Shown piece by piece: positions 1-64,000 of a DNA stretch of 64,000 nucleotides (its first letter is position 1; every line of letters starts with the position of its first letter). The stretch lies in assembly GCF_000477435.1 (NCBI RefSeq), contig NC_022576.1:2542001-2606000 (forward strand), in the 5' to 3' direction. The stretch comes from Candidatus Symbiobacter mobilis CR. Lineage in GTDB: Bacteria; Pseudomonadota; Gammaproteobacteria; Burkholderiales; Burkholderiaceae_C. Under the pieces are notes generated by a model. That model ran no database searches. It was given only the letters and a program-made list of their open reading frames with translations, and was not told the origin of the DNA. The position numbers and the translations under genes were made by a program.

Positions 1-1
1 A

Positions 2-1198
2 TTTCTGGCCCGCGTCAAAGACAAGGCATTGGGGCAGGAGGTGCTGGGTTCGCTCACTCCCGGTCAGGCGCTGGTGGGGGTGGTACACAAGGAACTGGCC
101 GCTGTGATGGGCGAGGGCGTAGCCGATCTCAACCTGGCCACCCAGCCCCCGGCGGTGATTCTGATGGCAGGGTTGCAAGGCTCGGGCAAGACGACGACCG
201 TGGCCAAGCTCGCACGGCATTTGCTCGAAAAACGGCGCAAGAAGGTGTTGACCGTCTCTGCCGACGTGTACCGCCCCGCCGCCATCGAACAGTTGCGCAC
301 CGTCACCGCCCAGGCCCAGGCTGAATGGTTCCCCAGCACGCCGGAGCAACAGCCGATCGACATCGCCCGCGCCGCGCTGGAATACGCTCGCCGCAGCCTT
401 GCCGACGTACTGATCGTCGATACCGCCGGGCGCTTGGCCATCGACGAAGCGCTGATGCGCGAAATCGCTGCCCTGCACGCCGTATTGCAACCGGTGGAAA
501 CCCTGTTCGTCGTCGATGCGATGCAAGGGCAGGACGCCATCCACACTGCCAAGGCGTTCAGGGAAGCCCTGCCCTTGACGGGCATCGTGCTGACCAAGAC
601 CGACGGCGATTCGCGCGGGGGTGCGGCGCTTTCTGTACGCCACGTCACCGGCGCGCCGATCAAGTTCGCGGGAACCAGCGAGAAGATCGACGGGTTGGAA
701 GTCTTCGACGCAGAGCGCCACGCCGGGCGCGTTCTGGGAATGGGCGACATCGTTGCGCTCGTCGAGCAGGTGTCTTCGGGCATCGACGTCGCAGCCGCGC
801 AGAAATTGGTCACCAAGGTCAAGGGGGGCGGGCAGTTCGACCTCAACGACTTTCTGGAACAACTCTTGCAGATGCAAAAGATGGGCGGCCTATCCAGCCT
901 GATGGACAAGCTGCCCACTGCATTGGCGCAGAAAGTGGAAGGCGCCAACATGGCGCACGTGGAGAAGGGCGTGCGCCGCAAGATCGGCATCATCCATAGC
1001 ATGACGCCGAAGGAGCGCAGCCAGCCCGAGCTGATCAAGGCCCACCGCAAGCGGCGCATCGCCGCAGGGGCTGGCGTGCAGGTGCATGAGGTCAACCGCA
1101 TGCTCAAGGAATTTGAGCAAGTGCAGACCATGATGAAGAAGATGAAGGGCGTGGGAATGGCCCAGTGGATGCGCAGCCTGGGGAATATGCGACGGTGA
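2..1198 (+). CDS. ffh: Signal recognition particle GTPase Ffh, 5' truncated by the window
   Basis: Ffh binds 4.5S RNA and signal peptides and delivers ribosomes to the FtsY receptor at the inner membrane. The frame is already open at base 2, reading FLARVKDKALGQEV before the first in-frame TTG at 29, so the start and most of the N domain lie outside the window. Visible are the G1 loop GLQGSGKTTT, the DVYRPAA and DTAGR motifs, TKTDGDSRGG, and the methionine-rich M domain with the RNA-binding stretch RRIAAGAGVQVHEVNR near the end. The C-terminus MRSLGNMRR is typical. The GT41 gene follows about 110 bp downstream on the same strand. Identification is secure; only the start is missing. Confidence 0.97.
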   Translation, partial: FLARVKDKALGQEVLGSLTPGQALVGVVHKELAAVMGEGVADLNLATQPPAVILMAGLQGSGKTTTVAKLARHLLEKRRKKVLTVSADVYRPAAIEQLRTVTAQAQAEWFPSTPEQQPIDIARAALEYARRSLADVLIVDTAGRLAIDEALMREIAALHAVLQPVETLFVVDAMQGQDAIHTAKAFREALPLTGIVLTKTDGDSRGGAALSVRHVTGAPIKFAGTSEKIDGLEVFDAERHAGRVLGMGDIVALVEQVSSGIDVAAAQKLVTKVKGGGQFDLNDFLEQLLQMQKMGGLSSLMDKLPTALAQKVEGANMAHVEKGVRRKIGIIHSMTPKERSQPELIKAHRKRRIAAGAGVQVHEVNRMLKEFEQVQTMMKKMKGVGMAQWMRSLGNMRR

Positions 1199-1309
1199 GC
1201 GCAACGAAACCCTAGGGGCGCAGGGAGCGGCGAAGGCAACATCCCGATGTCCTGGTGTTCCGGTGCGCCTACACAAGCTCCACAACACTCGCCAGCATGG
1301 AGGCAGGTC

Positions 1310-3727
1310 ATGGCCAACAAGCAGGGTGGCAAGAAAAAACGCCCCCCACATTCGCAGCAACCCCGCAAATCTTCCCCCGCAGTAGGAGCAGGGCAAGGGC
1401 TGCTTTCCACCGTGTCGGCTGCCGACCTGGCTGCTTCCAACCTGTTGCTGCAACACGGTATCGCGGCACAGGAGCGCGGTGACATCGCCGCAGCGATCCG
1501 CCACTTTCAGGAAAGCCTGGCGCGCAATCCCCGCAACCCCTGGACGTTGTATTCGCTGGGAACGCTCGAAGTCTCCCGCGACCCCCAGGCTGCTTTCACT
1601 TGGTACGACCGCGCCGTGCGGGCCGCCCCGCAAGTCGCCAAGCTCTGGTATGCCCGCGCCAAGGCTCTTGTCAGGCTCCTGCGCCGGGAAGAAGCGAATG
1701 CCGACTTCGACCGCGCTCTGGCTCTCGATCCCCAGTACTTCGAGGCGCTCAACGACAGCGCCGCGCTACTGCTGGAATTGCACCGCCCCAAAGATGCGCT
1801 GGGGCGCTTTGCGCGCATCCTGGCGATGCGCGAAGACCCGGTGGCGCTCTCCAACGTCGCGGTGATCCACTCCGAATCGATCAACGACGACGACCTCGTC
1901 AAGGCCGTGCAATATCTGGAGCGGCTGGTCGCGATAGACCCTGACTACCGCAACGCCATCGGCAGGATGGCATACCAACGGCTGCACATCTGCGACTGGC
2001 GGGACTATGGCCCCCTCACCCGCCGCGTGCGTGAGGCGGTGCTGGCTGGCAAGCCCGCGTGCAGCCCATTCCCGATCATGGTGATGTCCGGCGAAGCGCG
2101 CGAGCACCAGATGTGCGCCCGCACGTATGCGGATTTCCTCTTTCCTCCGACCCCCGCGCCAATCTGGCGTGGGGAGCGCTACCAGCACGACCGCATCCGC
2201 ATTGCCTACGTGTCGCCGGACTTTGGCAATCACCCGGTAGGGCAGCTTATGGCCGGGGTGGTCGAACGGCATGATCGGTCCCGCTTCGAGGTCATCGCCA
2301 TCTCGATGTTCGACAACGACAAAAGCGAACGTCGCGCCCGGCTCGTCAAGGCTTTCGACCAATTCCACAACGTACAAAAGCTGGAAATGCGCGACATCGC
2401 GATGAAGATGCGCGAGCTGGAAGTGGACATCGCCGTAGACCTGGCGGGGTACACGCGGGGAACGGGGTCGCCCGCCTTGGCGCACCGGCCAGCGCCGGTG
2501 CAGGTGAACTTTCTGGGCTACCCGGGGACGATCGGCGTGCGGTTCCTCGACTACCTCATCGCCGACCGCCATGTCATTCCCCCGGAGCACCGCCAGTTTT
2601 ACGACGAAGAGGTGGTGTACCTGCCCGACGCCTACTTGCCCACCGATGGAAGCCTGGTCGTTGCCGACCGCACGCCCACCCGTGCGGAATGCGGCCTGCC
2701 GGAAGAAGGGTTCGTGTTTTGCTCGTTCAGCCACGACCACAAGATCGCCCCGCCGGTATTCGACGTATGGATGCGCTTGCTCCACCAAGTGCCCGGCAGC
2801 GTGCTATGGCTGATGACGAGGCTGGAAACCTGCGTCACCCACTTGCGCCGGGAAGCACAAGAACGCGGCATCGACCCCGACAGGCTGATTTTTGCCACGC
2901 GGGTTCCCGCGCTGGAAGACCATCTGGCGCGGTACCGGCAAGCGGGCATCTTTCTGGACACATCCCCCTATAACGCCCACACCACGACGGCTGACGCGCT
3001 GTACGTCGGCGTGCCAGTGCTGACTGTGATGGGCAATGCCTTCCCCTCGCGGGTGGCGGCCAGTTTGCTGCATGCCATCGGGCTGCCGCAGGCCGTTACC
3101 TACTCGCTGGAAGAGTACGAGGCCCTGGCGCTGCAATTGGCGCGTGACCCCGTACTGCTTGCCCAGTGGAAGGCAACGCTGGAGGCCAACCGGCGCACGC
3201 ACCCCCTCTTCGACACTACGCGCTACTGCCGCAATCTCGAAGCCTTGTTCGAGGACCTGCATGACCGCCGTCGCGCCCAGCCTGTATCTGCAGCCAGCGA
3301 GGAACATCTGCTGCTACAGCAATCGGTAACGTTGCGGGACACAGGCCGCATTGAAGAAGCGCGTGCCCTCATCGCCCAATGCCTGCAACGCAACTCCGGC
3401 AGCCCACTGGCGCTGTACGCCATGGCTACCTTGCTGCTGCAATACGGGAACCAGGACGCCGCGCTGGAATTTCTGACCCAGGCCGTCGCTCGCAGCAAGC
3501 CCCCTTACGCCCCCTTGTGGTTTGCCCACGGCTTTGCCTTGGCGCAACGCGGCCGCAAAGAAGAAGCCTTGCAAAGCTACGAGCAGGTGCTTGCCCTCGA
3601 ACCCCGCAATACGTCGGCCCTCAAAAACAGTTGCATCCTGCTGCGCGACCTGGGCCGCACTGCCGAAGCGCAAGAGCGGTATCGCATCTGGGCTGCGCTG
3701 GAGGAGGTGCGGCAGGGACGGGGGTAG
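1310..3727 (+). CDS. GT41/SPINDLY-type O-linked N-acetylglucosamine transferase with TPRs at both ends
   Basis: Predicted cytosolic glycosyltransferase of the OGT/SPINDLY family (CAZy GT41), which transfers a sugar from a nucleotide donor to Ser/Thr of proteins. The frame stays open upstream, but ATG 1310 follows GGAGG at 1299-1303 with 6-nt spacing and gives a basic N-terminus (MANKQGGKKKR), so I prefer it; 805 residues. Residues about 30-190 are TPR helices, 270-640 the two catalytic lobes (AYVSPDFGNHPVGQL, FLGYPGTIG, DLAGYTRGTGS, FLDTSPYNAHTTTADAL). About 655-800 is a second TPR block (EALQSYEQVLALEPRN), so the catalytic core is sandwiched by TPRs. No acceptor gene is obvious nearby; possible targets are flagellin or surface proteins, as in other bacteria, but this is inference. 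Confidence 0.88.
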   Translation: MANKQGGKKKRPPHSQQPRKSSPAVGAGQGLLSTVSAADLAASNLLLQHGIAAQERGDIAAAIRHFQESLARNPRNPWTLYSLGTLEVSRDPQAAFTWYDRAVRAAPQVAKLWYARAKALVRLLRREEANADFDRALALDPQYFEALNDSAALLLELHRPKDALGRFARILAMREDPVALSNVAVIHSESINDDDLVKAVQYLERLVAIDPDYRNAIGRMAYQRLHICDWRDYGPLTRRVREAVLAGKPACSPFPIMVMSGEAREHQMCARTYADFLFPPTPAPIWRGERYQHDRIRIAYVSPDFGNHPVGQLMAGVVERHDRSRFEVIAISMFDNDKSERRARLVKAFDQFHNVQKLEMRDIAMKMRELEVDIAVDLAGYTRGTGSPALAHRPAPVQVNFLGYPGTIGVRFLDYLIADRHVIPPEHRQFYDEEVVYLPDAYLPTDGSLVVADRTPTRAECGLPEEGFVFCSFSHDHKIAPPVFDVWMRLLHQVPGSVLWLMTRLETCVTHLRREAQERGIDPDRLIFATRVPALEDHLARYRQAGIFLDTSPYNAHTTTADALYVGVPVLTVMGNAFPSRVAASLLHAIGLPQAVTYSLEEYEALALQLARDPVLLAQWKATLEANRRTHPLFDTTRYCRNLEALFEDLHDRRRAQPVSAASEEHLLLQQSVTLRDTGRIEEARALIAQCLQRNSGSPLALYAMATLLLQYGNQDAALEFLTQAVARSKPPYAPLWFAHGFALAQRGRKEEALQSYEQVLALEPRNTSALKNSCILLRDLGRTAEAQERYRIWAALEEVRQGRG

Positions 3728-3745
3728 GCAACCTGTGAGAACAAT

Positions 3746-3790
3746 TGCCATGACTTTGCGCAGACGCCCTGCATCGTGAAAGTCAGGGCA
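3746..3790 (+). repeat. 45-bp REP-like palindrome, copy 1
   Basis: Imperfect palindrome with arms TGCCATGACTTT and AAAGTCAGGGCA, 45 bp end to end. It lies between the GT41 gene and arsC. A second copy of the same length lies in opposite orientation at 17015-17059, and similarity continues into the adjacent CCTCAC...CCAGCC tract (3791-3815 here). It looks like a dispersed extragenic repeat; mRNA stabilisation or termination is possible but not shown. Confidence 0.7.
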
Positions 3791-3856
3791 GTTCCCCTCA
3801 CTCCCAGCCTCTCTTCCTTCCCATTCCTCTTCCTATACCTCTTCTTCCCAAGAACC

Positions 3857-4336
3857 ATGAACATTTTGTTTCTGTGTACCGGCAATTCCTGCCGTTCGAT
3901 CCTGGCCGAAGCCACCTTCAATCATCTCGCCCCCGCAGGCTGGAAGGCGATGAGCGCGGGCAGTCGCCCCACGGGCGCAGTGCATCCACGTTCCCTGGCA
4001 TTGCTGGAGCGCGAAGGCATCGCCACTGCTGGATACGCCAGCAAGTCCTGGGACAACCTGCCCACCACGCCGGACTTGGTCATCACCGTCTGCGCCAACG
4101 CTGCGGGGGAAACCTGCCCCGCCTACCTGGGACCTGTGCTGCGTGCGCATTGGGGCGTGGACGACCCAGCCCATGCGACAGGCACCGACGCGGAGATCGA
4201 TGCCGCGTTCTACCAGGCTTACCGCACGCTGCGCTCGCGCATCGAAGCCTTTCTTGCGTTGCCCTTGGCCGACTTGGCCGGTGATCGCCCCCGCTTTCAG
4301 GCGGAGCTGGATCGGATCGGGACCCTGGGCGGTTGA
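3857..4336 (+). CDS. arsC: Arsenate reductase of the low-molecular-weight PTP fold (thioredoxin-coupled type)
   Basis: Reduces arsenate to arsenite for export. The P-loop CX5R appears at residues 8-14 as CTGNSCR. The redox cysteines are in VCANAAGETCPAY and the Asp-Pro loop in WGVDDPAHATG, all as in the S. aureus-type ArsC rather than the glutaredoxin type. ATG 3857 starts exactly at the conserved MNILFLCTGNSCRS; the in-frame upstream extension is low-complexity and unlikely to be translated. 159 residues, slightly longer than the usual 130-145. The ACR3 exporter follows, so the two form an arsenic resistance pair. No arsR is visible between or immediately beside them, so regulation is unclear. 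Confidence 0.9.
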   Translation: MNILFLCTGNSCRSILAEATFNHLAPAGWKAMSAGSRPTGAVHPRSLALLEREGIATAGYASKSWDNLPTTPDLVITVCANAAGETCPAYLGPVLRAHWGVDDPAHATGTDAEIDAAFYQAYRTLRSRIEAFLALPLADLAGDRPRFQAELDRIGTLGG

Positions 4337-4410
4337 GTGGGCGCACGGCCTCACAGGGATTCGATGCACGGCAATGTTCCATTCGTCCATGTTCAGTGCG
4401 AGGAAAAACC

Positions 4411-5487
4411 ATGTCTGTCCTATGTGAAGGGGGCCATTCGCCCCAGCAAGGCGCGCCCATGGGGGTGTTTGAGCGGTATCTCACCCTGTGGGTATTGGGA
4501 TGCATCGTTGTGGGGATTGCCTTCGGCCAGGCTTTCCCGGAAGTGTTTCAGGCGATTGGGCGGGCCGAGGTGGCACGGGTCAACCTGCCCGTGGGGGTGC
4601 TGATTTGGGTGATGATCATCCCGATGTTGGCGAAGGTGGACTTCGGTGCGCTGCACCAGGTGCGTCAGCATCTGCGGGGGATGGGCGTCACGCTCTTCGT
4701 CAATTGGCTGGTCAAGCCGTTTTCGATGGCGTTTTTGGCCTGGTTGTTCTTGCGCCAGTGGTTCGCGCCATGGCTGCCTGCGCAGGAGGTAGACAGCTAC
4801 ATCGCCGGGCTGATCCTGCTTGCCGCAGCGCCGTGTACGGCGATGGTGTTTGTCTGGAGTCGGCTGACGAACGGAGATCCGCTCTTCACGCTGACCCAGG
4901 TTGCTCTCAACGACAGCATCATGGTCATCGCTTTTGCGCCGCTCGTTGCGGGGCTGCTAGGCGTGGCTGCAATCACCGTCCCGTGGGACACGCTGCTTGT
5001 TTCCGTGCTGCTGTACATCGTCGTTCCCGTCGTGCTGGCCCAAATTTGGCGCAAGGGGTTGCTGGCGCGGGGGGATGCCGTTTTCGATGCCGTCATGAAT
5101 CAGGTGGGGACGTTGTCGATGGTCGCGTTGCTGGCGACGCTGGTGCTGCTCTTCGCCTTTCAGGGGGATGCCATCGTTCGCCAGCCTCTGATCATCGCTT
5201 TGTTGGCTGCGCCGATCCTCGTGCAGGTGTTGAGCAACGCGGCGCTGGCGTATGGCCTGAACTACCTGGTGGGGGAGCGCCACTGCATCGCCGGGCCTTC
5301 TGCGCTGATCGGCGCATCGAACTTTTTCGAGCTGGCCGTCGCCACGGCCATCAGCCTCTTTGGCTTTGCTTCCGGCGCGGCGCTGGCCACGGTCGTCGGC
5401 GTGCTCATTGAGGTACCGGTCATGCTCCTCGTCGTGCGCGTGGTCAATGGCACCAAGGGATGGTATGAGCGCGGCGTGGCGGAATAG
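4411..5487 (+). CDS. acr3: ACR3-family arsenite efflux permease
   Basis: Inner-membrane carrier exporting arsenite, partner of the arsenate reductase just upstream. ATG 4411 has GAGGAAA 5-10 bp before it and gives 358 residues with about ten hydrophobic segments. ATG 4459 (MGVFERYLTLWVLGC) is the alternative, closer to the usual N-terminus. The conserved transport cysteine is in AAAPCTAMVFVWSRLTNGDP and the conserved glutamate in GASNFFELAVATA; both are characteristic of ACR3 and absent from ArsB. It lies about 75 bp after the arsC stop on the same strand, probably one transcript. Confidence 0.92.
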   Translation: MSVLCEGGHSPQQGAPMGVFERYLTLWVLGCIVVGIAFGQAFPEVFQAIGRAEVARVNLPVGVLIWVMIIPMLAKVDFGALHQVRQHLRGMGVTLFVNWLVKPFSMAFLAWLFLRQWFAPWLPAQEVDSYIAGLILLAAAPCTAMVFVWSRLTNGDPLFTLTQVALNDSIMVIAFAPLVAGLLGVAAITVPWDTLLVSVLLYIVVPVVLAQIWRKGLLARGDAVFDAVMNQVGTLSMVALLATLVLLFAFQGDAIVRQPLIIALLAAPILVQVLSNAALAYGLNYLVGERHCIAGPSALIGASNFFELAVATAISLFGFASGAALATVVGVLIEVPVMLLVVRVVNGTKGWYERGVAE

Positions 5488-5585
5488 CACTCCAGCACAC
5501 GAATAGGACCCGTAGTCGTTCCTACAACGCGAAGGGAAGCTTGGAGCCTTGGTCGATGTTTGCGCCAAGCACGCTGACACCCTGC

Positions 5586-6431
5586 CTATGAACGGAAGAT
5601 GACGGTCTTGTGCCCGTTGCGTAGCACGCGGTGTTCGCAGTGCCAGCGCACGGCGCGGGCCAGGACGTGGCTTTCGGTGTCGCGGCCCAGGCTGGTGAGG
5701 TCGGCTACGGTGTGGCTGTGGTCGACGCGGACGACATCCTGCTCGATGATGGGGCCTTCATCCAGATCCGCAGTGACGTAGTGCGCGGTCGCGCCGATGA
5801 GCTTGACTCCCCGGTCGTGCGCCTGGTGGTAGGGCTTGGCGCCCTTGAAGCTCGGTAAAAACGAGTGGTGGATGTTGATGGCCCTGCCACAGAGTTGCTG
5901 GCAGAAGTCATTGCTGAGGATCTGCATGTAGCGCGCCAGCACCACCAGTTCCGCACGCTGGGCGCGTAGCACGTCGAGTTGCCGGGCTTCGGCTTCGGGC
6001 TTGTTCCCCGCCAAGACGGGGATGTGGTGAAAGGGCACTCCGTAGCTGGCTGCCAGCGCCTCGAATTCCCGGTGGTTCGAGACGATTGCGCGCACATCGA
6101 TGGGGAGCTGCGCGGTCTTCCAGCGAAAGAGCAGGTCATTGAGGCAGTGCCCTTCCTTGCTGACGAAGAGCACCGTGCGCGTGGGTTGCGCGGGGTCATG
6201 CAATGCCCATTGCATCTGGAAGGGAAGGGCGAAAGCATCAAGCTGTGCTTGCAGTGCCTCGAACCCGATTCCTTCGCACGAGAACTGCACGCGCATGAAA
6301 AACAACCCGGTGTTGGGGTCGTTGTACTGCGCGGCTTCTTCGATATTTCCGCCGCGTTCCAGCAGAAAACCGGACACTGCATGGACCAATCCCCGCCGAT
6401 CGTGGCAAGAAAGGGTCAATACGTACAGCAT
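5586..6431 (-). CDS. purU: Formyltetrahydrofolate deformylase PurU
   Basis: Hydrolyses 10-formyl-THF to formate and THF, balancing one-carbon units. An N-terminal ACT domain (residues 1-85, LTLSCHDRRGLVHAVSG) is followed by a formyltransferase-like hydrolase domain with VLARYMQILS, INIHHSFLPSFKGA and the Asp-bearing IGATAHYVTADLDEGPIIEQD. 281 residues, normal for the family. ATG 6431 (MLYVLTLSC) is chosen because the longer reading runs back into the end of purL. It lies 31 bp downstream of purL on the same strand, so co-transcription of two folate/purine genes is likely. Confidence 0.93.
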   Translation of the reverse strand: MLYVLTLSCHDRRGLVHAVSGFLLERGGNIEEAAQYNDPNTGLFFMRVQFSCEGIGFEALQAQLDAFALPFQMQWALHDPAQPTRTVLFVSKEGHCLNDLLFRWKTAQLPIDVRAIVSNHREFEALAASYGVPFHHIPVLAGNKPEAEARQLDVLRAQRAELVVLARYMQILSNDFCQQLCGRAINIHHSFLPSFKGAKPYHQAHDRGVKLIGATAHYVTADLDEGPIIEQDVVRVDHSHTVADLTSLGRDTESHVLARAVRWHCEHRVLRNGHKTVIFRS

Positions 6432-6462
6432 GGGTACCGTGCGCAAGGCAGCTAGGTTCGGT

Positions 6463-9400
6463 TCAACCCAACCACGCACGGGCATTGCGCCAGAGCTGCA
6501 TCCAGGGGGTGAAGCCGGAGAGATCGAGATCCGTCCAGCTCAGTTGCAGGGCGCGGAAAGCACGCTCGGGGTGCGGCATCATGACTGTGAAGCGCCCGTC
6601 GGGGGTGGTCACGCCCGTCAGCCCGCCGGGACTGCCGTTGGGGTTGAAGGGGTAGGCTTCGGTGGGCGCGCCGTAGTGGTCCGTGTAGCGCAGTGCACCA
6701 AGCACCTTCTCAGGGTTGCCCGCACGGCCAAAGTCGGCGTAGCCTTCGCCGTGCGCGACTGGGATCGGCATGCGCGTGCCTGCCATTCCCGTGAAGAAGA
6801 TCGAGGGGGAGGGCAACACTTCGACCATGCACAGGCGCGACTCGAAGCGCTCGCTGATGTTTGTCGTGAAGCGGGGCCAATCTTGGGCGCCGGGGATGAT
6901 CGTGCTCAGCTCGGCGAACATCTGGCAGCCGTTGCACACCCCAAGCCCGAAGGTATCGCTGCGCGCAAAAAACGCGGAAAAGAGGTCGAACAGGTTTTTG
7001 TGGAATGTGATCGACCTGGCCCAACCGACTCCGGCGCCGAGGGTGTCACCGTAGCTGAACCCGCCGCAGGCAACGAGGCCTTGGAAGTCGGAGAGCTTGC
7101 AGCGTGCGGCGAGCAAGTCGCTCATGTGGACGTCGAACGCATCGAACCCGGCTTCGGTGAAAGCGTAGGCCATCTCGATGTGCGAGTTGACGCCCTGCTC
7201 GCGCAGCACAGCCACTTTGGGGCGCGCCAGCGCTACGGTGGGAGCCGCGATGTGGGTTGTTGCGGGAGCGGTGGTGGGAGCTGTACTAGAAGCTGCAATC
7301 GGAGCTGCTGTTTCCGCCAAGACGATATGCGTGTGCAGACCGGGGTCGGCCATCTTGCCCACGCTGGCGTGTTCGGCATCGGCGCAGGCGGGGTTGTCGC
7401 GCAGGCGGCATATCTTCCAGCTCGTCGTATCCCAAAGCTGCTGGAGTTCCTGGAGCTTGGCGCTGAACAGGAGCTTGGCGTCCCGCCAGACTTGAATTTC
7501 GCCGACCCCCGTGGGCACCCCCGTGTTGGCGGGTCGGGTCTTGCCGATGTGGTGGCTGTGCAATCCAAAGCCATACAGGCGCAAGGTTTGCATCACCGCG
7601 CTGCGATCCGAGGTGCGCACTTGCAGCACCACGCCCAATTCCTCGTTGAACAGGGCGCGCAGAATGGCTTCGTCTCGCCCGCAATCCATCGGCACGATGG
7701 GGATGGGGTCGGTGCGAGGCTCGGAACCCGCGTCAGGGACGAGGGTATCGATGTGGATGGCCACGCCCACGTGACCAGCGAAGGCCATTTCGCAACAGCA
7801 GGCGAAGAGGCCGCCGTCGCTGCGATCGTGGTAGGCCAGGATTTGCCCTTTGGCGCGCAGGGCGTTGATGCACTTGACGAGGTTGACGAGGTCGCGAGGG
7901 TGATCGACATTCGGCGTGGCGTTGCCGAGCTGCCCGAGGGTTTGTGCCAGCACGCTCCCGCCCATGCGGTTTTGGCCTCGTCCCAGATCGACGAGGATCA
8001 GCGAGGTGTCGTCCGTGGCCTTGAGCTGCGGGGTGAGGGTGCCGCGCACGTCGCTGAGCGTGGCGAATGCCGTCACGACCAGCGAGACGGGGGAAACAAC
8101 CTTTTTGGGAATGCCCGGGCCACCTAGCGTGACATCCGGCTCGACCCATTGGGTGCGCATCGACAGGGAATCCTTGCCGACGGGGATCGAGATGCCCAGC
8201 ACGGGGCACAACTCCAGCGCCACGGCTTTGACGGTTTCGAAGAGGGCGGCGTCTTCGCCAAGCTCGCCGCAGGCGGCCATCCAGTTGGCGGAGAGTTTGA
8301 CCCTGTCGAGGTGGATCGGAGCGGCCAGCAGGTTCGTGATGGCCTCGCCCAGCGCCATGCGCCCGGAAGCGGGGGCATCGACTGTGGCCAGCGGGGACCG
8401 TTCGCCCAGCGCCATGGCCTCGCCGGAAAACCCGGCAAAGTCCGCCAAGGTCACGGCACAGTCTGCTACCGGCACTTGCCAAGGGCCGACCATGGGGTCG
8501 CGGTGGCTCAACCCGCCAACGGTACGGTCGGTAATCGTCACCAAAAAGCGTTTGCAACCTACCGTGGGGTGGGCCAATACATCGTGAACCGCCTGCTGCA
8601 AGCTCACCCCGGCAAGACTGACCGGAGGAAAGATGCGGACGATGGTATTGATATCGCGATGCATCTTGGGCGGCTTGCCCAGCAGCACGCTCAAAGGCAG
8701 GTGTACGTAGTCGATGCCTGCGTTGTGATCCCCTTCGGTCGAGACGATCAGGTTTTTTTCATCGCTGGCTACCCCGACGACTGCAAAAGGGCAGCGCTCG
8801 CGCTCGCACAGCGCTCGGAAGAAATGCAGCGATTTGGGCGCAATGGCCAGCACGTAGCGCTCCTGGCTTTCGTTGCACCAGATCTCCATCGGGGACATCC
8901 CCGTTTCTTCGAGCGGTATGGCGCCGAGGTCGAAGCGTGCGCCGCGCCCGGCTTCGTTACACAGCTCGGGCAAGGCATTACTCAGCCCTCCGGCGCCTAC
9001 GTCGTGGATCGACAAGATTGGGCTGCCATCCTTGCCGAGTTGCCAGCACTGATTGATGACTTCCTGCGCACGCCGCTGCATTTCGGGGTTGCCGCGTTGG
9101 ACGGAATCGAAATCCAGGTGCGCGGCGTTGCTGCCCGCAGTCAGCGAACTGGCGGCGCCGCCGCCGAGGCCAATACGCATCGCAGGCCCGCCGAGTACGA
9201 CGAGCAGACTGCCTGACGGGAAAGGCACCTTGTGCTTCTGGCTGGCATCAATCGAACCGATCCCCCCGGCGAGCATGATCGGCTTGTGGTAGCCGCGCTG
9301 CTCGAAGTACATCCCCCCATCGCCCAAGGCATCGGACAAGCGGAAGTGGATGCCCTGTTCGTATTCCCGAAAGTACCCCAGTAGGTTGGGACGGCCGAAT

Positions 9401-10575
9401 TCGTTGCCGAAGGCGGCAGCGCCGAGTGGCCCGTCGAGCATGATCTGCAAGGGGCTGGCCAAGTGCGCGGGCTTGCCGAATTCGCCGTCGGAACCATCCC
9501 ATTGGATTTTGGAGACGGTGAACCCGCACAGCCCTGCCTTGGATTTGGCGCCGCGCCCCGTGGCGCCTTCGTCGCGAATCTCGCCGCCTACCCCGGTTGC
9601 CGCGCCCGCGAAGGGGGAGACGGCAGTAGGGTGGTTGTGCGTCTCCACTTTCATCAGGACGTGCTGGATTTCCCTGCGCTTTTGGTAGCTCGCCACCCCA
9701 ACCTTGTTGACGTTGCTCTGCGCCGTGCGTGCGACGAGGCGTTCCACCTGGCTGCCGACCATGACGGCGGCGTTGTCCGAGTACGCCACCAGCATGTGTT
9801 GCGGGTTGATCTGGTGCGTGTGGCGGATCATGTCGAAGAGGCTGTGCGGCTGCGTAGCCCCGTCGATCGTGAACAGTGCATTGAAGATCTTGTGACGGCA
9901 GTGTTCGCTATTGGCCTGCGCGAACATCATCAGCTCGACGTCCGTGGGGTTGCGCTGCATGTGGGTGAACGCCATCAGCAGGTATTCGATCTCGTCGGCA
10001 GACAGGGCCAAGCCAAGCCGGGTGTTGGCCGCAACCAGTGCGGCCCGGCCCTCCTTGAGGATGTCGATGTGTTCGACGGCGCGTGGTGGTAGCTCCTGGA
10101 ACAGGGCATGGAGCTCGTCTTGCGCGAGCAGGACGCTTTCGGTCATCCGGTCGTGCAACAGTTCTGCGATTTGCAGCAGCACTGCGCGGATCGGTACGTT
10201 GGCGCCCTGGCGCAGCAGCAGGCGGTATTGCACCACCCGTTCGATGCGATGGACGTTCAATCCGCAGTTGCGCGCAATGTCGGTCGCTTTGGAAGACCAG
10301 GGGGAAATGGTGCCGATTCTGGGCGCGATGGTGACCATGCACGCATCGGCTGGGCCGCCGGAAGGCCCGGCATAGGGAGTGCCGGAATCCAGCAAGGCAG
10401 AAAGGCGCTCCTGCAAGGCTGCGGGCAGGTCCCCGTGCGTGGCGACGAGGTGAACGTAGCGCCCGGCGATTTTCTCGACGTCTGCACAAATGGCGCGAAT
10501 TCCGGGCAAAAGCCGCTGCACCCGAAAGGCGCTGAGGGCGCTGCCCCCCTCGAAAAAAGTAATGTGCACAGTCAC
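6463..10575 (-). CDS. purL: Phosphoribosylformylglycinamidine synthase, large single-chain type
   Basis: Fourth step of purine synthesis: FGAR plus glutamine plus ATP to FGAM. 1370 residues, the long proteobacterial form with N-terminal, two AIRS-type and glutaminase domains. The ATP/Mg site [20 protein letters not shown], the AIRS motif [13 protein letters not shown], and the glutaminase Cys in [12 protein letters not shown] with His/Glu in MPHPERAFR are all seen. Between the synthase and glutaminase domains (about residues 1080-1115) there is an Ala/Thr/Pro-rich linker longer than usual ([17 protein letters not shown]...). ATG at 10575 reads [11 protein letters not shown], matching the usual N-terminus. 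purU follows in the same direction. Confidence 0.97.
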
Positions 10576-10723
10576 AGTTCAGCCTGCCGGTTAGCGTGGG
10601 TAGCGAGGGGTGGAGCAAATAGCCCCAAACCAGCGTTGCAGGATGGGAACGAACCATTCTAGCAACGCCATTTTTCAGGAAATACGGCGCTTTTGCACCC
10701 TCCTTCGCACCCTTCTGCGCTCC

Positions 10724-12832
10724 CTACATCGCAGGCGTACCGCGTGCTGTGGTTGGCCATCCCAGGTCAATGCGTCGTTCGTCAGGGTCGATGCGCGCCA
10801 CCTGTACCGTCACGCGCTGGCCTGCGGTATAGCGCTTGCCACTGCGGGTGCCGCGCAGTTCTCTGCGCTCTTCGTCGAAGGCATAGTATTCGCCAGACAG
10901 GGCAGAGATGTGCAGCAAGCCGTCGATGTACAGGGGTTCCAGGGTGACAAACAGCCCGAAAGCCGTCACGGCGCTGATGGTGCCGTGGAATACGTCCCCC
11001 ACGTGGCGTTGCAGGTAGCTGCATTTCATCCAGGAGTCGACTTCGCGGGCGGCTTCGTCGGCGCGGCGTTCCCTCGCGCTGCAATGCACCCCTGCTGCCT
11101 GCCAGCGTTCCAACTCCTTCGAGGATTTTTTGCGCAAGAGCGCAAAGAGCGCTGACAAGGCAGGGGAACCCGTAGGCGATGCATCCGGCATCGGCAGCGG
11201 GCGCAGCGGGTAGCGCTTGCGTTGCAGGATGGCGCGGATCACCCGGTGTACCAGCAAGTCGGGGTAACGGCGAATCGGGCTGGTGAAGTGCGCGTAGGCC
11301 TCGTAGGCCAGCCCGAAGTGCCCGGCGTTGCTGGGGGTGTACATGGCTTGCTGCATCGACCGGAGCAACATCGTGTGGATTTGCAAGACATCGGGACGAT
11401 CCCGCGTGGCCAGGGCGATGCGCTGAAAGTCGGCAGGCTTCGGCTGTGGCCCGAGCGATGCCTCCACGCCGAGCGCGCCGAGGTAGAGGCGCAGCGTCTC
11501 GAGTTTTTCTTCGGTGGGGGCGGCGTGTACGCGGTAGAGCGCGTGGTGGCCGTTGCGGCGCAGCAGGTCGGCGCTGCATACGTTGGCTGCGAGCATGGCT
11601 TCTTCGATCATGCGGTGCGCATCGTTGCGTTGGCGTGGAACGATGCGTTCGACCCGGCCTTCGGCATCGCAGAGCACGTAGGTTTCGACGGTGTCGAGAT
11701 CCATCGCCCCGCGCTGCTGCCGTGCGCGCAGCAAGGCTTGGTAGACATCGTGCAGATGGCGCAAGTCCTGTATGCGATCAGTATGAGCCGGTGTGTGGGC
11801 CGGTGTATGCGTCGGCGCATGGGCCGATGCGTTGGCGCTTGCGATGGATGGATCGTGCAGCAGGGCGTTGGCCTCGTCGTACGTCAACCGGGCATGGCTG
11901 CGCAGCACGCCGGGATCGAAGCGGTACGACACGATGTCGCCTTCGGGGCCAATGTGCATATCGCACGCCAGGCACAGCCGCAGCACATCCGGGTTGAGCG
12001 AACACAGCCCTTGCGACAGGGATTCGGGCAGCATGGGCAACACTCTGCCGGGGAAGTAGACGCTCGTCGCACGCTCGTAGGCGTCGAGGTCGATGTCGGA
12101 ACCGCAGGGCACGTAGTGGCCGACGTCTGCGATGGCCACGATCAGCCGCCATCCCCCCGGGATATCGCCTTGCTGGGCGATGGGGGCGCAGTAGACGGCG
12201 TCGTCGAAGTCGCGGGCATCTTCCCCGTCGATCGTCACCAACGGCAGCCCGGTCAGGTCGACCCGCCCACGGCGGTCGATGGCGCGGACATGATTCGGCA
12301 GCGAGCGCGCCATGGCCAGGCACGGGGCGGAGAAGGAGCGGGGTAGGGCGTATTTGCGGGCGGTGACTTCGATCACCGTCGCAGCGGAGTCGGCAGGGCC
12401 CAGGAATTCGCGGATCGCTCCACAGGGCAAGCCGCCAATCTGTGCTGCCGGGATGGGTTCGACGACGACGATCTGGTTGATGTGCGAGGCATTCAAGCCC
12501 TTGCCATCGACCGCAATCGTGGTGCCATGGCGTCCGTTTTGGGGTAACACCCGCCACTGTTTTTCTTCGCAAACCAGGCGCCCCAGGATGTTGCCCGAAG
12601 CCCGCTCCAGCAATTGCAACACGCGGCCTTGGATGCGGTGATTACGCTGGCCACGGTGTCCACGGTGGGCGTTTTGCTCCTGAACGATGGAAACGCGCAC
12701 CCGGTCGAGATGCAGTACGGCGCGCATTTCCAGGGGGGAAAGGTAAATATCCGCGCCACCGTCGTCGCGTACCACGAAGCCGTGGCCGCTGCGGTGCCCG
12801 TGGACAACGCCATCTGCCGTGTTATCTGCCAT
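10724..12832 (-). CDS. rnr: Ribonuclease R (RNB-family 3'-5' exoribonuclease)
   Basis: Processive 3'-5' exoribonuclease acting on structured RNA. Cold-shock domain first (GVVHGHRSGHGFVVRDDG), then the RNB domain with the four-Asp catalytic motif DGEDARDFDDAVYC, and a C-terminal S1 domain (residues about 610-690). ATG 12832 gives 702 residues. The longer reading from 13054 is rejected because it runs antisense through the tRNA-Leu gene. At this length the N-terminal winged-helix region and the lysine-rich tail of E. coli RNase R (813 aa) are absent. An Ala/His/Thr/Pro insert (SAHAPTHTPAHTPAHTDR) sits in the RNB domain. No strong Shine-Dalgarno was seen at this ATG. Confidence 0.93.
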   Translation of the reverse strand: MADNTADGVVHGHRSGHGFVVRDDGGADIYLSPLEMRAVLHLDRVRVSIVQEQNAHRGHRGQRNHRIQGRVLQLLERASGNILGRLVCEEKQWRVLPQNGRHGTTIAVDGKGLNASHINQIVVVEPIPAAQIGGLPCGAIREFLGPADSAATVIEVTARKYALPRSFSAPCLAMARSLPNHVRAIDRRGRVDLTGLPLVTIDGEDARDFDDAVYCAPIAQQGDIPGGWRLIVAIADVGHYVPCGSDIDLDAYERATSVYFPGRVLPMLPESLSQGLCSLNPDVLRLCLACDMHIGPEGDIVSYRFDPGVLRSHARLTYDEANALLHDPSIASANASAHAPTHTPAHTPAHTDRIQDLRHLHDVYQALLRARQQRGAMDLDTVETYVLCDAEGRVERIVPRQRNDAHRMIEEAMLAANVCSADLLRRNGHHALYRVHAAPTEEKLETLRLYLGALGVEASLGPQPKPADFQRIALATRDRPDVLQIHTMLLRSMQQAMYTPSNAGHFGLAYEAYAHFTSPIRRYPDLLVHRVIRAILQRKRYPLRPLPMPDASPTGSPALSALFALLRKKSSKELERWQAAGVHCSARERRADEAAREVDSWMKCSYLQRHVGDVFHGTISAVTAFGLFVTLEPLYIDGLLHISALSGEYYAFDEERRELRGTRSGKRYTAGQRVTVQVARIDPDERRIDLGWPTTARGTPAM

Positions 12833-12968
12833 GTTTGTGGATGAAGCTATCTTGGAAAAAGCGGTTTTGGTTTTGGATGAAACAATTTTGGGCAAGGCAG
12901 TCGGGGCGGAATGGAGAGAAGAATGGGGTGGAATAAAGCCTTTGATAGAATTTCCTTTGTTGCTCGGG

Positions 12969-13053
<85 letters not shown>

Positions 13054-13073
13054 TAAAAATCAGCCAATTATTG

Positions 13074-13110
13074 AGCCGTGAGGGTTTTTGCTCTCACGGC
13101 TTATTTTTTT
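13074..13110 (+). terminator. Rho-independent terminator after tRNA-Leu
   Basis: Perfect 9-bp stem AGCCGTGAG/CTCACGGCT with a 10-nt loop, followed by TATTTTTTT. It starts 21 bp after the tRNA-Leu CCA. Confidence 0.9.
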
Positions 13111-13309
13111 GTTGGCTGCGAATTCCTGCCTACTGGTGCAGGCCCCGCCCCGCCAGTTGGCACAGGCTTTTTTTCACGGGGAAAAACAACCGGGGGAAAC
13201 AGCCTGGGTTTTTTGTGATAGGGCTGGTTTTGTATAGGAATCGCCACATGGCATTCGTGGTGATGATGCCTATTGCAATGCAGGCGTTGCATTGACCAAG
13301 CGGGTGGGC

Positions 13310-13385
13310 TGGTGGGTTCTGAGAGGCTCGAACTCTCGACCTACGGATTAAGAGTCCGCTGCTCTACCAACTGAGCTAAGAACCC
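13310..13385 (-). tRNA. tRNA-Lys, anticodon CTT
   Basis: 76 nt with encoded CCA on the minus strand. Acceptor GGGTTCT pairs with AGAACCC, discriminator A, D-arm AGCTCAGTTGGTAGAGC, anticodon loop CTCTTAA, T-arm GAGAGTTCGAGCCTCTC. Confidence 0.97.
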
Positions 13386-13514
13386 CACGCTACCTCGCAA
13401 TGCGAGACTAGCCAGAAATTCTAGCAAAGCGCTCCGAAACGGCCCCTTGGGGCATCCATGGCGGGAAAGACTTGTAACCCACCCATGCCCGCAGGGGGAA
13501 CGGCCAACATCCTC

Positions 13515-14492
13515 TTACATCAGCAAATGCCGGCTGGCGTTTTGGCCGCCGAGGATGACGTAGTTGGCCTTGCGGATGTCCAGCAAGGTGCGGCCGCCGG
13601 CATAGCTGATGGCGCTTTGCAGGTCTTCTTCCATCTCCGACAGTGTGTCGGCCAGGTGCCCCTTGATCGGTTCGAGGATGCGTCGGCCTTCGACGTGGCG
13701 GCGTTCGCCTTTGTTGAAGTCGCTGGCGGAGCCGTAGTACTCCTTGTGCGCTACCCCGTCGACGTCTACTGTGCGCCCCGGCGATTCGTGGTGCCCAGCC
13801 AGTAACGAGCCGACCATCACCATGGATGCCCCGAAGCGGATCGACTTGGCGATGTCCCCGTGCCCACGGATGCCGCCGTCGGCAACGATGGGCTTGGTGG
13901 CCACCCGTGCGCACCATTTCACCGCGCTGAGCTGCCATCCACCTGTGCCAAAGCCTGTTTTGAGCCGGGTGATGCATACCTTGCCTGGCCCCACGCCGAC
14001 CTTCGTGGCGTCCGCGCCCCAGGTTTCGAGGTCGATGACGGCTTCGGGCGTGGCGACGTTGCCAGCGATCAGAAATGTTCCCGGCAGGTGTTTGCGCAGG
14101 TGGTCGATCATCGACCGCACGCTGTCTGCATGGCCATGGGCGATGTCGATCGTCGTGTACTGCGGGATCAGCCCTTCTGCGGCGAGTTGCTCGACCGTCT
14201 GGCAGTCCGCAGGCTTGACCCCCAGCGAAATCGAGGCGTACAGCCCCAAGGAGTGCATGGTGCGAACGAAGGCGACGGTGTCGCAGTCGAAGCGATGCAT
14301 CACGTAGAAATATCCCTGGTTGGCGAGCCAGATTGACAACCGTTCGTCGATTACCGTCTTCATGTTCGATGGGACGACGGGGATGCGAAAGCGCCGGGGG
14401 CCGAAGGCGATGCTTGCATCGCACTCGCTGCGGCTGTCCACACAGCATTTGCGTGGTAGCAGCAGGATGTTGTCGTAGTCAAAGATATCCAT
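13515..14492 (-). CDS. guaC: GMP reductase
   Basis: Converts GMP to IMP with NADPH, linking guanine and adenine nucleotide pools. A (beta/alpha)8 barrel enzyme of the IMPDH/GMPR family without CBS domains. The catalytic cysteine is in [23 protein letters not shown] 14492 gives [15 protein letters not shown] and 325 residues, the normal length of the Bacillus-type GuaC; the upstream in-frame extension is proline/arginine-rich and non-conserved. The divergent helicase gene begins 117 bp away, so the two promoters share this spacer. Confidence 0.95.
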
Positions 14493-14608
14493 GTGCGCGG
14501 GGTGCAGGGCGGCCCCGGATGGGGTGCGCGGGCATTCTATCGGTGCGTTTTTCGGCGTTTTCCGGGGGCGTTTTCGGGGAAATGGGGGGCGATTTCTACA
14601 ATCCTGTG

Positions 14609-16897
14609 ATGCATACATCCCCTTTCGATCCCTCCGCTTTTCCCACTGCCACAGAGGGGGGGGAGCACCAGAGCAATCTGTCGGATTCCCCTCTGTTGGC
14701 CAATCTGAACGTCGAGCAGCTTGCTGCCGTGACGCTGCCCGCAGAGCATGCTTTGGTGCTGGCGGGAGCGGGGTCCGGCAAGACGCGAGTGCTGACGACG
14801 CGGATCGCCTGGCTGCTGCAAACGGGGCAAATTAGCTCCAGCGGCGTGCTTGCCGTTACCTTCACCAACAAGGCTGCGCGGGAAATGGTTGCGCGCCTAT
14901 CGGCCATGCTCTCCTTGCGGGTGCAGGGGATGTGGATCGGCACGTTCCATGGGTTGTGCAACCGTTTTCTGCGTGCGCACCACACGTTGGCCCATTTGCC
15001 GGCGGGGTTCCAGGTGCTGGATGTGCAAGATCAGCTTTCCGCCATCAAACGGTTGTGCAAGCAGTTCGGTGTCGATACCGAGCGCTACGCTCCCAAGGTG
15101 CTGCAAGGCTTCATTTCCGCCAACAAGGAAGACGGGCTGCGCCCCGAGGCCGTCCCTGCGAAGGATCTGGATACCCGCAAGAAGCTGGAGGTCTACCGGC
15201 TCTATGAAGAGCAATGCCAACGCGAGGGAGTGGTCGACTTTGGCGAGCTGATTCTGCGCAGCTATGAGCTGTTGCGTGACCATGCGTCCGTGCGGGAACA
15301 CTACCGCAGGCGCTTTGCCCACGTGCTCATCGACGAATTTCAGGATACGAACCGCTTGCAGTACGAGTGGATCAAGATGCTCGTCGGCGCGCCGGGAGGA
15401 GAGTCCAGTGGCGGATGCATCCTCGCCGTGGGGGACGACGACCAGAGCATCTATGCCTTTCGTGGCGCACGGGTGGGCAATATGTTCGACTTCGTTCGCG
15501 AATTTGGCGTGCAACACCATATCAAGCTCGAAGAAAACTACCGCAGCGGCAGCCATATCCTGGATTGCGCCAACGCGCTCATCGGCCACAACCGGGAGCG
15601 GCTAGGCAAGAACCTGCGCACGTCGCAGGGCACTGGCGAAATGGTGCGTGTTTTCGAGGCCACCCCTAATGGACAGCATTCCGGCGACTTCATCGAAGCT
15701 GCGTGGATCGTCGAGGAGATTCGCCATCTGGCCGACGGAGGCTGGCCCTTGCGGGAAATCGCTGTGCTCTACCGATCCAACGCGCAGAGCCGGGTGATCG
15801 AATCCGCGCTGGTGCAAGTGGGGATTTCCTATCGGGTGTATGGGGGGCTGCGCTTCTTCGACCGGGCCGAAATCAAGAACGCGCTGGCCTACCTGCGGCT
15901 GATCGAAAACCCGCACGACGACACGAGTTTTTTGCGCGTGGTGAACTTCCCCCCGCGCGGTATCGGGTTGCGTACCCTCGAACAATTGCAGGACGTGGCG
16001 CAGTCGCGTGGTTGCGCGCTCAGCGACGCTGCGTCGGCCCTTGATGGACGGCCCGGGCGCATCGTCCAGACCTTTGTCGATAGCCTGCACGAGATGCGTT
16101 CCACAGTCCAGGGGCTGCGTCTGGGGCAGGTGGTGGAACGGGTGCTCGACCGCAGCGGGGTGCTGGAGCACTACCGCAATGACCGCGAAGGCGCAGACCG
16201 CGTGGCGAATCTGGAGGAATTGGTACACGCTGCGGAAGGCTTTGCGGCGGCGGAAGGGCTGGATCCCATCGTGCATACCGACCTAAGCAGCGAGGAACCG
16301 TCGGTGCTTGCGCTTTTTCTGACGCAAGCTGCGTTGGAAGCCGGGGACAACACCGCGCAGTCCGCGCAGGAAGGGGTGCAGTTGATGACGGTGCATTCCA
16401 GCAAGGGGCTGGAATTTGATGCCGTATTCCTGACTGGGCTGGAGGAAGGGCTGTTCCCCCACGACAACGCGCTGTCCGACCGCGCTGGGCTGGAAGAAGA
16501 ACGGCGCCTGATGTACGTGGCGATCACCCGCGCCCGTTCCCGCCTGGTGCTGAGCCACGCGCAAACGCGGATGCTCCATGGGCAGACGCGCTACAACCTG
16601 CGCAGCCGTTTTCTGGATGAGCTACCCGAACACGCGGTGCGCTGGATCACTGCGCGCAAGGCTGCCTCGCCGTCGGCGCCCATGGCTTCATCGCGCCAGC
16701 CTGTGGCACCCACGGCGCAACGGCCTGCGCAGGACGAGGCAGGGCTGCGCGTCGGGCAAAAGGTGTTCCATAACCACTTTGGCGAAGGCGAGGTACTGCG
16801 CCTCGACCCCCAAGCCGGGCACGCCCAGGTCTCGTTTACGCGCCACGGCGTCAAATGGCTGGCGCTTGCCATTGCCAAGCTCACGCCGGTGGATTGA
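14609..16897 (+). CDS. uvrD: UvrD/PcrA-type ATP-dependent DNA helicase
   Basis: 3'-5' superfamily 1A helicase of excision and mismatch repair. 762 residues from ATG 14609 ([11 protein letters not shown]). Walker A is [10 protein letters not shown], then [10 protein letters not shown], the DExx box [40 protein letters not shown] and [11 protein letters not shown]. The C-terminal 60 residues ([18 protein letters not shown]) form the RNA-polymerase-binding Tudor-like domain seen in UvrD/PcrA. Earlier in-frame starts overlap guaC on the other strand and were rejected. Confidence 0.93.
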
Positions 16898-17014
16898 GTC
16901 TTTCGCGCTTCGTGTTACGCGCTTTGCATTCCGAGCTATCGCAGGGCAGGGCGGCATCGCAACTTCCGTCGCTCCCCTCGCCCAGCGGGAGAGGGGCTGG
17001 GGGGTGAGGAAAAC

Positions 17015-17059
17015 TGCCATGACTTTCCTGATGTAGGGCATCTGTGCAAAGTCATGGCA
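17015..17059 (-). repeat. 45-bp REP-like palindrome, copy 2
   Basis: Palindrome with perfect 12-bp ends TGCCATGACTTT and AAAGTCATGGCA. Read on the minus strand it matches the element at 3746-3790 and continues into the same CCTCACCCCCCAGCCCCTC-like tract (16985-17014). It occupies most of the 16898-17114 spacer, in which I see nothing else. Confidence 0.75.
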
Positions 17060-17114
17060 TTGATGCAAAAACCTGGGTTATACAAAAAGGGCCATAGGAT
17101 TTTTCCGGAACCCT

Positions 17115-20100
17115 TTAGTTGGATCGGGATATAGGAATCCACTTGTGCAAAGTCGATTGCAGTGCATCGACAGTGACGGGTTTGGTCAAAAAATCATCCA
17201 TACCCACTGCTATGCAATGCTGACGATTTTCTTCGTACGCATCGGCTGTCACGGCAATGATAGATAGGCGTGGCAGGTTGTTGTCTCGTTCCCATTTGCG
17301 TATCAGTCGTGTGGCTTGGTATCCGTCCATATTGGGCATGTGCAAGTCCATCAAAATCGCATCGGGACGAACGCCTAGGGTGATGGTGTCCAGTGCTTGT
17401 TTGCCGTCGTGGGCATTCGTTACTTGGATACCTAGCGTCGTGAGCAAAGACTGGATGACCATGCGGTTGACCGGGTTGTCTTCGGCCACCAGGATTTGCC
17501 GTCCTGCCAACGATTCCGTTTTGGTGGCGGTGTCGGGGGCGCTGGTGGTTTGCCGCATCGCAGAACTGCTGTCGTTATTATTCCTGGCGAATAGTTTGGC
17601 TCGCAGACGAAACCAAAATCTGGAGCCTTGACCGACAACGCTTTCGACCCCTACATCCCCATCCATCATTTTTGCCAGACGATGAACGATCGACAGGCCC
17701 AGACCTGATCCGCCAAATTTTCTTGTGCTGGAATTGTCGGTTTGAGAAAACGGTTGAAATAGCAGACCGATGTTTTCTTGGGGGATTCCTATTCCTGTAT
17801 CGTGAACAGAGAATTCCAATAGCGCAGAATCGCCATCTCGTTCCACTTCTGTTCCTATGATCTGAATTCCACCATGATTGGTGAATTTGATAGCATTTCC
17901 TAAAAGATTCGAAATCATTTGACGGATTCGCTGGATATCAGCGATGTATTTGCTTTCTTTTGTGCCTTGCCATTCATAGTGCAATGAAAGGCCCTTGGCC
18001 TGTGCTGCGCAAGAAAACAGCAATTGTGTTTCACGAAGAAGGGCATGGGGTTCCCATTCTTCACTATGTAGCTGTAGTATTCCTTCCTCGATTTTTGAGA
18101 GGTCGAGAATATCATTGAGCAGCGCCAACAAGTATTGGCCAGATTTCAATAGCGTTTCTGTGTATTCAATGCGATCACTATTTGTCAAGTTGGGCATCAA
18201 CAAAAGCTGCGCCATACCTAATATGCCATTCATGGGGGTACGTAATTCATGTGACATCGTTGCCAGGAATCGGCTTTTGGCGACGCTGGCGGCTTCGGCG
18301 GCAATTTTGGCTTCTCTTAGATCGGCCTCAGTACGTTTCAAGGGGGTAATATCCACGAAGGCCCAGATCGTTGTAGTGTCGCTGGAGGGCAGACGCACGC
18401 CAGAAATATCAAACCATTTTAAGGAACCATCCTTGTGGCGCCATTGGTATTGGCTGTGGAAAACCTTGCCAGCCTGGATTTGAATATAGGCATTATGACC
18501 AAATTCTTCATAGGCAGCATCATCCGGATAGATGATGCGGGAAGATTGGTTGGCCAATTCATGGCATTCATAGCCGAGCATATTGGCAGCAGCAGGATTC
18601 ACCCAATTGACGACGCGCTCGTGCATGATTGCAAAGCCCACGGCTTCGCTTTGCAAAATGGCATTCTGATCTGCCAGCAATTGGGATAATTTTGCTTCTG
18701 CGGACTTGCGTTCCGTAATGTCCTGCATGAAACCGAGGACTTTGCGTGCTATGCCTTGTTCGTCTGTGTCGATTTTTCCTATGACATGGATGATTTTGGA
18801 AGGCGATCCATCAATGGGGATAATGGTGTATTCGTCTTCATACGCTCCCCCCTGGCGGATGGCATCCGTGATATTTTGGAGCACACGCTCTTGCTCCGGA
18901 ATGCAGGCGAGACACACATCCAGAGGGTAATCCTTTTCGTCTGGCGGATACCCGAATGTGGTAAGGCAATGGGACGATGCACTGATGCTTTGGGTATCCA
19001 GGTCATATTCCCACGAACCTGTACCGCCTAATTTTTGGGACGCGGCCATCAAACTTTCGCTATGCCGCAGTGCTTTTTCCTGTTCCTGAAGCAAATGTTG
19101 CGCTTGGATCCGCTCGCTGATATCGCGATGGGAGACGTATAGCACCAGATGACCATCCAAATCGACTGGTTGGCTACTGATTTCGACATCGTATATGCTG
19201 CCATCCTTACGACGGTGACGTGACTGCATTAGCGAGTGTGTTGGATTTTGCAACTGATGGCTGAAAGCCTCTATCAGTTCATCATGATTATGAAAACCAC
19301 AATCCCAATGGGATGGGTTCATTCCAATCAACTCGTCACGCGAGTAGCCCAGCATGGTACAAAACGAGTCGCTGACTTCCATGACGTTGGCATATGCGTC
19401 CAAAATGGTAATGCCGTCGCTGGCATTGCGCAGTAGTGCCTTGTTTTTTTTGCTTTCTCTAAATAGCTTTTGTTCTGCCTGTTTCCGTTCTGTAATATCT
19501 ATCCCGGTGACGGCGATGAAATACTTTGTACCTACCTGCACAGGCTGGATATTGAGCAGTACATCGATCTTTTTTCCGTCCGCTGTGGGGTGCATCACTT
19601 CAAAGCGAGAGTATGCTCCAGATTGGGCTGCCTCGATACCGGCTTTCAGACGGGCGCAATCTGCGGGTTCCGACCACCAGGGGCAATCCGGAAAATAGCG
19701 ATTCGTGACTTTTTCTCGACTGCTTCCGATTACGGCCAAAGCTCTGTCATTGACCTCCAGCAAATGACCATCGCTGCTCAGAATTCCGGCCAATAAAGTA
19801 GATTGATCAAACAAGGCGCTAAACAGTGCCTGCCGGTATTCCAATTTTTCCGCAGCAATCTGCGCCAACTGGTTGCTTCGATGCTGACGGAAAAGAGCTA
19901 TTCCGAAAGCCAGAAATAAAGGTATGACGAGTAAACCAATCCAGAACACCTCCCGCCGCCATGCCGCCAAATAATGGTCTTTGGCAAAAGCAACCTGCAC
20001 ATAAAACGGGAAGCGATCATCCAACCTGGAGAAACTGGCGATGCGTTGCACACCATCGGTGCTTGCCGTATATGCCAACGTGCCCTGCCGGGCGCCAGAC

Positions 20101-20840
20101 GCAAGGAGACGGGAGATAGGATGGTTTGCGGGCAATGGCTGGTTGAAGTCTTTTTGGTCATAGCGCGGGATGCGTGCGATCAGTTTCCAGTCATCGACGC
20201 GCCGCAGCCCTATTCCGCCACCGGGGCCTACATCAATGCTGCGGAACAAATCCGAGAATGTATCGATATGAATCACAGCATGGACGGTGCCGAGGAATCG
20301 CCCTGCATCGTCACGGATGGACCGAGCCTGAATCACCGACCATTTGCCGGTGGAGCGTGATAAGAGTGGTTCTGAAAAGACAAGATGGATTGTTGGATTG
20401 TCACGCAGCGTGCGGAAATGGGGACGGTCGGCAACGCTATAAGGTATTACATTGGGTGTAGAAGCCATTTGCAGGGTTCCTTCGGCATCAAAGGCAAATA
20501 GTCCTGCCAGTTTTGGGAAGGTGGTCACCATCCGAATGAGGTGCTGTGTCTTCGCGGCAGCAACGGCGGCAGATCGACTGTGAAAAGGTTCCGACTGCAC
20601 TTCATGCGTGATGAATGTGAGCATTCCATCGATACGGGAAAATTCGCTTGATAACCTCGATTCCATAACCCCAACCAAGTTGCGAGTCTCGCTTTCTGCA
20701 GCAACAATCGCATGCCGATAGCTGACTCGCAAGAAGTACCCAATCATGAGCAGGAGGCACATCAGTGCCGCCAAGACCAAAGTGACAGGAGTTACCACAC
20801 GGGAAGTGGGAGAGTACCTTGGATGATGGGGTGTGTTCAT
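17115..20840 (-). CDS. Membrane hybrid sensor histidine kinase with periplasmic Cache-like sensor and multiple PAS domains
   Basis: 1241 residues. TM1 at about 16-36 and TM2 at about 298-318 bracket a roughly 260-residue extracytoplasmic sensor resembling dCache. About four PAS domains follow (330-840; several end in ITERKQAE-like PAC motifs), then HisKA with phospho-acceptor His in ATMSHELRTPMNG (about 865). The ATPase domain has N box LLGNAIKFTNHGG, G1 DTGIGIP and G2 GGSGLGLSIV. A receiver with VAEDNPVNR, acceptor Asp in MDLHMPNMDGY (about 1161) and TKP completes it. No HPT or output domain is fused, so the phosphate must leave through another protein. A paralogous cytosolic kinase lies immediately upstream on the same strand. 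Confidence 0.92.
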   Translation of the reverse strand: MNTPHHPRYSPTSRVVTPVTLVLAALMCLLLMIGYFLRVSYRHAIVAAESETRNLVGVMESRLSSEFSRIDGMLTFITHEVQSEPFHSRSAAVAAAKTQHLIRMVTTFPKLAGLFAFDAEGTLQMASTPNVIPYSVADRPHFRTLRDNPTIHLVFSEPLLSRSTGKWSVIQARSIRDDAGRFLGTVHAVIHIDTFSDLFRSIDVGPGGGIGLRRVDDWKLIARIPRYDQKDFNQPLPANHPISRLLASGARQGTLAYTASTDGVQRIASFSRLDDRFPFYVQVAFAKDHYLAAWRREVFWIGLLVIPLFLAFGIALFRQHRSNQLAQIAAEKLEYRQALFSALFDQSTLLAGILSSDGHLLEVNDRALAVIGSSREKVTNRYFPDCPWWSEPADCARLKAGIEAAQSGAYSRFEVMHPTADGKKIDVLLNIQPVQVGTKYFIAVTGIDITERKQAEQKLFRESKKNKALLRNASDGITILDAYANVMEVSDSFCTMLGYSRDELIGMNPSHWDCGFHNHDELIEAFSHQLQNPTHSLMQSRHRRKDGSIYDVEISSQPVDLDGHLVLYVSHRDISERIQAQHLLQEQEKALRHSESLMAASQKLGGTGSWEYDLDTQSISASSHCLTTFGYPPDEKDYPLDVCLACIPEQERVLQNITDAIRQGGAYEDEYTIIPIDGSPSKIIHVIGKIDTDEQGIARKVLGFMQDITERKSAEAKLSQLLADQNAILQSEAVGFAIMHERVVNWVNPAAANMLGYECHELANQSSRIIYPDDAAYEEFGHNAYIQIQAGKVFHSQYQWRHKDGSLKWFDISGVRLPSSDTTTIWAFVDITPLKRTEADLREAKIAAEAASVAKSRFLATMSHELRTPMNGILGMAQLLLMPNLTNSDRIEYTETLLKSGQYLLALLNDILDLSKIEEGILQLHSEEWEPHALLRETQLLFSCAAQAKGLSLHYEWQGTKESKYIADIQRIRQMISNLLGNAIKFTNHGGIQIIGTEVERDGDSALLEFSVHDTGIGIPQENIGLLFQPFSQTDNSSTRKFGGSGLGLSIVHRLAKMMDGDVGVESVVGQGSRFWFRLRAKLFARNNNDSSSAMRQTTSAPDTATKTESLAGRQILVAEDNPVNRMVIQSLLTTLGIQVTNAHDGKQALDTITLGVRPDAILMDLHMPNMDGYQATRLIRKWERDNNLPRLSIIAVTADAYEENRQHCIAVGMDDFLTKPVTVDALQSTLHKWIPISRSN

Positions 20841-20917
20841 AGAACTTATTATTTCTTTGTCTTCGTCAGAACTGGTTGAATTGTGTCAAAAAGTCTATGG
20901 GTTACCAGGGATGCAAG

Positions 20918-23659
20918 TTATAGCCATCGAACCAAAGCCGTTTGCAAATCATGGATCACAACAGGCTTGGTCAGGAAATCATCCATTCCTACTTGTAGGC
21001 AATGCTGATGGTCTTGTTCATACGCATCGGCTGTGAGGGCAATAATGGGGATGCGTGGCCGATTGTTGGTGGCCTCCCATTCGCGTATGCGTTCTGTGGC
21101 CAAGTAACCGTCCATGACCGGCATGTGTATGTCCATCAAGATCAGGTCATGGCAATCTCCGTTCATGATGGCATCGACCGCTTGCTGACCGTCATGCGCA
21201 ACCGTGGCGTTCAGCCCCAGCTTGTCCAGAATGGACTCGATCACCATGCAATTGACGACATTGTCTTCCACTACCAGAATCTTCCGATTCGATAGTGCCG
21301 CAGTGATTTCTGCTTTGTCATACTTCTTGCGGTCGGCACAACGACTTTCGTGATTCTGGGAAACCAGTTCCGCCCGTACGCGAAACCAGAATATTGAGCC
21401 GTCGCCCATGGTGCTTTCCACGCCCACATCGCCGCCCATGCGTTGGGCCAACGTACGAACAATCGACAAACCTAGACCGGTTCCACCATATTGGCGCGTG
21501 GTGGAATTGTCTGTTTGTGAAAACGGCTGGAAAAGTACATTCATTTTTTCCGGGGGTATGCCAATGCCAGTGTCCCGGACTGCAAACTCCAGTATGACGG
21601 AATTGTGATTGCCTTCCCATTCCATTCCGTCAATATGGATACTGCCACTTTTTGTGAATTTGATCGCGTTGCCGATCAAGTTGGAGAGCATCTGACGTAT
21701 CCTGTACGCATCGGCCTTGAAACGGCATCCGGGGGTGCCATGCCACTGATACTCCATCGTGAGTTTTTTTGCCTGCGCTGCGACGGCAAATAAATCGCAG
21801 GTTTCATGGAGCAGTGACGCAGGATCAAAAACGATGCTGTCGAGCTGCAATTTGCCGGCTTCGATTTTGGAAAGATCCAAAATATCATTCAGCAGTGTCA
21901 ACAGGGTTTGGCCTGATACAAGAATGGTTCTGGCATATTCGCGTCGCTCTTCTTCGGTGTATTCAGACATCAATAGGAGCTGTGCCATCCCCAAAATGCC
22001 ATTCATGGGCGTGCGAATCTCATGCGACATGGTGGCCAGAAATCTGCTTTTTGCCAGATTGGCGGCTTCTGCATTTTCTTTTTCCTGGGTCAGTTCCATT
22101 TCATAATTTTTCTGTATGGAAATATCGCGAATGACCGTGGACAAATACTGCGGATTGCCAAATTCATCGTGCTGCACGAACAACAATTGGTACACCGGTA
22201 TTTCGTGGCCATCGCGATGCAGCAACACGGTTTCGCCCTGCCAACAGCCTTGACGCAACGCGGTGGGGACAATGTCCTCCATGATCTTCTTCATGATCCA
22301 AGGGGGACGGATATCCTGGCTAGATAGGGTTCTGACATTGATATCTTCAGGAAGTCCTACCAGCTTGAGGCCGGCTTTGTTCAAAAAAACAAACTTGTAT
22401 TCTAAAGTCGCCATGCTAATGAATTCTGGCGCTTCTTCGACGATTTTGAGCAAATGGTCACGTTCTGTACGGGTTTGGGCGCGTTCGGTAATATCTTGCA
22501 AAGATCCAAACAGACGTTCGACCTGATTATTGGCATTGCGTCCCACGTGACCACGGGCCAAGCAAATCCGTTCCATGCCATCCTCGCGAATGGCGCGCAA
22601 TTCCAGTTCGTACGGTGTGCCCTGGCTCAAGGCAATCTGCACGGCTTCTTGCAGTCGGTGTAGATCTGGCTGCGCATACAGTGTGGGATGTTCTGCAAAA
22701 GACGGCGCGCCACGGGATGGGTCACGTTGAAATATGCGGAACAATTCATCAGACCATGTTACGGTGTCTGTGGCAATATCCCATTCCCAACTGCCAATGT
22801 GCGCAATGCTCTCGGTTCGGGAAAGCATTGCCTGACTGGCTCGCAGTTGATCATCTACTCGTTTGTGTTCGGTGATATCCTCAAAAATGGTGGCAAAGCA
22901 ATCTGGCCCAAATGCAAATGCCTTGATCTGAAATATCCGCTGCAATGGCAAGAATTGTTTTTCAAACTTGATGGATTCATGGGTTAGAACTGTTTTTGTG
23001 TAGATGTCTAGAAAAGGGGCTACACCGGTTCCATAGGCTTGCGATGCACGCTGACCCACAACCGTTTCCCGTGGCATTCCAGTTTGACGCTCAAAAGCCG
23101 GATTGACTTCCAGGATGGTGTAGTCGATAGCCTGCCCGTTGGCGTCATAGACAAGCCGATGCAATGCCACGCCTTCAGACATGGAAGAAAATAGGGATTG
23201 AAATCGTGTTTCGCTTTCCTGTGTATTTTTGTTGGCCAGTGTCAGTTTGGTGATGTCTTCAAATAACGCATACACACCACTGAGGCGAGCATTGGTATCG
23301 TCGATGATGGGGAATGCGCGAATGTTGATCCAGGTTTGTGCTTCTATCTTGGGGTTGAAAACACCCATCACCACATCAAGCACAGGTTTTTGCGTTCTCA
23401 AGGCAACCATGGCAGGGTGCTCTTCCCCCGGAAACGGAGAGCCATCTTCATGGGTAGCCTTCCAGCGTGGGTCTATGGAGTTCACCCCACGCATTTGATC
23501 CAGGGTCAAGCCGAGGATGTGCTGGGCCGCAGGATTGGCGGACACGATGGTGCCGTCCATATCCTGCAAGACGACACCCAGGGTCAGGGAATCAAGCAGC
23601 TTTCGACAATGGCAAGTCCTGTTTCCTTGGAGAGGTGAATCGTTGATATCGATATTCAT
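20918..23659 (-). CDS. Cytosolic multi-PAS hybrid sensor histidine kinase
   Basis: 913 residues from ATG 23659; a TTG 12 bp upstream is the alternative, but GGGA lies at the right spacing before the ATG. No membrane segment is seen. About four PAS domains (residues 20-520) precede HisKA with His in ATMSHEIRTPMNG (about 546), the ATPase domain (NLIGNAIKF, DTGIGIPPEK, GGTGLGLSIV) and a receiver with Asp in LILMDIHMPVMDGY (about 843). The kinase core and receiver are very like those of the downstream membrane kinase, pointing to tandem duplication with a different sensor half. About 77 bp separate the two genes, which are probably co-transcribed. Confidence 0.92.
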   Translation of the reverse strand: MNIDINDSPLQGNRTCHCRKLLDSLTLGVVLQDMDGTIVSANPAAQHILGLTLDQMRGVNSIDPRWKATHEDGSPFPGEEHPAMVALRTQKPVLDVVMGVFNPKIEAQTWINIRAFPIIDDTNARLSGVYALFEDITKLTLANKNTQESETRFQSLFSSMSEGVALHRLVYDANGQAIDYTILEVNPAFERQTGMPRETVVGQRASQAYGTGVAPFLDIYTKTVLTHESIKFEKQFLPLQRIFQIKAFAFGPDCFATIFEDITEHKRVDDQLRASQAMLSRTESIAHIGSWEWDIATDTVTWSDELFRIFQRDPSRGAPSFAEHPTLYAQPDLHRLQEAVQIALSQGTPYELELRAIREDGMERICLARGHVGRNANNQVERLFGSLQDITERAQTRTERDHLLKIVEEAPEFISMATLEYKFVFLNKAGLKLVGLPEDINVRTLSSQDIRPPWIMKKIMEDIVPTALRQGCWQGETVLLHRDGHEIPVYQLLFVQHDEFGNPQYLSTVIRDISIQKNYEMELTQEKENAEAANLAKSRFLATMSHEIRTPMNGILGMAQLLLMSEYTEEERREYARTILVSGQTLLTLLNDILDLSKIEAGKLQLDSIVFDPASLLHETCDLFAVAAQAKKLTMEYQWHGTPGCRFKADAYRIRQMLSNLIGNAIKFTKSGSIHIDGMEWEGNHNSVILEFAVRDTGIGIPPEKMNVLFQPFSQTDNSTTRQYGGTGLGLSIVRTLAQRMGGDVGVESTMGDGSIFWFRVRAELVSQNHESRCADRKKYDKAEITAALSNRKILVVEDNVVNCMVIESILDKLGLNATVAHDGQQAVDAIMNGDCHDLILMDIHMPVMDGYLATERIREWEATNNRPRIPIIALTADAYEQDHQHCLQVGMDDFLTKPVVIHDLQTALVRWL

Positions 23660-23718
23660 ATTTATTCCCAAGGGTGTGGTTTTTCACTTTGCTAGTGCCG
23701 TATCGATAGCCCCTTGCG

Positions 23719-25116
23719 CTACAAAATGCGCGAAAACCGTCCCACTGTTCCCTGGGCGGCCAGGTGGCGGTCGAAGACCATGGCAATGGCGCGCAGAAAG
23801 AAGCTGCCAGTGTCCGTGGCGATCAATGCGTCGTCGTCGATTCGCACCAGACCTTCTTCGCTGGCGGTGCGCAGCAGGTCGATTTCGCGTGCGAAGTCGC
23901 GACGGAAGTCGACGAGGTGCGCGGCCTCGATCTCCGCAAAGTCCACGCGCCCTTGGCACATCCACGCCATGATGATGGCCCGGCGGACAAGGTCGTCCCG
24001 CGTTAGCGCCACGCCGCGCACTACGGCGAATTCGCCGTTCGTCACGCGCCCGGCGTATTCCTCGATCGTCTTGGCGTTTTGGCTGTACGTGATGCCGACT
24101 TTGGAGATGGCGGACACCCCCAGCCCGATCAGATCGCAGTCGGGGTGCGTGCTGTAGCCCTGAAAGTTCCGCTGCAAGCGGCCTTCGCGTTGGGCAACGG
24201 CCAGCGCGTCGCCGGGCAGGGCGAAATGATCCATGCCGATGTACTGGTACCCCGCGCCGGTGAGCAGGGACATCGACAGTGCAAGTAGCGAGACCTTGGT
24301 CGTTGCATCGGGCAGCGCCGATTCGTCGATCCGGCGCTGGGAAGGGAAGCGCTGCGGCAGGTGCGCGTAGGCGTAGACCGCCACCCGATCCGGGCGCAGG
24401 CGAACGAGGTGCTCCAGCGTATGGGCAAAGGATTCCGTCGTTTGCAGCGGTAGGCCGTAAATCAGGTCGATGTTGACCGATGCGAAATCCAGATCGCGTG
24501 CGGCTTGCATCAGCGTATCGACCTGCGCGGGATCCGTCGTGCGGTGTACGGCTTGCTGCACTGCGGGGGCAAAGTCTTGCACGCCAAAGCTGATGCGATC
24601 AAAGCCCAGTTCCCGCAGTACGCGCAGCCGCGCGGCATCGACGGCGCGGGGGTCCAGTTCGATGGCGCATTCGCAGCCGGGCTGCACGTCGAAGTGCTCG
24701 CGCAGCATCTCCATGAGTGTGCCGAGCTGGGCATCGTGCAGAAAAGACGGCGAGCCCCCGCCCAGGTGCAACTGGCGTACCGGCCAGCGCCCACCCAGGG
24801 TCGCGGCGTGCAGGGCCATTTCTTCGCGCAGCCGTTGCAGGTAGTCGTCGACCACGTCGTGGTGGCGGGTGACGATCTTGTTACACGCGCAGAAGTAGCA
24901 CAGCGATTGGCAGAAAGGCAGATGCACGTACAGCGATAGCGGGCGGCGTTCCGGTTGCGGTGCGTCCGCCAGCCGCAGCAGCGCGCCACGGTAGTCCTGC
25001 GCGGTAAAGGTATCGCTGAACCGATCCGCCGTGGGGTACGAGGTGTACCGGGGCCCGGTCACGTCGTAGCGGCGCAGCAGGGCTTCCCATTGCGGACCGG
25101 TGAGCTGGGGAACCAT
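23719..25116 (-). CDS. hemN: Oxygen-independent coproporphyrinogen III oxidase (radical SAM)
   Basis: Anaerobic haem synthesis: decarboxylates coproporphyrinogen III to protoporphyrinogen IX. 465 residues. The radical-SAM cluster motif CxxxCxxC is in LPFCQSLCYFCACNK, followed by LGGGSPSFL and the HemN C-terminal domain. The N-terminal RYTSYPTADRF stretch is diagnostic of true HemN rather than HemW or HutW. It implies haem synthesis under low oxygen. It lies 16 bp downstream of the last gene of the coiled-coil operon on the same strand, though functional linkage is doubtful. Confidence 0.93.
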   Translation of the reverse strand: MVPQLTGPQWEALLRRYDVTGPRYTSYPTADRFSDTFTAQDYRGALLRLADAPQPERRPLSLYVHLPFCQSLCYFCACNKIVTRHHDVVDDYLQRLREEMALHAATLGGRWPVRQLHLGGGSPSFLHDAQLGTLMEMLREHFDVQPGCECAIELDPRAVDAARLRVLRELGFDRISFGVQDFAPAVQQAVHRTTDPAQVDTLMQAARDLDFASVNIDLIYGLPLQTTESFAHTLEHLVRLRPDRVAVYAYAHLPQRFPSQRRIDESALPDATTKVSLLALSMSLLTGAGYQYIGMDHFALPGDALAVAQREGRLQRNFQGYSTHPDCDLIGLGVSAISKVGITYSQNAKTIEEYAGRVTNGEFAVVRGVALTRDDLVRRAIIMAWMCQGRVDFAEIEAAHLVDFRRDFAREIDLLRTASEEGLVRIDDDALIATDTGSFFLRAIAMVFDRHLAAQGTVGRFSRIL

Positions 25117-25132
25117 GGCGTGCCCCTGTGCC

Positions 25133-26572
25133 CTACAAGCCTGTGTCCCGCAGCAGCAAGTCTTTGATCAACTCGATCTGCGCTTCGGCCTTGAGCAGTT
25201 CTTCCTGCAACTGTTGCTGGCGCAAGTGGCTTTCCTGCTGTTGCGCCTGGTTTTGGCGGTGGCGTTCCTCGCACGCTTCCCATTGGTGTTGCAAGGCATC
25301 CATCTTGTTCTGGTATTCCTGCGCAAGCCGGGTTTGTTCGTCGCGCTGCGCAGCGAGCGAGGCGACTTTGGCCGATAACGATTCTTGCGTGCGGCCTGCT
25401 TCCTGCGCTTGGGATTCGAGCCGCTTGGCAAGCTGGGCGTGGGTCTGAGACAGTTCGGCGTTTTCCGCGACGAGCCGCATGCGGTTGGCTCCCGCTTCTT
25501 CGAGCTGTGTGCGTAGCCCGGCGACGATGGTGTCTTCCTCGGTGCAGAGCCGCGTTTGTTCTTCCAGCGACTTTTGCAATGCGGCACGCTGCGCAAGCAG
25601 GGCGGTGTTTTCGCGTGTCAGGGCCTCAATCCTCCGGGCAATGTCTTGGGGAACGGGGCTGGATGGGGTGTCGGAGGGGGCTGGGGATGCTGGTACGGCG
25701 GGTGATTCCGAGGACGCGGCTGCTGGGGCTGCTGGGGCTGCTATGGGGGCTGTTGCCTGGCCTGCGATGGCAGCACTGGGGGCTGCGGGTTGCGGTGCTG
25801 CGCGGACGAACACGGCATGGCCCATGCGCGGATGCGCGCCGGGGATGATGGCCGCCAGCACCAGCCCCCGTTCCGCCAGGGCTGCGCGCACGGGGGCAAG
25901 TCTTGCGCCGTGCAGGGGGTCGGATTCCGCCACGTCGACTTCGCACCAGCGTGCGCATACCAGGGTGGTGTGTCGCAGCGTCTCCCCGGCGCCGAGCAGG
26001 ATGTCCAGCGCGGGCAGGCAGTCGAGCAGCAGCCAGCCGCTCGGCAGGGTAGCGGGGGAACACTCCGGCGCGCCCAGCGTTTGCTGCAACACGGCGTCGA
26101 GGGGTTGCGTTGAATGCGTGCGCGAATGCTTGGTGCGCACGTGCGACCAGATGGGAGTCAGCCGTTGCGGGGGGAGTAGCCCGTCTGCTTCGGGAATGCT
26201 TGCGGTGTAAAACGACGCTTCACACGCCGTTTGCGAAAGCGTTGCGCAAACCACGTGCTGCTGCTGCGCCAGCGCGGGCAGATGCGCCCAAGCCATGCGT
26301 TGCGCGTCGGCATCGATCCACACCCCGCAAGGCACGTGCCAGTGTTTCCAGACATGTACGTCCCCATGCCCCGCCCCGGCGCCGACATGCACTACGCGGT
26401 GCGGCGGATAGGGCACGCGCAAGGCACCCAGCACGCTGGCCAGCGGCCCCGTGGGGAAATCGCCGGGGGGCAGGGAGAACACGGCATCGCGGCTTTCGCT
26501 TCTCCTGCGGGTTGTGGGGGAGTCTTCGATAGGTGGGGCAGACAGGGCATCTGCCGTGGGACGATCAGCCAT
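25133..26572 (-). CDS. FkbM/methyltransferase-like N-terminal domain fused to a C-terminal coiled coil, function unknown
   Basis: 479 residues. Residues about 30-235 resemble the Rossmann-like part of FkbM-type methyltransferases (VVHVGAGAGHGDVHVW, WIDADAQRM, LLLDCLPALDILLGAGETL), but a clear SAM-binding set is not confirmed by eye. A Pro/Ala-rich linker (235-285) leads to a long coiled coil to the C-terminus (LEEQTRLCTEEDTIVAGLR...). ATG 26572 lies 2 bp after the upstream gene's stop, with GGGAGG inside that gene's end as ribosome site, so translation is probably coupled. Last gene of a three-gene operon that may concern envelope glycosylation; this is inference. Confidence 0.6.
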   Translation of the reverse strand: MADRPTADALSAPPIEDSPTTRRRSESRDAVFSLPPGDFPTGPLASVLGALRVPYPPHRVVHVGAGAGHGDVHVWKHWHVPCGVWIDADAQRMAWAHLPALAQQQHVVCATLSQTACEASFYTASIPEADGLLPPQRLTPIWSHVRTKHSRTHSTQPLDAVLQQTLGAPECSPATLPSGWLLLDCLPALDILLGAGETLRHTTLVCARWCEVDVAESDPLHGARLAPVRAALAERGLVLAAIIPGAHPRMGHAVFVRAAPQPAAPSAAIAGQATAPIAAPAAPAAASSESPAVPASPAPSDTPSSPVPQDIARRIEALTRENTALLAQRAALQKSLEEQTRLCTEEDTIVAGLRTQLEEAGANRMRLVAENAELSQTHAQLAKRLESQAQEAGRTQESLSAKVASLAAQRDEQTRLAQEYQNKMDALQHQWEACEERHRQNQAQQQESHLRQQQLQEELLKAEAQIELIKDLLLRDTGL

Positions 26573-26574
26573 GA

Positions 26575-29500
26575 TCAGCCTCCCTTCTTGGTGCGTGGAG
26601 CGCGTGCGGCAGGCACAGGCGTTGGGGCTGCGGGCGCCGTGCTGCTGCGGGGACGGCGTACCGGTGCAGTGGGCATAGCGGTAGGCGCAGTGGGAACCGT
26701 TGCTGCGTGGGGCTTGGTGGTAGGGGTGGTCGAGGTAGCCACCTTACGGGGACGGCGGATTCGCGCTGCCGGGGGCGCATCCTCGGCAATCGGGGTGGGC
26801 GCTGCCACCGTACCCGACAGCGGCGCCGAAGCAGTAGGCTGGGGAGCAGTGGATGCGGGCGGAGCGGAAGGGGCGGAAGGAGTGGGAGGAGAAGGCGCGA
26901 GAGCAGGAGGAACCGGAGCCGCCGCAGCGGGTTCAGGCGCCGGGGCAGGCTGGTGTTGGGCCCATTTGCGCAGGGCGTTGGCCCAGTCGATCCAGTCCTT
27001 CCACGGGGTGGATGCCTGCACTTTCTGCGCTTGCAGCGCGACGAACACCACCGTAAGCTGCGCGACGAGCGCAACGACGAAATGCCGGTCGGCCTTGGGC
27101 AGCGCGGCAAAGTGCTCTGCGTCCCACCCCGTGGGTGCCAGACGCAGCGCCATCACGGGTTCCCCCGCCGTGTTGGGGACGTTCGAGGTCCATCCCTCGA
27201 ACGGTGCGCCCAGGGTCGATTGCGCAAAGATCAGATGCGCGCTGTCCAGCACCCCTGTAGCAAGGCGATTGGCCTGTACCTGGAACTCGAAGCTCTCGGC
27301 GCGGTGATGCAAAAAGTGCATGGGCCGCAGACGCAGCGCCAGCACGCAGCGTTGGGGGGTGGACGAATGCCCGACCAGCGACAGCGTATCGAAACGCACC
27401 AGGCCATGCATGCTGTGTAGCACTTGCAGCAGGCGCGCCAACCCTTCCCGCAGGGCGTGGATGCGTGCGGCGGGCAAGGTTTGGTCGGGGGCATCGAGCG
27501 CCTGGGTCAGCAACTTGGGTACGGCCAAGCAGAAGTCCCAGTCGCTTGCAGAAAGGTGCAGCAGGTGCGCGGCGCGTAGCTTGGCCGCGTGGCCTTCGCC
27601 GCGAACGGGCAGCACTGTGAGCTGCGGTTCTTCCCGCGCGCTGAGCGGCCAGTGCAGCAGCGGCCCCCCTTCGTGCGCAAGAACCAGCCCTGCTACCCCC
27701 TGCTCGACGACGGTGGATAGGCGCAGTGAGTCAAAGGTACGTTCCCCCACGCTGGCTTGGTGGAACGTCCAGTCCACGCGGGCATCGGGGCTGTCGTGCT
27801 CGGCGTGCTCGGAACGTTCGGCGTACACCCAGTCGGGGTGCGGGCGCATGACCCGCGTCCAGTGGGCGGTCAACCGATCCAGCTCTTCCCTGGCGCTACG
27901 GTGGCGCAGGTAGTAGCGCTCCAGCTCTTCCTGCACCAGGTGTAGTTGGCGAATGATTTCGTCGTTTTCCTTTTGGATTTCGGTCAGCTTGGCTTGGGTA
28001 TCGGTCTGCGCATGGCGGGCTTGGTCAAGTTGGTCGGCCAACCGGGTTTTTTCCTGGGCGGCTGCGGCGTGGTCTGCGCGGAGCTTTTGCAATTCCTGGG
28101 TTGCGCTGGCCTGTTGGGCTTGCAGTGCAGCCTTGTCTTGGGCATGGGCTTTGGTCAGTGCCTCGCACTGCTTGGCGCTGGCTTGCTGCTGGTGGGTAAT
28201 TTCCGTGATGCGTTTTTCCAGCGCTTGCACTTGGCGGGTTCGTTCGTCCAAAGCCTGTTTGCTGTGCTCGGCTTGGGCTGCGTACTGCGCCACGGCTTCG
28301 GCGCGGGCGCGGGTTTCCGTATCCAGCCGCTGTTGCAGCTCCTGAATACGGTGTGCTTGTTCCTCCAACTCCTGGTTTTGCCGGATAGTCAGGGTTTGGT
28401 GCAGTGCAAAAGCCTCTGCCTGGGCGCGGGCCGCTCCGTCGATGTGGTTGTCCATCAGCTTGATCTTGCGGTCGCGTTCTTCCAGGGCGCGGGCGCTTTG
28501 TTCCGCCAAGGCTGCGTACTGCGCCACGGCTTCGGCGCGGGCGCGGGTTTCTTCTTCCAGCCGCAATTCCAGCGCGTGGATGTGGCGGGACTTTTCTTCG
28601 AGCGCGCGGGAAAGCTGGTGGAGCGCATCCCGCGCCGTGCCGGGCTGGTCGCCGCGCTGGCGTGCGTAATAGCGCTCCAGTTCCTCCTGGATGCCGTGGA
28701 GCTGTTCGAGGAGCAAGTCGTTTTCCTGTCGGGTCTCTTCAAGCTGCTGGCGCAACTGCCCCTGCTCCTGCGCGAGGGTGGCGCGGTCGGATTCGGCGGC
28801 CTGGCGCGTGCGCACTTCTGCGCTGAGGTGGACTTCGGCAGTCAGGATCTGCTTGGTTTTTTCCTCGACCAAGCGAGAGAGGCGTTGCACATCATCCTGG
28901 GCTTGGCGCAGTTGCGCGGCGCGTTGCTCGACTTGCGCGACGGCTTGCGCATAGTGGCGACCCCGTTCATCAAGCGTTCGGTAGCCTTGTAGCAAGGCCC
29001 CCATATCCGGCGCGGGCTGATCCAGCGGGCTGGTAGCGACATCCGGGCCATCCATGCCATCCAGCGGTTCGGCGTTGCCTTCGATTTCGTGTTCCAGCTC
29101 CTCATGCTGCGGGTGCTGCGCGGCAATGTGGGCGCAGAGGTGGTGTAGCACGGGGTTGGTGGGGGTAGCCAGACTGGCGGAAGTGGTGGACGCATCCAGC
29201 GCCAGCCCCCAGCGGCGCTGTACCTCTGCCATCAGCGCGTGGGGGTGTGACAGGGCGTGATCCGCCCACAGCAGGATGCTGCGATCCGGGTGGCGCAGAT
29301 GAAAGCGCAGCATCGCCTGATGGCGGTGATGCCACGTCGCCAAGGCTGCTGCGGCATCTTGCCCCGCAGGGCCATCGACCGTCATCGCTTCGAGCGCCTG
29401 CGCACGGGTTTGGCACAGCAGGACGAAGCAAATGCCCGTATCCAGCCCTGCCCAGAATTCCAGCGTTTCGACATTGCGCACGTCGGCCCAGCCCCAGAGG

Positions 29501-29751
29501 GGGGTGTCGAGGTTCGCAAGCATCAGGTCGACGGCCAATTGCTCCCACAAACGGCTCGGCGTGGCGCCGGGGTGCTCGTCCTCCGATTCCGGCGCGGGGT
29601 GGGCGGCGCAGACGCGGTCGAGCCAGGTGGCGAAGGTCACGTTGGCGTCGCGTTGCAGGGGTTGCGGCGGCGCCATGCCTGCGCGGGCGAAGCTGTCGAA
29701 GAGGGAAGCGAGATCGTGCGGGCGATTGCCTGCGATGCAGAGAGTGGTCAT
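26575..29751 (-). CDS. Giant coiled-coil protein with repeats and a Pro/Ala-rich C-terminal tail, function unknown
   Basis: 1058 residues. The first 220 look globular and vaguely sulfotransferase-like (MTTLCIAGNRPHDLASLFDS), which I cannot confirm. Residues about 270-640 are a long coiled coil with a repeated unit containing ETRARAEAVAQYAA; a 42-bp perfect DNA repeat encodes it twice, 234 bp apart. Residues about 650-920 are another globular part. The tail is low-complexity Ala/Pro/Thr with KTKKGG-like basic ends. Its ATG overlaps the stop of the preceding gene by 4 bp (ATGA). No signal peptide is seen. Possible roles are scaffold, chain-length or polar-organising protein. Confidence 0.6.
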   Translation of the reverse strand: MTTLCIAGNRPHDLASLFDSFARAGMAPPQPLQRDANVTFATWLDRVCAAHPAPESEDEHPGATPSRLWEQLAVDLMLANLDTPLWGWADVRNVETLEFWAGLDTGICFVLLCQTRAQALEAMTVDGPAGQDAAAALATWHHRHQAMLRFHLRHPDRSILLWADHALSHPHALMAEVQRRWGLALDASTTSASLATPTNPVLHHLCAHIAAQHPQHEELEHEIEGNAEPLDGMDGPDVATSPLDQPAPDMGALLQGYRTLDERGRHYAQAVAQVEQRAAQLRQAQDDVQRLSRLVEEKTKQILTAEVHLSAEVRTRQAAESDRATLAQEQGQLRQQLEETRQENDLLLEQLHGIQEELERYYARQRGDQPGTARDALHQLSRALEEKSRHIHALELRLEEETRARAEAVAQYAALAEQSARALEERDRKIKLMDNHIDGAARAQAEAFALHQTLTIRQNQELEEQAHRIQELQQRLDTETRARAEAVAQYAAQAEHSKQALDERTRQVQALEKRITEITHQQQASAKQCEALTKAHAQDKAALQAQQASATQELQKLRADHAAAAQEKTRLADQLDQARHAQTDTQAKLTEIQKENDEIIRQLHLVQEELERYYLRHRSAREELDRLTAHWTRVMRPHPDWVYAERSEHAEHDSPDARVDWTFHQASVGERTFDSLRLSTVVEQGVAGLVLAHEGGPLLHWPLSAREEPQLTVLPVRGEGHAAKLRAAHLLHLSASDWDFCLAVPKLLTQALDAPDQTLPAARIHALREGLARLLQVLHSMHGLVRFDTLSLVGHSSTPQRCVLALRLRPMHFLHHRAESFEFQVQANRLATGVLDSAHLIFAQSTLGAPFEGWTSNVPNTAGEPVMALRLAPTGWDAEHFAALPKADRHFVVALVAQLTVVFVALQAQKVQASTPWKDWIDWANALRKWAQHQPAPAPEPAAAAPVPPALAPSPPTPSAPSAPPASTAPQPTASAPLSGTVAAPTPIAEDAPPAARIRRPRKVATSTTPTTKPHAATVPTAPTAMPTAPVRRPRSSTAPAAPTPVPAARAPRTKKGG
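28276..28551. repeat. 42-bp perfect direct repeat within the coiled-coil gene
   Basis: The same 42 bp (starting GGCTGCGTACTGCGCCACGG) occur at 28276-28317 and 28510-28551, exactly 234 bp or 78 codons apart, so recombination between them would stay in frame and change coiled-coil length. Confidence 0.85.
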
Positions 29752-30407
29752 TGAAAAAGCTCCAGGCAGTCCGGCTGGGCCACGTGGGCGCGCAGCCAGC
29801 CCGTTTTGCGTTGTGCGTAAAGCAGTTTATCGAAGGGGTTGACGGGGCGTGGGCGGGTTTCCTTGTCCCAATCGACCTCGATCAAGACGGCGTGGGGGTC
29901 ATGGCAATACTGCCCGTTGCCCATGGCCAGCATCGTCAATTCCGTGTCAGCGTAGTGCTGGGTATAGCCGGGGAAGAACAGGTCGCCGTCGTAGTGCTGG
30001 TCGAGCCAGACACGCCGCCCCAGCCCGAAGGATGCGAGCAAACCGGCCCATTTGCCGTCGTTGAAGCCGAAGAACCCTTTGTTCCGCTGCGTCAGCGCCT
30101 GCTGGGCCAAGGCCAGCCACCGCCTGCCCGCAAAAGCATCCTGCGCGGTGTAGCCAAAAAAGGTGCTGCAAGTAGCCCGATAAGCGCGGTTGGCCAGCTC
30201 GATAAAGCCTTCGCGTTCGTCATCGAGGACGACCAGCACCAGGGCATCTTCCACCCCCGCACGGCCGGACATCTGCTTTGCGGCACGCAGCGCCATGGCC
30301 TCGTCTGTGCTGGGCATCACGAGGATGGCCCCGGCCTGGCGCGTGGAATCAGGCAGGGCGTTGTGAGCGTCGGCCAGTTCCCGGGAATGCAGTACGTTCC
30401 AGCGCAT
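29748..30407 (-). CDS. Putative glycosyltransferase-like protein, function unknown
   Basis: 219 residues from the only nearby ATG (30407, MRWNVLHSREL). A TTG at 30455 would extend it. The alternation AGAILVMPSTDEAM, LVLVVLDDEREGF, GFNDGKWAG and HYDGDLFFPGYTQHYADTEL resembles the nucleotide-binding and acceptor loops of GT-A (GT2-like) transferases, with candidate metal-binding DDE and DTE acidic clusters. First gene of the operon with the giant coiled-coil protein, overlapping it by 4 bp. Substrate unknown. hipB starts divergently about 80 bp away. Confidence 0.55.
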   Translation of the reverse strand: MRWNVLHSRELADAHNALPDSTRQAGAILVMPSTDEAMALRAAKQMSGRAGVEDALVLVVLDDEREGFIELANRAYRATCSTFFGYTAQDAFAGRRWLALAQQALTQRNKGFFGFNDGKWAGLLASFGLGRRVWLDQHYDGDLFFPGYTQHYADTELTMLAMGNGQYCHDPHAVLIEVDWDKETRPRPVNPFDKLLYAQRKTGWLRAHVAQPDCLELFQ

Positions 30408-30487
30408 GGGGTACCCAAAAAGGAGGATTGTCGTTCGTGCGATGGCTCTGGACAATGCCCAGCCCGGTAGTGCCGACTGACAACATA

Positions 30488-30865
30488 ATGGCCCCCATGG
30501 AATCCGCTACGCCAGACAAAGGCTCTCGTAAGAGCCGCAATCCCCCAAGACCCCTCCCTTTGCCAGCCCACAGGGCGCTGGCAAAGCTTGGGGGCGATTT
30601 GCGCCGTGCGCGGCTGCGTCGTCGGTGGACGCAGCAGAGTTTGGCGGAACGTGCGGGGGTGAGCCTCAACACCGTCAAGCGGATGGAATCGGGGGATCCT
30701 CGTATGCAATGGCAAATGTTGGCGCGGGTGTTGGTCGTGTACGGGGACATCGACAAGCTCCACGACTTGCTCGATACGGGTAATGACGATATAGGCCTGG
30801 CGTTACTTGACGAGCAACTGCCTCGCCGCATACGCCCACGCAAAAACAGCCCGAATGCGTTTTGA
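30488..30865 (+). CDS. hipB: HipB-like XRE-family antitoxin
   Basis: 125-residue DNA-binding antitoxin partner of the HipA kinase. A helix-turn-helix is visible at about residues 38-90 (QQSLAERAGVSLNTVKRMES), in the class that neutralises HipA and represses the hip promoter. Start: ATG 30488, with ATG 30497 possible; the N-terminus is basic and proline-rich. Its stop overlaps the hipA start (TGATG), giving translational coupling. It is inserted between the divergent coiled-coil operon and gcvH. Confidence 0.82.
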   Translation: MAPMESATPDKGSRKSRNPPRPLPLPAHRALAKLGGDLRRARLRRRWTQQSLAERAGVSLNTVKRMESGDPRMQWQMLARVLVVYGDIDKLHDLLDTGNDDIGLALLDEQLPRRIRPRKNSPNAF

Positions 30866-32199
30866 TGGTTAGCTGTGTTCTGCTTTCTGCTATGTCCGCC
30901 CACCACGCTATCGCACGTACCGTCTTGCAAACTGTTGTGCAAGTTCACCTGGGGACGGAAGGCATCCTCGTCGGTCAGTTGACTTTCGTGCAGCAGGGTA
31001 GGCGGGAGTTTTCGCAGTTCGCATACGCGCCAACGTGGTTGGCCCATCCTCATCGGTTTGAAATCTCCCCGGACCTGCCGTTGCAGGAGGGATACCAGGT
31101 ACACAAGGCACCGACACCCGATGATTCCGTCTTCCCCTTTGCACTGGCCGATACCGCGCCCGACGCTTGGGGGCGGCGGGTCATTGACCGTGCGCACGCC
31201 AAAGCGCGCCGCGCCAACCCACAGCTTGCCCCGCCGACTGCCTTCGACTATCTGTGCGCTGTCGAAGACAGCAGCCGCGTTGGGGCCTTGCGTTTGTTTC
31301 AGGATGGACAGTACCTGCAAACCGTCCAAGCAGGCGGACGCTCGACACCACCGTTCATCGAGCTGGAACGCCTGTACACGGCAACCCGCGCCGTGGAGAC
31401 AGGGCGAGACACCGCCGAAGATTTGGCCTATTTGCAGGGCAAGGGAACGTCGTTGGGGGGAATGCGTCCCAAATGCACAGTCCTGGACGAAGAAGGCCAA
31501 CTCTGCATCGGCAAGTTCCCCAGCGTGCAGGACAGGATCAGCGTGCCGCGTGCCGAAGTGCTGGCGCTACGCCTGGCAGACCTGGCTGGCATCCGCACGG
31601 CTCCAGCACGCTGCGTCTTGCTGCAGGGTACGCCTGCCGCGCTGATCCGTCGCTTCGACCGCACCGCGCAACAGCAGCGCATTCCCTACTTGTCTGCTGC
31701 GTCGATGTTGCAGGCATCCCGCAACGAAGATCGCGCCTATTCCGAGCTTGTCGACGTGATGCGCCAGCGTTGTGCAGCGCCTGCTGACGACGTGCGCGAG
31801 CTATGGCGCCGACTGCTCTTCAATCTGCTGATCACCAACACCGACGACCACCTGCAAAACCTGGGTTTTCTGTACGACGGCGCAGGGCATTGGCGACTGG
31901 CTCCCGCTTTCGATCTGAACCCGATGCCTGGCAGACTGCGCGAATCCAAGACTTGGTTGAGCGAAGACACCGGCCCCATCGACTCCGTCGTCTTGTTGAT
32001 CGAGCGCTGCGCACATTTCGATCTGCGACGCGACGAAGCCTTGCACACGTTGGCAGAGGTACACGGTGCCGTTGCCCGATGGAGGCAGGTAGGGAGATCG
32101 CCAGACATCGGCCTGACCCATGCGGAACTCGATGATCTGATCGAGGCGTTTGAACACGACCAGACACGTGTTGCGGCAGCCTTACTACACCAAGGCTAA
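30865..32199 (+). CDS. hipA: HipA-family serine/threonine kinase toxin
   Basis: 444 residues; E. coli HipA (440 aa) phosphorylates GltX and induces persistence. The subfamily N1 domain comes first, then the kinase core: GTSLGGMRPK (P-loop-like), IGKFPS with the ATP-binding lysine, the catalytic loop LLITNTDDHLQN with its Asp, and DFG-equivalent APAFDLNP. All key residues appear present, so it is likely active. ATG 30865 overlaps the hipB stop; ATG 30892 (MSAHHAIART) is an alternative. No other hip genes are adjacent. Confidence 0.9.
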   Translation: MVSCVLLSAMSAHHAIARTVLQTVVQVHLGTEGILVGQLTFVQQGRREFSQFAYAPTWLAHPHRFEISPDLPLQEGYQVHKAPTPDDSVFPFALADTAPDAWGRRVIDRAHAKARRANPQLAPPTAFDYLCAVEDSSRVGALRLFQDGQYLQTVQAGGRSTPPFIELERLYTATRAVETGRDTAEDLAYLQGKGTSLGGMRPKCTVLDEEGQLCIGKFPSVQDRISVPRAEVLALRLADLAGIRTAPARCVLLQGTPAALIRRFDRTAQQQRIPYLSAASMLQASRNEDRAYSELVDVMRQRCAAPADDVRELWRRLLFNLLITNTDDHLQNLGFLYDGAGHWRLAPAFDLNPMPGRLRESKTWLSEDTGPIDSVVLLIERCAHFDLRRDEALHTLAEVHGAVARWRQVGRSPDIGLTHAELDDLIEAFEHDQTRVAAALLHQG

Positions 32200-32376
32200 T
32201 CTCCTCCCCACATTTTGTGCCCATCACCCTGTTGCGGTGCCATGCTTGGCAACGGTGCGCAGTACAGTGCCGTTGTGAGACGGTGACGCTGCGCAATGGT
32301 TCCTGGAGGGGGACATGCCGGTTTTGCCCCCCCGCTGTCCGCGCAGCATGGGGTTGATTTTTTCTACGGAGTTTTC

Positions 32377-32751
32377 ATGGACATACGCTTTACCCCCGAC
32401 CACGAATGGATTCGCCGCGATGGCGATATCGGCACTGTCGGTATCACCCACCATGCCCAAGAAACGCTGGGCGATGTGGTGTTCGTAGACCTTCCCCATG
32501 TCGGCATGGCCTACACCCAGCGCAGTCCTGCCGCCGTGGTCGAGTCGGTCAAGGCCGCTGCGGACGTGTACATGCCTGTTGCCGGCACGGTCATCGAAGT
32601 CAATGAAGCGCTGCGCGACGATCCCTCGCTGGTCAACGCCGACCCGCAGGGCGCAGGATGGTTCTTCCGCCTGCGCATCGCCGACACCGCGCAGTTCGAC
32701 GCCTTGCTCGACGCCGCAGCCTACGACGCCCACTCCCAACATCAGGGATGA
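32377..32751 (+). CDS. gcvH: Glycine cleavage system H protein
   Basis: Lipoyl carrier protein shuttling the aminomethyl group between P and T proteins. 124 residues with the lipoylation site lysine in [14 protein letters not shown]. Start at ATG 32377 ([12 protein letters not shown]) with an ACGGAG ribosome site. Its stop overlaps the gcvP start by 4 bp (ATGA). The usual upstream partner gcvT is not in the window; hipBA is there instead. I looked for a glycine riboswitch in the 177-bp leader and did not recognise one. Confidence 0.96.
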
Positions 32752-35700
32752 GCGCCATGGTTGACCCGGTTCATGCAGACTGTTCCGCATCGTCCACTGC
32801 CTTTCTGGAACGCCATCTGGGTAATACCGACGGCATTCCCGACGTCGAAACGATGCTCCGCGCCGTGGGGGCTGCGTCGCTCGACGCGCTGATCGACGAG
32901 GCGCTGGCGCCCGGTATCGCCCGCAGCCAAGATATGGCGTTGCCCCCTGCGGTGGACGAAGACGCCGCGCTGGCCGAACTCCGCGCCATCGCCAGTGAAA
33001 ACCGCGTCTGCAAAAGCTACATCGGCCAGGGGTACTACGGCACCCGCACCCCCGCCGTGCTGCTGCGCAATGTGCTGGAAAACCCTGCCTGGTACACCGC
33101 GTACACCCCGTACCAGGCCGAAATCAGCCAGGGGCGGCTCGAAGCGTTGATGTGGTTCCAGACCCTCGTTGCCGAGCTGACCGCGCTGGACGTGGCCAAT
33201 GCATCGATGCTCGACGAAGCCACTGCTGCGGCAGAAGCAATGGCGATGGCGTTCCGGCTGCGGCGCACGGCGGGAACGACTTTCCTCGTCGATGCGGAAA
33301 CCTTCCCGCAGACCATCGCCGTGCTACGTACCCGTGCGGAGCCTTTGGGCATTGCGCTGCGTGTCTGCTCCATCGAAGCGATGGGGAATGGCGATGCGAT
33401 GGCGCACGGCGATACGACGCAAGTACCCGATGCCGCCCATGCTGCTGGTGTCCCCGTTACTCCCGATGTTCCCGTTGCCCCTGATGTCCCTTTTGGCGCC
33501 CTATTGCAATACCCTGGCGCCAGCGGAATCGTCCGCGATGACCGCGATGGCATTGCCGCACTGCATGCACGCGGGGTGCTCGTCATCGTCGCTGCGGACA
33601 TTCTGGCGCTGGCGCTGCTGACCCCGCCCGGAGAACTCGGCGCGGACATCGCCATCGGGAGCACCCAGCGGTTGGGGCTGCCCATGGGCAACGGTGGGCC
33701 TCATGCCGCATACATGGCGTGTCGCAAGGAGCTGATGCGGGCCTTGCCCGGCAGGATCGTCGGCGCAAGCGTGGATACGCACGGCCAGATTGCGTACCGG
33801 CTGGCGTTGCAGACGCGCGAGCAGCACATTCGCCGCGACAAGGCGACGTCGAACGTATGCACTGCGCAGGCATTGCCCGCCATCGTCGCTGCGATGTATG
33901 CCGTCTACCACGGCCCCGAGGGCTTGCGGCGCATTGCCAGCGCCATTGCCCGGCGCACTGCGGTGCTGGCCCAGGGCTTGCGCGAACTGGGGCAAACCGT
34001 GGTGCATGCCAGTGCCTTCGACACGATCACTATCGATGTGGGCAGTGCGTCGTCATCAATCGTCGAACGTGCGCTGGCTGCGGGGGTCAATCTGGGCGTG
34101 CCCACCATGCCCGACGTGCATGACGTGCATGACGTGCCTGGCACCCTCGCAATGCCCGGTTTGCTGCGCATTGCCCTCGACGAAACGACGACCGATGCCG
34201 ACGTCGAAGCGCTATGGGCTTTGTTCGCCCCCTTGACTGCGCCTGATGCGTTCCGCTACGCCGATGTCGCCCAGCGCGCCTCCACGCTGCTGCCCGCTGC
34301 GCTGGAACGGCACAGCAGCTTTTTGCAGCACCCGGTTTTTCACCGCCACCATAGCGAAACCGCGATGCTGCGGTTGCTGCGCCGCTTGTCCGACCGCGAT
34401 CTGGCGCTTGATCGGACGATGATCCCGCTGGGCAGTTGCACGATGAAGCTCAACGCCACCAGCGCGATGCTGCCGATGACGTGGCCGGAGTTTGCCGACA
34501 TCCACCCTTTTGCCCCGGCGGCGCAGCGGCAGGGCTACGCAAGGCTTGCCCAGCAACTGGGGCAATGGTTGTGCGCGGCGACGGGCTACGCAGGGGTGAG
34601 CCTGCAACCCAATGCGGGCAGCCAGGGTGAATACGCGGGGCTGCTCGTCATCCGTGCCTGGCAACGCGCCCAGGGGCAAGGGCACCGCAACGTCTGCCTG
34701 ATCCCCGCGAGCGCCCACGGGACGAACCCTGCCAGCGCGGCATTGGCCGGGATGCAGGTGGTGCCGGTGGCCTGCGACGCGCAAGGCAATGTCGATCTCG
34801 ACGACGTGCGTGCCCAGTGCGCCCGGCACGCCGACCGGCTGGCCGCGATGATGCTGACGTACCCCAGCACGCATGGGGTGTTTGAGGACGGCATCCGCAC
34901 GATCTGCGCCCTCGTACATCAGCATGGAGGACGGGTGTATATCGACGGCGCCAACATGAACGCAATGCTGGGCTTGTGCGCCCCTGGGGAATTCGGTGGG
35001 GACGTGAGCCACCTCAATCTGCACAAGACCTTCGCCATTCCCCATGGTGGTGGCGGGCCTGGGGTGGGGCCGGTATGCGTGGCGCAGGATCTGCTGCCCT
35101 TTCTGCCGGGCGAACCTGGGGGCATCGGCCCCGTCAGCGCAGCGCCGCTGGGCAATGCATCCGTGCTGCCGATCAGTTGGATGTACTGCCGCATGATGGG
35201 AGCGCGGGGCCTGCGCGAGGCTTCGCGGATGGCGATCCTGCACGCCAACTACCTGAGCGTGCGGCTGCGCGCCCACTATCCCACGCTGTACACCCGCGCC
35301 CCGGTGGGGGGCAAACCCGGTCGCGTCGCGCATGAATGCATCCTGGACTTGCGCCCGCTGCGGGACGCTACGGGAATCACCGCCGAGGACGTGGCCAAGC
35401 GGTTGATGGACTACGGTTTTCACGCCCCGACGCTGAGCTTTCCCGTCCCCGGCACGCTGATGGTCGAACCCACCGAGAGCGAACCGATCGAGGAACTCGA
35501 CCGCTTCATCGACGCGATGGTCGCGATTCGCGAGGAAATCGCCCACGTGGAGCGTGGCGAATGGCCCCGCGACGACAACCCCTTGCGCAACGCGCCGCAC
35601 ACCGCCCCAACCCTGCTGGCCGCATCATGGATGCATCCCTATTCCCGCGAACGTGCGGCAGCCCTGGGGCGCGACAAATACTGGCCCCCGGTGGGCAGGA

Positions 35701-35765
35701 TCGATAACGCCCAAGGTGACCGCAAACCCCGCTGCACGTTGGGCGCGATGGGCGAGCCAGCGTAG
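32748..35765 (+). CDS. gcvP: Glycine dehydrogenase (decarboxylating), P protein
   Basis: PLP enzyme releasing CO2 from glycine and passing aminomethyl to the H protein. 1005 residues, a single-chain form of two homologous halves (about 10-450 and 470-1000). The PLP lysine is in [16 protein letters not shown] (about residue 757). ATG 32748 overlaps the gcvH stop. An unusual insert near residues 220-250 contains a Val/Pro/Asp repeat ([15 protein letters not shown]), which also shows as a degenerate DNA repeat. The convergent methyltransferase gene ends 28 bp beyond. Confidence 0.96.
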
Positions 35766-35793
35766 CCCAGCCCCTACATGCCCCTACAGACTC

Positions 35794-36483
35794 CTATTCC
35801 CGCCGTCCCCGCGCCATGACGGCAATGCCCGCCGGGTAGGACAGCGTGTGGAGGGTGACTTCCGTAAAGCCTGCTTCGATGACGTACGTCCATACGTCCG
35901 CGCCGAATTCCGTCACGACGACGAGGTCTTCGGAGACGGTCGTTGCATTGCCGTGGTAGCTATGGGGCAGACCTATGCGGCTGCGCGACATGCGGCCGAC
36001 GACGATGGGCACCGTGAAGCAGAGCGTCCCTTCCGGCTTCAGCACCCGGCGGCATTCCGCCAATGCATGGATGGGGTTGGGAACGTGCTCCAGCGTGTCG
36101 GAGTGGATGACAACGTCGAAGGTGTTGTCCGGGTAAGGCAAGGCGTGCATGTCGACTTCCGGGTACGCGCCAAAGGTGTACTGCCCGAACATCTGCAAGA
36201 ACGGCGTCAATCTTCCCGCTTCGTTGATTTCGAGGATGGCCACATCCTTGGTCAACCCGGCCAGTATGGCGCCATACAGCAGTTCCTTGGTTCCCAGCGC
36301 GGAACGCAGCGCATTGGCCAGCACCATCGACCGGATGTTGGTACAGCAGCGGTCGCAGAACGTCCCCTGCTGGCGGTTGAGGTACTCGGCTTCCGTGGGG
36401 GAAAGCTGCCAGTCTTTGATCAATTGGTCCCACAGGACATACCAGAGGGTGAAATCCGACCCCCCGCACACACCGCATTGCAT
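35794..36483 (-). CDS. Class I SAM-dependent methyltransferase
   Basis: 229 residues. An N-terminal zinc-ribbon-like CxxC...CxxC pair (CGVC at 3-6, CDRC about 43-46) precedes a methyltransferase-11-type Rossmann domain: VAILEINEAG, then DNTFDVVIHSDTLEHVPNP and RVLKPEGTLCFTVP. Such proteins often modify sugars or lipids, but the substrate is not readable. ATG 36483. A metH 3' fragment begins 28 bp upstream, so this gene marks the last undisturbed chromosome to the left of the mobile region. Confidence 0.75.
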   Translation of the reverse strand: MQCGVCGGSDFTLWYVLWDQLIKDWQLSPTEAEYLNRQQGTFCDRCCTNIRSMVLANALRSALGTKELLYGAILAGLTKDVAILEINEAGRLTPFLQMFGQYTFGAYPEVDMHALPYPDNTFDVVIHSDTLEHVPNPIHALAECRRVLKPEGTLCFTVPIVVGRMSRSRIGLPHSYHGNATTVSEDLVVVTEFGADVWTYVIEAGFTEVTLHTLSYPAGIAVMARGRRE

Positions 36484-36510
36484 GGCCTTGGCCTTTCGCG
36501 CTTGTATTCA

Positions 36511-36666
36511 CTATGACAAACAGCTTGCCAATATCTTGCGTAGTGCTGCGACATCTATTGCACGGCGTGTAGCCTGATCCTGGAGCTGATCCTTGCCGAT
36601 TTTCCCCACTGGGCAGTACCGGCTTGCAGGGTGTGACAGAAAAAAACCACTAACGCTTGTGGGGGG
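36511..36666 (-). pseudogene. metH: 3'-terminal metH fragment, copy A
   Basis: About 156 bp encoding the last ~50 residues of a MetH activation domain (SGFFLSHPASRYCPVGKIG ... ALRKILASCLS) ending in TAG at 36511-36513. It is nearly identical at DNA level to copy B at 45036-45190 and more distant from the intact metH at 60858. Similarity to B starts exactly at the stop codon. Its inner end overlaps the last codons and stop of the kinase gene at 36650, so that gene's C-terminus was created at this junction. Confidence 0.85.
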
Positions 36667-39031
36667 CCACTTTACCTTCCAACGTTTGCCTGACCTTCGC
36701 CAGCAGGGCGGGCAGATCGAACGGCTTGGTGAAGTAGGCCGTAGCACCGGCGTCCATGCCGGCCTGGATATTCTGCGGTGACGCGGCAGCGCTGACGATA
36801 ACAACGGGCATGGCCGCTGTCTGCGGGTTGTCTTTCAGGATGCGCAATACCTCCAGACCGTTCATCCCGGGTAGGTTGCCATCAAGCAGCACCAGATCGG
36901 GCGGGTTCATCCGGATTTGCGCCAGTCCAGCCTCGCCGGTCTCGGCAATTTCCAGCGCGACACCGGGCAACTGGCGAAAGGCGCTTTTCATGAGCGAGAG
37001 ATTGGCCTGGTTGTCTTCAATGTAAAGAACACGTCTTCCCGGCAAGGCTTCAGGCGGTGCAATCGTCGGTGCCGGCAGAACGGTGGAGTCACACGGGATG
37101 GTGGCGAGAGTGACTGCCGGCAGTTCCAGCCAGAAGCGACTGCCGACACCGACTTCGCTCTCGAAGCCGATACGTCCGCCCATGGCATCGGCCAGTTTCT
37201 TGCTGATGACCAGGCCGATGCCTGTGCCCTCGATACTCGATTTTTCGGCTCCCAGGCGATGGAATGGCTCGAACAATTGCGCTTGTCGCTCCGGCGCAAT
37301 GCCGTATCCGGTATCGGTCACCGTGATGCGTACACCCGCCGTCCCCTGACTGCAGTCGATGGCTACCATGCCGCCATCCCGGTTGTATTTGGTGGCATTG
37401 GATATGAGATTGAGAAGAATCTGATTCGTCCGCGACCGGTCGGCATGGAGTTGCCAGCAGCTTGTGCAAACCCCGCACCCTGAGCGAATTGTGATTCGGC
37501 GCGGCGATGCCGCCAAACGGGTAAACGCGATCACTTTTTCCATCAGCGGCATGAGTGGAAAACTCTCGGTGACCAAATCCAGCTTGCCAGCTTCGATGCG
37601 CGCGAGGTCGAGCACCTCGTTGACCAGGCCGAGCAGGTGCCGACCACCGCCGAGAATGTTACCGACGGCTTCTTTCTGGGACGGCTCCAACGGCACCGGC
37701 ACCCCCATTTCGAGTAGCTGGGCAAAACCGATAATCGCATTCAGCGGTGTGCGCAGCTCATGGCTCATGCTGGAGAGGAATTCTGACTTGGCCCGGTTGG
37801 CGGCTTCGGCGGCGGCTTTCGCTTCCACCAATGCCTGATTGGCGATTTGAAGGTCCCTGGCACGCTCGTTCTGAACGCTCAGAACCTTTATGCGGGCACG
37901 CAGGACGAGTCCGCCCAGGACCAGAATCAAGACCAGGGTCAGGATCAAAATGGCCGCGATGAACCCGATCAGGATTGCGCGGTTGTCCGGATCGAAAATA
38001 GAGGGAGGTCGGTTCAACACGGTGGCACCCACCGGCAGGTTCTCCTCTGCAACACCGAAGCGTTGCAACTCGTTGAAGTCGAGGATCAGCGCCTGGGGTG
38101 TATCGAAGACGATAGGAATGCTTTCCGGAGCCTCGCCTGCAAGTATGCGACGGGCCATTTTCGCCATCAGCCGCCCGTTCTCCAGGCCGCTGTTGACGTA
38201 ACCGCCCGAGGCCCCTTGGCCGACCGAGCGATCCGTGTCGGAATAGACGGGCCCCCGCACCTTGCCTCGCACATGGGCGACCAACTGCTCGTTGCCGAGG
38301 GGGCGCCCGCCCTCCACCTTCGGGATGGTGCCCAGGGCGAACACCGCTGCGTGCTCAGGCAGCGCAAAGAGACGGGAATCGATCGTGTCGAGACTGGATG
38401 GCGTCCAGTGTTCAATCGCCAGCCGACCCCTGGCCTCTGGGGGCAAGCTGGCCAGATTCGCGTCGATGACCTGCCGATTGCCGACACCGGATTCATCGGG
38501 CGCCGTGATGAAGATCAGCCGCTTGGTATGGGAATGAAGGGACAGCGCCAGATTCAGGGTGCGTTCCAAGTTGAATCGTTCCGCGATGCCGGTTGCTCGA
38601 CCGCGTTCGCCAACGATTGCTGCAGGATCGCCATTGACGCCGCCAAACACAATGGGAACATCGCGCCAGCGAAGGGTTTTCACGGCTTCGATGAGGGCGT
38701 TGTCGTCCATTGTGGCGATCAGGTCAAAACGACGTTCGGCGTACTTCTCCTCAAGGAATCGTTGGAAGCGCTGACGGTCTTTCGCAGAGGCGTAACGTTT
38801 GGTGTCCATCCACTCGATGTGCAGCACTGGCCGTTCGGCGGGCACCCCGTCCCACGCCTCGAAGCCCCGCAGGATGTCGTCTTCCCAACTGTGTCCGTGA
38901 TGATAGGAAAGCAGGACGAGCACATGGGCCGGCTCTGCGGTTGCGGCAACTGGCGCGGCACCCTCCGCCTGGCGAGGGATGCCCACGATCAGGGCAAACA
39001 ACAAAGCGGCCAAGGAAAACAGGGTTTTCAT
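36650..39031 (-). CDS. Membrane hybrid histidine kinase with periplasmic ABC-type substrate-binding sensor domain
   Basis: 793 residues from ATG 39031 (MKTLFSLAALLFALIVG), which has GGGAG upstream. Signal peptide or TM at 1-24; periplasmic ABC_sub_bind-like sensor about 35-325 (HVLVLLSYHHGHSWEDD, IVFGGVNGDP); TM about 340-362; HisKA with His in SSMSHELRTPLNA (about 422); ATPase domain (NLISNATKYN, DTGYGIAPE, GTGIGLVISKK); receiver with Asp in LVLLDGNLPGMNG (about 715). The last residues (KVAPHKR) and stop come from the metH-derived junction. It lies 64 bp downstream of the EAL gene, same strand; probably the input kinase for that phosphorelay. Confidence 0.9.
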   Translation of the reverse strand: MKTLFSLAALLFALIVGIPRQAEGAAPVAATAEPAHVLVLLSYHHGHSWEDDILRGFEAWDGVPAERPVLHIEWMDTKRYASAKDRQRFQRFLEEKYAERRFDLIATMDDNALIEAVKTLRWRDVPIVFGGVNGDPAAIVGERGRATGIAERFNLERTLNLALSLHSHTKRLIFITAPDESGVGNRQVIDANLASLPPEARGRLAIEHWTPSSLDTIDSRLFALPEHAAVFALGTIPKVEGGRPLGNEQLVAHVRGKVRGPVYSDTDRSVGQGASGGYVNSGLENGRLMAKMARRILAGEAPESIPIVFDTPQALILDFNELQRFGVAEENLPVGATVLNRPPSIFDPDNRAILIGFIAAILILTLVLILVLGGLVLRARIKVLSVQNERARDLQIANQALVEAKAAAEAANRAKSEFLSSMSHELRTPLNAIIGFAQLLEMGVPVPLEPSQKEAVGNILGGGRHLLGLVNEVLDLARIEAGKLDLVTESFPLMPLMEKVIAFTRLAASPRRITIRSGCGVCTSCWQLHADRSRTNQILLNLISNATKYNRDGGMVAIDCSQGTAGVRITVTDTGYGIAPERQAQLFEPFHRLGAEKSSIEGTGIGLVISKKLADAMGGRIGFESEVGVGSRFWLELPAVTLATIPCDSTVLPAPTIAPPEALPGRRVLYIEDNQANLSLMKSAFRQLPGVALEIAETGEAGLAQIRMNPPDLVLLDGNLPGMNGLEVLRILKDNPQTAAMPVVIVSAAASPQNIQAGMDAGATAYFTKPFDLPALLAKVRQTLEGKVAPHKR

Positions 39032-39095
39032 GTCGTCGTCTCCCACTGACGAAATCGCGACAGACGCTGCCTCGCCTTGAGGATCGATGGCAGCG

Positions 39096-40808
39096 TCATG
39101 CTTGGCTGTCCCGTTCGCGTAACCAGACGATCAACTCATCCAGTGGCATCGCCTTGGCAATCAGCCAGCCTTGCACCAGGTCACAGCCGAGGCCGCGCAC
39201 CAGGTCAAGGTCCTGTTCGGTTTCCACGCCCTCGGCGACAGTGCTGAGCTTGAGCTTGAGGGCCAGTTCGAGGCTGGCGGCGAGGATGGCGCGCGTCGCG
39301 GGTTTTTCGGCCGCGCCCTGCACGAAGCTGCGGTCGAGCTTCAACTCGCCAAAGGGGAAGCGCTGCAGTTGCTCCATCGACGAGTAGCCCGTACCAAAGT
39401 CGTCGATGGACAGCTTGAAGCCCTTGAGACGCAGACGGGTCATGATGTCCAGGGCCGTGTTGGCATCGGCCATCACGCTGGTCTCGGTGATCTCCAGAAT
39501 CAGCCGCTTCGCCGGGAATCCCGCCGTCTGGAGGCTGGTGAGGATGAATTCCGGCAGATGGATATCGGTCAGCCAGCCGGCCGACAGGTTGACGGCGACA
39601 AACAGAGGGAACCCGGCCTCGGCCAGTCGTGCCCCGCCGTGCAAGGCTTTGGTGACCAGCATTTCGGACAGTGGTCCGATCAAACCATGCTGTTCCGCCG
39701 CCACGATGAACAGGTCGGGGCGCACCGGCTTGCCGTCACGCCGCCAGCGGGCCAGGGCCTCGACACCGACCGGACGCAAGGTGGAAGCGTCCACCTTGGG
39801 CTGGAAATGGACCTCGAACTCGTCGTGCCGGATGCCGTCGAGGATGTCGTCGGGTAATACCGCGTCTGGCTCGGCACGCGCCGCTACCGCAGGCTGTGAC
39901 ACCACAGACAATAGTGCCAGCAGCGCTTCGCGCGTCGCCGGCTTTTTCAGCGTGCCACCCAGGTGCAACTGCTTGGAGCGGGCCAGATCGGCAGCGCTTT
40001 GCAACAGGCGCGCCTCGACCCCGCTGACCACGAGCAGGCAGCCCCGGTAGCCGACGTCGGCCAGGCGGCGCAGGAACTCGATGCCGTCCATGCCCGGCAT
40101 GTTGAGATCAATGAGCAGTAGATCAATGCCCACGGTCCGTTCGAGTTCCATCAGGGCATTGGCGCCATCCTCCACCGTCAGGACTTCTCCGATCCCTAGT
40201 CCGGTCAGCAGCAGCTCAAGCTGACGCCGCGCCAGGGGATCATCGTCAACCACCAGCGCGCGCTGCGGCAAGCTGAGGTTGTCGGCGGCATGGGCAGTGT
40301 CCGCAAAAGTCGGCGCTGGCGAGACGGCTTGGGAGAGGGAATCGGCGAGCCGATCCAGCGCCGTCTCAATGTCACCCAGGGCATGTTTCATGTCGCCACA
40401 GATCAGGCGTGCAGCATCAAGACGGCTGCCCTTGGCAGCATCTTCGAGTTTCTCCGCCAGGCTGGCGAAACGCAACGCGCCGACCATGCGCGCCGAGGAC
40501 TTGAGCTTGTGCATGACCAAGGCGAGCGCGACGCCGTCCCCCTCGTCAAGCTGCCGCTGGCAAAGCAGCAGGTCGTGGCGGGCGGTGCCGGTGAACAGAT
40601 CGATCAGTTCGCGCGCCTGCCCTGTCTCCACACGGCCAACGACGCGCGCCAGATAGCCGAGATCAAGTGCGGGTCCCGCATCCGCCAGCGGTGCCAAGGG
40701 CAAAGCTTCTTTGCGCACCATGGCCGGTGACGCCCGTGGCAACCAGCGTTGCAGCACGTCGCGCAGAGCGTCCAGCTCAATCGGCTTGGGGCTTGGGCAG
40801 CACGTCAT
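39096..40808 (-). CDS. HPT-REC-EAL protein, probable c-di-GMP phosphodiesterase; 3' half of a frameshifted fusion gene
   Basis: 570 residues as read. The first 25 residues (PKPIELDALRDVLQRWLP) are the end of a receiver domain whose beginning is in the overlapping gene 40777-43452. A 7-bp tandem duplication at 40784-40797 separates the two frames. Then comes HPT with His in HKLKSSARMVGA (about 97), a receiver (ALVVDDDPLARR, LLIDLNMPGMDG) and an EAL domain with EALARW, NLSAGWL, EITETSVM, DDFGTGYSS, LKLDRSFV, AEGVET and VQGWLIAKAM, all catalytic residues present. It likely degrades c-di-GMP under phosphorelay control. The ATG at 40808 may not be a genuine start. Confidence 0.85.
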   Translation of the reverse strand: MTCCPSPKPIELDALRDVLQRWLPRASPAMVRKEALPLAPLADAGPALDLGYLARVVGRVETGQARELIDLFTGTARHDLLLCQRQLDEGDGVALALVMHKLKSSARMVGALRFASLAEKLEDAAKGSRLDAARLICGDMKHALGDIETALDRLADSLSQAVSPAPTFADTAHAADNLSLPQRALVVDDDPLARRQLELLLTGLGIGEVLTVEDGANALMELERTVGIDLLLIDLNMPGMDGIEFLRRLADVGYRGCLLVVSGVEARLLQSAADLARSKQLHLGGTLKKPATREALLALLSVVSQPAVAARAEPDAVLPDDILDGIRHDEFEVHFQPKVDASTLRPVGVEALARWRRDGKPVRPDLFIVAAEQHGLIGPLSEMLVTKALHGGARLAEAGFPLFVAVNLSAGWLTDIHLPEFILTSLQTAGFPAKRLILEITETSVMADANTALDIMTRLRLKGFKLSIDDFGTGYSSMEQLQRFPFGELKLDRSFVQGAAEKPATRAILAASLELALKLKLSTVAEGVETEQDLDLVRGLGCDLVQGWLIAKAMPLDELIVWLRERDSQA

Positions 40809-43452
40809 CCATCCCGGCCGTGCGGCAAATGGTCAGATCGCCAACCTCATTCAGTGCCGTGATGGAAATGATGGGAATGTAGCTGCCAAGCTCCTGTTCG
40901 GCGGCACGGATCGAGCGAGCCAGTTCGATTCCGTTCATGCGCGGCATGTTGCGGTCGGCAAGGAGGAGATCGTGCCCACCGGCCTGCCATTTTTCCAGCG
41001 CCAGCACGCCATCGGCGGCAATATCGGCATCAAAGCCAAGCGCGTCGAGCTGCAGGCGCAAGATGGATTGGTTGGCTGGATTGTCCTCGGCAACCAGAAT
41101 GCGGCGCCGTTTCCCGCTACGCTCGGCGGCAACCACGGGCAAAGCCGCAGACGGGGATGCAGGAGCTGTTGTTGCCGCAGCTTCATCAGCAGCCAGCCCG
41201 GCCAGCAGCTCATCGATCATCTCGGTGAAGCGCTGGCCGCTCTGGCGAATCATTTCGGCATGTTCGCGGCTTTCCGGGTTGCCCTGCGCACTCATCAGCA
41301 GTAGCTGGGCATGGCCCAGGAAGGCGTTGAGCGGATCGCGCAGCGCGTTCGCCCAGGCTGTAACACGTTCGGTCTTTGCCTGACTGATGTGCTCGGCGGC
41401 TTCCAGCGACTGGTGCAGATTGTCGATGACGAACTGCTGCACGCTGCGCATGCGCGCGGCTTCGAGAATGGCCGCATAGGAGGCCATCAGGGGAGCCAGG
41501 AAGGCAATCATGTCTGCATCGTAGCCGCCGTGACGGTTGGCCAGCCCTGCCATGCCGACCAGGGTATTGCCATGATGGATCGGCAGGCCGAGGAAGGCTT
41601 CGAGCTGTGGATGGCCGGCTGGCAGGCCGCTGCTTCGAGGGTCGTGGGGCGGGGCGTTGGCGATGACGGCCTCGCCCCCTTTCAGTACCGCCCCATAGAG
41701 GCTGTCGAGTTTGCGAAACACCATGCCTCTGGCCTCAGCCGCTTCGATTAGGCGTCGACTCTCATCGTCCCAGGCCAGATCGGTGATGGCATGGGTGCGC
41801 AGATAGGGCGTACCGTCCGACTTATACAGTACCTCGCCGATAAAACCATAAGGACTATCGGTCAGGAGCCGCATGCCATCGAGCAGCAGCAGCGAGGTTG
41901 TGTGGATGTCGTGACTGGAGATGTAATGCGTCAGAGCCTGCAGCACGAGGTCAAGCAAGCGCCCCTGGCGCTCCCGATCTTCCAGAACACGCTTCTGCTC
42001 CGTGATGTCGGTACGGATCGATATATAGCGTTGCGGGCGTTGCTGTTCATCAAGGATGGGCACGATGGTGGATTGCACCCAGTAGGCCGAACCATCCTTG
42101 CGCCGGTTCTGCACTTCGCCCTGCCAAACGCGACCGGAGGCGATCGTGCGCCACATTTCCTCAAAGAAAGCCGGCGGATGATGGCCAGACCTGACGATGC
42201 GGTGATTGCGGCCGATCAGCTCCGTGCGGTCGTAGCCGCTGACCTCGCAGAAATAACGGTTGGCATCAATGATGGTGCCGTCAGGGGCGGAAACGGAAAC
42301 AATCGCATGCACATCCAGTGCGCTTCTTAGATCTTCCAGTTCGCGCCGCGACTGAAGTACGCAGCGTTCGATCGCTTCGCTACGACGATAACGCCGCGCC
42401 CGCGATATGGCCGCAGTCGCCAGCAGACGGGCATCAACCGGCTTGGTCAAGAAGTCTTCGCCACCGGCATGGCGGGCATCAAGCTGGTGTTCGATATCGT
42501 TGAAGCCTGAAAGGTAAAGAATCGGCAGGCGGGCGAAACGTGCTTTCCGCTTCAAGAGCGCCGCCAAATCGGTACCCCGGCAGGCAGGCATTTCCACGTC
42601 GAGCACGCAGGCCTCGGGCGCGAATTCCTCAAGGTACTCGCGTGCGGCCACGGGATCGTCGACCGCCAGCACCTCGCAACCCGCTGTACGCAAAACTCCA
42701 GCATGAACCTCCAGCACACCCCTATCATCGTCTACCAGCAGAACACGGTAGGGGGCACGCGGCATCCAGGCCAGCCCCGCCAGTTCCACCAGCAGGCGTG
42801 GCACATCAAGCGGGACATCCAGCAACAATCGCGCACCGGCCTGGCGTGCCCGAATCTCCAAGAGAAAGTCATCGTTGGTAGCCACGGCCACGGCCAGTGG
42901 CGCGGCGAATGCCATGGCAGCAGACTTTGGCAGCATTGGCCTGATGCGCCCCGCCTGCGCCGTCAGCCATGATGCGCCGGCGAGCAGAATCGTCTGCGGT
43001 TGGGAGGACAACAGCGCCACCACGGCATCGATATCGCTTGCCATGTCGACGGTAAAGCCCAAGGCGCGCAGATCGTCAAACAGATCTGCGGCAGCGAGTT
43101 CCTCGCCGACCGCGACGAACGTCCAGGCACGCGCATCTGCCGGCAGCAGACTCATGTCGATCCGGTGGGCAAGTGGCCCATTCTCAAGCAAACCAACGAG
43201 ATTGCGCACGGAGTTCAGGATGGGTGCCAGTCGGCTGGCAGTCGGCGGCTGGCGGATAAAGTCAGCCATGATCTGCCCCAGCGCCTCGGCACGACCACTG
43301 ACTTCTTCCCAGTCGTTGTACGCTGCCCGCACCTGTTCGGCGACATGGGCCAGCCGGGCACCACGCAGACGATCCCAGCCATCGGTCACAAGCTTGTCCG
43401 CAAGCTGGTGCAGTTCATTTTGCAAGGCTTTGAGAGTGGTCGGAGCCATCAT
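40777..43452 (-). CDS. Multi-receiver PAS-GAF signalling hub with degenerate HisKA and no ATPase domain; 5' half of a frameshifted fusion
   Basis: 891 residues; tandem ATGs at 43452 and 43449 after AAGGA. Order: N-terminal helical region; receiver-like domain about 110-235; canonical receiver about 243-360 (VLLVDDDRGV, VLDVEMPACRG, TKPVD); PAS about 378-490; GAF about 505-680. A HisKA-like helix pair follows, reading TAWANALRDPLNAFLGH where a kinase has the phospho-accepting His, so that residue is lost. No HATPase motifs follow; instead a third receiver (VAEDNPANQ, LLLADRNMPRMNG) breaks off at LPKPQAD. It cannot autophosphorylate and looks like a phosphorylation-responsive scaffold. Confidence 0.85.
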   Translation of the reverse strand: MMAPTTLKALQNELHQLADKLVTDGWDRLRGARLAHVAEQVRAAYNDWEEVSGRAEALGQIMADFIRQPPTASRLAPILNSVRNLVGLLENGPLAHRIDMSLLPADARAWTFVAVGEELAAADLFDDLRALGFTVDMASDIDAVVALLSSQPQTILLAGASWLTAQAGRIRPMLPKSAAMAFAAPLAVAVATNDDFLLEIRARQAGARLLLDVPLDVPRLLVELAGLAWMPRAPYRVLLVDDDRGVLEVHAGVLRTAGCEVLAVDDPVAAREYLEEFAPEACVLDVEMPACRGTDLAALLKRKARFARLPILYLSGFNDIEHQLDARHAGGEDFLTKPVDARLLATAAISRARRYRRSEAIERCVLQSRRELEDLRSALDVHAIVSVSAPDGTIIDANRYFCEVSGYDRTELIGRNHRIVRSGHHPPAFFEEMWRTIASGRVWQGEVQNRRKDGSAYWVQSTIVPILDEQQRPQRYISIRTDITEQKRVLEDRERQGRLLDLVLQALTHYISSHDIHTTSLLLLDGMRLLTDSPYGFIGEVLYKSDGTPYLRTHAITDLAWDDESRRLIEAAEARGMVFRKLDSLYGAVLKGGEAVIANAPPHDPRSSGLPAGHPQLEAFLGLPIHHGNTLVGMAGLANRHGGYDADMIAFLAPLMASYAAILEAARMRSVQQFVIDNLHQSLEAAEHISQAKTERVTAWANALRDPLNAFLGHAQLLLMSAQGNPESREHAEMIRQSGQRFTEMIDELLAGLAADEAAATTAPASPSAALPVVAAERSGKRRRILVAEDNPANQSILRLQLDALGFDADIAADGVLALEKWQAGGHDLLLADRNMPRMNGIELARSIRAAEQELGSYIPIISITALNEVGDLTICRTAGMDDVLPKPQAD
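40784..40797. repeat. 7-bp tandem duplication (GCTTGGG x2) causing a frameshift
   Basis: GCTTGGG occurs twice in direct tandem; on the coding strand it is CCCAAGCCCCAAGC. With two copies the upstream gene ends LPKPQAD-stop. With one copy it would read LPKPIELDALRDVLQRWLP straight into the EAL protein. Confidence 0.9.
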
Positions 43453-43643
43453 TGGGATTCCTTGAACTTATGTAGTACAACAAGCAAGGTAGCGCAAAAT
43501 CAGGTCCGGTTATTTCCATAGAGCCTCTTGCAGCCCCCCCATTCCGAGGCTGCATTTTTGTCGGCCGAGGCAAAAATTCCGGGTGCGGGCGCGCCATTTC
43601 TGGCAAGCTGAAGTTCTTCAATCCGACATCGAACGCCCGCAAA

Positions 43644-44834
43644 ATGAATAGTAATCGACGCGAACTTCTCATGCAACGTTGGAGCATTGTCCAAGAAGAG
43701 CTTTTGCCAGAACTCTGGAATGAGGTGGGGCCGTTGACACCCAAACTGGAGAAAGTGATCCATACCCTGGAGTGGGTTCGCCTTGAGGAGTATGTACGGG
43801 CATCGTGGTGCGGTCTCGGTCGCCCGCCGCACGAACGCTCGTGGCTGGCAAACGCTTTTGTCGCCAAGGTGGTATTGGGGATTACCACGACGGTGGGGTT
43901 GATCGAACGCCTGTCCGTGGATCGTTCCTTGCGCCGCATCTGTGGTTTTCCGACCCAAAAAGTGCTGCCTTCGGAAGCCACCTTCTCGCGCGCCTTCGAC
44001 GAATTTGCCAAGGCCCGCTTGGCCGAGCGGGTGCATGAAGCCTTGATCCAAGAACACCTCGGCAAGGAGCTGATTGGGCACATCAGCCGGGATGGCACAG
44101 CCATCGAAGCACGCGAGCGCCCCTGTTCGGTCAAGGCAACACAAGCGCCGTCATCCGTTCCCACAACCACCCCAGCGACCGACGCTCCACCAGCATCCCA
44201 GCCAACGGCCACAGTCTGCGATACGCCGGTCGCGCCCAAGCGGCGGCGTGGGCGCCCAAAGAGTGGGGAAGAACGCCAGCCGACGGCCAAAACCTCCCCA
44301 TTAGCGCATCAGCGCATACAAACACTGGCTGAGATGATCAAGGAGATTCCCACAGCTTGTGATCGGGGTACCAAGTCCAATGCTCAAGGCTACAAGGTCA
44401 GTTGGAATGGCTACAAATTGCACCTCGACACAGCCGACTGTGGCGTGCCTATTGCTGCATTGCTGTCCTCGGCATCCATGCACGACAGCCGTGCAGCCAT
44501 CCCCTTGTCGCGGATCAGCGCCCAGCGGGTGACGAATCTCTACGATCTGATGGATGCAGCCTATTGCAGCCATGATCTCCGGGAGGACAGCCGAAATCTG
44601 GGCCATGTCCCGCTGATTGACCACAATCCGCGTGGAGGCGAGAAGATCGAGTTTTTGCCTCATGAAGCCATTCGCTACAACGAACGTACCGCTGCAGAGC
44701 GCACCAACGCTCGCCTCAAGGACGAGTTTGGCGCAAGCCACCTCATGGTCAGGGGCGCTACCAAAGTAATGAGCCACCTGATGTTTGGCGTGCTGGCGCT
44801 GTCCGCCGACCAATTGATGCGATTGCGATCATGA
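43644..44834 (+). CDS. DDE transposase, IS5/IS1182-like
   Basis: 396 residues. DDE_Tnp_1-type: an N-terminal DUF772-like region (RPPHERSWLANAFVAKVVLG), first Asp in SRDGTAIEAR, an Ala/Pro/Thr and basic insert (KRRRGRPKSG), second Asp in DLMDAAYCS, and Glu in the YNERTAAERTNARLKDEFG signature. It appears intact. I could not find convincing terminal inverted repeats in 43490-43643 or 44835-45035, so the element ends are undefined. It sits between the signalling genes and metH fragment B and is probably a late arrival. Confidence 0.85.
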   Translation: MNSNRRELLMQRWSIVQEELLPELWNEVGPLTPKLEKVIHTLEWVRLEEYVRASWCGLGRPPHERSWLANAFVAKVVLGITTTVGLIERLSVDRSLRRICGFPTQKVLPSEATFSRAFDEFAKARLAERVHEALIQEHLGKELIGHISRDGTAIEARERPCSVKATQAPSSVPTTTPATDAPPASQPTATVCDTPVAPKRRRGRPKSGEERQPTAKTSPLAHQRIQTLAEMIKEIPTACDRGTKSNAQGYKVSWNGYKLHLDTADCGVPIAALLSSASMHDSRAAIPLSRISAQRVTNLYDLMDAAYCSHDLREDSRNLGHVPLIDHNPRGGEKIEFLPHEAIRYNERTAAERTNARLKDEFGASHLMVRGATKVMSHLMFGVLALSADQLMRLRS

Positions 44835-45037
44835 TCCCCCTTTCTCCCGCCTTGGAATCCACGGCATCCGCAGATGTCGGCTTCCGTTCGCGCTGAATCA
44901 TGAAATATCGACCTTCAGGATAGATACAGGAACGATTCCACTCCGGAATCAGCCCTTTGACTCCAAAAAATCGTAATTTATAGGCGACAAATGCAGTCGG
45001 CTATTCGCTTCGGCAGGAAGTTTTGCAAGAGGCTCCA

Positions 45038-45388
45038 CTATGACAAACAGCTTGCCAATATCTTGCGTAGTGCTGCGACATCTATTGCACGGCGTGTAGC
45101 CTGATCCTGGAGCTGATCCTCGCCGATTTTCCCCACTGGGAAGTACCGGCTTGCAGGGTGTGACAGAAAAAAACCACTGACGCTCGCGGGGGGGCAAATG
45201 GCGTGGTTTTCTGTCAACTGCATCCCGGCCTGCGCACAGTCGAGCAGCGCAAAAACGTCTTGCTTGACGCTGTGATCCAGGCATGCGGGGTAGCCGGGGG
45301 CAGGGTGGATTCCCCGGTACTTTTGGGCGATGAGGTCGTCCATGGACAGCGCTTCGTCGGGCGCGTAGCCCCAGAGGTCGGCGCGTAC
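45038..45388 (-). pseudogene. metH: 3'-terminal metH fragment, copy B
   Basis: Encodes 116 residues of the MetH activation domain (VRADLWGYAPDEALSMDDL ... ALRKILASCLS) with stop TAG at 45038. About 19 of roughly 113 residues differ from the intact MetH at 60858, so it is not a recent copy of that gene. The shared part is nearly identical to copy A at 36511. Upstream it is abruptly joined to a group II intron maturase fragment (45386). Confidence 0.9.
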
Positions 45389-45475
45389 TTTGGGCGTAAG
45401 CCTGAAGTCGGCGATGCAGCATGGTGTCAGCAGCAACAGCTACTGGCAAATGTCCAGAACCCCAGTCATGAACAA
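45386..45475 (+). pseudogene. Group II intron maturase fragment
   Basis: About 90 bp reading ALGVSLKSAMQHGVSSNSY in a frame matching the maturase end at 57824-57908, fused directly to metH copy B. Only this piece of the intron remains here. Confidence 0.7.
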
Positions 45476-45590
45476 TGAAGAAGGGCAAAAATGGCCGCCA
45501 ATGCGCCGCATGCACGCAAACAGCACCGAAGGTGCGCCGAATGGACTATCTGGGTAAACCATAATGGTTGCAGTTTGGTTGGAGATGGAC

Positions 45591-45836
45591 ATGCCCACAA
45601 CGCTGACTTTAAAGAACATTCCGGACGTGGTGTACGCACGGTTGAAAACTTCCGCCGAGGCTCACCGGCGAAGCATGAACAGTGAGGCGATTGTTTGCCT
45701 TGAGGCGGTGCTGCTGCCAGCTAGGGTTGCTCCAACGGAGAGGCTGGCTCGTGCGCGAGCCTTACGCGACGCCCTGCCACAGGGCAAGTTTCTTGCGCGT
45801 GACATAGATGATCTCAAGAGGGAGGGGCGCCCGTGA
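45591..45836 (+). CDS. FitA/VapB-type antitoxin (Arc/ribbon-helix-helix)
   Basis: 81 residues from ATG 45591 (MPTTLTLKNIPDVVYARLK), with GGAG 8 bp upstream; ATG 45585 would add two residues. The N-terminal ribbon-helix-helix half binds DNA. The C-terminal half (ARALRDALPQGKFLARDID) is of the kind that occupies the PIN toxin active site. It overlaps the toxin gene by 4 bp (GTGA). Unlike the other cassette-type genes here it is on the plus strand. Confidence 0.8.
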   Translation: MPTTLTLKNIPDVVYARLKTSAEAHRRSMNSEAIVCLEAVLLPARVAPTERLARARALRDALPQGKFLARDIDDLKREGRP

Positions 45837-46228
45837 TCGTGGTTGACACCAACATCGTGGCGTACCTGTATTTGCCTGGTGATTGCACGAAGCAAGCCGA
45901 GGCGTTGCTTGAGGCCGACCCCGAGTGGGCCGCTCCTGTTCTTTGGAGGAACGAGTTTCGCAACATTCTTGCGGGCTACATCCGACGAAAGGCGATCACC
46001 TTGGACCAAGCATGCACTTTGCAGGACGAGGCCGAAAGTTTGCTTGCAGGTGCAGAGTTCGAGGTAGAGTCGAGCGCGGTGCTGGAACTCGTGCGCGATA
46101 GCCATTGCTCTGCATACGATTGCGAGTTCATTGCTCTCGCGATCAAGTTGGGCACCAAACTGTTCACGGCGGACAAGAAGCTTCTCCAGGAGTTTCCAAC
46201 CCACGCCGTTGCCCTTTCTGCGGGCTAA
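45833..46228 (+). CDS. PIN-domain ribonuclease toxin (VapC/FitB-like)
   Basis: 131 residues from GTG 45833 overlapping the antitoxin stop. PIN acidic residues are present: Asp in MIVVDTNIVAY, Glu in LWRNEFRNI, Asp in SAYDCEFIALA and Asp in LFTADKKLL. Such toxins cleave tRNA or rRNA with Mg2+. Appears intact and paired with the preceding antitoxin. Confidence 0.87.
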   Translation: MIVVDTNIVAYLYLPGDCTKQAEALLEADPEWAAPVLWRNEFRNILAGYIRRKAITLDQACTLQDEAESLLAGAEFEVESSAVLELVRDSHCSAYDCEFIALAIKLGTKLFTADKKLLQEFPTHAVALSAG

Positions 46229-46274
46229 GAACCTATTCCAGTAGGGGCTGCGCCATCGTATTGCACGCGGCGGC

Positions 46275-46357
46275 GGTGCTCGGAATCAGCAGCAACAGCT
46301 ATTGGCAGATGTTCAGAACCCCAGTCATCAACCAAGCACTATCTAACGTGTGGTTAC
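46275..46357 (+). pseudogene. Group II intron maturase C-terminal fragment, left of the IS3 insertion
   Basis: Reads GISSNSYWQMFRTPVINQAL..., matching the maturase end at 57858-57935. It ends in GTGTGGTTAC; the same 10 bp resume the intron at 48026 after the IS3-family element, so this and 48026-48202 were one piece. Confidence 0.8.
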
Positions 46358-46419
46358 CCCCTATGTCACAGTAGATGTCCGATAAATTGAGTAGCCCGGG
46401 GGCGGAGAAGGACACCGAT

Positions 46420-46908
46420 ATGACGAGATACAGCCGGGAATTTCAGGAACAGATAGCACGCAAGATGATGCCACCGAACAGCCAAAGCATTGCGAAGATC
46501 AGCCAAGAGACGGGCGTTTCAACGCCCACCTTGTACGCATGGCGGAATCGATACCGATCACAGGGTCACGTAGTACCCGCGAAACCAGAAGACCCGCAAG
46601 GCTGGGACTGGAAAGCGAAGGCGGCTGCGGTGCTGAAGACGGTGGCGATGAACGAGGCCGAGAAGGCGGAGTACTGCCGACAAAATGGGCTGTACCCAGA
46701 GCACCTACAGGCATGGGAGCAGGTGTTTGAAGAGGCGGACAGTATGCGAGGCCCTGTCAATGCAGGGGATATTGGAGCGGAGCGCAAGAAGGTCAGGCAC
46801 CTGGAAAAGGAGCTGAAGCGCAAGGACAAAGCATTGGCGGAGGCGGCTGCACTGCTGGTGCTGTCAAAAAAAGTCCAGGCCATCTGGGGCAGCAAAGAGG
46901 AAGACTGA
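46420..46908 (+). CDS. IS3-family transposase OrfA
   Basis: 162 residues from ATG 46420 (MTRYSREFQEQIARKM); an upstream in-frame ATG at 46375 would include the IS end. A helix-turn-helix (IAKISQETGVSTPTLYAWRNR) and a C-terminal leucine-zipper coiled coil (VRHLEKELKRKDKALAEAA) are seen. Near its end A7 at 46866-46872 sits in codon phase A AAA AAA. A -1 shift there reads on without stop into OrfB, giving the OrfAB transposase as in other IS3 elements. Confidence 0.88.
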   Translation: MTRYSREFQEQIARKMMPPNSQSIAKISQETGVSTPTLYAWRNRYRSQGHVVPAKPEDPQGWDWKAKAAAVLKTVAMNEAEKAEYCRQNGLYPEHLQAWEQVFEEADSMRGPVNAGDIGAERKKVRHLEKELKRKDKALAEAAALLVLSKKVQAIWGSKEED

Positions 46909-46928
46909 TCACCTCGGAGCTGAAACAG

Positions 46929-47981
46929 ATGGCCATAGACCTGATCAAGGAAGCGTGCCAGCAAGGAGCACGTGAGAGCCGAGCCTGCGCAGTGCTGGAG
47001 ATAACGTGCCGTACCCTTCGGCGATGGCGGGAACAGTTGCGCAAAGAGGGAGTGCTTAGCGACCGACGCATGGAAGCGGCGCAGGAGCGCATTCATCCCC
47101 AAGCGTTGACGGCAGAGGAGAAGCAGGAGGTACTGGATGTGTGCAACAGCGCGGAATTTGGGAGCCTGCCGCCGTCGCAGATCGTTCCGATACTGGCGGA
47201 TCGTGGGAGGTATCTTGCATCGGAATCGACGTTTTATCGAGTGCTGAGGGAAGCAGGGCAGTGCAACCGACGAGGTCGAGCGCGGGCACCGAAGCAGACG
47301 CAGCGGCCACAGGCATGGGAGGCAAGTAGCCCGAATCGTGTGTGGACGTGGGACATCACGTACATGCCGACACTGGTGAAAGGGGAGTTCTACCGGCTGT
47401 ACATGGCTGTGGACGTATACAGCCGGAAGATCATGGGCTGGGAAGTGCATTGTGAGGAAACGGCACAGCACGCTGCGATCCTGATCGAGAAGGCGTGCAT
47501 GGTGCATGAGATCACGCGGGAACAACTGGTGCTGCACTCGGACAACGGAAGCCCGATGAAAGGAGTGACGATGCTGGGTATGTTGCAGAAGCTGGGGGTG
47601 ATGCCATCATTCAGCCGCCCATCGGTGAGCGATGACAACCCGTACTCGGAGAGTTTGTTTCGGACGATGAAGTACTGCCCGAAATATCCAGCCAAGCCAT
47701 TTGAGACGTTGGATCAAGCGCGGGAGTGGGTACTGGGATTTGTGACCTGGTACAACAACGAACACCGGCACAGCGGGATACGGTTCGTCACGCCAGAGCA
47801 AAGGCACCGGCGGATGGACCAGGAGCTGCTCGCAACCCGCAGCAAGGTGTATGAACAAGCCAAGGCGGCCAGACCACAACGGTGGAAGAGCCGAGCGGTG
47901 CGGAATTGGTCACCTGTTGGAACAGTGTGGCTGAATCCACCCAAAGAACATCGGGCGCTCCTCAGAAGCGAGAGTGCCTGA
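46929..47981 (+). CDS. IS3-family transposase OrfB (integrase catalytic domain)
   Basis: 350 residues from the first ATG, but probably made as an OrfAB fusion through the A7 slip at 46866. The rve-type DDE core is complete: Asp in VWTWDITYMPT, Asp in LHSDNGSPMKG and Glu in NPYSESLFRTMKY with the usual downstream basic region (YNNEHRHSGIRFVTP). It appears functional. Confidence 0.9.
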   Translation: MAIDLIKEACQQGARESRACAVLEITCRTLRRWREQLRKEGVLSDRRMEAAQERIHPQALTAEEKQEVLDVCNSAEFGSLPPSQIVPILADRGRYLASESTFYRVLREAGQCNRRGRARAPKQTQRPQAWEASSPNRVWTWDITYMPTLVKGEFYRLYMAVDVYSRKIMGWEVHCEETAQHAAILIEKACMVHEITREQLVLHSDNGSPMKGVTMLGMLQKLGVMPSFSRPSVSDDNPYSESLFRTMKYCPKYPAKPFETLDQAREWVLGFVTWYNNEHRHSGIRFVTPEQRHRRMDQELLATRSKVYEQAKAARPQRWKSRAVRNWSPVGTVWLNPPKEHRALLRSESA

Positions 47982-48025
47982 GTGAAAAAAGCGGACATCT
48001 TTCTTGACAAACACCGGTTACTGGA

Positions 48026-48202
48026 GTGTGGTTACTGGAACAGGGTTTGCGCAGTGTGAAAGGCCTGTGGTGCAAGGCACAGGGTTACATGGTCATCAAG
48101 CGCAAGACATCGTCGAGCGAGCCGACTTGTGGAACCGCCCACTGCGGAACCGCACGGTGGGTGGTATGGGGGCTGGGAGGTAGAAACTCCTGGCTACCCG
48201 AT
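48026..48202 (+). pseudogene. Group II intron 3' end (maturase tail plus domains V-VI)
   Basis: Continuation of 46275-46357 after the IS3 element: maturase tail (LRSVKGLWCKAQGYMVIKR) followed by a GAGCCGACTTG...ACGGTGGGTGG hairpin region and a terminal hairpin ending CTACCCGAT, the same 3' end seen at 50612, 52952 and 58101. The brnTA cassette begins directly after. Confidence 0.78.
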
Positions 48203-48220
48203 GAGACCTTGCCATTGGAA

Positions 48221-48520
48221 CTAGGCACGACGACTATGCCTAGCGACGTACTGCAAAAGCACACCATCCATTCTTGATTGCCAGCCTTCGCCCGTTGATT
48301 TGAAATACTCAATGACCTCGCGGCTATAGCGGACAGAAACCAATTGCTTCGGATTTTCTGATTTCGGGCGGCCACGAACTGCTTTAAGCGGCACCATGGC
48401 CTTGAGTTGAGTGGGGGTCAGCGGTTGTGCATCAGAGTCACTTTTGGCTGCCGCCGTAATGGCCTTATCTTCATCCACTGATGGCATGACGATGGAAGGG
48501 TGCTTAGAGACTTTTGACAT
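48221..48520 (-). CDS. brnA: BrnA-family antitoxin
   Basis: 99 residues from ATG 48520 (MSKVSKHPSIVMP). The C-terminal part (VSVRYSREVIEYFKSTGEGWQSRMDGVLL) is the ribbon-helix-helix BrnA antitoxin signature. It overlaps brnT, which precedes it as in typical brnTA operons that the complex represses. Its stop codon lies in a small palindrome, CTAGGC (48221) / GCCTAG (48238), directly beside the 3' end of a group II intron remnant, as expected where a cassette ends in an attC core. Confidence 0.85.
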   Translation of the reverse strand: MSKVSKHPSIVMPSVDEDKAITAAAKSDSDAQPLTPTQLKAMVPLKAVRGRPKSENPKQLVSVRYSREVIEYFKSTGEGWQSRMDGVLLQYVARHSRRA

Positions 48521-48773
48521 AGTGTGTGACCTCACGACGATTGGCGCGGCGTAGGCTGATGATCCGTCGAACTTTTCCGCGATCTACAAATGCCACGTAG
48601 TACAGGATATTTGTTTTCGGTGCGAGGGCAATCATGCGCATTTCTCCGTACTCGTATCGAGTATCAACCCACACCAACGCAGCATTCCATTCGAGTTCTG
48701 CGGCAAAGGCAAGTGACACCCCGTGTTTTGCCTGATTGCTGACATCTTTGACTGGATCAAACTCGATATGCAT
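48504..48773 (-). CDS. brnT: BrnT-family ribonuclease toxin
   Basis: 89 residues, RelE-like fold. MHIEFDPVKDVSNQAKHGVS is the BrnT opening, followed by YEYGEMRMIALAP and the basic C-terminal RRIISLRRANRREVTHY containing catalytic-type Arg/His. Complete and paired with brnA. Upstream on the minus strand lies GTTAGCC (48835-48841), a cassette-boundary-like heptamer immediately next to the IS1111-type element. Confidence 0.88.
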   Translation of the reverse strand: MHIEFDPVKDVSNQAKHGVSLAFAAELEWNAALVWVDTRYEYGEMRMIALAPKTNILYYVAFVDRGKVRRIISLRRANRREVTHYVKSL

Positions 48774-48841
48774 GCTTTATTGTAGCTACTGTAAATTTGC
48801 ATGTCAATCGAGCGGCACCAACGGTCTTGGCGAGGGCTAAC

Positions 48842-50327
48842 GAATGAAAGGGACTTCCCCGTCCCGAGGTAGCGGCGGAAGCCGCTGGCAGCGGTTGCTG
48901 CCATGATTGAGGTTTCACACTGAATCATTCGTTCGAAAGGGGAAGTCCATGAATATTGTCACCGTAGGCATCGATCTCGCCAAGAATGTATTCGCTTTGC
49001 ATGGTGTTGACCAGAGCGGCAAGGCGGTTTTCATCAAGCCCAAGGTGGCTCGCAGCCAACTGCTCGAAATGATCGCCCACCTGCCGCCCTGCCTGATCGG
49101 CATGGAAGCCTGCTCCGGTGCGCATTACTGGGCAAGAGAATTCAGCCGCTTCGGCCACACCGTGAAGTTGATGGCGCCGAAGTTCGTGGCGCCCTACCGG
49201 ATGAGCGGCAAACGCGGCAAGAATGACGCCGCCGATGCCGCAGCTATCTGCGAAGCCGTCATCCGGCCCAACATGCGCTTCGTCCCGATCAAGGACGTCG
49301 ATCAACAAGCCATTCTCTGCCTGCACCGCACCCGGCAAGGTTTTGTCGAAGAACGCACCGCGCTCTACAACCGCTTGCGCGGCCTGATCAGTGAATTCGG
49401 CATTGTTTTGCCGCAGAAAGTCGAACGCCTGCGCCGGGAAATCGGCGCCCATCTCGAAGCACTCCCCGGTTGGGCCAATCGTTGTGTCGGCGACCTGCTT
49501 GCTCACGCCGACCGCCTGAATGAACGCATTGAGGAATACGACAAAGCAATTGCCCAAGCTGCCCGCCTGGACGCCAGAAGCCGACAACTCATGCAACTCC
49601 CCGGGATCGGCCCGACCACGGCCAGCGCCCTGGTTGCCAGCCTGGGCGGCGGCCACGACTTCAAGAACGGTCGGCAACTCGCCGCCTGGGCCGGACTCGT
49701 CCCCGGCCAATACAGCAGTGGCGGCAAGGCACGCTTGGGCAGGATCACCAAGGCGGGCGACGCCTACCTGCGCAGTCTGCTCGTCATGGGCGCCCGATCT
49801 GTTCTCGCCGGACTCGGCGACAAGCAAGACCGCTTCAGTCGCTGGGCCAGGAATCTGGTCGAACGACGGGGCTACTGGAAAGCGGCGGTCGCCATCGCCG
49901 CCAAGAATCTGCGGCTGGCCTGGGCGGTATTGCACTACGGCGACGATTTCCGACGCATCGAAGAGACTGCCTGAACAGCAAAATCGTCTGTAGGGCAAAT
50001 GAAAAAGGAATCACCGGCTGATCGCTGGCAGCCCAAGACCAGCGAAGCACTGCCAGCGTTGATGTGAAGCGGGTTGGACCCGCGCGGGGAGAGCCTGATT
50101 AGCTCCAGGAGAGGAAGTCACTCTCGGCTAACGAATGAGGTCCCCGCGCGCGTCTTTTATCAGGGTCCGGGCAAAAGCCCAACATGACCGGTTGTAGTAC
50201 CGCAGTCCTTCACCTTCTCGCACCGACACGGCAGGGAATTGATGAATCGCAGAAAAACAGGATCAGGAATGAAACGATAAAACTTCAGAACGTCGCTTGC
50301 GGAAAACGGGGAAGCCCTTGTAGTAGA
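48842..50327 (+). mobile_element. IS1111-type (IS110 family) element inserted at an attC-like core
   Basis: About 1.49 kb. Subterminal inverted repeats AAGGGACTTCCCCGT (48848-48862) and ACGGGGAAGCCCTT (50306-50319) lie 6-8 bp inside the ends, as in IS1111 elements. Direct GCTAAC is present on both sides (48836-48841; 50328-50333) and the right flank is an attC. The left non-coding end carries three hairpins: 48850-48865, 48871-48886 (GGAA loop) and 48887-48902. The right end has about 350 bp non-coding with repeated sequence shared with the truncated relative at 51011-51769. This fits the attC-targeting IS1111 group. Confidence 0.8.
48949..49974 (+). CDS. IS110/IS1111-family DEDD transposase
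   Basis: 341 residues from ATG 48949 (MNIVTVGIDLAKNVFALHG). The N-terminal RuvC-like DEDD domain (Asp in GIDLAKN, GMEACSGAHYWARE, KRGKNDAADAAAICEA) and C-terminal transposase_20 domain (LMQLPGIGPTTASALVASLG, SGGKARLGRITKAGDAYLR) are both present. This type of recombinase works with a structured element-encoded bridge RNA. Intact. Confidence 0.93.
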   Translation: MNIVTVGIDLAKNVFALHGVDQSGKAVFIKPKVARSQLLEMIAHLPPCLIGMEACSGAHYWAREFSRFGHTVKLMAPKFVAPYRMSGKRGKNDAADAAAICEAVIRPNMRFVPIKDVDQQAILCLHRTRQGFVEERTALYNRLRGLISEFGIVLPQKVERLRREIGAHLEALPGWANRCVGDLLAHADRLNERIEEYDKAIAQAARLDARSRQLMQLPGIGPTTASALVASLGGGHDFKNGRQLAAWAGLVPGQYSSGGKARLGRITKAGDAYLRSLLVMGARSVLAGLGDKQDRFSRWARNLVERRGYWKAAVAIAAKNLRLAWAVLHYGDDFRRIEETA

Positions 50328-50380
50328 GCTAACCGGCGCTGCACGGCTTTATCGCGCAGCGTTTGTGTTGAGCGCCGGGT
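50327..50380 (+). other. Integron attC site (5' part), interrupted by a group II intron remnant
   Basis: Palindrome AGCTAAC-CGGCGCT-GC ... GCAGC ... AGCGCCG-GGT. The arms CGGCGCT (50334-50340) and AGCGCCG (50371-50377) pair, with inner GCTGC/GCAGC. The missing right core continues after the intron remnant as CAGGT (50613), giving GTCAGGT. The hicB cassette gene ends in it. Confidence 0.7.
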
Positions 50381-50612
50381 GTGCGCCCAGCATGTGCGCG
50401 AACGAATAGGGTGAAAACCCCTTGAGCGAGAACCGGATGGGACTCATCGTGAGCAATAGTCACCACCAGCCGACGGCAAGGGCTGCTTCGCGAGGAGTAG
50501 TCTGGAGGAAGCCAGAGTGCAAAGGTGCGAGCCGACTTGTAGCACCGCCCACTGCGTACCCGCACGGTGGGTGGTGTGGGGGGCGACGGTTAGAAGCCGT
50601 TGCCTACCCGAT
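50381..50612 (+). mobile_element. Group II intron remnant, 232 bp, ORF entirely deleted
   Basis: Starts GTGCGCCCAGCATG, the group II 5' end (GUGYG), and continues with domain I sequence very like 57454 onward (GCCGACGGCAAGGGCTGCTT, GAGGAAGCC). It then jumps at about 50530 into the domain V-VI region (GAGCCGACTTG ... GACGGTTAGAAGCCGTTGCC) and ends CTACCCGAT. Everything between, including the maturase, is gone. Confidence 0.8.
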
Positions 50613-50830
50613 CAGGTGGTCAAAGCAACTTCAATAAATTTGCTATTGGATTTGGGCATCGGAATTGGTTGACCTTCGAATCGCAAGTCTTCCAAGTGAA
50701 ATGGAATAGCCTCTTGAATAAGGCTGACAACTTCATCTTCAGTTTCACCAACGGCGACACAGCCCGGAAGGTCCGGAACGAAAGAACCATAACTTGTCTC
50801 GCCTTTTTCAACCACTACCAAATATCGCAT
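50612..50830 (-). CDS. hicB: HicB-family antitoxin, orphaned
   Basis: 72 residues, the HicB_lk/UPF0150 fold: MRYLVVVEKGETSYGSFVPDLPGCVAVGETEDE, lacking a separate DNA-binding extension. Its stop falls in the attC core next to the intron remnant. The hicA directly upstream has an internal deletion, so this antitoxin has no active cognate toxin here, though it might cross-neutralise others. Confidence 0.83.
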   Translation of the reverse strand: MRYLVVVEKGETSYGSFVPDLPGCVAVGETEDEVVSLIQEAIPFHLEDLRFEGQPIPMPKSNSKFIEVALTT

Positions 50831-50832
50831 GA

Positions 50833-50973
50833 TTACTCCTTTAAGCCAGCTTGCTTGAGTACCCTGTTCAAGGTTCCGGGTGGCACGTCTACGCTGAGTT
50901 TTCCAGCAATAGTAACGGTTCCAGATTTAATCTGTCCTTTTCAATAACCCGTATCAACTCCAAAACTTTCATG
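50833..50973 (-). pseudogene. hicA: hicA toxin pseudogene with internal deletion
   Basis: ATG 50973 reads MKVLELIRVIEKD, the HicA N-terminus. The frame then shifts and the C-terminal part SGTVTIAGKLSVDVPPGTLNRVLKQAGLKE follows in another frame, ending TAA 2 bp before hicB. Roughly 50-60 bp carrying the catalytic-His segment of HicA are missing. GGAG before hicB is retained. A GTTAGGC core (complement at 51004-51010) lies just upstream. Confidence 0.75.
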
Positions 50974-51010
50974 CGGAAAATTTTACGCCCTGCCCACGAA
51001 AACGCCTAAC

Positions 51011-51769
51011 GAATGAAATGGACTTTCCCATCCTGGATGATCCGCACAGTCACGAGATACGGAATCAAAATGCCACGCTGAGAAGTCGCATCTCTCATCA
51101 ACTCACTGGTTTTCTGGCAGGGGAAATCTCATGGCTATCGTAACCGTTGGCATCGAGCTGGCAAAGAATGTCTTCGCCGTGCATGGTGTGGATTCTTCCG
51201 GAAATGCCGTGCTGATACGCCCCCACGTGCCTCGCACGAAGCTGCCTGAACTCATCGCCTCACTACCGCCATGCTTCATCGGCATGGAAGCCTGCTCCGG
51301 CGCTCACCATTGGGCGCGTCAGTTTGCCACGTTTGGCCACAGCGTGCGTTGGGTGGCTCCCAAATTCGTCGCCCCCTACCGTCCTCTCAGGCAAGCGCGG
51401 CAAGAATGATGCTGCGGACGCAGCGGCCATCTGTGAGGCTACTCGTTGATGTGCAAAGGTTGGGATCTGCGCCGGGAAATGCTCGATGAACTCAAGGGGA
51501 CAAGAGAGGAGAAATCCTCCCAATCCCGACTAACGAATGGGGTACCCGGTGCGCGTCTTTCATCAGGGTCTGCTGCAATCAAAGCAGTAACAGTGACCGT
51601 TTGTAGTACCGCCATCCGCAACATTTTCCAAAGAGCATCAACGAACAGACCACACCGCGATACGGGTTATCTGAGTTGAAAAACCGACAACCAAGACCTG
51701 AGTCAATCGCTACGCGACTGACTCAGGGAGGTTATTGCTTGCAAAGAGGGTGAAGCCCTTGTAGTTCGA
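51011..51769 (+). mobile_element. Truncated IS1111-type element
   Basis: Left end GAATGAAATGGACTTTCCC follows GCCTAAC (51004-51010). The transposase start is at 51131 (MAIVTVGIELAKNVFAVHG), frameshifts near 51385 and breaks off around 51446. The right-end non-coding part (TAACGAATG at 51531, GCGCGTCTTTCATCAGGGTC, GAAGCCCTT) corresponds to 50129-50327. A 9-bp perfect hairpin CCTGAGTCA/TGACTCAGG lies at 51697-51727. GTTAGGC (51770-51776) abuts the right end. Confidence 0.75.
51131..51446 (+). pseudogene. IS110-family transposase, 5' fragment
   Basis: Related to but diverged from 48949-49974. The first about 87 codons are open (GMEACSGAHHWARQF, VAPKFVAPYR). A frameshift precedes SGKRGKNDAADAAAICEAT, after which the remaining two-thirds are deleted. 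Confidence 0.85.
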
Positions 51770-51770
51770 G

Positions 51771-52091
51771 TTAGGCGTCGCTGGTGGAGCGACGAGATGT
51801 ACGCCCGCGAACCTTGGCGGCGGGATTTACTTGTGCGGCATTTACCGTAAGAGGCCCAAGCTTATCTACACGCGTCAGTCCGAGCTTTGCGAGGCCGATC
51901 ATTGCTCCAGGAGTGATCTGCGCAGGCGTGGGACCGAAGTTCCCGAATGCGAACTGATACTCAAGCAGTAGGTCGTACAGGCCTTCGTGCAAGCCATACT
52001 TTTTGACCAGGAGTTCAGCTACTTCCTTCATTGAGAGTGGCGTAGCGACGGGAACTGGGGCTTGGGGTTGCGCTAGCGATTCAGTGGACAT
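51771..52091 (-). CDS. Small protein of unknown function, third gene of a HicAB cassette
   Basis: 106 residues. I do not recognise a family. Residues 20-65 (MKEVAELLVKKYGLHEGLYDLLLEYQFAFGNFG) look helical and the C-terminus is basic (RGRTSRRSTSDA). The ATG overlaps the end of hicB by 11 bp, implying coupled translation. The stop codon (TTA on the plus strand) lies within GTTAGGC, the cassette core site, so it is the terminal gene of the cassette. Confidence 0.6.
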   Translation of the reverse strand: MSTESLAQPQAPVPVATPLSMKEVAELLVKKYGLHEGLYDLLLEYQFAFGNFGPTPAQITPGAMIGLAKLGLTRVDKLGPLTVNAAQVNPAAKVRGRTSRRSTSDA

Positions 52092-52527
52092 TTGATGTGC
52101 TCCATTGAACGTTGTCCGATGCCACAGCTTGAACTGTCTTGATCATTCGAGGTGGGGTCTCAAAAGTGACCGTCACAGTGTGGTTTATCTCGGTGCGAAC
52201 ATTGAGGAAGGCATCAAGTGCTTGGACCACAACATCGTTTAGAGCGACCTCATCGCAGACTGCTCTCATGGCGGCAGCGCGATGAAGAGCGGGAGGAACG
52301 CGAACGTTGAACAGGCCCCTAAATGGACGCTGAGGTTCCTTTCCAACTTCAGCGCAAGTCGCGATGTAGTCGTCGACGGCCGCCTCAAACTCGGCCTGCA
52401 GACCATTTGGATCTGAGGCCTGATAGGTGACGAGATCATCGATGAACAAGATTCGACCATGACACACATGGCGCGACATATCGATCTCGGCCGTTCCTTC
52501 GTAGTCCTTGTACTTGAGTGTGTCCAT
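52081..52527 (-). CDS. hicB: HicB-family antitoxin with RHH-like C-terminus
   Basis: 148 residues: N-terminal HicB fold (LKYKDYEGTAEIDMSRHVCHGRILFIDDL ... LQAEFEAAVDDYIATC) and an Arc/CopG-like DNA-binding part (FRGLFNVRVPPALHRAAAMRA ... LNDVVVQALDAFL). The usual order is hicA first, then hicB, as here with a 2-bp gap. Autoregulation of its operon is expected for the family. Confidence 0.87.
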   Translation of the reverse strand: MDTLKYKDYEGTAEIDMSRHVCHGRILFIDDLVTYQASDPNGLQAEFEAAVDDYIATCAEVGKEPQRPFRGLFNVRVPPALHRAAAMRAVCDEVALNDVVVQALDAFLNVRTEINHTVTVTFETPPRMIKTVQAVASDNVQWSTSNVH

Positions 52528-52529
52528 TG

Positions 52530-52790
52530 CTATTTCTTGATGAATCCATAGGCCCGCAGATGCTCGACTACTCCCACGACACAGCCCTTGTCAACTACTG
52601 GCGAAGGGTGGGGTTCGTGACAGATCACGAGCGCCTCCTTCTCGGCGTGAAAGAACTTGCGGCGCGATCCGCTGTTCTTGAGCATCTTGTAGCCGAGGTG
52701 CTCGAGTAGTGCCTTGAGATCGTTCCACTTGAGGTCAGCGGGTGGCGGGATGGCGCACAGCCTATCGAGTGCCTTCTGGTGCTTAGACAT
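52530..52790 (-). CDS. hicA: HicA-family mRNA interferase toxin
   Basis: 86 residues, slightly longer than typical. WNDLKALLEHLGYKMLKNSGSRRKFFH carries the HicA double-stranded-RNA-binding-like fold. The catalytic position after GSR is followed by RKFFH, with the His offset from the usual GSHH, so activity is uncertain. PHPSPVVDKGCVVGVVEHL is the typical C-terminal half. First gene of a three-gene minus-strand unit with hicB and 51771-52091. Confidence 0.83.
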   Translation of the reverse strand: MSKHQKALDRLCAIPPPADLKWNDLKALLEHLGYKMLKNSGSRRKFFHAEKEALVICHEPHPSPVVDKGCVVGVVEHLRAYGFIKK

Positions 52791-52861
52791 GCAGCATACA
52801 TCCGTGTGGGCATCAGTGTAACCGTAAAGTAGTTACGCCTGTTGACCTCTGTTTAGGGGGA

Positions 52862-52952
52862 AGATGTCGTCGAGCGAGCCGACTTGTTGAATCGCCCATT
52901 GCGGACCCGCACGGTGGGTGGGGTGACGGCTAGAAACCGATGCCTACCCGAT
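52862..52952 (+). mobile_element. Group II intron 3'-end fragment (domains V-VI)
   Basis: GATGTCGTCGAGCGAGCCG ... ACGGTGGGTGG ... ends CTACCCGAT, followed by TAGGC (attC core remainder). Domain VI is shortened relative to the other copies. The rest of the intron is absent. Confidence 0.75.
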
Positions 52953-53171
52953 TAGGCATCGGTGCTGAACAGGCGCACACGACGCACAACCCACGAACGG
53001 TAGCCAGCGCACAAAAGTCAAAACAATATTTCAACAGCAAGTGCAACAAAGGCGCAGCTAATGCAAAATGATAGCTGATAACATAGATTTGACAAGGGGT
53101 ATAGGCACGAAAGGCATCACAATTTGAACTGCCTAACCGATGATTTCCATCCTGCACCCTGTCGCGTCAGC

Positions 53172-54050
53172 TCAGTAGCACGTCGTCCGGTAGTGCCCTT
53201 TGACCTTGGTGCCATCCTTGCGGGTGTAGCTGTTGATCCACACCGTTTTGCATCCTGTCACTGGTGTGTAGGGCTTGGTGCTGGTACCAGTACTTGTTGA
53301 AGGCGTCACCACAGGCGTTGTTAGTGTGGTGGTTGCGGGGGCGGACCACACTGGATCGTCGCTGGTGCAGGTGGGTGGAGTCGGGTCGGTGCCGTTGCGA
53401 TACACCCAAGGCGGCGTGGCCACAAAAGCCCACAAATCCAAATCTGCGGATTCAGCGGCAGACTGCGCAGCAGCAAACTCTATCCGCAAATCGGCGGGTT
53501 GCTCGCACTGGTATTGCTTGTAATGCCATGCTGAACCCGAGCGCACCTGCTGGAGGTTGGCAAAAACGCAGCCACTGGTGAACACCGAACCCACCGTGCG
53601 ACCGTACTTGTCCACCTTGCTGTAGTACACCGTGACGGACTTGCCTTCGACCAGCGATTTCAGGTTGTCCCTTGACTGGGTGCCGTAGGTTTGGGCCAAC
53701 TCAGGGGCATCAATTGCATCCAGCCGGACGGTGGTAGATCCAAGCTTGATGGTGTCGCCATCATGCACCGAAGTAACCACCCCGACCATAGATGTCGATG
53801 GTACGGTGTAACCGCAAAACGTGACCGTGTTGCTGGTGGCGAAGCTGGCGTTGGGGGCCAAATCCAGGTTGTTTGAGGGGGCATCCAGTTCCAGTTGAAG
53901 CGGGGGTTGTGCCACGGGGACTGGAGTGGCCTCGGTCGCAGCTACCCACGTTGAAGGGGCGGAAGTTGATGGCTCTGGGTCGTCACCGCCGCCACAGGCG
54001 GCCAAGGCTAGTATGGTCAGCGAGGCTACAAAGGTAAGAATGGGTTTCAT
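53172..54050 (-). CDS. SNase-like (thermonuclease-family) lipoprotein
   Basis: 292 residues. Lipoprotein signal peptide with lipobox LALAAC (Cys about 19), then a low-complexity spacer, then a staphylococcal-nuclease domain about 85-215: VTSVHDGDTIKL, VRLDAIDAPELAQTYG (catalytic Arg, Asp, Glu) and DKYGRTVGSVF (second Arg). A Thr/Pro linker leads to a C-terminal motif CKTVWINSYTRKDGTKVKGHYRTTC, a repeat often seen on secreted proteins. Probably an exported, membrane-anchored nuclease. GCCTAAC at 53131-53137 lies just past its end. Minus strand like the other cassette genes. Confidence 0.85.
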   Translation of the reverse strand: MKPILTFVASLTILALAACGGGDDPEPSTSAPSTWVAATEATPVPVAQPPLQLELDAPSNNLDLAPNASFATSNTVTFCGYTVPSTSMVGVVTSVHDGDTIKLGSTTVRLDAIDAPELAQTYGTQSRDNLKSLVEGKSVTVYYSKVDKYGRTVGSVFTSGCVFANLQQVRSGSAWHYKQYQCEQPADLRIEFAAAQSAAESADLDLWAFVATPPWVYRNGTDPTPPTCTSDDPVWSAPATTTLTTPVVTPSTSTGTSTKPYTPVTGCKTVWINSYTRKDGTKVKGHYRTTCY

Positions 54051-54252
54051 GCGATTCTGATTAATAAAACTAATGTGTAAGGAAGGTCTGCATAAATCCC
54101 AATTTCGGCGGCCTATTTGTCGTAACCTATTGATTATTCTGTGGCAGAAACATAAAAAAATGACTTATGCAGAGGTTCCCTAACTCAGGGGCGCAGAGTT
54201 AGACAGTGAATAGTAACAAAGAGGATTGCAGCACAAGGAGGGTCATGGAATT

Positions 54253-54528
54253 TTACGCTGGACATGATGCTTGTCCTTCTTTGAATTTTTCCATAGATTT
54301 GGATGCATTTTCAAAATATGATTCAGAGAAAATCTGTCCCATATTCAATTCGTTACGCATGAATGTTAAAAATCCTTTTTCCGTGCTGTTCATGCTTTCA
54401 ATTAGTTGAATTTTTCCTTGATCTGGACAAGGCGGAACCGTTAATTTTTCAGTTTCTCGTTTGATAGATTGTAAATTTGCAACAGGGCCGGATAATGCAA
54501 TTCTTCCCGTGGTCGATGCAATTTTCAA
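54253..54528 (-). CDS. Doubtful small ORF, unknown
   Basis: 91 codons from TTG in AT-rich DNA (IALSGPVANLQSIKRETEKL ...). No recognisable family and no Shine-Dalgarno at the start, but it is on the strand of the cassette genes and lies just right of a CTAACTC/GAGTTAG palindrome at 54180-54202. It may be a cassette gene or chance. Confidence 0.25.
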   Translation of the reverse strand: MKIASTTGRIALSGPVANLQSIKRETEKLTVPPCPDQGKIQLIESMNSTEKGFLTFMRNELNMGQIFSESYFENASKSMEKFKEGQASCPA

Positions 54529-54844
54529 TGGTCATTCCAGCGTGCAACAATATCATCCACGGATTTCAATGAAGCCGTTAGTGTATCGTGCTGTGCCTGC
54601 TCCTCTTCTTTCCTTTGTTCTAAAGATTTTCGCTCTCGGTCAGCCTGATTTTCACGTTGTTATGCTTGCGCAGTTTCTTGTGCATTTTTTGAAGGATTCT
54701 TTGTTTATTTTTGTATTCGCTAAATTTCCATGCACCAATAAATAATATTACAAGTAACAGAAAATCATCCAAACTGAAAATCTTGTTGTGATCTTTTTGT
54801 CTTTAGGAAAAAATTTTCTTTAACATTTTTTATTATCAATCACA
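54529..54844. other. AT-rich spacer, no feature recognised
   Basis: Between the doubtful small ORF and the IS200/IS605 left end. Base composition is clearly more AT-rich than the core chromosome. I see no gene, RNA or repeat in it. Confidence 0.4.
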
Positions 54845-55084
54845 AGGTTAAAACCACCGGCTTTAGCCGGTCAGCTTTAGCTACGCGAATAAGCCTCAAA
54901 AAAGGGGACGGCATGGATTATAGATACGGAAGTCATACAGTATTCCAGATAGAGTATCACTTTGTATGGGTTACGAAATACCGTTACAAGGTTCTGACGG
55001 GAGAAATTGGGGAGCGGGTCAGAGAGCTAGTGCGAGAAACATGTGAGGCATTTGAAATCAGGATTGTGAAGGGTGTGGTAAGTA

Positions 55085-56990
55085 GTATCTGACAGAAAAA
55101 TAGAAAACCATGCAAAATCAACAGGGTACGCTACGTTTGGGTGGGTGAAGATTGAGCCGCTTTCCTGCGATTTTCATGAGATTATGCATAAGATGTCGCA
55201 TTACACACAAAATTTTTAATTTTGATATAATATTTTCATCCTACTTCAATCTTCATTAAAATAATTGGGAACTACATGCGCTCTGTCATAAATCCTCAGA
55301 TGAAATTAGGCGAAGATCCTATCGCCAACATTCAACTTGATCTGCGTTCTCGCGATGATATCCCAAAATTGCTGCTAGGACTTCAGTACATCTACACAAT
55401 ACCAGACGTACGCAAAGAAGTTTTCTCTATCCTCTCAGAAATTCTCCCGGTACTCCCTTCTGGTGAAAAAGTAAAAGCACATATGGGTCGCCCAGGTATG
55501 TCGCAGTGGCAAATTCTTGTCATCGGTGTGGTTCGATTGGGTCTGAATATCGATTACGACCGATTGGAAGAGCTGGTGAATCAACATCGGACATTGCGAC
55601 AAATGCTCGGGCATACTGACTGGTATGATGAGACAAAATACAACGTGCAAACCCTGAAAGATAATTTGAGGTTATTTACCCCAGAGATTCTTGATCGAAT
55701 CAATCAAGTTGTGGTCAAAACCGGCCATACGCTAGTAAAAAAAAGCCCGGACGACGTTCTACACGGTCGTTGTGATTCCTTTGTCGTTGAAACAGATGTA
55801 CATTTTCCAACCGATTTGAATCTTCTTTTTGATGCTATAAAAAAGATCATTGCATGGAGTGCAAAGTTAGCGGAGAAACATAAATTGTCTGGCTGGCGTC
55901 AGCATGAACACTCTTATCGCCAATTCAAAAAGCAGTATCGCCATATCCAGCGGCTTCGGCGCTCTCATTCAAAAAATGAAGCCAAACGTGCAGCAAAGGA
56001 AGCTGCCATCCACGAAGCATGCGAGGAATATCTCAAGCAAGCCAAAGAGCTGTTCGAGCGCGCCACCCAAACAAGGCAGGAAGTCGTCTTGGCTGCATCG
56101 CAGATCAGCGCACAGGAGCAAGGGTTGCTATCGAAGCTGCAGGTCTTCATAGGGCATGCAGAAAAGTTATCAGATCAGATTCGCCGTAGGGTGATCAACG
56201 GGGAACGCATTCCGCATTCGGAAAAGATATTCTCGCTGTTTGAACCGCATACGGAGTGGATAAGCAAAGGCAAGGCTGGTGTGCCTGTGGAATTGGGGGT
56301 AAAGGTTTGTATTCTGGAAGATCAACATCGTTTCATTCTGCATCATCACGTTATGGAGAAGCAAGAAGATAACGAAGTTGCTGTACCAATGGTTGAAGCT
56401 GCCAAAGAACGATTCTCGACTTTGAATGCCGTGAGTTTTGACAAAGGATTCCACAGTCAAGAGAATCAGAAAAAATTGGCAAAATTATTAGACTGTGCTG
56501 CTTTACCAAAGAAAGGGCGCTGTTCTCAAGCGGAACAAGAACGAGAATCGAGCGAGACATTTGTGAAACTACGGAAAGCACATTCTGCTGTAGAGTCGGC
56601 GATCAATGGATTGGAACACTTTGGTTTGGATATGTGCCCCGATGAGGGAATAAAAGGATTCAAACGCTATGTTTCATTGTCAGTCTTGGCACGAAATTTT
56701 TACCGTATTGGCATGGTGGTTCGTCAGCAATCGATTGATGCCGAGCGAACGACACCACCATCCATTCGTCGAGCGGCTTGATGCCGCTCGACGGTCTTTT
56801 TCAAGGGATGCATGAGTGGTTGCAGAGGATAGCTTTTCCTTCATTCACCAATAATTCAATTTTTGGAGCAGGATACATGGTTTTTGTCAAAATTCGACCG
56901 CAAAAAAATTTGTAATCCGGTCTAGGTTCCGGATCACTTCCTGAAAGTACCGGGTACACGCATCAAAAATCCGACTTTTCTGTCAGCCAC
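55085..56990 (+). mobile_element. 1906-bp IS nested in tnpA, probably ISNCY (ISDol1-like)
   Basis: Flanked by 6-bp target duplication TAAGTA (55079-55084 and 56991-56996). Terminal inverted repeats are GTATCTGACAGAAAA and, on the other strand, GTGGCTGACAGAAAA. It holds a single 501-residue transposase gene. Family assignment is from length, 6-bp duplication and protein character; boundaries are exact from the interrupted tnpA. Confidence 0.88.
55276..56781 (+). CDS. Transposase of the nested IS (ISNCY-like)
   Basis: 501 residues from ATG 55276. The N-terminal DNA-binding part (MGRPGMSQWQILVIGVVRLGL, LRQMLGHTDWYD) is followed by a charged coiled-coil stretch (HSYRQFKKQYRHIQRLRR) and a DDE-type core with candidate acidic residues in VVETDVHFPTD, NAVSFDKGFHS and the C-terminal AHSAVESAINGLEHFGLD. 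No frameshift was seen, so probably active. Codon use is more AT-rich than the core chromosome. Confidence 0.8.
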   Translation: MRSVINPQMKLGEDPIANIQLDLRSRDDIPKLLLGLQYIYTIPDVRKEVFSILSEILPVLPSGEKVKAHMGRPGMSQWQILVIGVVRLGLNIDYDRLEELVNQHRTLRQMLGHTDWYDETKYNVQTLKDNLRLFTPEILDRINQVVVKTGHTLVKKSPDDVLHGRCDSFVVETDVHFPTDLNLLFDAIKKIIAWSAKLAEKHKLSGWRQHEHSYRQFKKQYRHIQRLRRSHSKNEAKRAAKEAAIHEACEEYLKQAKELFERATQTRQEVVLAASQISAQEQGLLSKLQVFIGHAEKLSDQIRRRVINGERIPHSEKIFSLFEPHTEWISKGKAGVPVELGVKVCILEDQHRFILHHHVMEKQEDNEVAVPMVEAAKERFSTLNAVSFDKGFHSQENQKKLAKLLDCAALPKKGRCSQAEQERESSETFVKLRKAHSAVESAINGLEHFGLDMCPDEGIKGFKRYVSLSVLARNFYRIGMVVRQQSIDAERTTPPSIRRAA

Positions 56991-57397
56991 TAAGTAAGGA
57001 TCACGTGCATATCTTGGTAAGTTGCCCGCCGGTAATGGCACCAAGTGAGATTGTCCGGAGGCTGAAAGGGCGGACAGCAAGCAAGCTGTTGGAAGAGTTT
57101 CCACACATAAAAAAGAGATACTGGGGACGTCACTTTTGGGCGAGAGGATACTTTTGTGCAACTGTAGGGCAGATGACAGAAGAAATGATTAAGAGCTACT
57201 TAGAACACCATTTTGAACCGAGGCAGAACGATGATTTCAAGATGGAGCCGGGCTAAAACGCGTCGTTCAGCCGACGCGTATCCGGACTTTCAGTCCGTAA
57301 TATCAACCCACCAGCTTTAGCTGGTGGTTGTTGAGTTGTGGAATTGGTTTTGAATGGAAATCAGCTATAGATGAAACCTAAAGTGCGACACGGCGCT

Positions 57398-57453
57398 GCC
57401 TAACATCCAAACTCAGGGATGCGCCGTAGGTGCGATCCACTGGAGTGCAGGGT
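57398..57453 (+). other. Integron attC site (5' part), interrupted by a group II intron remnant
   Basis: Core GCCTAAC (57398-57404), then ATCCAAACTC pairing imperfectly with GAGTGCAGG (57444-57452). The site ends GGT at the intron junction and continues as TAGGC after the intron at 58102. Joined, the right core is GTTAGGC, the exact complement of the left core. Confidence 0.78.
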
Positions 57454-58101
57454 GTGCGCCCAGCATGGGCGCGAACTTATGGGGTGGAAGTCCCCTGTGG
57501 GAGAACCGAATTGGACTCAACGTGAGCAATAGTAACCACTAGCCGACGGCAAGGGCTGCTTTGCGAGAAGTAGTCTGGAGGAAGCCCGAGTGCAAATGTG
57601 CGAGACGACGAACAGAAACCGCATAGAAGGCCCAGAGTGCCGAGGCGAGCTGCCCGCTGCGTGCCGAAGAAACTGGTGGAATCGTCATCCCGGAACACAG
57701 CGTGACTTGCAGCAAGGTAATACCGGTCTATCCCCGAACTAGACGAGTGGATCAGAAAGCGTATCCGAATGTGCTACTGGAAACAGTGGCGCTGGCTGCG
57801 TACGAAGATCAAGAACTTGCTGGCTTTGGGCATAAGCCTGAAGTCGGCGATTCAGCACGGTATCAGCAGCAAGAGCTATTGGCAGATGTTCAGAACCCCG
57901 GTTATCAATCAGGCCATATCCAGCGTGTGGTTACAGGAGCAGGGTTTGCTGAGTGTGAAAGACCTGTGGTGCAAGGCACAGGGATACATGGTTATGAAGC
58001 GAAAGACATCGTCGAGCGAGCCGACTTGTGAAACCGCCTATTGCGGACCTGCACGGTGGGTGGTGTGGGGGGCGACGGCTAGAAGCCGTTGCCTACTCGA
58101 T
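57454..58101 (+). mobile_element. Group II intron remnant, 648 bp, most of the maturase deleted
   Basis: 5' end GTGCGCCCAGCATGGGCGCG and about 230 bp of domain I (GTGGAAGTCCCCTGTGGGAG, CGACGAACAGAAACCGCATA) are joined at about 57700 to the maturase X/DNA-binding end (LDEWIRKRIRMCYWKQWRWLR, GISLKSAIQHGISSKSYWQM). Domains V-VI follow, ending CTACTCGAT. The reverse transcriptase domains are missing. Inserted GT^TAGGC in an attC, opposite in direction to the cassette genes. Confidence 0.85.
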
Positions 58102-58320
58102 TAGGCCGGTTGGTCTCACCCTGTAATAAGCAAGGAAATAAAATCATCTTGGCTCGTAGTTATTTCTTTTTGAACACGGAGCTTCAATTTATCAGCTTCA
58201 GGTACCATTATTTTGTAACGTATGTAACCTGGAAAACGAGGTTCAATAATCTCGACTTTCTTTTCCAAAGCTCCTAAGTCACACAATTTCTGCAATGTGT
58301 CAGTAGACACGCCTGAATTA

Positions 58321-59230
58321 GAGCCTATTTCAGTAGGCAATATGCCCTTAAAGTGATTAGGGCGCAAGTGAGGTGCAACATGGCGATATACGTTTCAGGA
58401 AGTTTTTCCCAACGAACCAGAATTCGGCGAAAGCGATTCATCCAGCTATGTGTACGTTCTACTACCCAGCGCCGTGCCTTGAAACCAGCTTCTTGCTTTA
58501 TAGATTTAGCTTCTTCGCCTCTGGAACGAATGTGAGCCGTAAAGCCAAATTCTTTGACGATCTCTCTTACTTCATCAAAATCGTATCCTTTGTCCAAGCA
58601 GATGCCTTGTGGTTTTGTATCCGTCGGGTCTGGTCGTTTTGCTTTGATGTCTTCCAGCGTACTCCTGACCAACTTCATGTCGTGCCGATTCGCACCGTCG
58701 ATGGCGACGGCAAGCGGTATGCCTGCACCATCAGTAAGCACACTGCGCTTGACACCTTGCTTGCCTCGATCTGTTGGGTTGGCCCCAGTTGTTTGCTGAC
58801 CTGCTAGGGGCGCTTTGGTTAACGCTCCATCCATGGATGTCCATGCCCAATCAATGCCTTGGGATTTGTCGTATTCGACCAATTGTTGTATCCAAAGGGC
58901 TGAAAATATACCTGCTTTCGTCCATTCGCGAAAGCGTCGATAGGCAGAACTGCACGAGCAAATTCCGGTCATGTTTAAGGCGTTCCACTGGCAGCCAGTT
59001 CGCAATACGAAAAGAATTGCGTTCATTGCGCTGCGATCAGATACACGCGGATTATGGCAACCAAGGGGATGTTTTTTGGGTTCAGGGAGCGATGATTTTA
59101 TTATTCCCCAGAGTGCATCATGCAATCTCCGCCCATCATCATGAAATATCAGGCCCATAATTTTCCTCATCTGGGTTATTGCGACTGTGATGATTAATAT
59201 TATATATCATTAGCCTACTGAAATAGGCTC
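58321..59230 (-). mobile_element. IS5-family element (IS427-like), 910 bp
   Basis: Terminal inverted repeats start GAGCCTATTTCAGTAGGC at both ends. Target duplication TTA (58318-58320 and 59231-59233), the TNA pattern of IS427-like elements. Contains one transposase gene. Confidence 0.93.
58325..59158 (-). CDS. IS5-family transposase
   Basis: 277 residues from ATG 59158 (MGLIFHDDGRRLHDALWG); a start 12 bp earlier is possible. DUF4096-type N-terminus (RTGCQWNALNMTG), DDE residues in TSMDGALTKAP, GICLDKGYDFDE and WVVERTHSWMNRFRRIL. Unlike many IS427 members it is a single continuous frame, so no frameshift is needed. Confidence 0.93.
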   Translation of the reverse strand: MGLIFHDDGRRLHDALWGIIKSSLPEPKKHPLGCHNPRVSDRSAMNAILFVLRTGCQWNALNMTGICSCSSAYRRFREWTKAGIFSALWIQQLVEYDKSQGIDWAWTSMDGALTKAPLAGQQTTGANPTDRGKQGVKRSVLTDGAGIPLAVAIDGANRHDMKLVRSTLEDIKAKRPDPTDTKPQGICLDKGYDFDEVREIVKEFGFTAHIRSRGEEAKSIKQEAGFKARRWVVERTHSWMNRFRRILVRWEKLPETYIAMLHLTCALITLRAYCLLK

Positions 59231-59834
59231 TTAGTAGCTTCAAGCACATTACTGTTTATTATTTCTAAGTCAACCCAATCAGTCGAAATAGCCTTGAAAA
59301 CTAACTCTCGCCGCTTTAAATTTGCTGTAGAGCGATCTTTAAGCGATCCATTGAAAGAGGAGTTCCTTCTAAAAAGCTCAATCTCTTTCCGGGGGCGTGA
59401 AGGTACGCCGGCTAAAACTTGGTATGCTATGCTGATACTTTGCAAAGCTGTTTCCCATCGTTCGTAGGCTTGGGGAGTATCATAAAGTATATCGCCTTGC
59501 GAAAAAGAAAAAGTGCTGCCTTGCGTCCAGATACGGCTTTTTTTGCCGTCTGTAATCTTATCTGTCTTCTTGATATCAAGGGCATCCAGAAAACATGTAC
59601 GGACCGCTACTCCCCATCCTTTTGCAAAACCTTCTTTGAAATCTGCTAATAAATCGTTTATACGTTCGCCATTGTCTCTAAGTGATATTGCAAGGCTAAG
59701 GATTTCAAGTGATTTTCTTCTGTATACGTCAGTATCTTGCAACATGTTTGAGGTTTCGTTGTCATTATTCATTATTATTTCTCTTATTGAAAACCAGTTT
59801 ACGGATTAGTAATAAGATAAGGTTAAAGTTTTTA

Positions 59835-60419
59835 TTAAACATTCATCATTTTCCAAAATTCTTGTGGTGAAATAATACTTGTTCCATATTCCAGAGCTTT
59901 TTTAGTTTTATTTGTTAGTTCTTTATACTCGCCTGTTACTAAAAAAACACATCCATTTGTTACATTATCAAGCCATACAAATCCTACATTATTTGCTATT
60001 CTTCTTGCCTCTTTCCTTTCAAGTTTGTTCCCGCTCTGGTCGTACATCTGACCTGTAAAGCAAATAGTATTTCCATACCAAGACCCATCTTTATTGACAG
60101 ATTGTTCATCTGAGAATCTTTCAATTGCATTCCAACAAGCTGCTGCTGGGTCTCTATAGTAATTTCCCACACCTCTTTTTCTCTTTATTTCTTCCCATAA
60201 ACTCTGTTTTTCTAAGAAAGAGTAGCAACTATCAATCCTATCTTGATTTAATTCCAAATTTTCAATAGCTTGAGCTAGTCGGTCAATTACGTTTCCTTCT
60301 TTTGAATAGTACCAACTCCCATTAGCTTCCTGCCTCCAGCCATAGCCTCGCCTATCAACAGGCTTATCATTAACATAAAACTGTCCATTTTCATCACAAG
60401 TAATTTTAAATTTACTCAT
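59835..60419 (-). CDS. BRCT-domain protein, first-position integron cassette gene
   Basis: 194 residues from ATG 60419, with AAGGA upstream. The N-terminal 100 residues are unrecognised (MSKFKITCDENGQFYVNDKP). Residues about 113-192 form a BRCT domain of the NAD-ligase/DinG type: GNTICFTGQMYDQSG, ARRIANNVGFVWLDNVTNGC, FLVTGEYKELTNKTKKA, ISPQEFWKMM. BRCT domains bind phosphopeptides or DNA ends. AT-rich against the GC-rich core. GTTAGGC (complement at 60441-60447) lies 21 bp upstream, marking the attI/cassette junction. The IS5-disrupted gene follows. Confidence 0.72.
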   Translation of the reverse strand: MSKFKITCDENGQFYVNDKPVDRRGYGWRQEANGSWYYSKEGNVIDRLAQAIENLELNQDRIDSCYSFLEKQSLWEEIKRKRGVGNYYRDPAAACWNAIERFSDEQSVNKDGSWYGNTICFTGQMYDQSGNKLERKEARRIANNVGFVWLDNVTNGCVFLVTGEYKELTNKTKKALEYGTSIISPQEFWKMMNV

Positions 60420-60440
60420 AAATTTGTATCCTTGAACGTA

Positions 60441-60517
60441 GCCTAACGTAAATTCAACTGCACCACAATGCAGTCTATCCTGCCAAACTGCCGTGTACCA
60501 AGCATTTCTCTGAAGTC
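60441..60517 (-). other. Putative attI region and first cassette junction
   Basis: GCCTAAC at 60441-60447 (GTTAGGC on the cassette strand) followed by about 70 bp up to the integrase start codon. This is where attI and the cassette promoter of an integron would lie. The rest is assigned by position only. Confidence 0.5.
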
Positions 60518-60851
60518 ATGAATGCTCCCACTGCCCAATCTCCTCGCTTTCTTGACTAGATCCGAGAGGCGCTTCGTTTGCGGCATTACAGCTTGCGCAC
60601 CGAGCAAGCATACATCGACCGAACAAAACGCTTACCCATGTTTCATGGCAAGCACCATACGCATGAACTGGGGCCGCATGATGGCGAGGCATTTGTACAT
60701 CCTTGGCATTGGCCATGAAAGGTAGCGTTTCGGCCTCGACCCAAGCGGCCACAGCCTTTGCCAACGGCGCTAACACCAGAAGAAGTGCCCCAGATGCTGG
60801 CCCGCATGAAAAGTACGCATGCGCTAATCAACACTCGGGTTCCCGCCTAAC
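60518..60851 (+). pseudogene. intI: Integron integrase (intI) remnant
   Basis: ATG 60518 reads MNAPTAQSPRFLD-stop-IREALRLRHYSLRTEQAYIDR, the start of an integron tyrosine recombinase with a premature TAG where family members have Gln. HGKHHTHELGPHDGEAF corresponds to the SAM-like domain. After a frame change and an internal deletion, KRPQPLPTALTPEEVPQML marks the region before the catalytic domain. The catalytic R-H-R-Y half is absent. It ends at GCCTAAC (60845-60851) next to the metH stop. Cassettes extend from its 5' side, as in real integrons. Confidence 0.82.
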
Positions 60852-60857
60852 TGGCCA

Positions 60858-63614
<2,757 letters not shown>

Positions 63615-63619
63615 GGGGT

Positions 63620-64000
63620 TCACCGGTGGTGGAATGGGGAAGAGTGGGCTGGCGGCACGAGGCCCGGAGGACGCCACCGCCGCAATCGCAAGGCATTGGC
63701 GATGACGCTGACCGAACTCAGCGCCATGGCTCCTCCCGCCAGAACGGGGCTGAGGTAGCCGAACATCGCCAGCGGGATCGTCACGACGTTGTAGACGAAA
63801 GCCCACCACAGGTTTTGGCGGATCGTCGTGGTGGTGCGCCGGGCAATATCGATGGCTGCGGGAACCAGCGCCAGGTCGTCGCGCAGCAGGGTGATGGCGC
63901 TGGCATGGATGGCCACGTCGGCACCTAGATGCCCGTGCGCAATCGCCATGCCCACATCCGCAGCGGCCAGCGCGGGGGCATCGTTGATTCCGTCGCCCAC
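63620..64000 (-). CDS. copA: Copper-type P1B ATPase, C-terminal part (N-terminus outside the window)
   Basis: 126 residues visible, starting inside the conserved hinge motif [10 protein letters not shown]. Then [10 protein letters not shown] and the last two membrane helices ([23 protein letters not shown] and the [15 protein letters not shown] region). The N-x6-YN and S-x3-NA-type residues fit Cu+ exporters. The stop lies 5 bp before the metH start. The symbol is by family resemblance only. Confidence 0.85.

Follow-up and report, generated by a model that had tools for sequence, protein, structure and literature searches.

The window (the whole 64,000-nucleotide stretch of DNA that was analysed) carries metH and, on its 3' side, an attI site, part of an integron integrase gene (intI) and an array of about five cassettes after attI, which are read away from it. 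An initial annotation, made from the letters alone, had placed a decayed chromosomal integron with toxin-antitoxin cassettes at this position; the array is flanked by metH on one side and by a second metH 3' end on the other. From metH downwards, the features are as follows:

60858..63809, minus: metH, start codon uncertain
60845..60851, minus: extra GTTAGGC core, 6 bases beyond the metH stop
60518..60828, plus: intI remnant
60441..60517, plus: attI, core GCCTAAC (GTTAGGC on the minus strand) plus the sequence leading to the start of intI
59835..60419, minus: BRCT-domain ORF (LigA-like C-terminal domain), first cassette
59215..59772, minus: second ORF of the first cassette (orf185), an IS5 insertion apparently having displaced its 3' part
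58318..59235, minus: IS5-family element in the first cassette
57454..58101, plus: group IIC-attC intron in attC-a, ends GTGCG...AT, internally deleted
57398..57453, plus: attC-a body (core and L boxes; cassette bottom strand), other core piece at 58102-58106
53172..54050, minus: staphylococcal-nuclease-like ORF
52953..53130, minus: small cassette
52861..52952, plus: intron 3' piece, ending CCGAT|TAGGC
51771..52790, minus: hicA (52530-52790), hicB (52081-52527) and orf106 (51771-52091), one cassette
51004..51776: attC-b, cores 51004-51010 and 51770-51776, attC body lost
51011-51764: IS1111-type fragment parting the attC-b cores, internally deleted
50612..50940, minus: hicB-like antitoxin gene (50612-50830) and hicA C-terminal piece (50836-50940)
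50381..50612, plus: putative group IIC-attC intron remnant at attC-c
50324..50380, plus: attC-c body, between an IS and an intron
48842..50323, plus: IS1111-type IS at attC-c, transposase ORF 48907-49974, far core GGCTAAC 48835-48841
48221..48773, minus: brnT (48504-48773) and brnA (48221-48535)
46278..48202, plus: intron 3' piece in two parts (46278-46356 and 48026-48202), with an IS3-family element (ORF 46929-47981) between them
45564..46228, plus: vapBC, FitA-like antitoxin and PIN toxin
45389..45472, plus: intron piece (maturase C-terminus), fused to the metH fragment
45055..45388, minus: second metH 3' end, without the upstream part

The intI remnant comes from a gene of the integron-integrase family. 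TIGR02249, the model for this family, matches at 60548-60703 on the plus strand (genome 2602548-2602703) with 29.3 bits (E 9e-7), far below its 265-bit cut-off, over model positions 1-52 of 315 and with one TAG inside the match. At the DNA level, an intact attI-intI region of the same genome is matched by 60442-60747 with 84.7% identity (L029 817-517) and by 60741-60828 with 87.5% (L029 437-350), and because the matches fall at these positions, some 80 bp are absent between the two surviving pieces of the gene's first part; comparison with the intact copy gave no intI-like match beyond 60828. With the TAG, the internal deletion and the loss of the catalytic part, the locus does not hold a functional integrase. 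The adjoining attI, core and flank, aligns with the intact copy at C1:47.8 kb, where the core reads TCCTAAC, and with a third copy at C1:84.46 kb. The truncated intI beside attI, with most array genes heading away from it, was read correctly from the letters. The check proposed with that annotation (an attC above threshold, and 60518-60851 resembling IntI rather than XerC/D) came out in its favour for the remnant and for one of two attC, and an XerC/D fragment or a chance match was rejected on the DNA identity to the intact intI. The genome has a full-length IntI gene at another place (C1:46767-47711), 436 kb distant if the single contig is circular, and its product shows the R, HxxR and Y motifs, as recognised by eye. 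Integron integrases are able to act in trans, and the surviving full-length IntI could have served the window array in this way.

The heptamer GTTAGGC occurs six times in the window (51770 on the plus strand; 60845, 60441, 57398, 53131, and 51004 on the minus strand), and all six lie within the 9.85 kb from 51004 to 60851, in line with the clustering described initially. Genome-wide there are 77 in 2.99 Mb, of which the genome list places 11 at C1:49.8-88.5 kb. In the 9.85-kb stretch 0.25 cores would be expected (Poisson P about 3e-7), but this stretch was chosen after the fact; for the whole window the expectation is 1.65 (P 0.007). As annotated, the stop codon of orf106 is overlapped by the core at 51770; the core beyond metH was assigned from the pattern match and the ORF end.

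To search for attC sites, we built an attC model from 16 sites, none of them from the window. The training sites showed a covariation of 0.318 vs. 0.131 when shuffled (0 of 500 shuffles as high) and 0.037-0.122 in slid controls, although 21 of 500 shuffles had at least as many pairs with both sides changed. The model gave two matches in the window, of which one is clear (57398-57459, attC-a, 23.6 bits, E 0.00018) and the other is marginal (50324-50378, attC-c, 13.4 bits, E 0.14); attC-b adds its cores only. When attC-a was rejoined without its insertion, it scored 14, a value reached by none of 5000 random sites, whereas the score of rejoined attC-c was reached by 10.7% of random sites and its L-box pairing, with both cores, by 16% of random stretches. 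In the window, the model detected no uninterrupted attC and a stricter scan no intact one; the scan also returned none when the letters of the window and of L175 were simply shuffled, five times each. Among the sites recognised, attC-a is split by a group IIC-attC intron and attC-b by an IS1111-type fragment, and attC-c is apparently split by both an intron and an IS1111-type element. Two things could not be seen from the letters alone: each attC match stops at a group II intron, and the array sits between two metH 3' ends.

Genes oriented as cassettes on the minus strand, away from attI, are the BRCT ORF, orf185, the staphylococcal-nuclease-like gene, hicAB-orf106, the hicB-like gene, and brnTA. 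The toxin-antitoxin content proposed earlier stands for hicAB (Pfam HicA_toxin E 3.5e-8, HicB E 1.9e-16) and brnTA (E 1.1e-19 and 4.2e-17); the exception is vapBC, which was recognised by Pfam, lies on the plus strand against the cassette orientation, and has no attC match. The BRCT ORF (Pfam BRCT E 3.7e-5, LigA models weakly) has nine homologs besides itself; a defence role was set aside, as its PADLOC PDC-S48 match (E 2.4e-11) is restricted to residues 115-193, i.e., the BRCT stretch. Pfam and other profile searches found no family for orf185, the other half of which presumably lies at 58116-58367. For the nuclease-like gene (SNase E 1.1e-16), the nearby attC is reduced to the core at 53131-53137, and no usable attC was found in the window for it or for vapBC. 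No gene was recognised in the small cassette, which also lies beside an intron end in L029 and L034; with the intron end included, 52861-53137 is 75% identical to L029 and 52861-53096 is 84.6% identical to L034. The hicB-like antitoxin gene (HicB_lk_antitox E 5e-13) is followed by a hicA C-terminal piece that scores 25.3 bits against a 27-bit cut-off (HicA_toxin E 1.7e-5) and whose upstream part is out of frame; an 82.8% copy of the pair is present in L033.

Group II intron RNA domains were found in the attC-a insertion (RF02001 49.6 bits, above the gathering score; RF00029 31.8 bits) and in the attC-c remnant (RF00029 35.2 bits, RF02001 30.8 bits), the last three scores being below gathering. 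Group IIC-attC introns are described in the available part of PMC7923331 as having GTGCG...AT ends, a 5' flanking attC, a 3' flanking TAGGC, and an orientation opposite to the cassettes. The same ends and placement are seen here, with insertion into the attC bottom strand opposite to the cassettes being clear at attC-a and weak at attC-c. No intact maturase was found within the window, while a full-length copy at C1:2156193-2157777 encodes a 436-aa maturase (TIGR04416, 419 bits), which scored 445 bits with the GsI-IIC RT vs. 132 for LtrA and is by these scores class-C-like. Compared with S.ma.I2-type introns, as far as the portions of PMC7923331 and PMC8876359 at hand describe them, the introns here are alike in their ends, 5' attC hairpin, bottom-strand insertion, orientation, and (in the full-length copy only) class-C-like maturase, but those in the window have internal deletions and no intact maturase, and the genome has far more copies than its relatives: 28 matches to the intron 3' end vs. 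at most 4 in any of the 39 searched.

The element at attC-c encodes an IS110-family DEDD transposase (NF033542 368.8 bits, Pfam), and this intact IS1111-type copy has subterminal inverted repeats (14/15 with a one-base gap) and 349 nt of non-coding sequence downstream of the ORF vs. 64 upstream. Subterminal repeats were not recognised in the attC-b fragment, which shares its ends with two IS copies in L029 and is 94.8-96.5% identical to them. An attC-like core flanks the IS end in all four copies examined, two of them outside the window. In ISKpn4 and ISPst6, IS ends likewise flank attC, and these elements, as covered by an excerpt of PMC11187229, share the DEDD transposase, the subterminal repeats, the long downstream non-coding region, and insertion at one attC end; here, one copy is an internally deleted fragment, and the second sits at an attC that an intron also occupies. 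The IS5-family element (NF033580 252.7 bits) has a 98% copy in L032, and the IS3-family ORF scored 193.8 bits with NF033516.

The naming of metH draws on the best 80 of 591 named stretches, and its C-terminal 300 aa are matched in 28 of 30 genomes, its own included. The second 3' end is identical to it at 288 of 334 positions (86%); with E up to 1e-20, this genome yielded no other match to the metH C-terminus. As the 46 differences favour third codon positions (9/8/29), the two ends probably diverged as functional alleles. A tandem duplication of metH with the integron is not favoured: to the left of the second end, the window gave no additional match to the integrase or to attC, and the bias in codon positions speaks for allelic divergence instead.

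We consider the array adjoining metH very probably to be the remnant of a sedentary chromosomal integron. Another reading is that there is no integron but a deposit of IS and repeats with chance core heptamers and an XerC/D fragment, and pieces of IS5, IS3, ISNCY, IS200-like, and IS110 elements do fill much of the region, with attC-c being marginal. We regard it as very improbable, given that the DNA of attI and intI aligns with that of an intact integron locus elsewhere in the genome, that attC-a was found although held out of model training, and that the cores are clustered. Adding to the integron remnant rather than replacing it, horizontal recombination may have brought or rebuilt the array, whereby the metH 3' end of a related lineage, with its adjoining integron, recombined into metH and left the old 3' end at the far edge (45055-45388). 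To this we give an even chance. The 29 of 46 differences at third positions would be expected for alleles diverged while functional; the fragment protein is 81% identical over 116 residues vs. 62-68% for same-genus metH over their own, mostly longer stretches; homology ends near the metH stop codon; and attI-intI has diverged from the intact copy to a similar degree as the metH ends. However, the edge at 45388 is fused to an intron piece, which makes an illegitimate joining equally possible, and the metH loci of 14 of 27 relatives (13 of the same genus and 1 of the same order, several ending at contig ends) have no gene order in common with window 24-43 kb, from which nine proteins gave only one weak histidine-kinase match in those loci.

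Returning to the integron remnant, we infer that its array has lost recombination. The initial annotation ascribed this immobility to the missing catalytic half of the integrase, an explanation that is not supported because the genome retains a full-length IntI gene and IntI can act in trans. Occupied attC sites appear to be the better-supported reason, since the searches of the window turned up no intact attC, and elements that target attC split the ones recognised there. A group IIC-attC intron would reverse-splice at GT|TAGGC in the bottom-strand hairpin of attC, an IS1111-type element would insert next to the other attC core, and either insertion would separate the paired core sites that IntI requires, so that the cassettes were most likely frozen through invasion of their attC sites. 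From sequence comparison, the joint reading of an integron remnant with cassettes frozen in this way has a probability of roughly 0.9. Somewhat short of even odds, in the same remnant intI may have broken first and the attC invasions been incidental later damage, consistent with nearly one third of intI genes being pseudogenes in a survey (PMC2426708, in part) and most integrase genes being inactivated in an early Xanthomonas screen (PMC12444791, in part); against this order of events, the genome has kept a full-length IntI gene, near which uninterrupted attC persist, such as the clean site at C1:49957-50022.

Every component of the locus is of a known kind; what is notable is the double occupation of attC and the abundance of introns. 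The Xanthomonas ilvD-locus sedentary integrons, as the accessible part of PMC12444791 presents them, share an intI remnant beside a housekeeping gene, cassettes, and a decayed integrase, whereas here the neighbour is metH, a second metH 3' end flanks the array, the recognised attC are interrupted, and a full-length intI is at another locus of the genome. Clusters of attC lacking integrase (CALIN) also have cassettes without a working integrase alongside, but the window array keeps attI and part of intI and has fewer clear attC. Integron decay is usually judged from the integrase gene. A full-length integrase gene elsewhere, together with recognised attC blocked by two kinds of site-finding elements, would represent another way for cassettes to become permanent chromosomal genes.

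The many intron copies, inside and outside attC, offer material for testing the proposal, cited in the available part of PMC7923331, that introns help build new cassettes. It is conceivable, albeit unlikely, that in this lineage a bloom of attC-seeking group II introns, together with IS1111-type elements, freezes integrons by attC occupation, not integrase loss, and that intron copies, by exchanging with one another, bring gene ends and attC hairpins into new combinations, giving the intermediates expected by the intron route to cassettes. Hints in this direction come from the 14 introns with both ends, labelled by hand: three have attC and TAGGC, seven a 5' attC without 3' TAGGC (some perhaps merely mutated), three TAGGC without attC, and one neither. 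One of the TAGGC-without-attC copies (C1:1011599) sits after a terminator-like hairpin following pntB, which folds at -22.4 kcal/mol, yet is missing from the list of a simple terminator scan; as proof of intron recombination this copy was set aside, as its TAGGC may be due to chance or target preference. Relatives of the intron were found in 486 plasmid records, and in the one opened, the intron protein is encoded between dfrA14 and qacEdelta1 on the opposite strand.

The array beside the 3' end of metH is a decayed chromosomal integron, as the initial annotation proposed, with an attI/intI remnant, clustered core heptamers and a match to an attC covariance model (E 0.00018). Decayed integrons are already known as a kind; what adds interest here is the occupation of the attC sites and the abundance of an intron in the genome.

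In the 2.99-Mb genome (a single contig, C1, of which the window spans 2542001-2606000), a profile search with the integron integrase model TIGR02249 gave 11 matches. Two lie above the cut-off, a full-length intI at C1:46767-47711 (477 bits) and a broken one at C1:2386950-2387603 (310 bits). The nine below it, some of which are probably other tyrosine recombinases, include N-terminal pieces at C1:84567 and C1:2684223 and the piece in the window (C1:2602548-2602703; 29.3 bits, E 9e-7, with one TAG). Read by eye, the product of the intact gene shows the motifs of IntI tyrosine recombinases. Window 60442-60747 and 60741-60828 are 84.7% and 87.5% identical in DNA to the intact attI-intI, which together with the profile match upholds the earlier assignment of 60518-60851 to IntI; about 80 bp are absent between the two pieces, and no further DNA match to the intact attI-intI was found beyond 60828. 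A third attI-intI copy (C1:84461-84712) is 77.9% identical. The full-length intI faces an attI and intI N-terminal remnant 37 kb off (C1:84461-84767), with several uninterrupted attC sites in between, suggesting two joined integron platforms.

The heptamer GTTAGGC occurs 77 times genome-wide and six times in the window, always inside 51004-60851, where 0.25 would be expected (an interval picked post hoc). Further clusters lie at C1 49.8-88.5 kb (11), 2389.6-2402.8 kb (7) and 2442.8-2452.7 kb (4). A core at 60845-60851, between metH and the intI remnant and 6 bases beyond the metH stop, may be a trace of secondary recombination, or chance. Leftwards from attI, the array reads as follows, the division into stretches that once moved as single cassettes being our inference:

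BRCT ORF (59835-60419), then a second ORF broken by IS5
attC-a (57398-57453)
IS200-like element split by an ISNCY-family one, plus an SNase ORF
small cassette with no recognised gene
hicA-hicB-orf106
attC-b (51004-51776)
hicB-like gene beside a degenerate hicA
attC-c (50324-50380)
brnT-brnA, its end facing an intron 3' end, after which the next bases are GAGAC, not TAGGC

The orf106 stop falls within a core, as first noted for the one at 51770, and vapBC lies on the strand opposite to the cassette genes. No attC core lies in the 18 bases between the brnA end and the intron 3' end (48203-48221); the arrangement looks like a fusion of a gene end to an intron. In a very large protein search, the BRCT ORF had nine homologs besides itself, mostly on short contigs; its match to PADLOC PDC-S48 is confined to the BRCT stretch.

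A strict attC scan of 20 sources found nine sites (four in L029, the locus with the intact attI-intI, two each in loci L033 and L175, one in L174) and none in the other 16, the window included, nor in simple shuffles of L175 and the window (five each). We trained a covariance model on 16 aligned sites, none from the window: eight of the nine complete sites from the scan and eight empty sites joined across intron insertions. The structure, which we supplied, covaries (0.318 vs 0.131 shuffled, 0 of 500 as high; slid versions 0.037-0.122), with the caveat that 21 of 500 shuffles had at least as many pairs in which both partners vary. In the window the model gave two matches at E up to 10, a clear one at 57398-57459 (E 0.00018) and a weak one at 50324-50378 (E 0.14). 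Genome-wide, scoring 150 of the 1686 first-look candidates gave at least 26 matches at E up to 1. Eleven of the 26 terminate no more than 7 bases from the 5' end of an intron, a share biased upwards by the eight that belonged to the training set; the three held out comprise the one in the window and two with starts at C1:1883429 and C1:773385. At E up to 0.001, the genome has 22 matches and 39 relatives have 0 to 14 each (129 candidates scored in each).

The intron is of the group IIC-attC type. An Rfam group II match at 57557-57710 exceeds the gathering score, and those at 50484-50575, 50543-50612 and 58032-58101 fall under it. Across the fetched loci (24 3' ends, 18 5' ends), junctions fit GTGCG...AT, the 5' exon ends in GT, and the 3' exon starts with TAGGC at 9 of 24 ends. 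On an attC pairing score with a maximum of 15, calculated with the tail TAGGC supplied throughout, the 16 5' exons outside the window divide into nine at 13 (one of them, 66828, borrowing its first core from the end of another intron), one at 12, two at 8 and 9, and four without a site. Among 5000 random sites, four reached 13 and not one reached 14. In the window, site 57452 scores 14 and site 50379 scores 10, a level attained by 10.7% of random sites. One full-length copy (C1:2156193-2157777) codes for a maturase of 436 aa; among relatives with solved structures, it matches GsI-IIC RT best (445 bits vs 132 for LtrA). Such introns insert at TTGT/T in the bottom strand of attC and can invade terminators too; their involvement in forming cassettes has been proposed (PMC7923331). 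After pntB (Pfam PNTB), a terminator-like hairpin precedes the 5' end of a shortened intron at C1:1011295-1011599 (7295-7599 of locus L171), whose 3' end is followed by TAGGC.

The PF08388 maturase domain has 11 genome matches. A 90-base query from the intron 3' end has 28, of which 25 extend to within 9 bases of the query end, and a 156-base query from the full-length intron has at least 21 (21 of 37 candidates scored), against a maximum of four in each of 39 relatives, 10 of which have any. Intron relatives occur in 486 plasmid records; in the one examined, dfrA14 and qacEdelta1 flank the intron protein, which is encoded on the opposite strand.

Insertion sequences lie at two of the sites. 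At 48842-50323 lies an IS110-family transposase element (subterminal repeats matching at 14 of 15 positions; 349 nt 3' of the ORF), flanked by GGCTAAC on one side and the attC-c body on the other. From its junctions attC-c, whose own attC score is weak, appears to have been struck from both ends. An IS fragment at 51011-51764, flanked by GCCTAAC and TTCGAGTTAGGC, shares 94.8-96.5% identity with two L029 copies.

The sequences and junctions of the array can be read directly. Insertions that part the paired cores would block the folding that IntI requires, and for this reason the array is probably fixed despite the IntI gene that persists in the genome. This explanation, an array brought in or rebuilt by horizontal recombination at metH, and a break of intI that preceded the attC invasions are not mutually exclusive. 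Bearing on recombination at metH, the stretch 45055-45388 repeats 334 bp of the metH 3' end with 86.2% identity; the metH 3' end matches at just these two genome sites (E up to 1e-20). Their differences by codon position are 9, 8 and 29, a third-position excess unlike the purely neutral drift of a duplicate, and we therefore favour, at about even odds, two alleles united by recombination. The fragment is 81% identical to the query C-terminus over 116 residues, and same-genus metH 62-68%; gene order adjoining metH at 14 relatives' loci was uninformative.

The ISNCY-family transposase gene splits the IS200-like element (54828-57338) into two pieces, 54828-55084 and 56991-57338, which match adjoining stretches of locus L034 at 100% identity.
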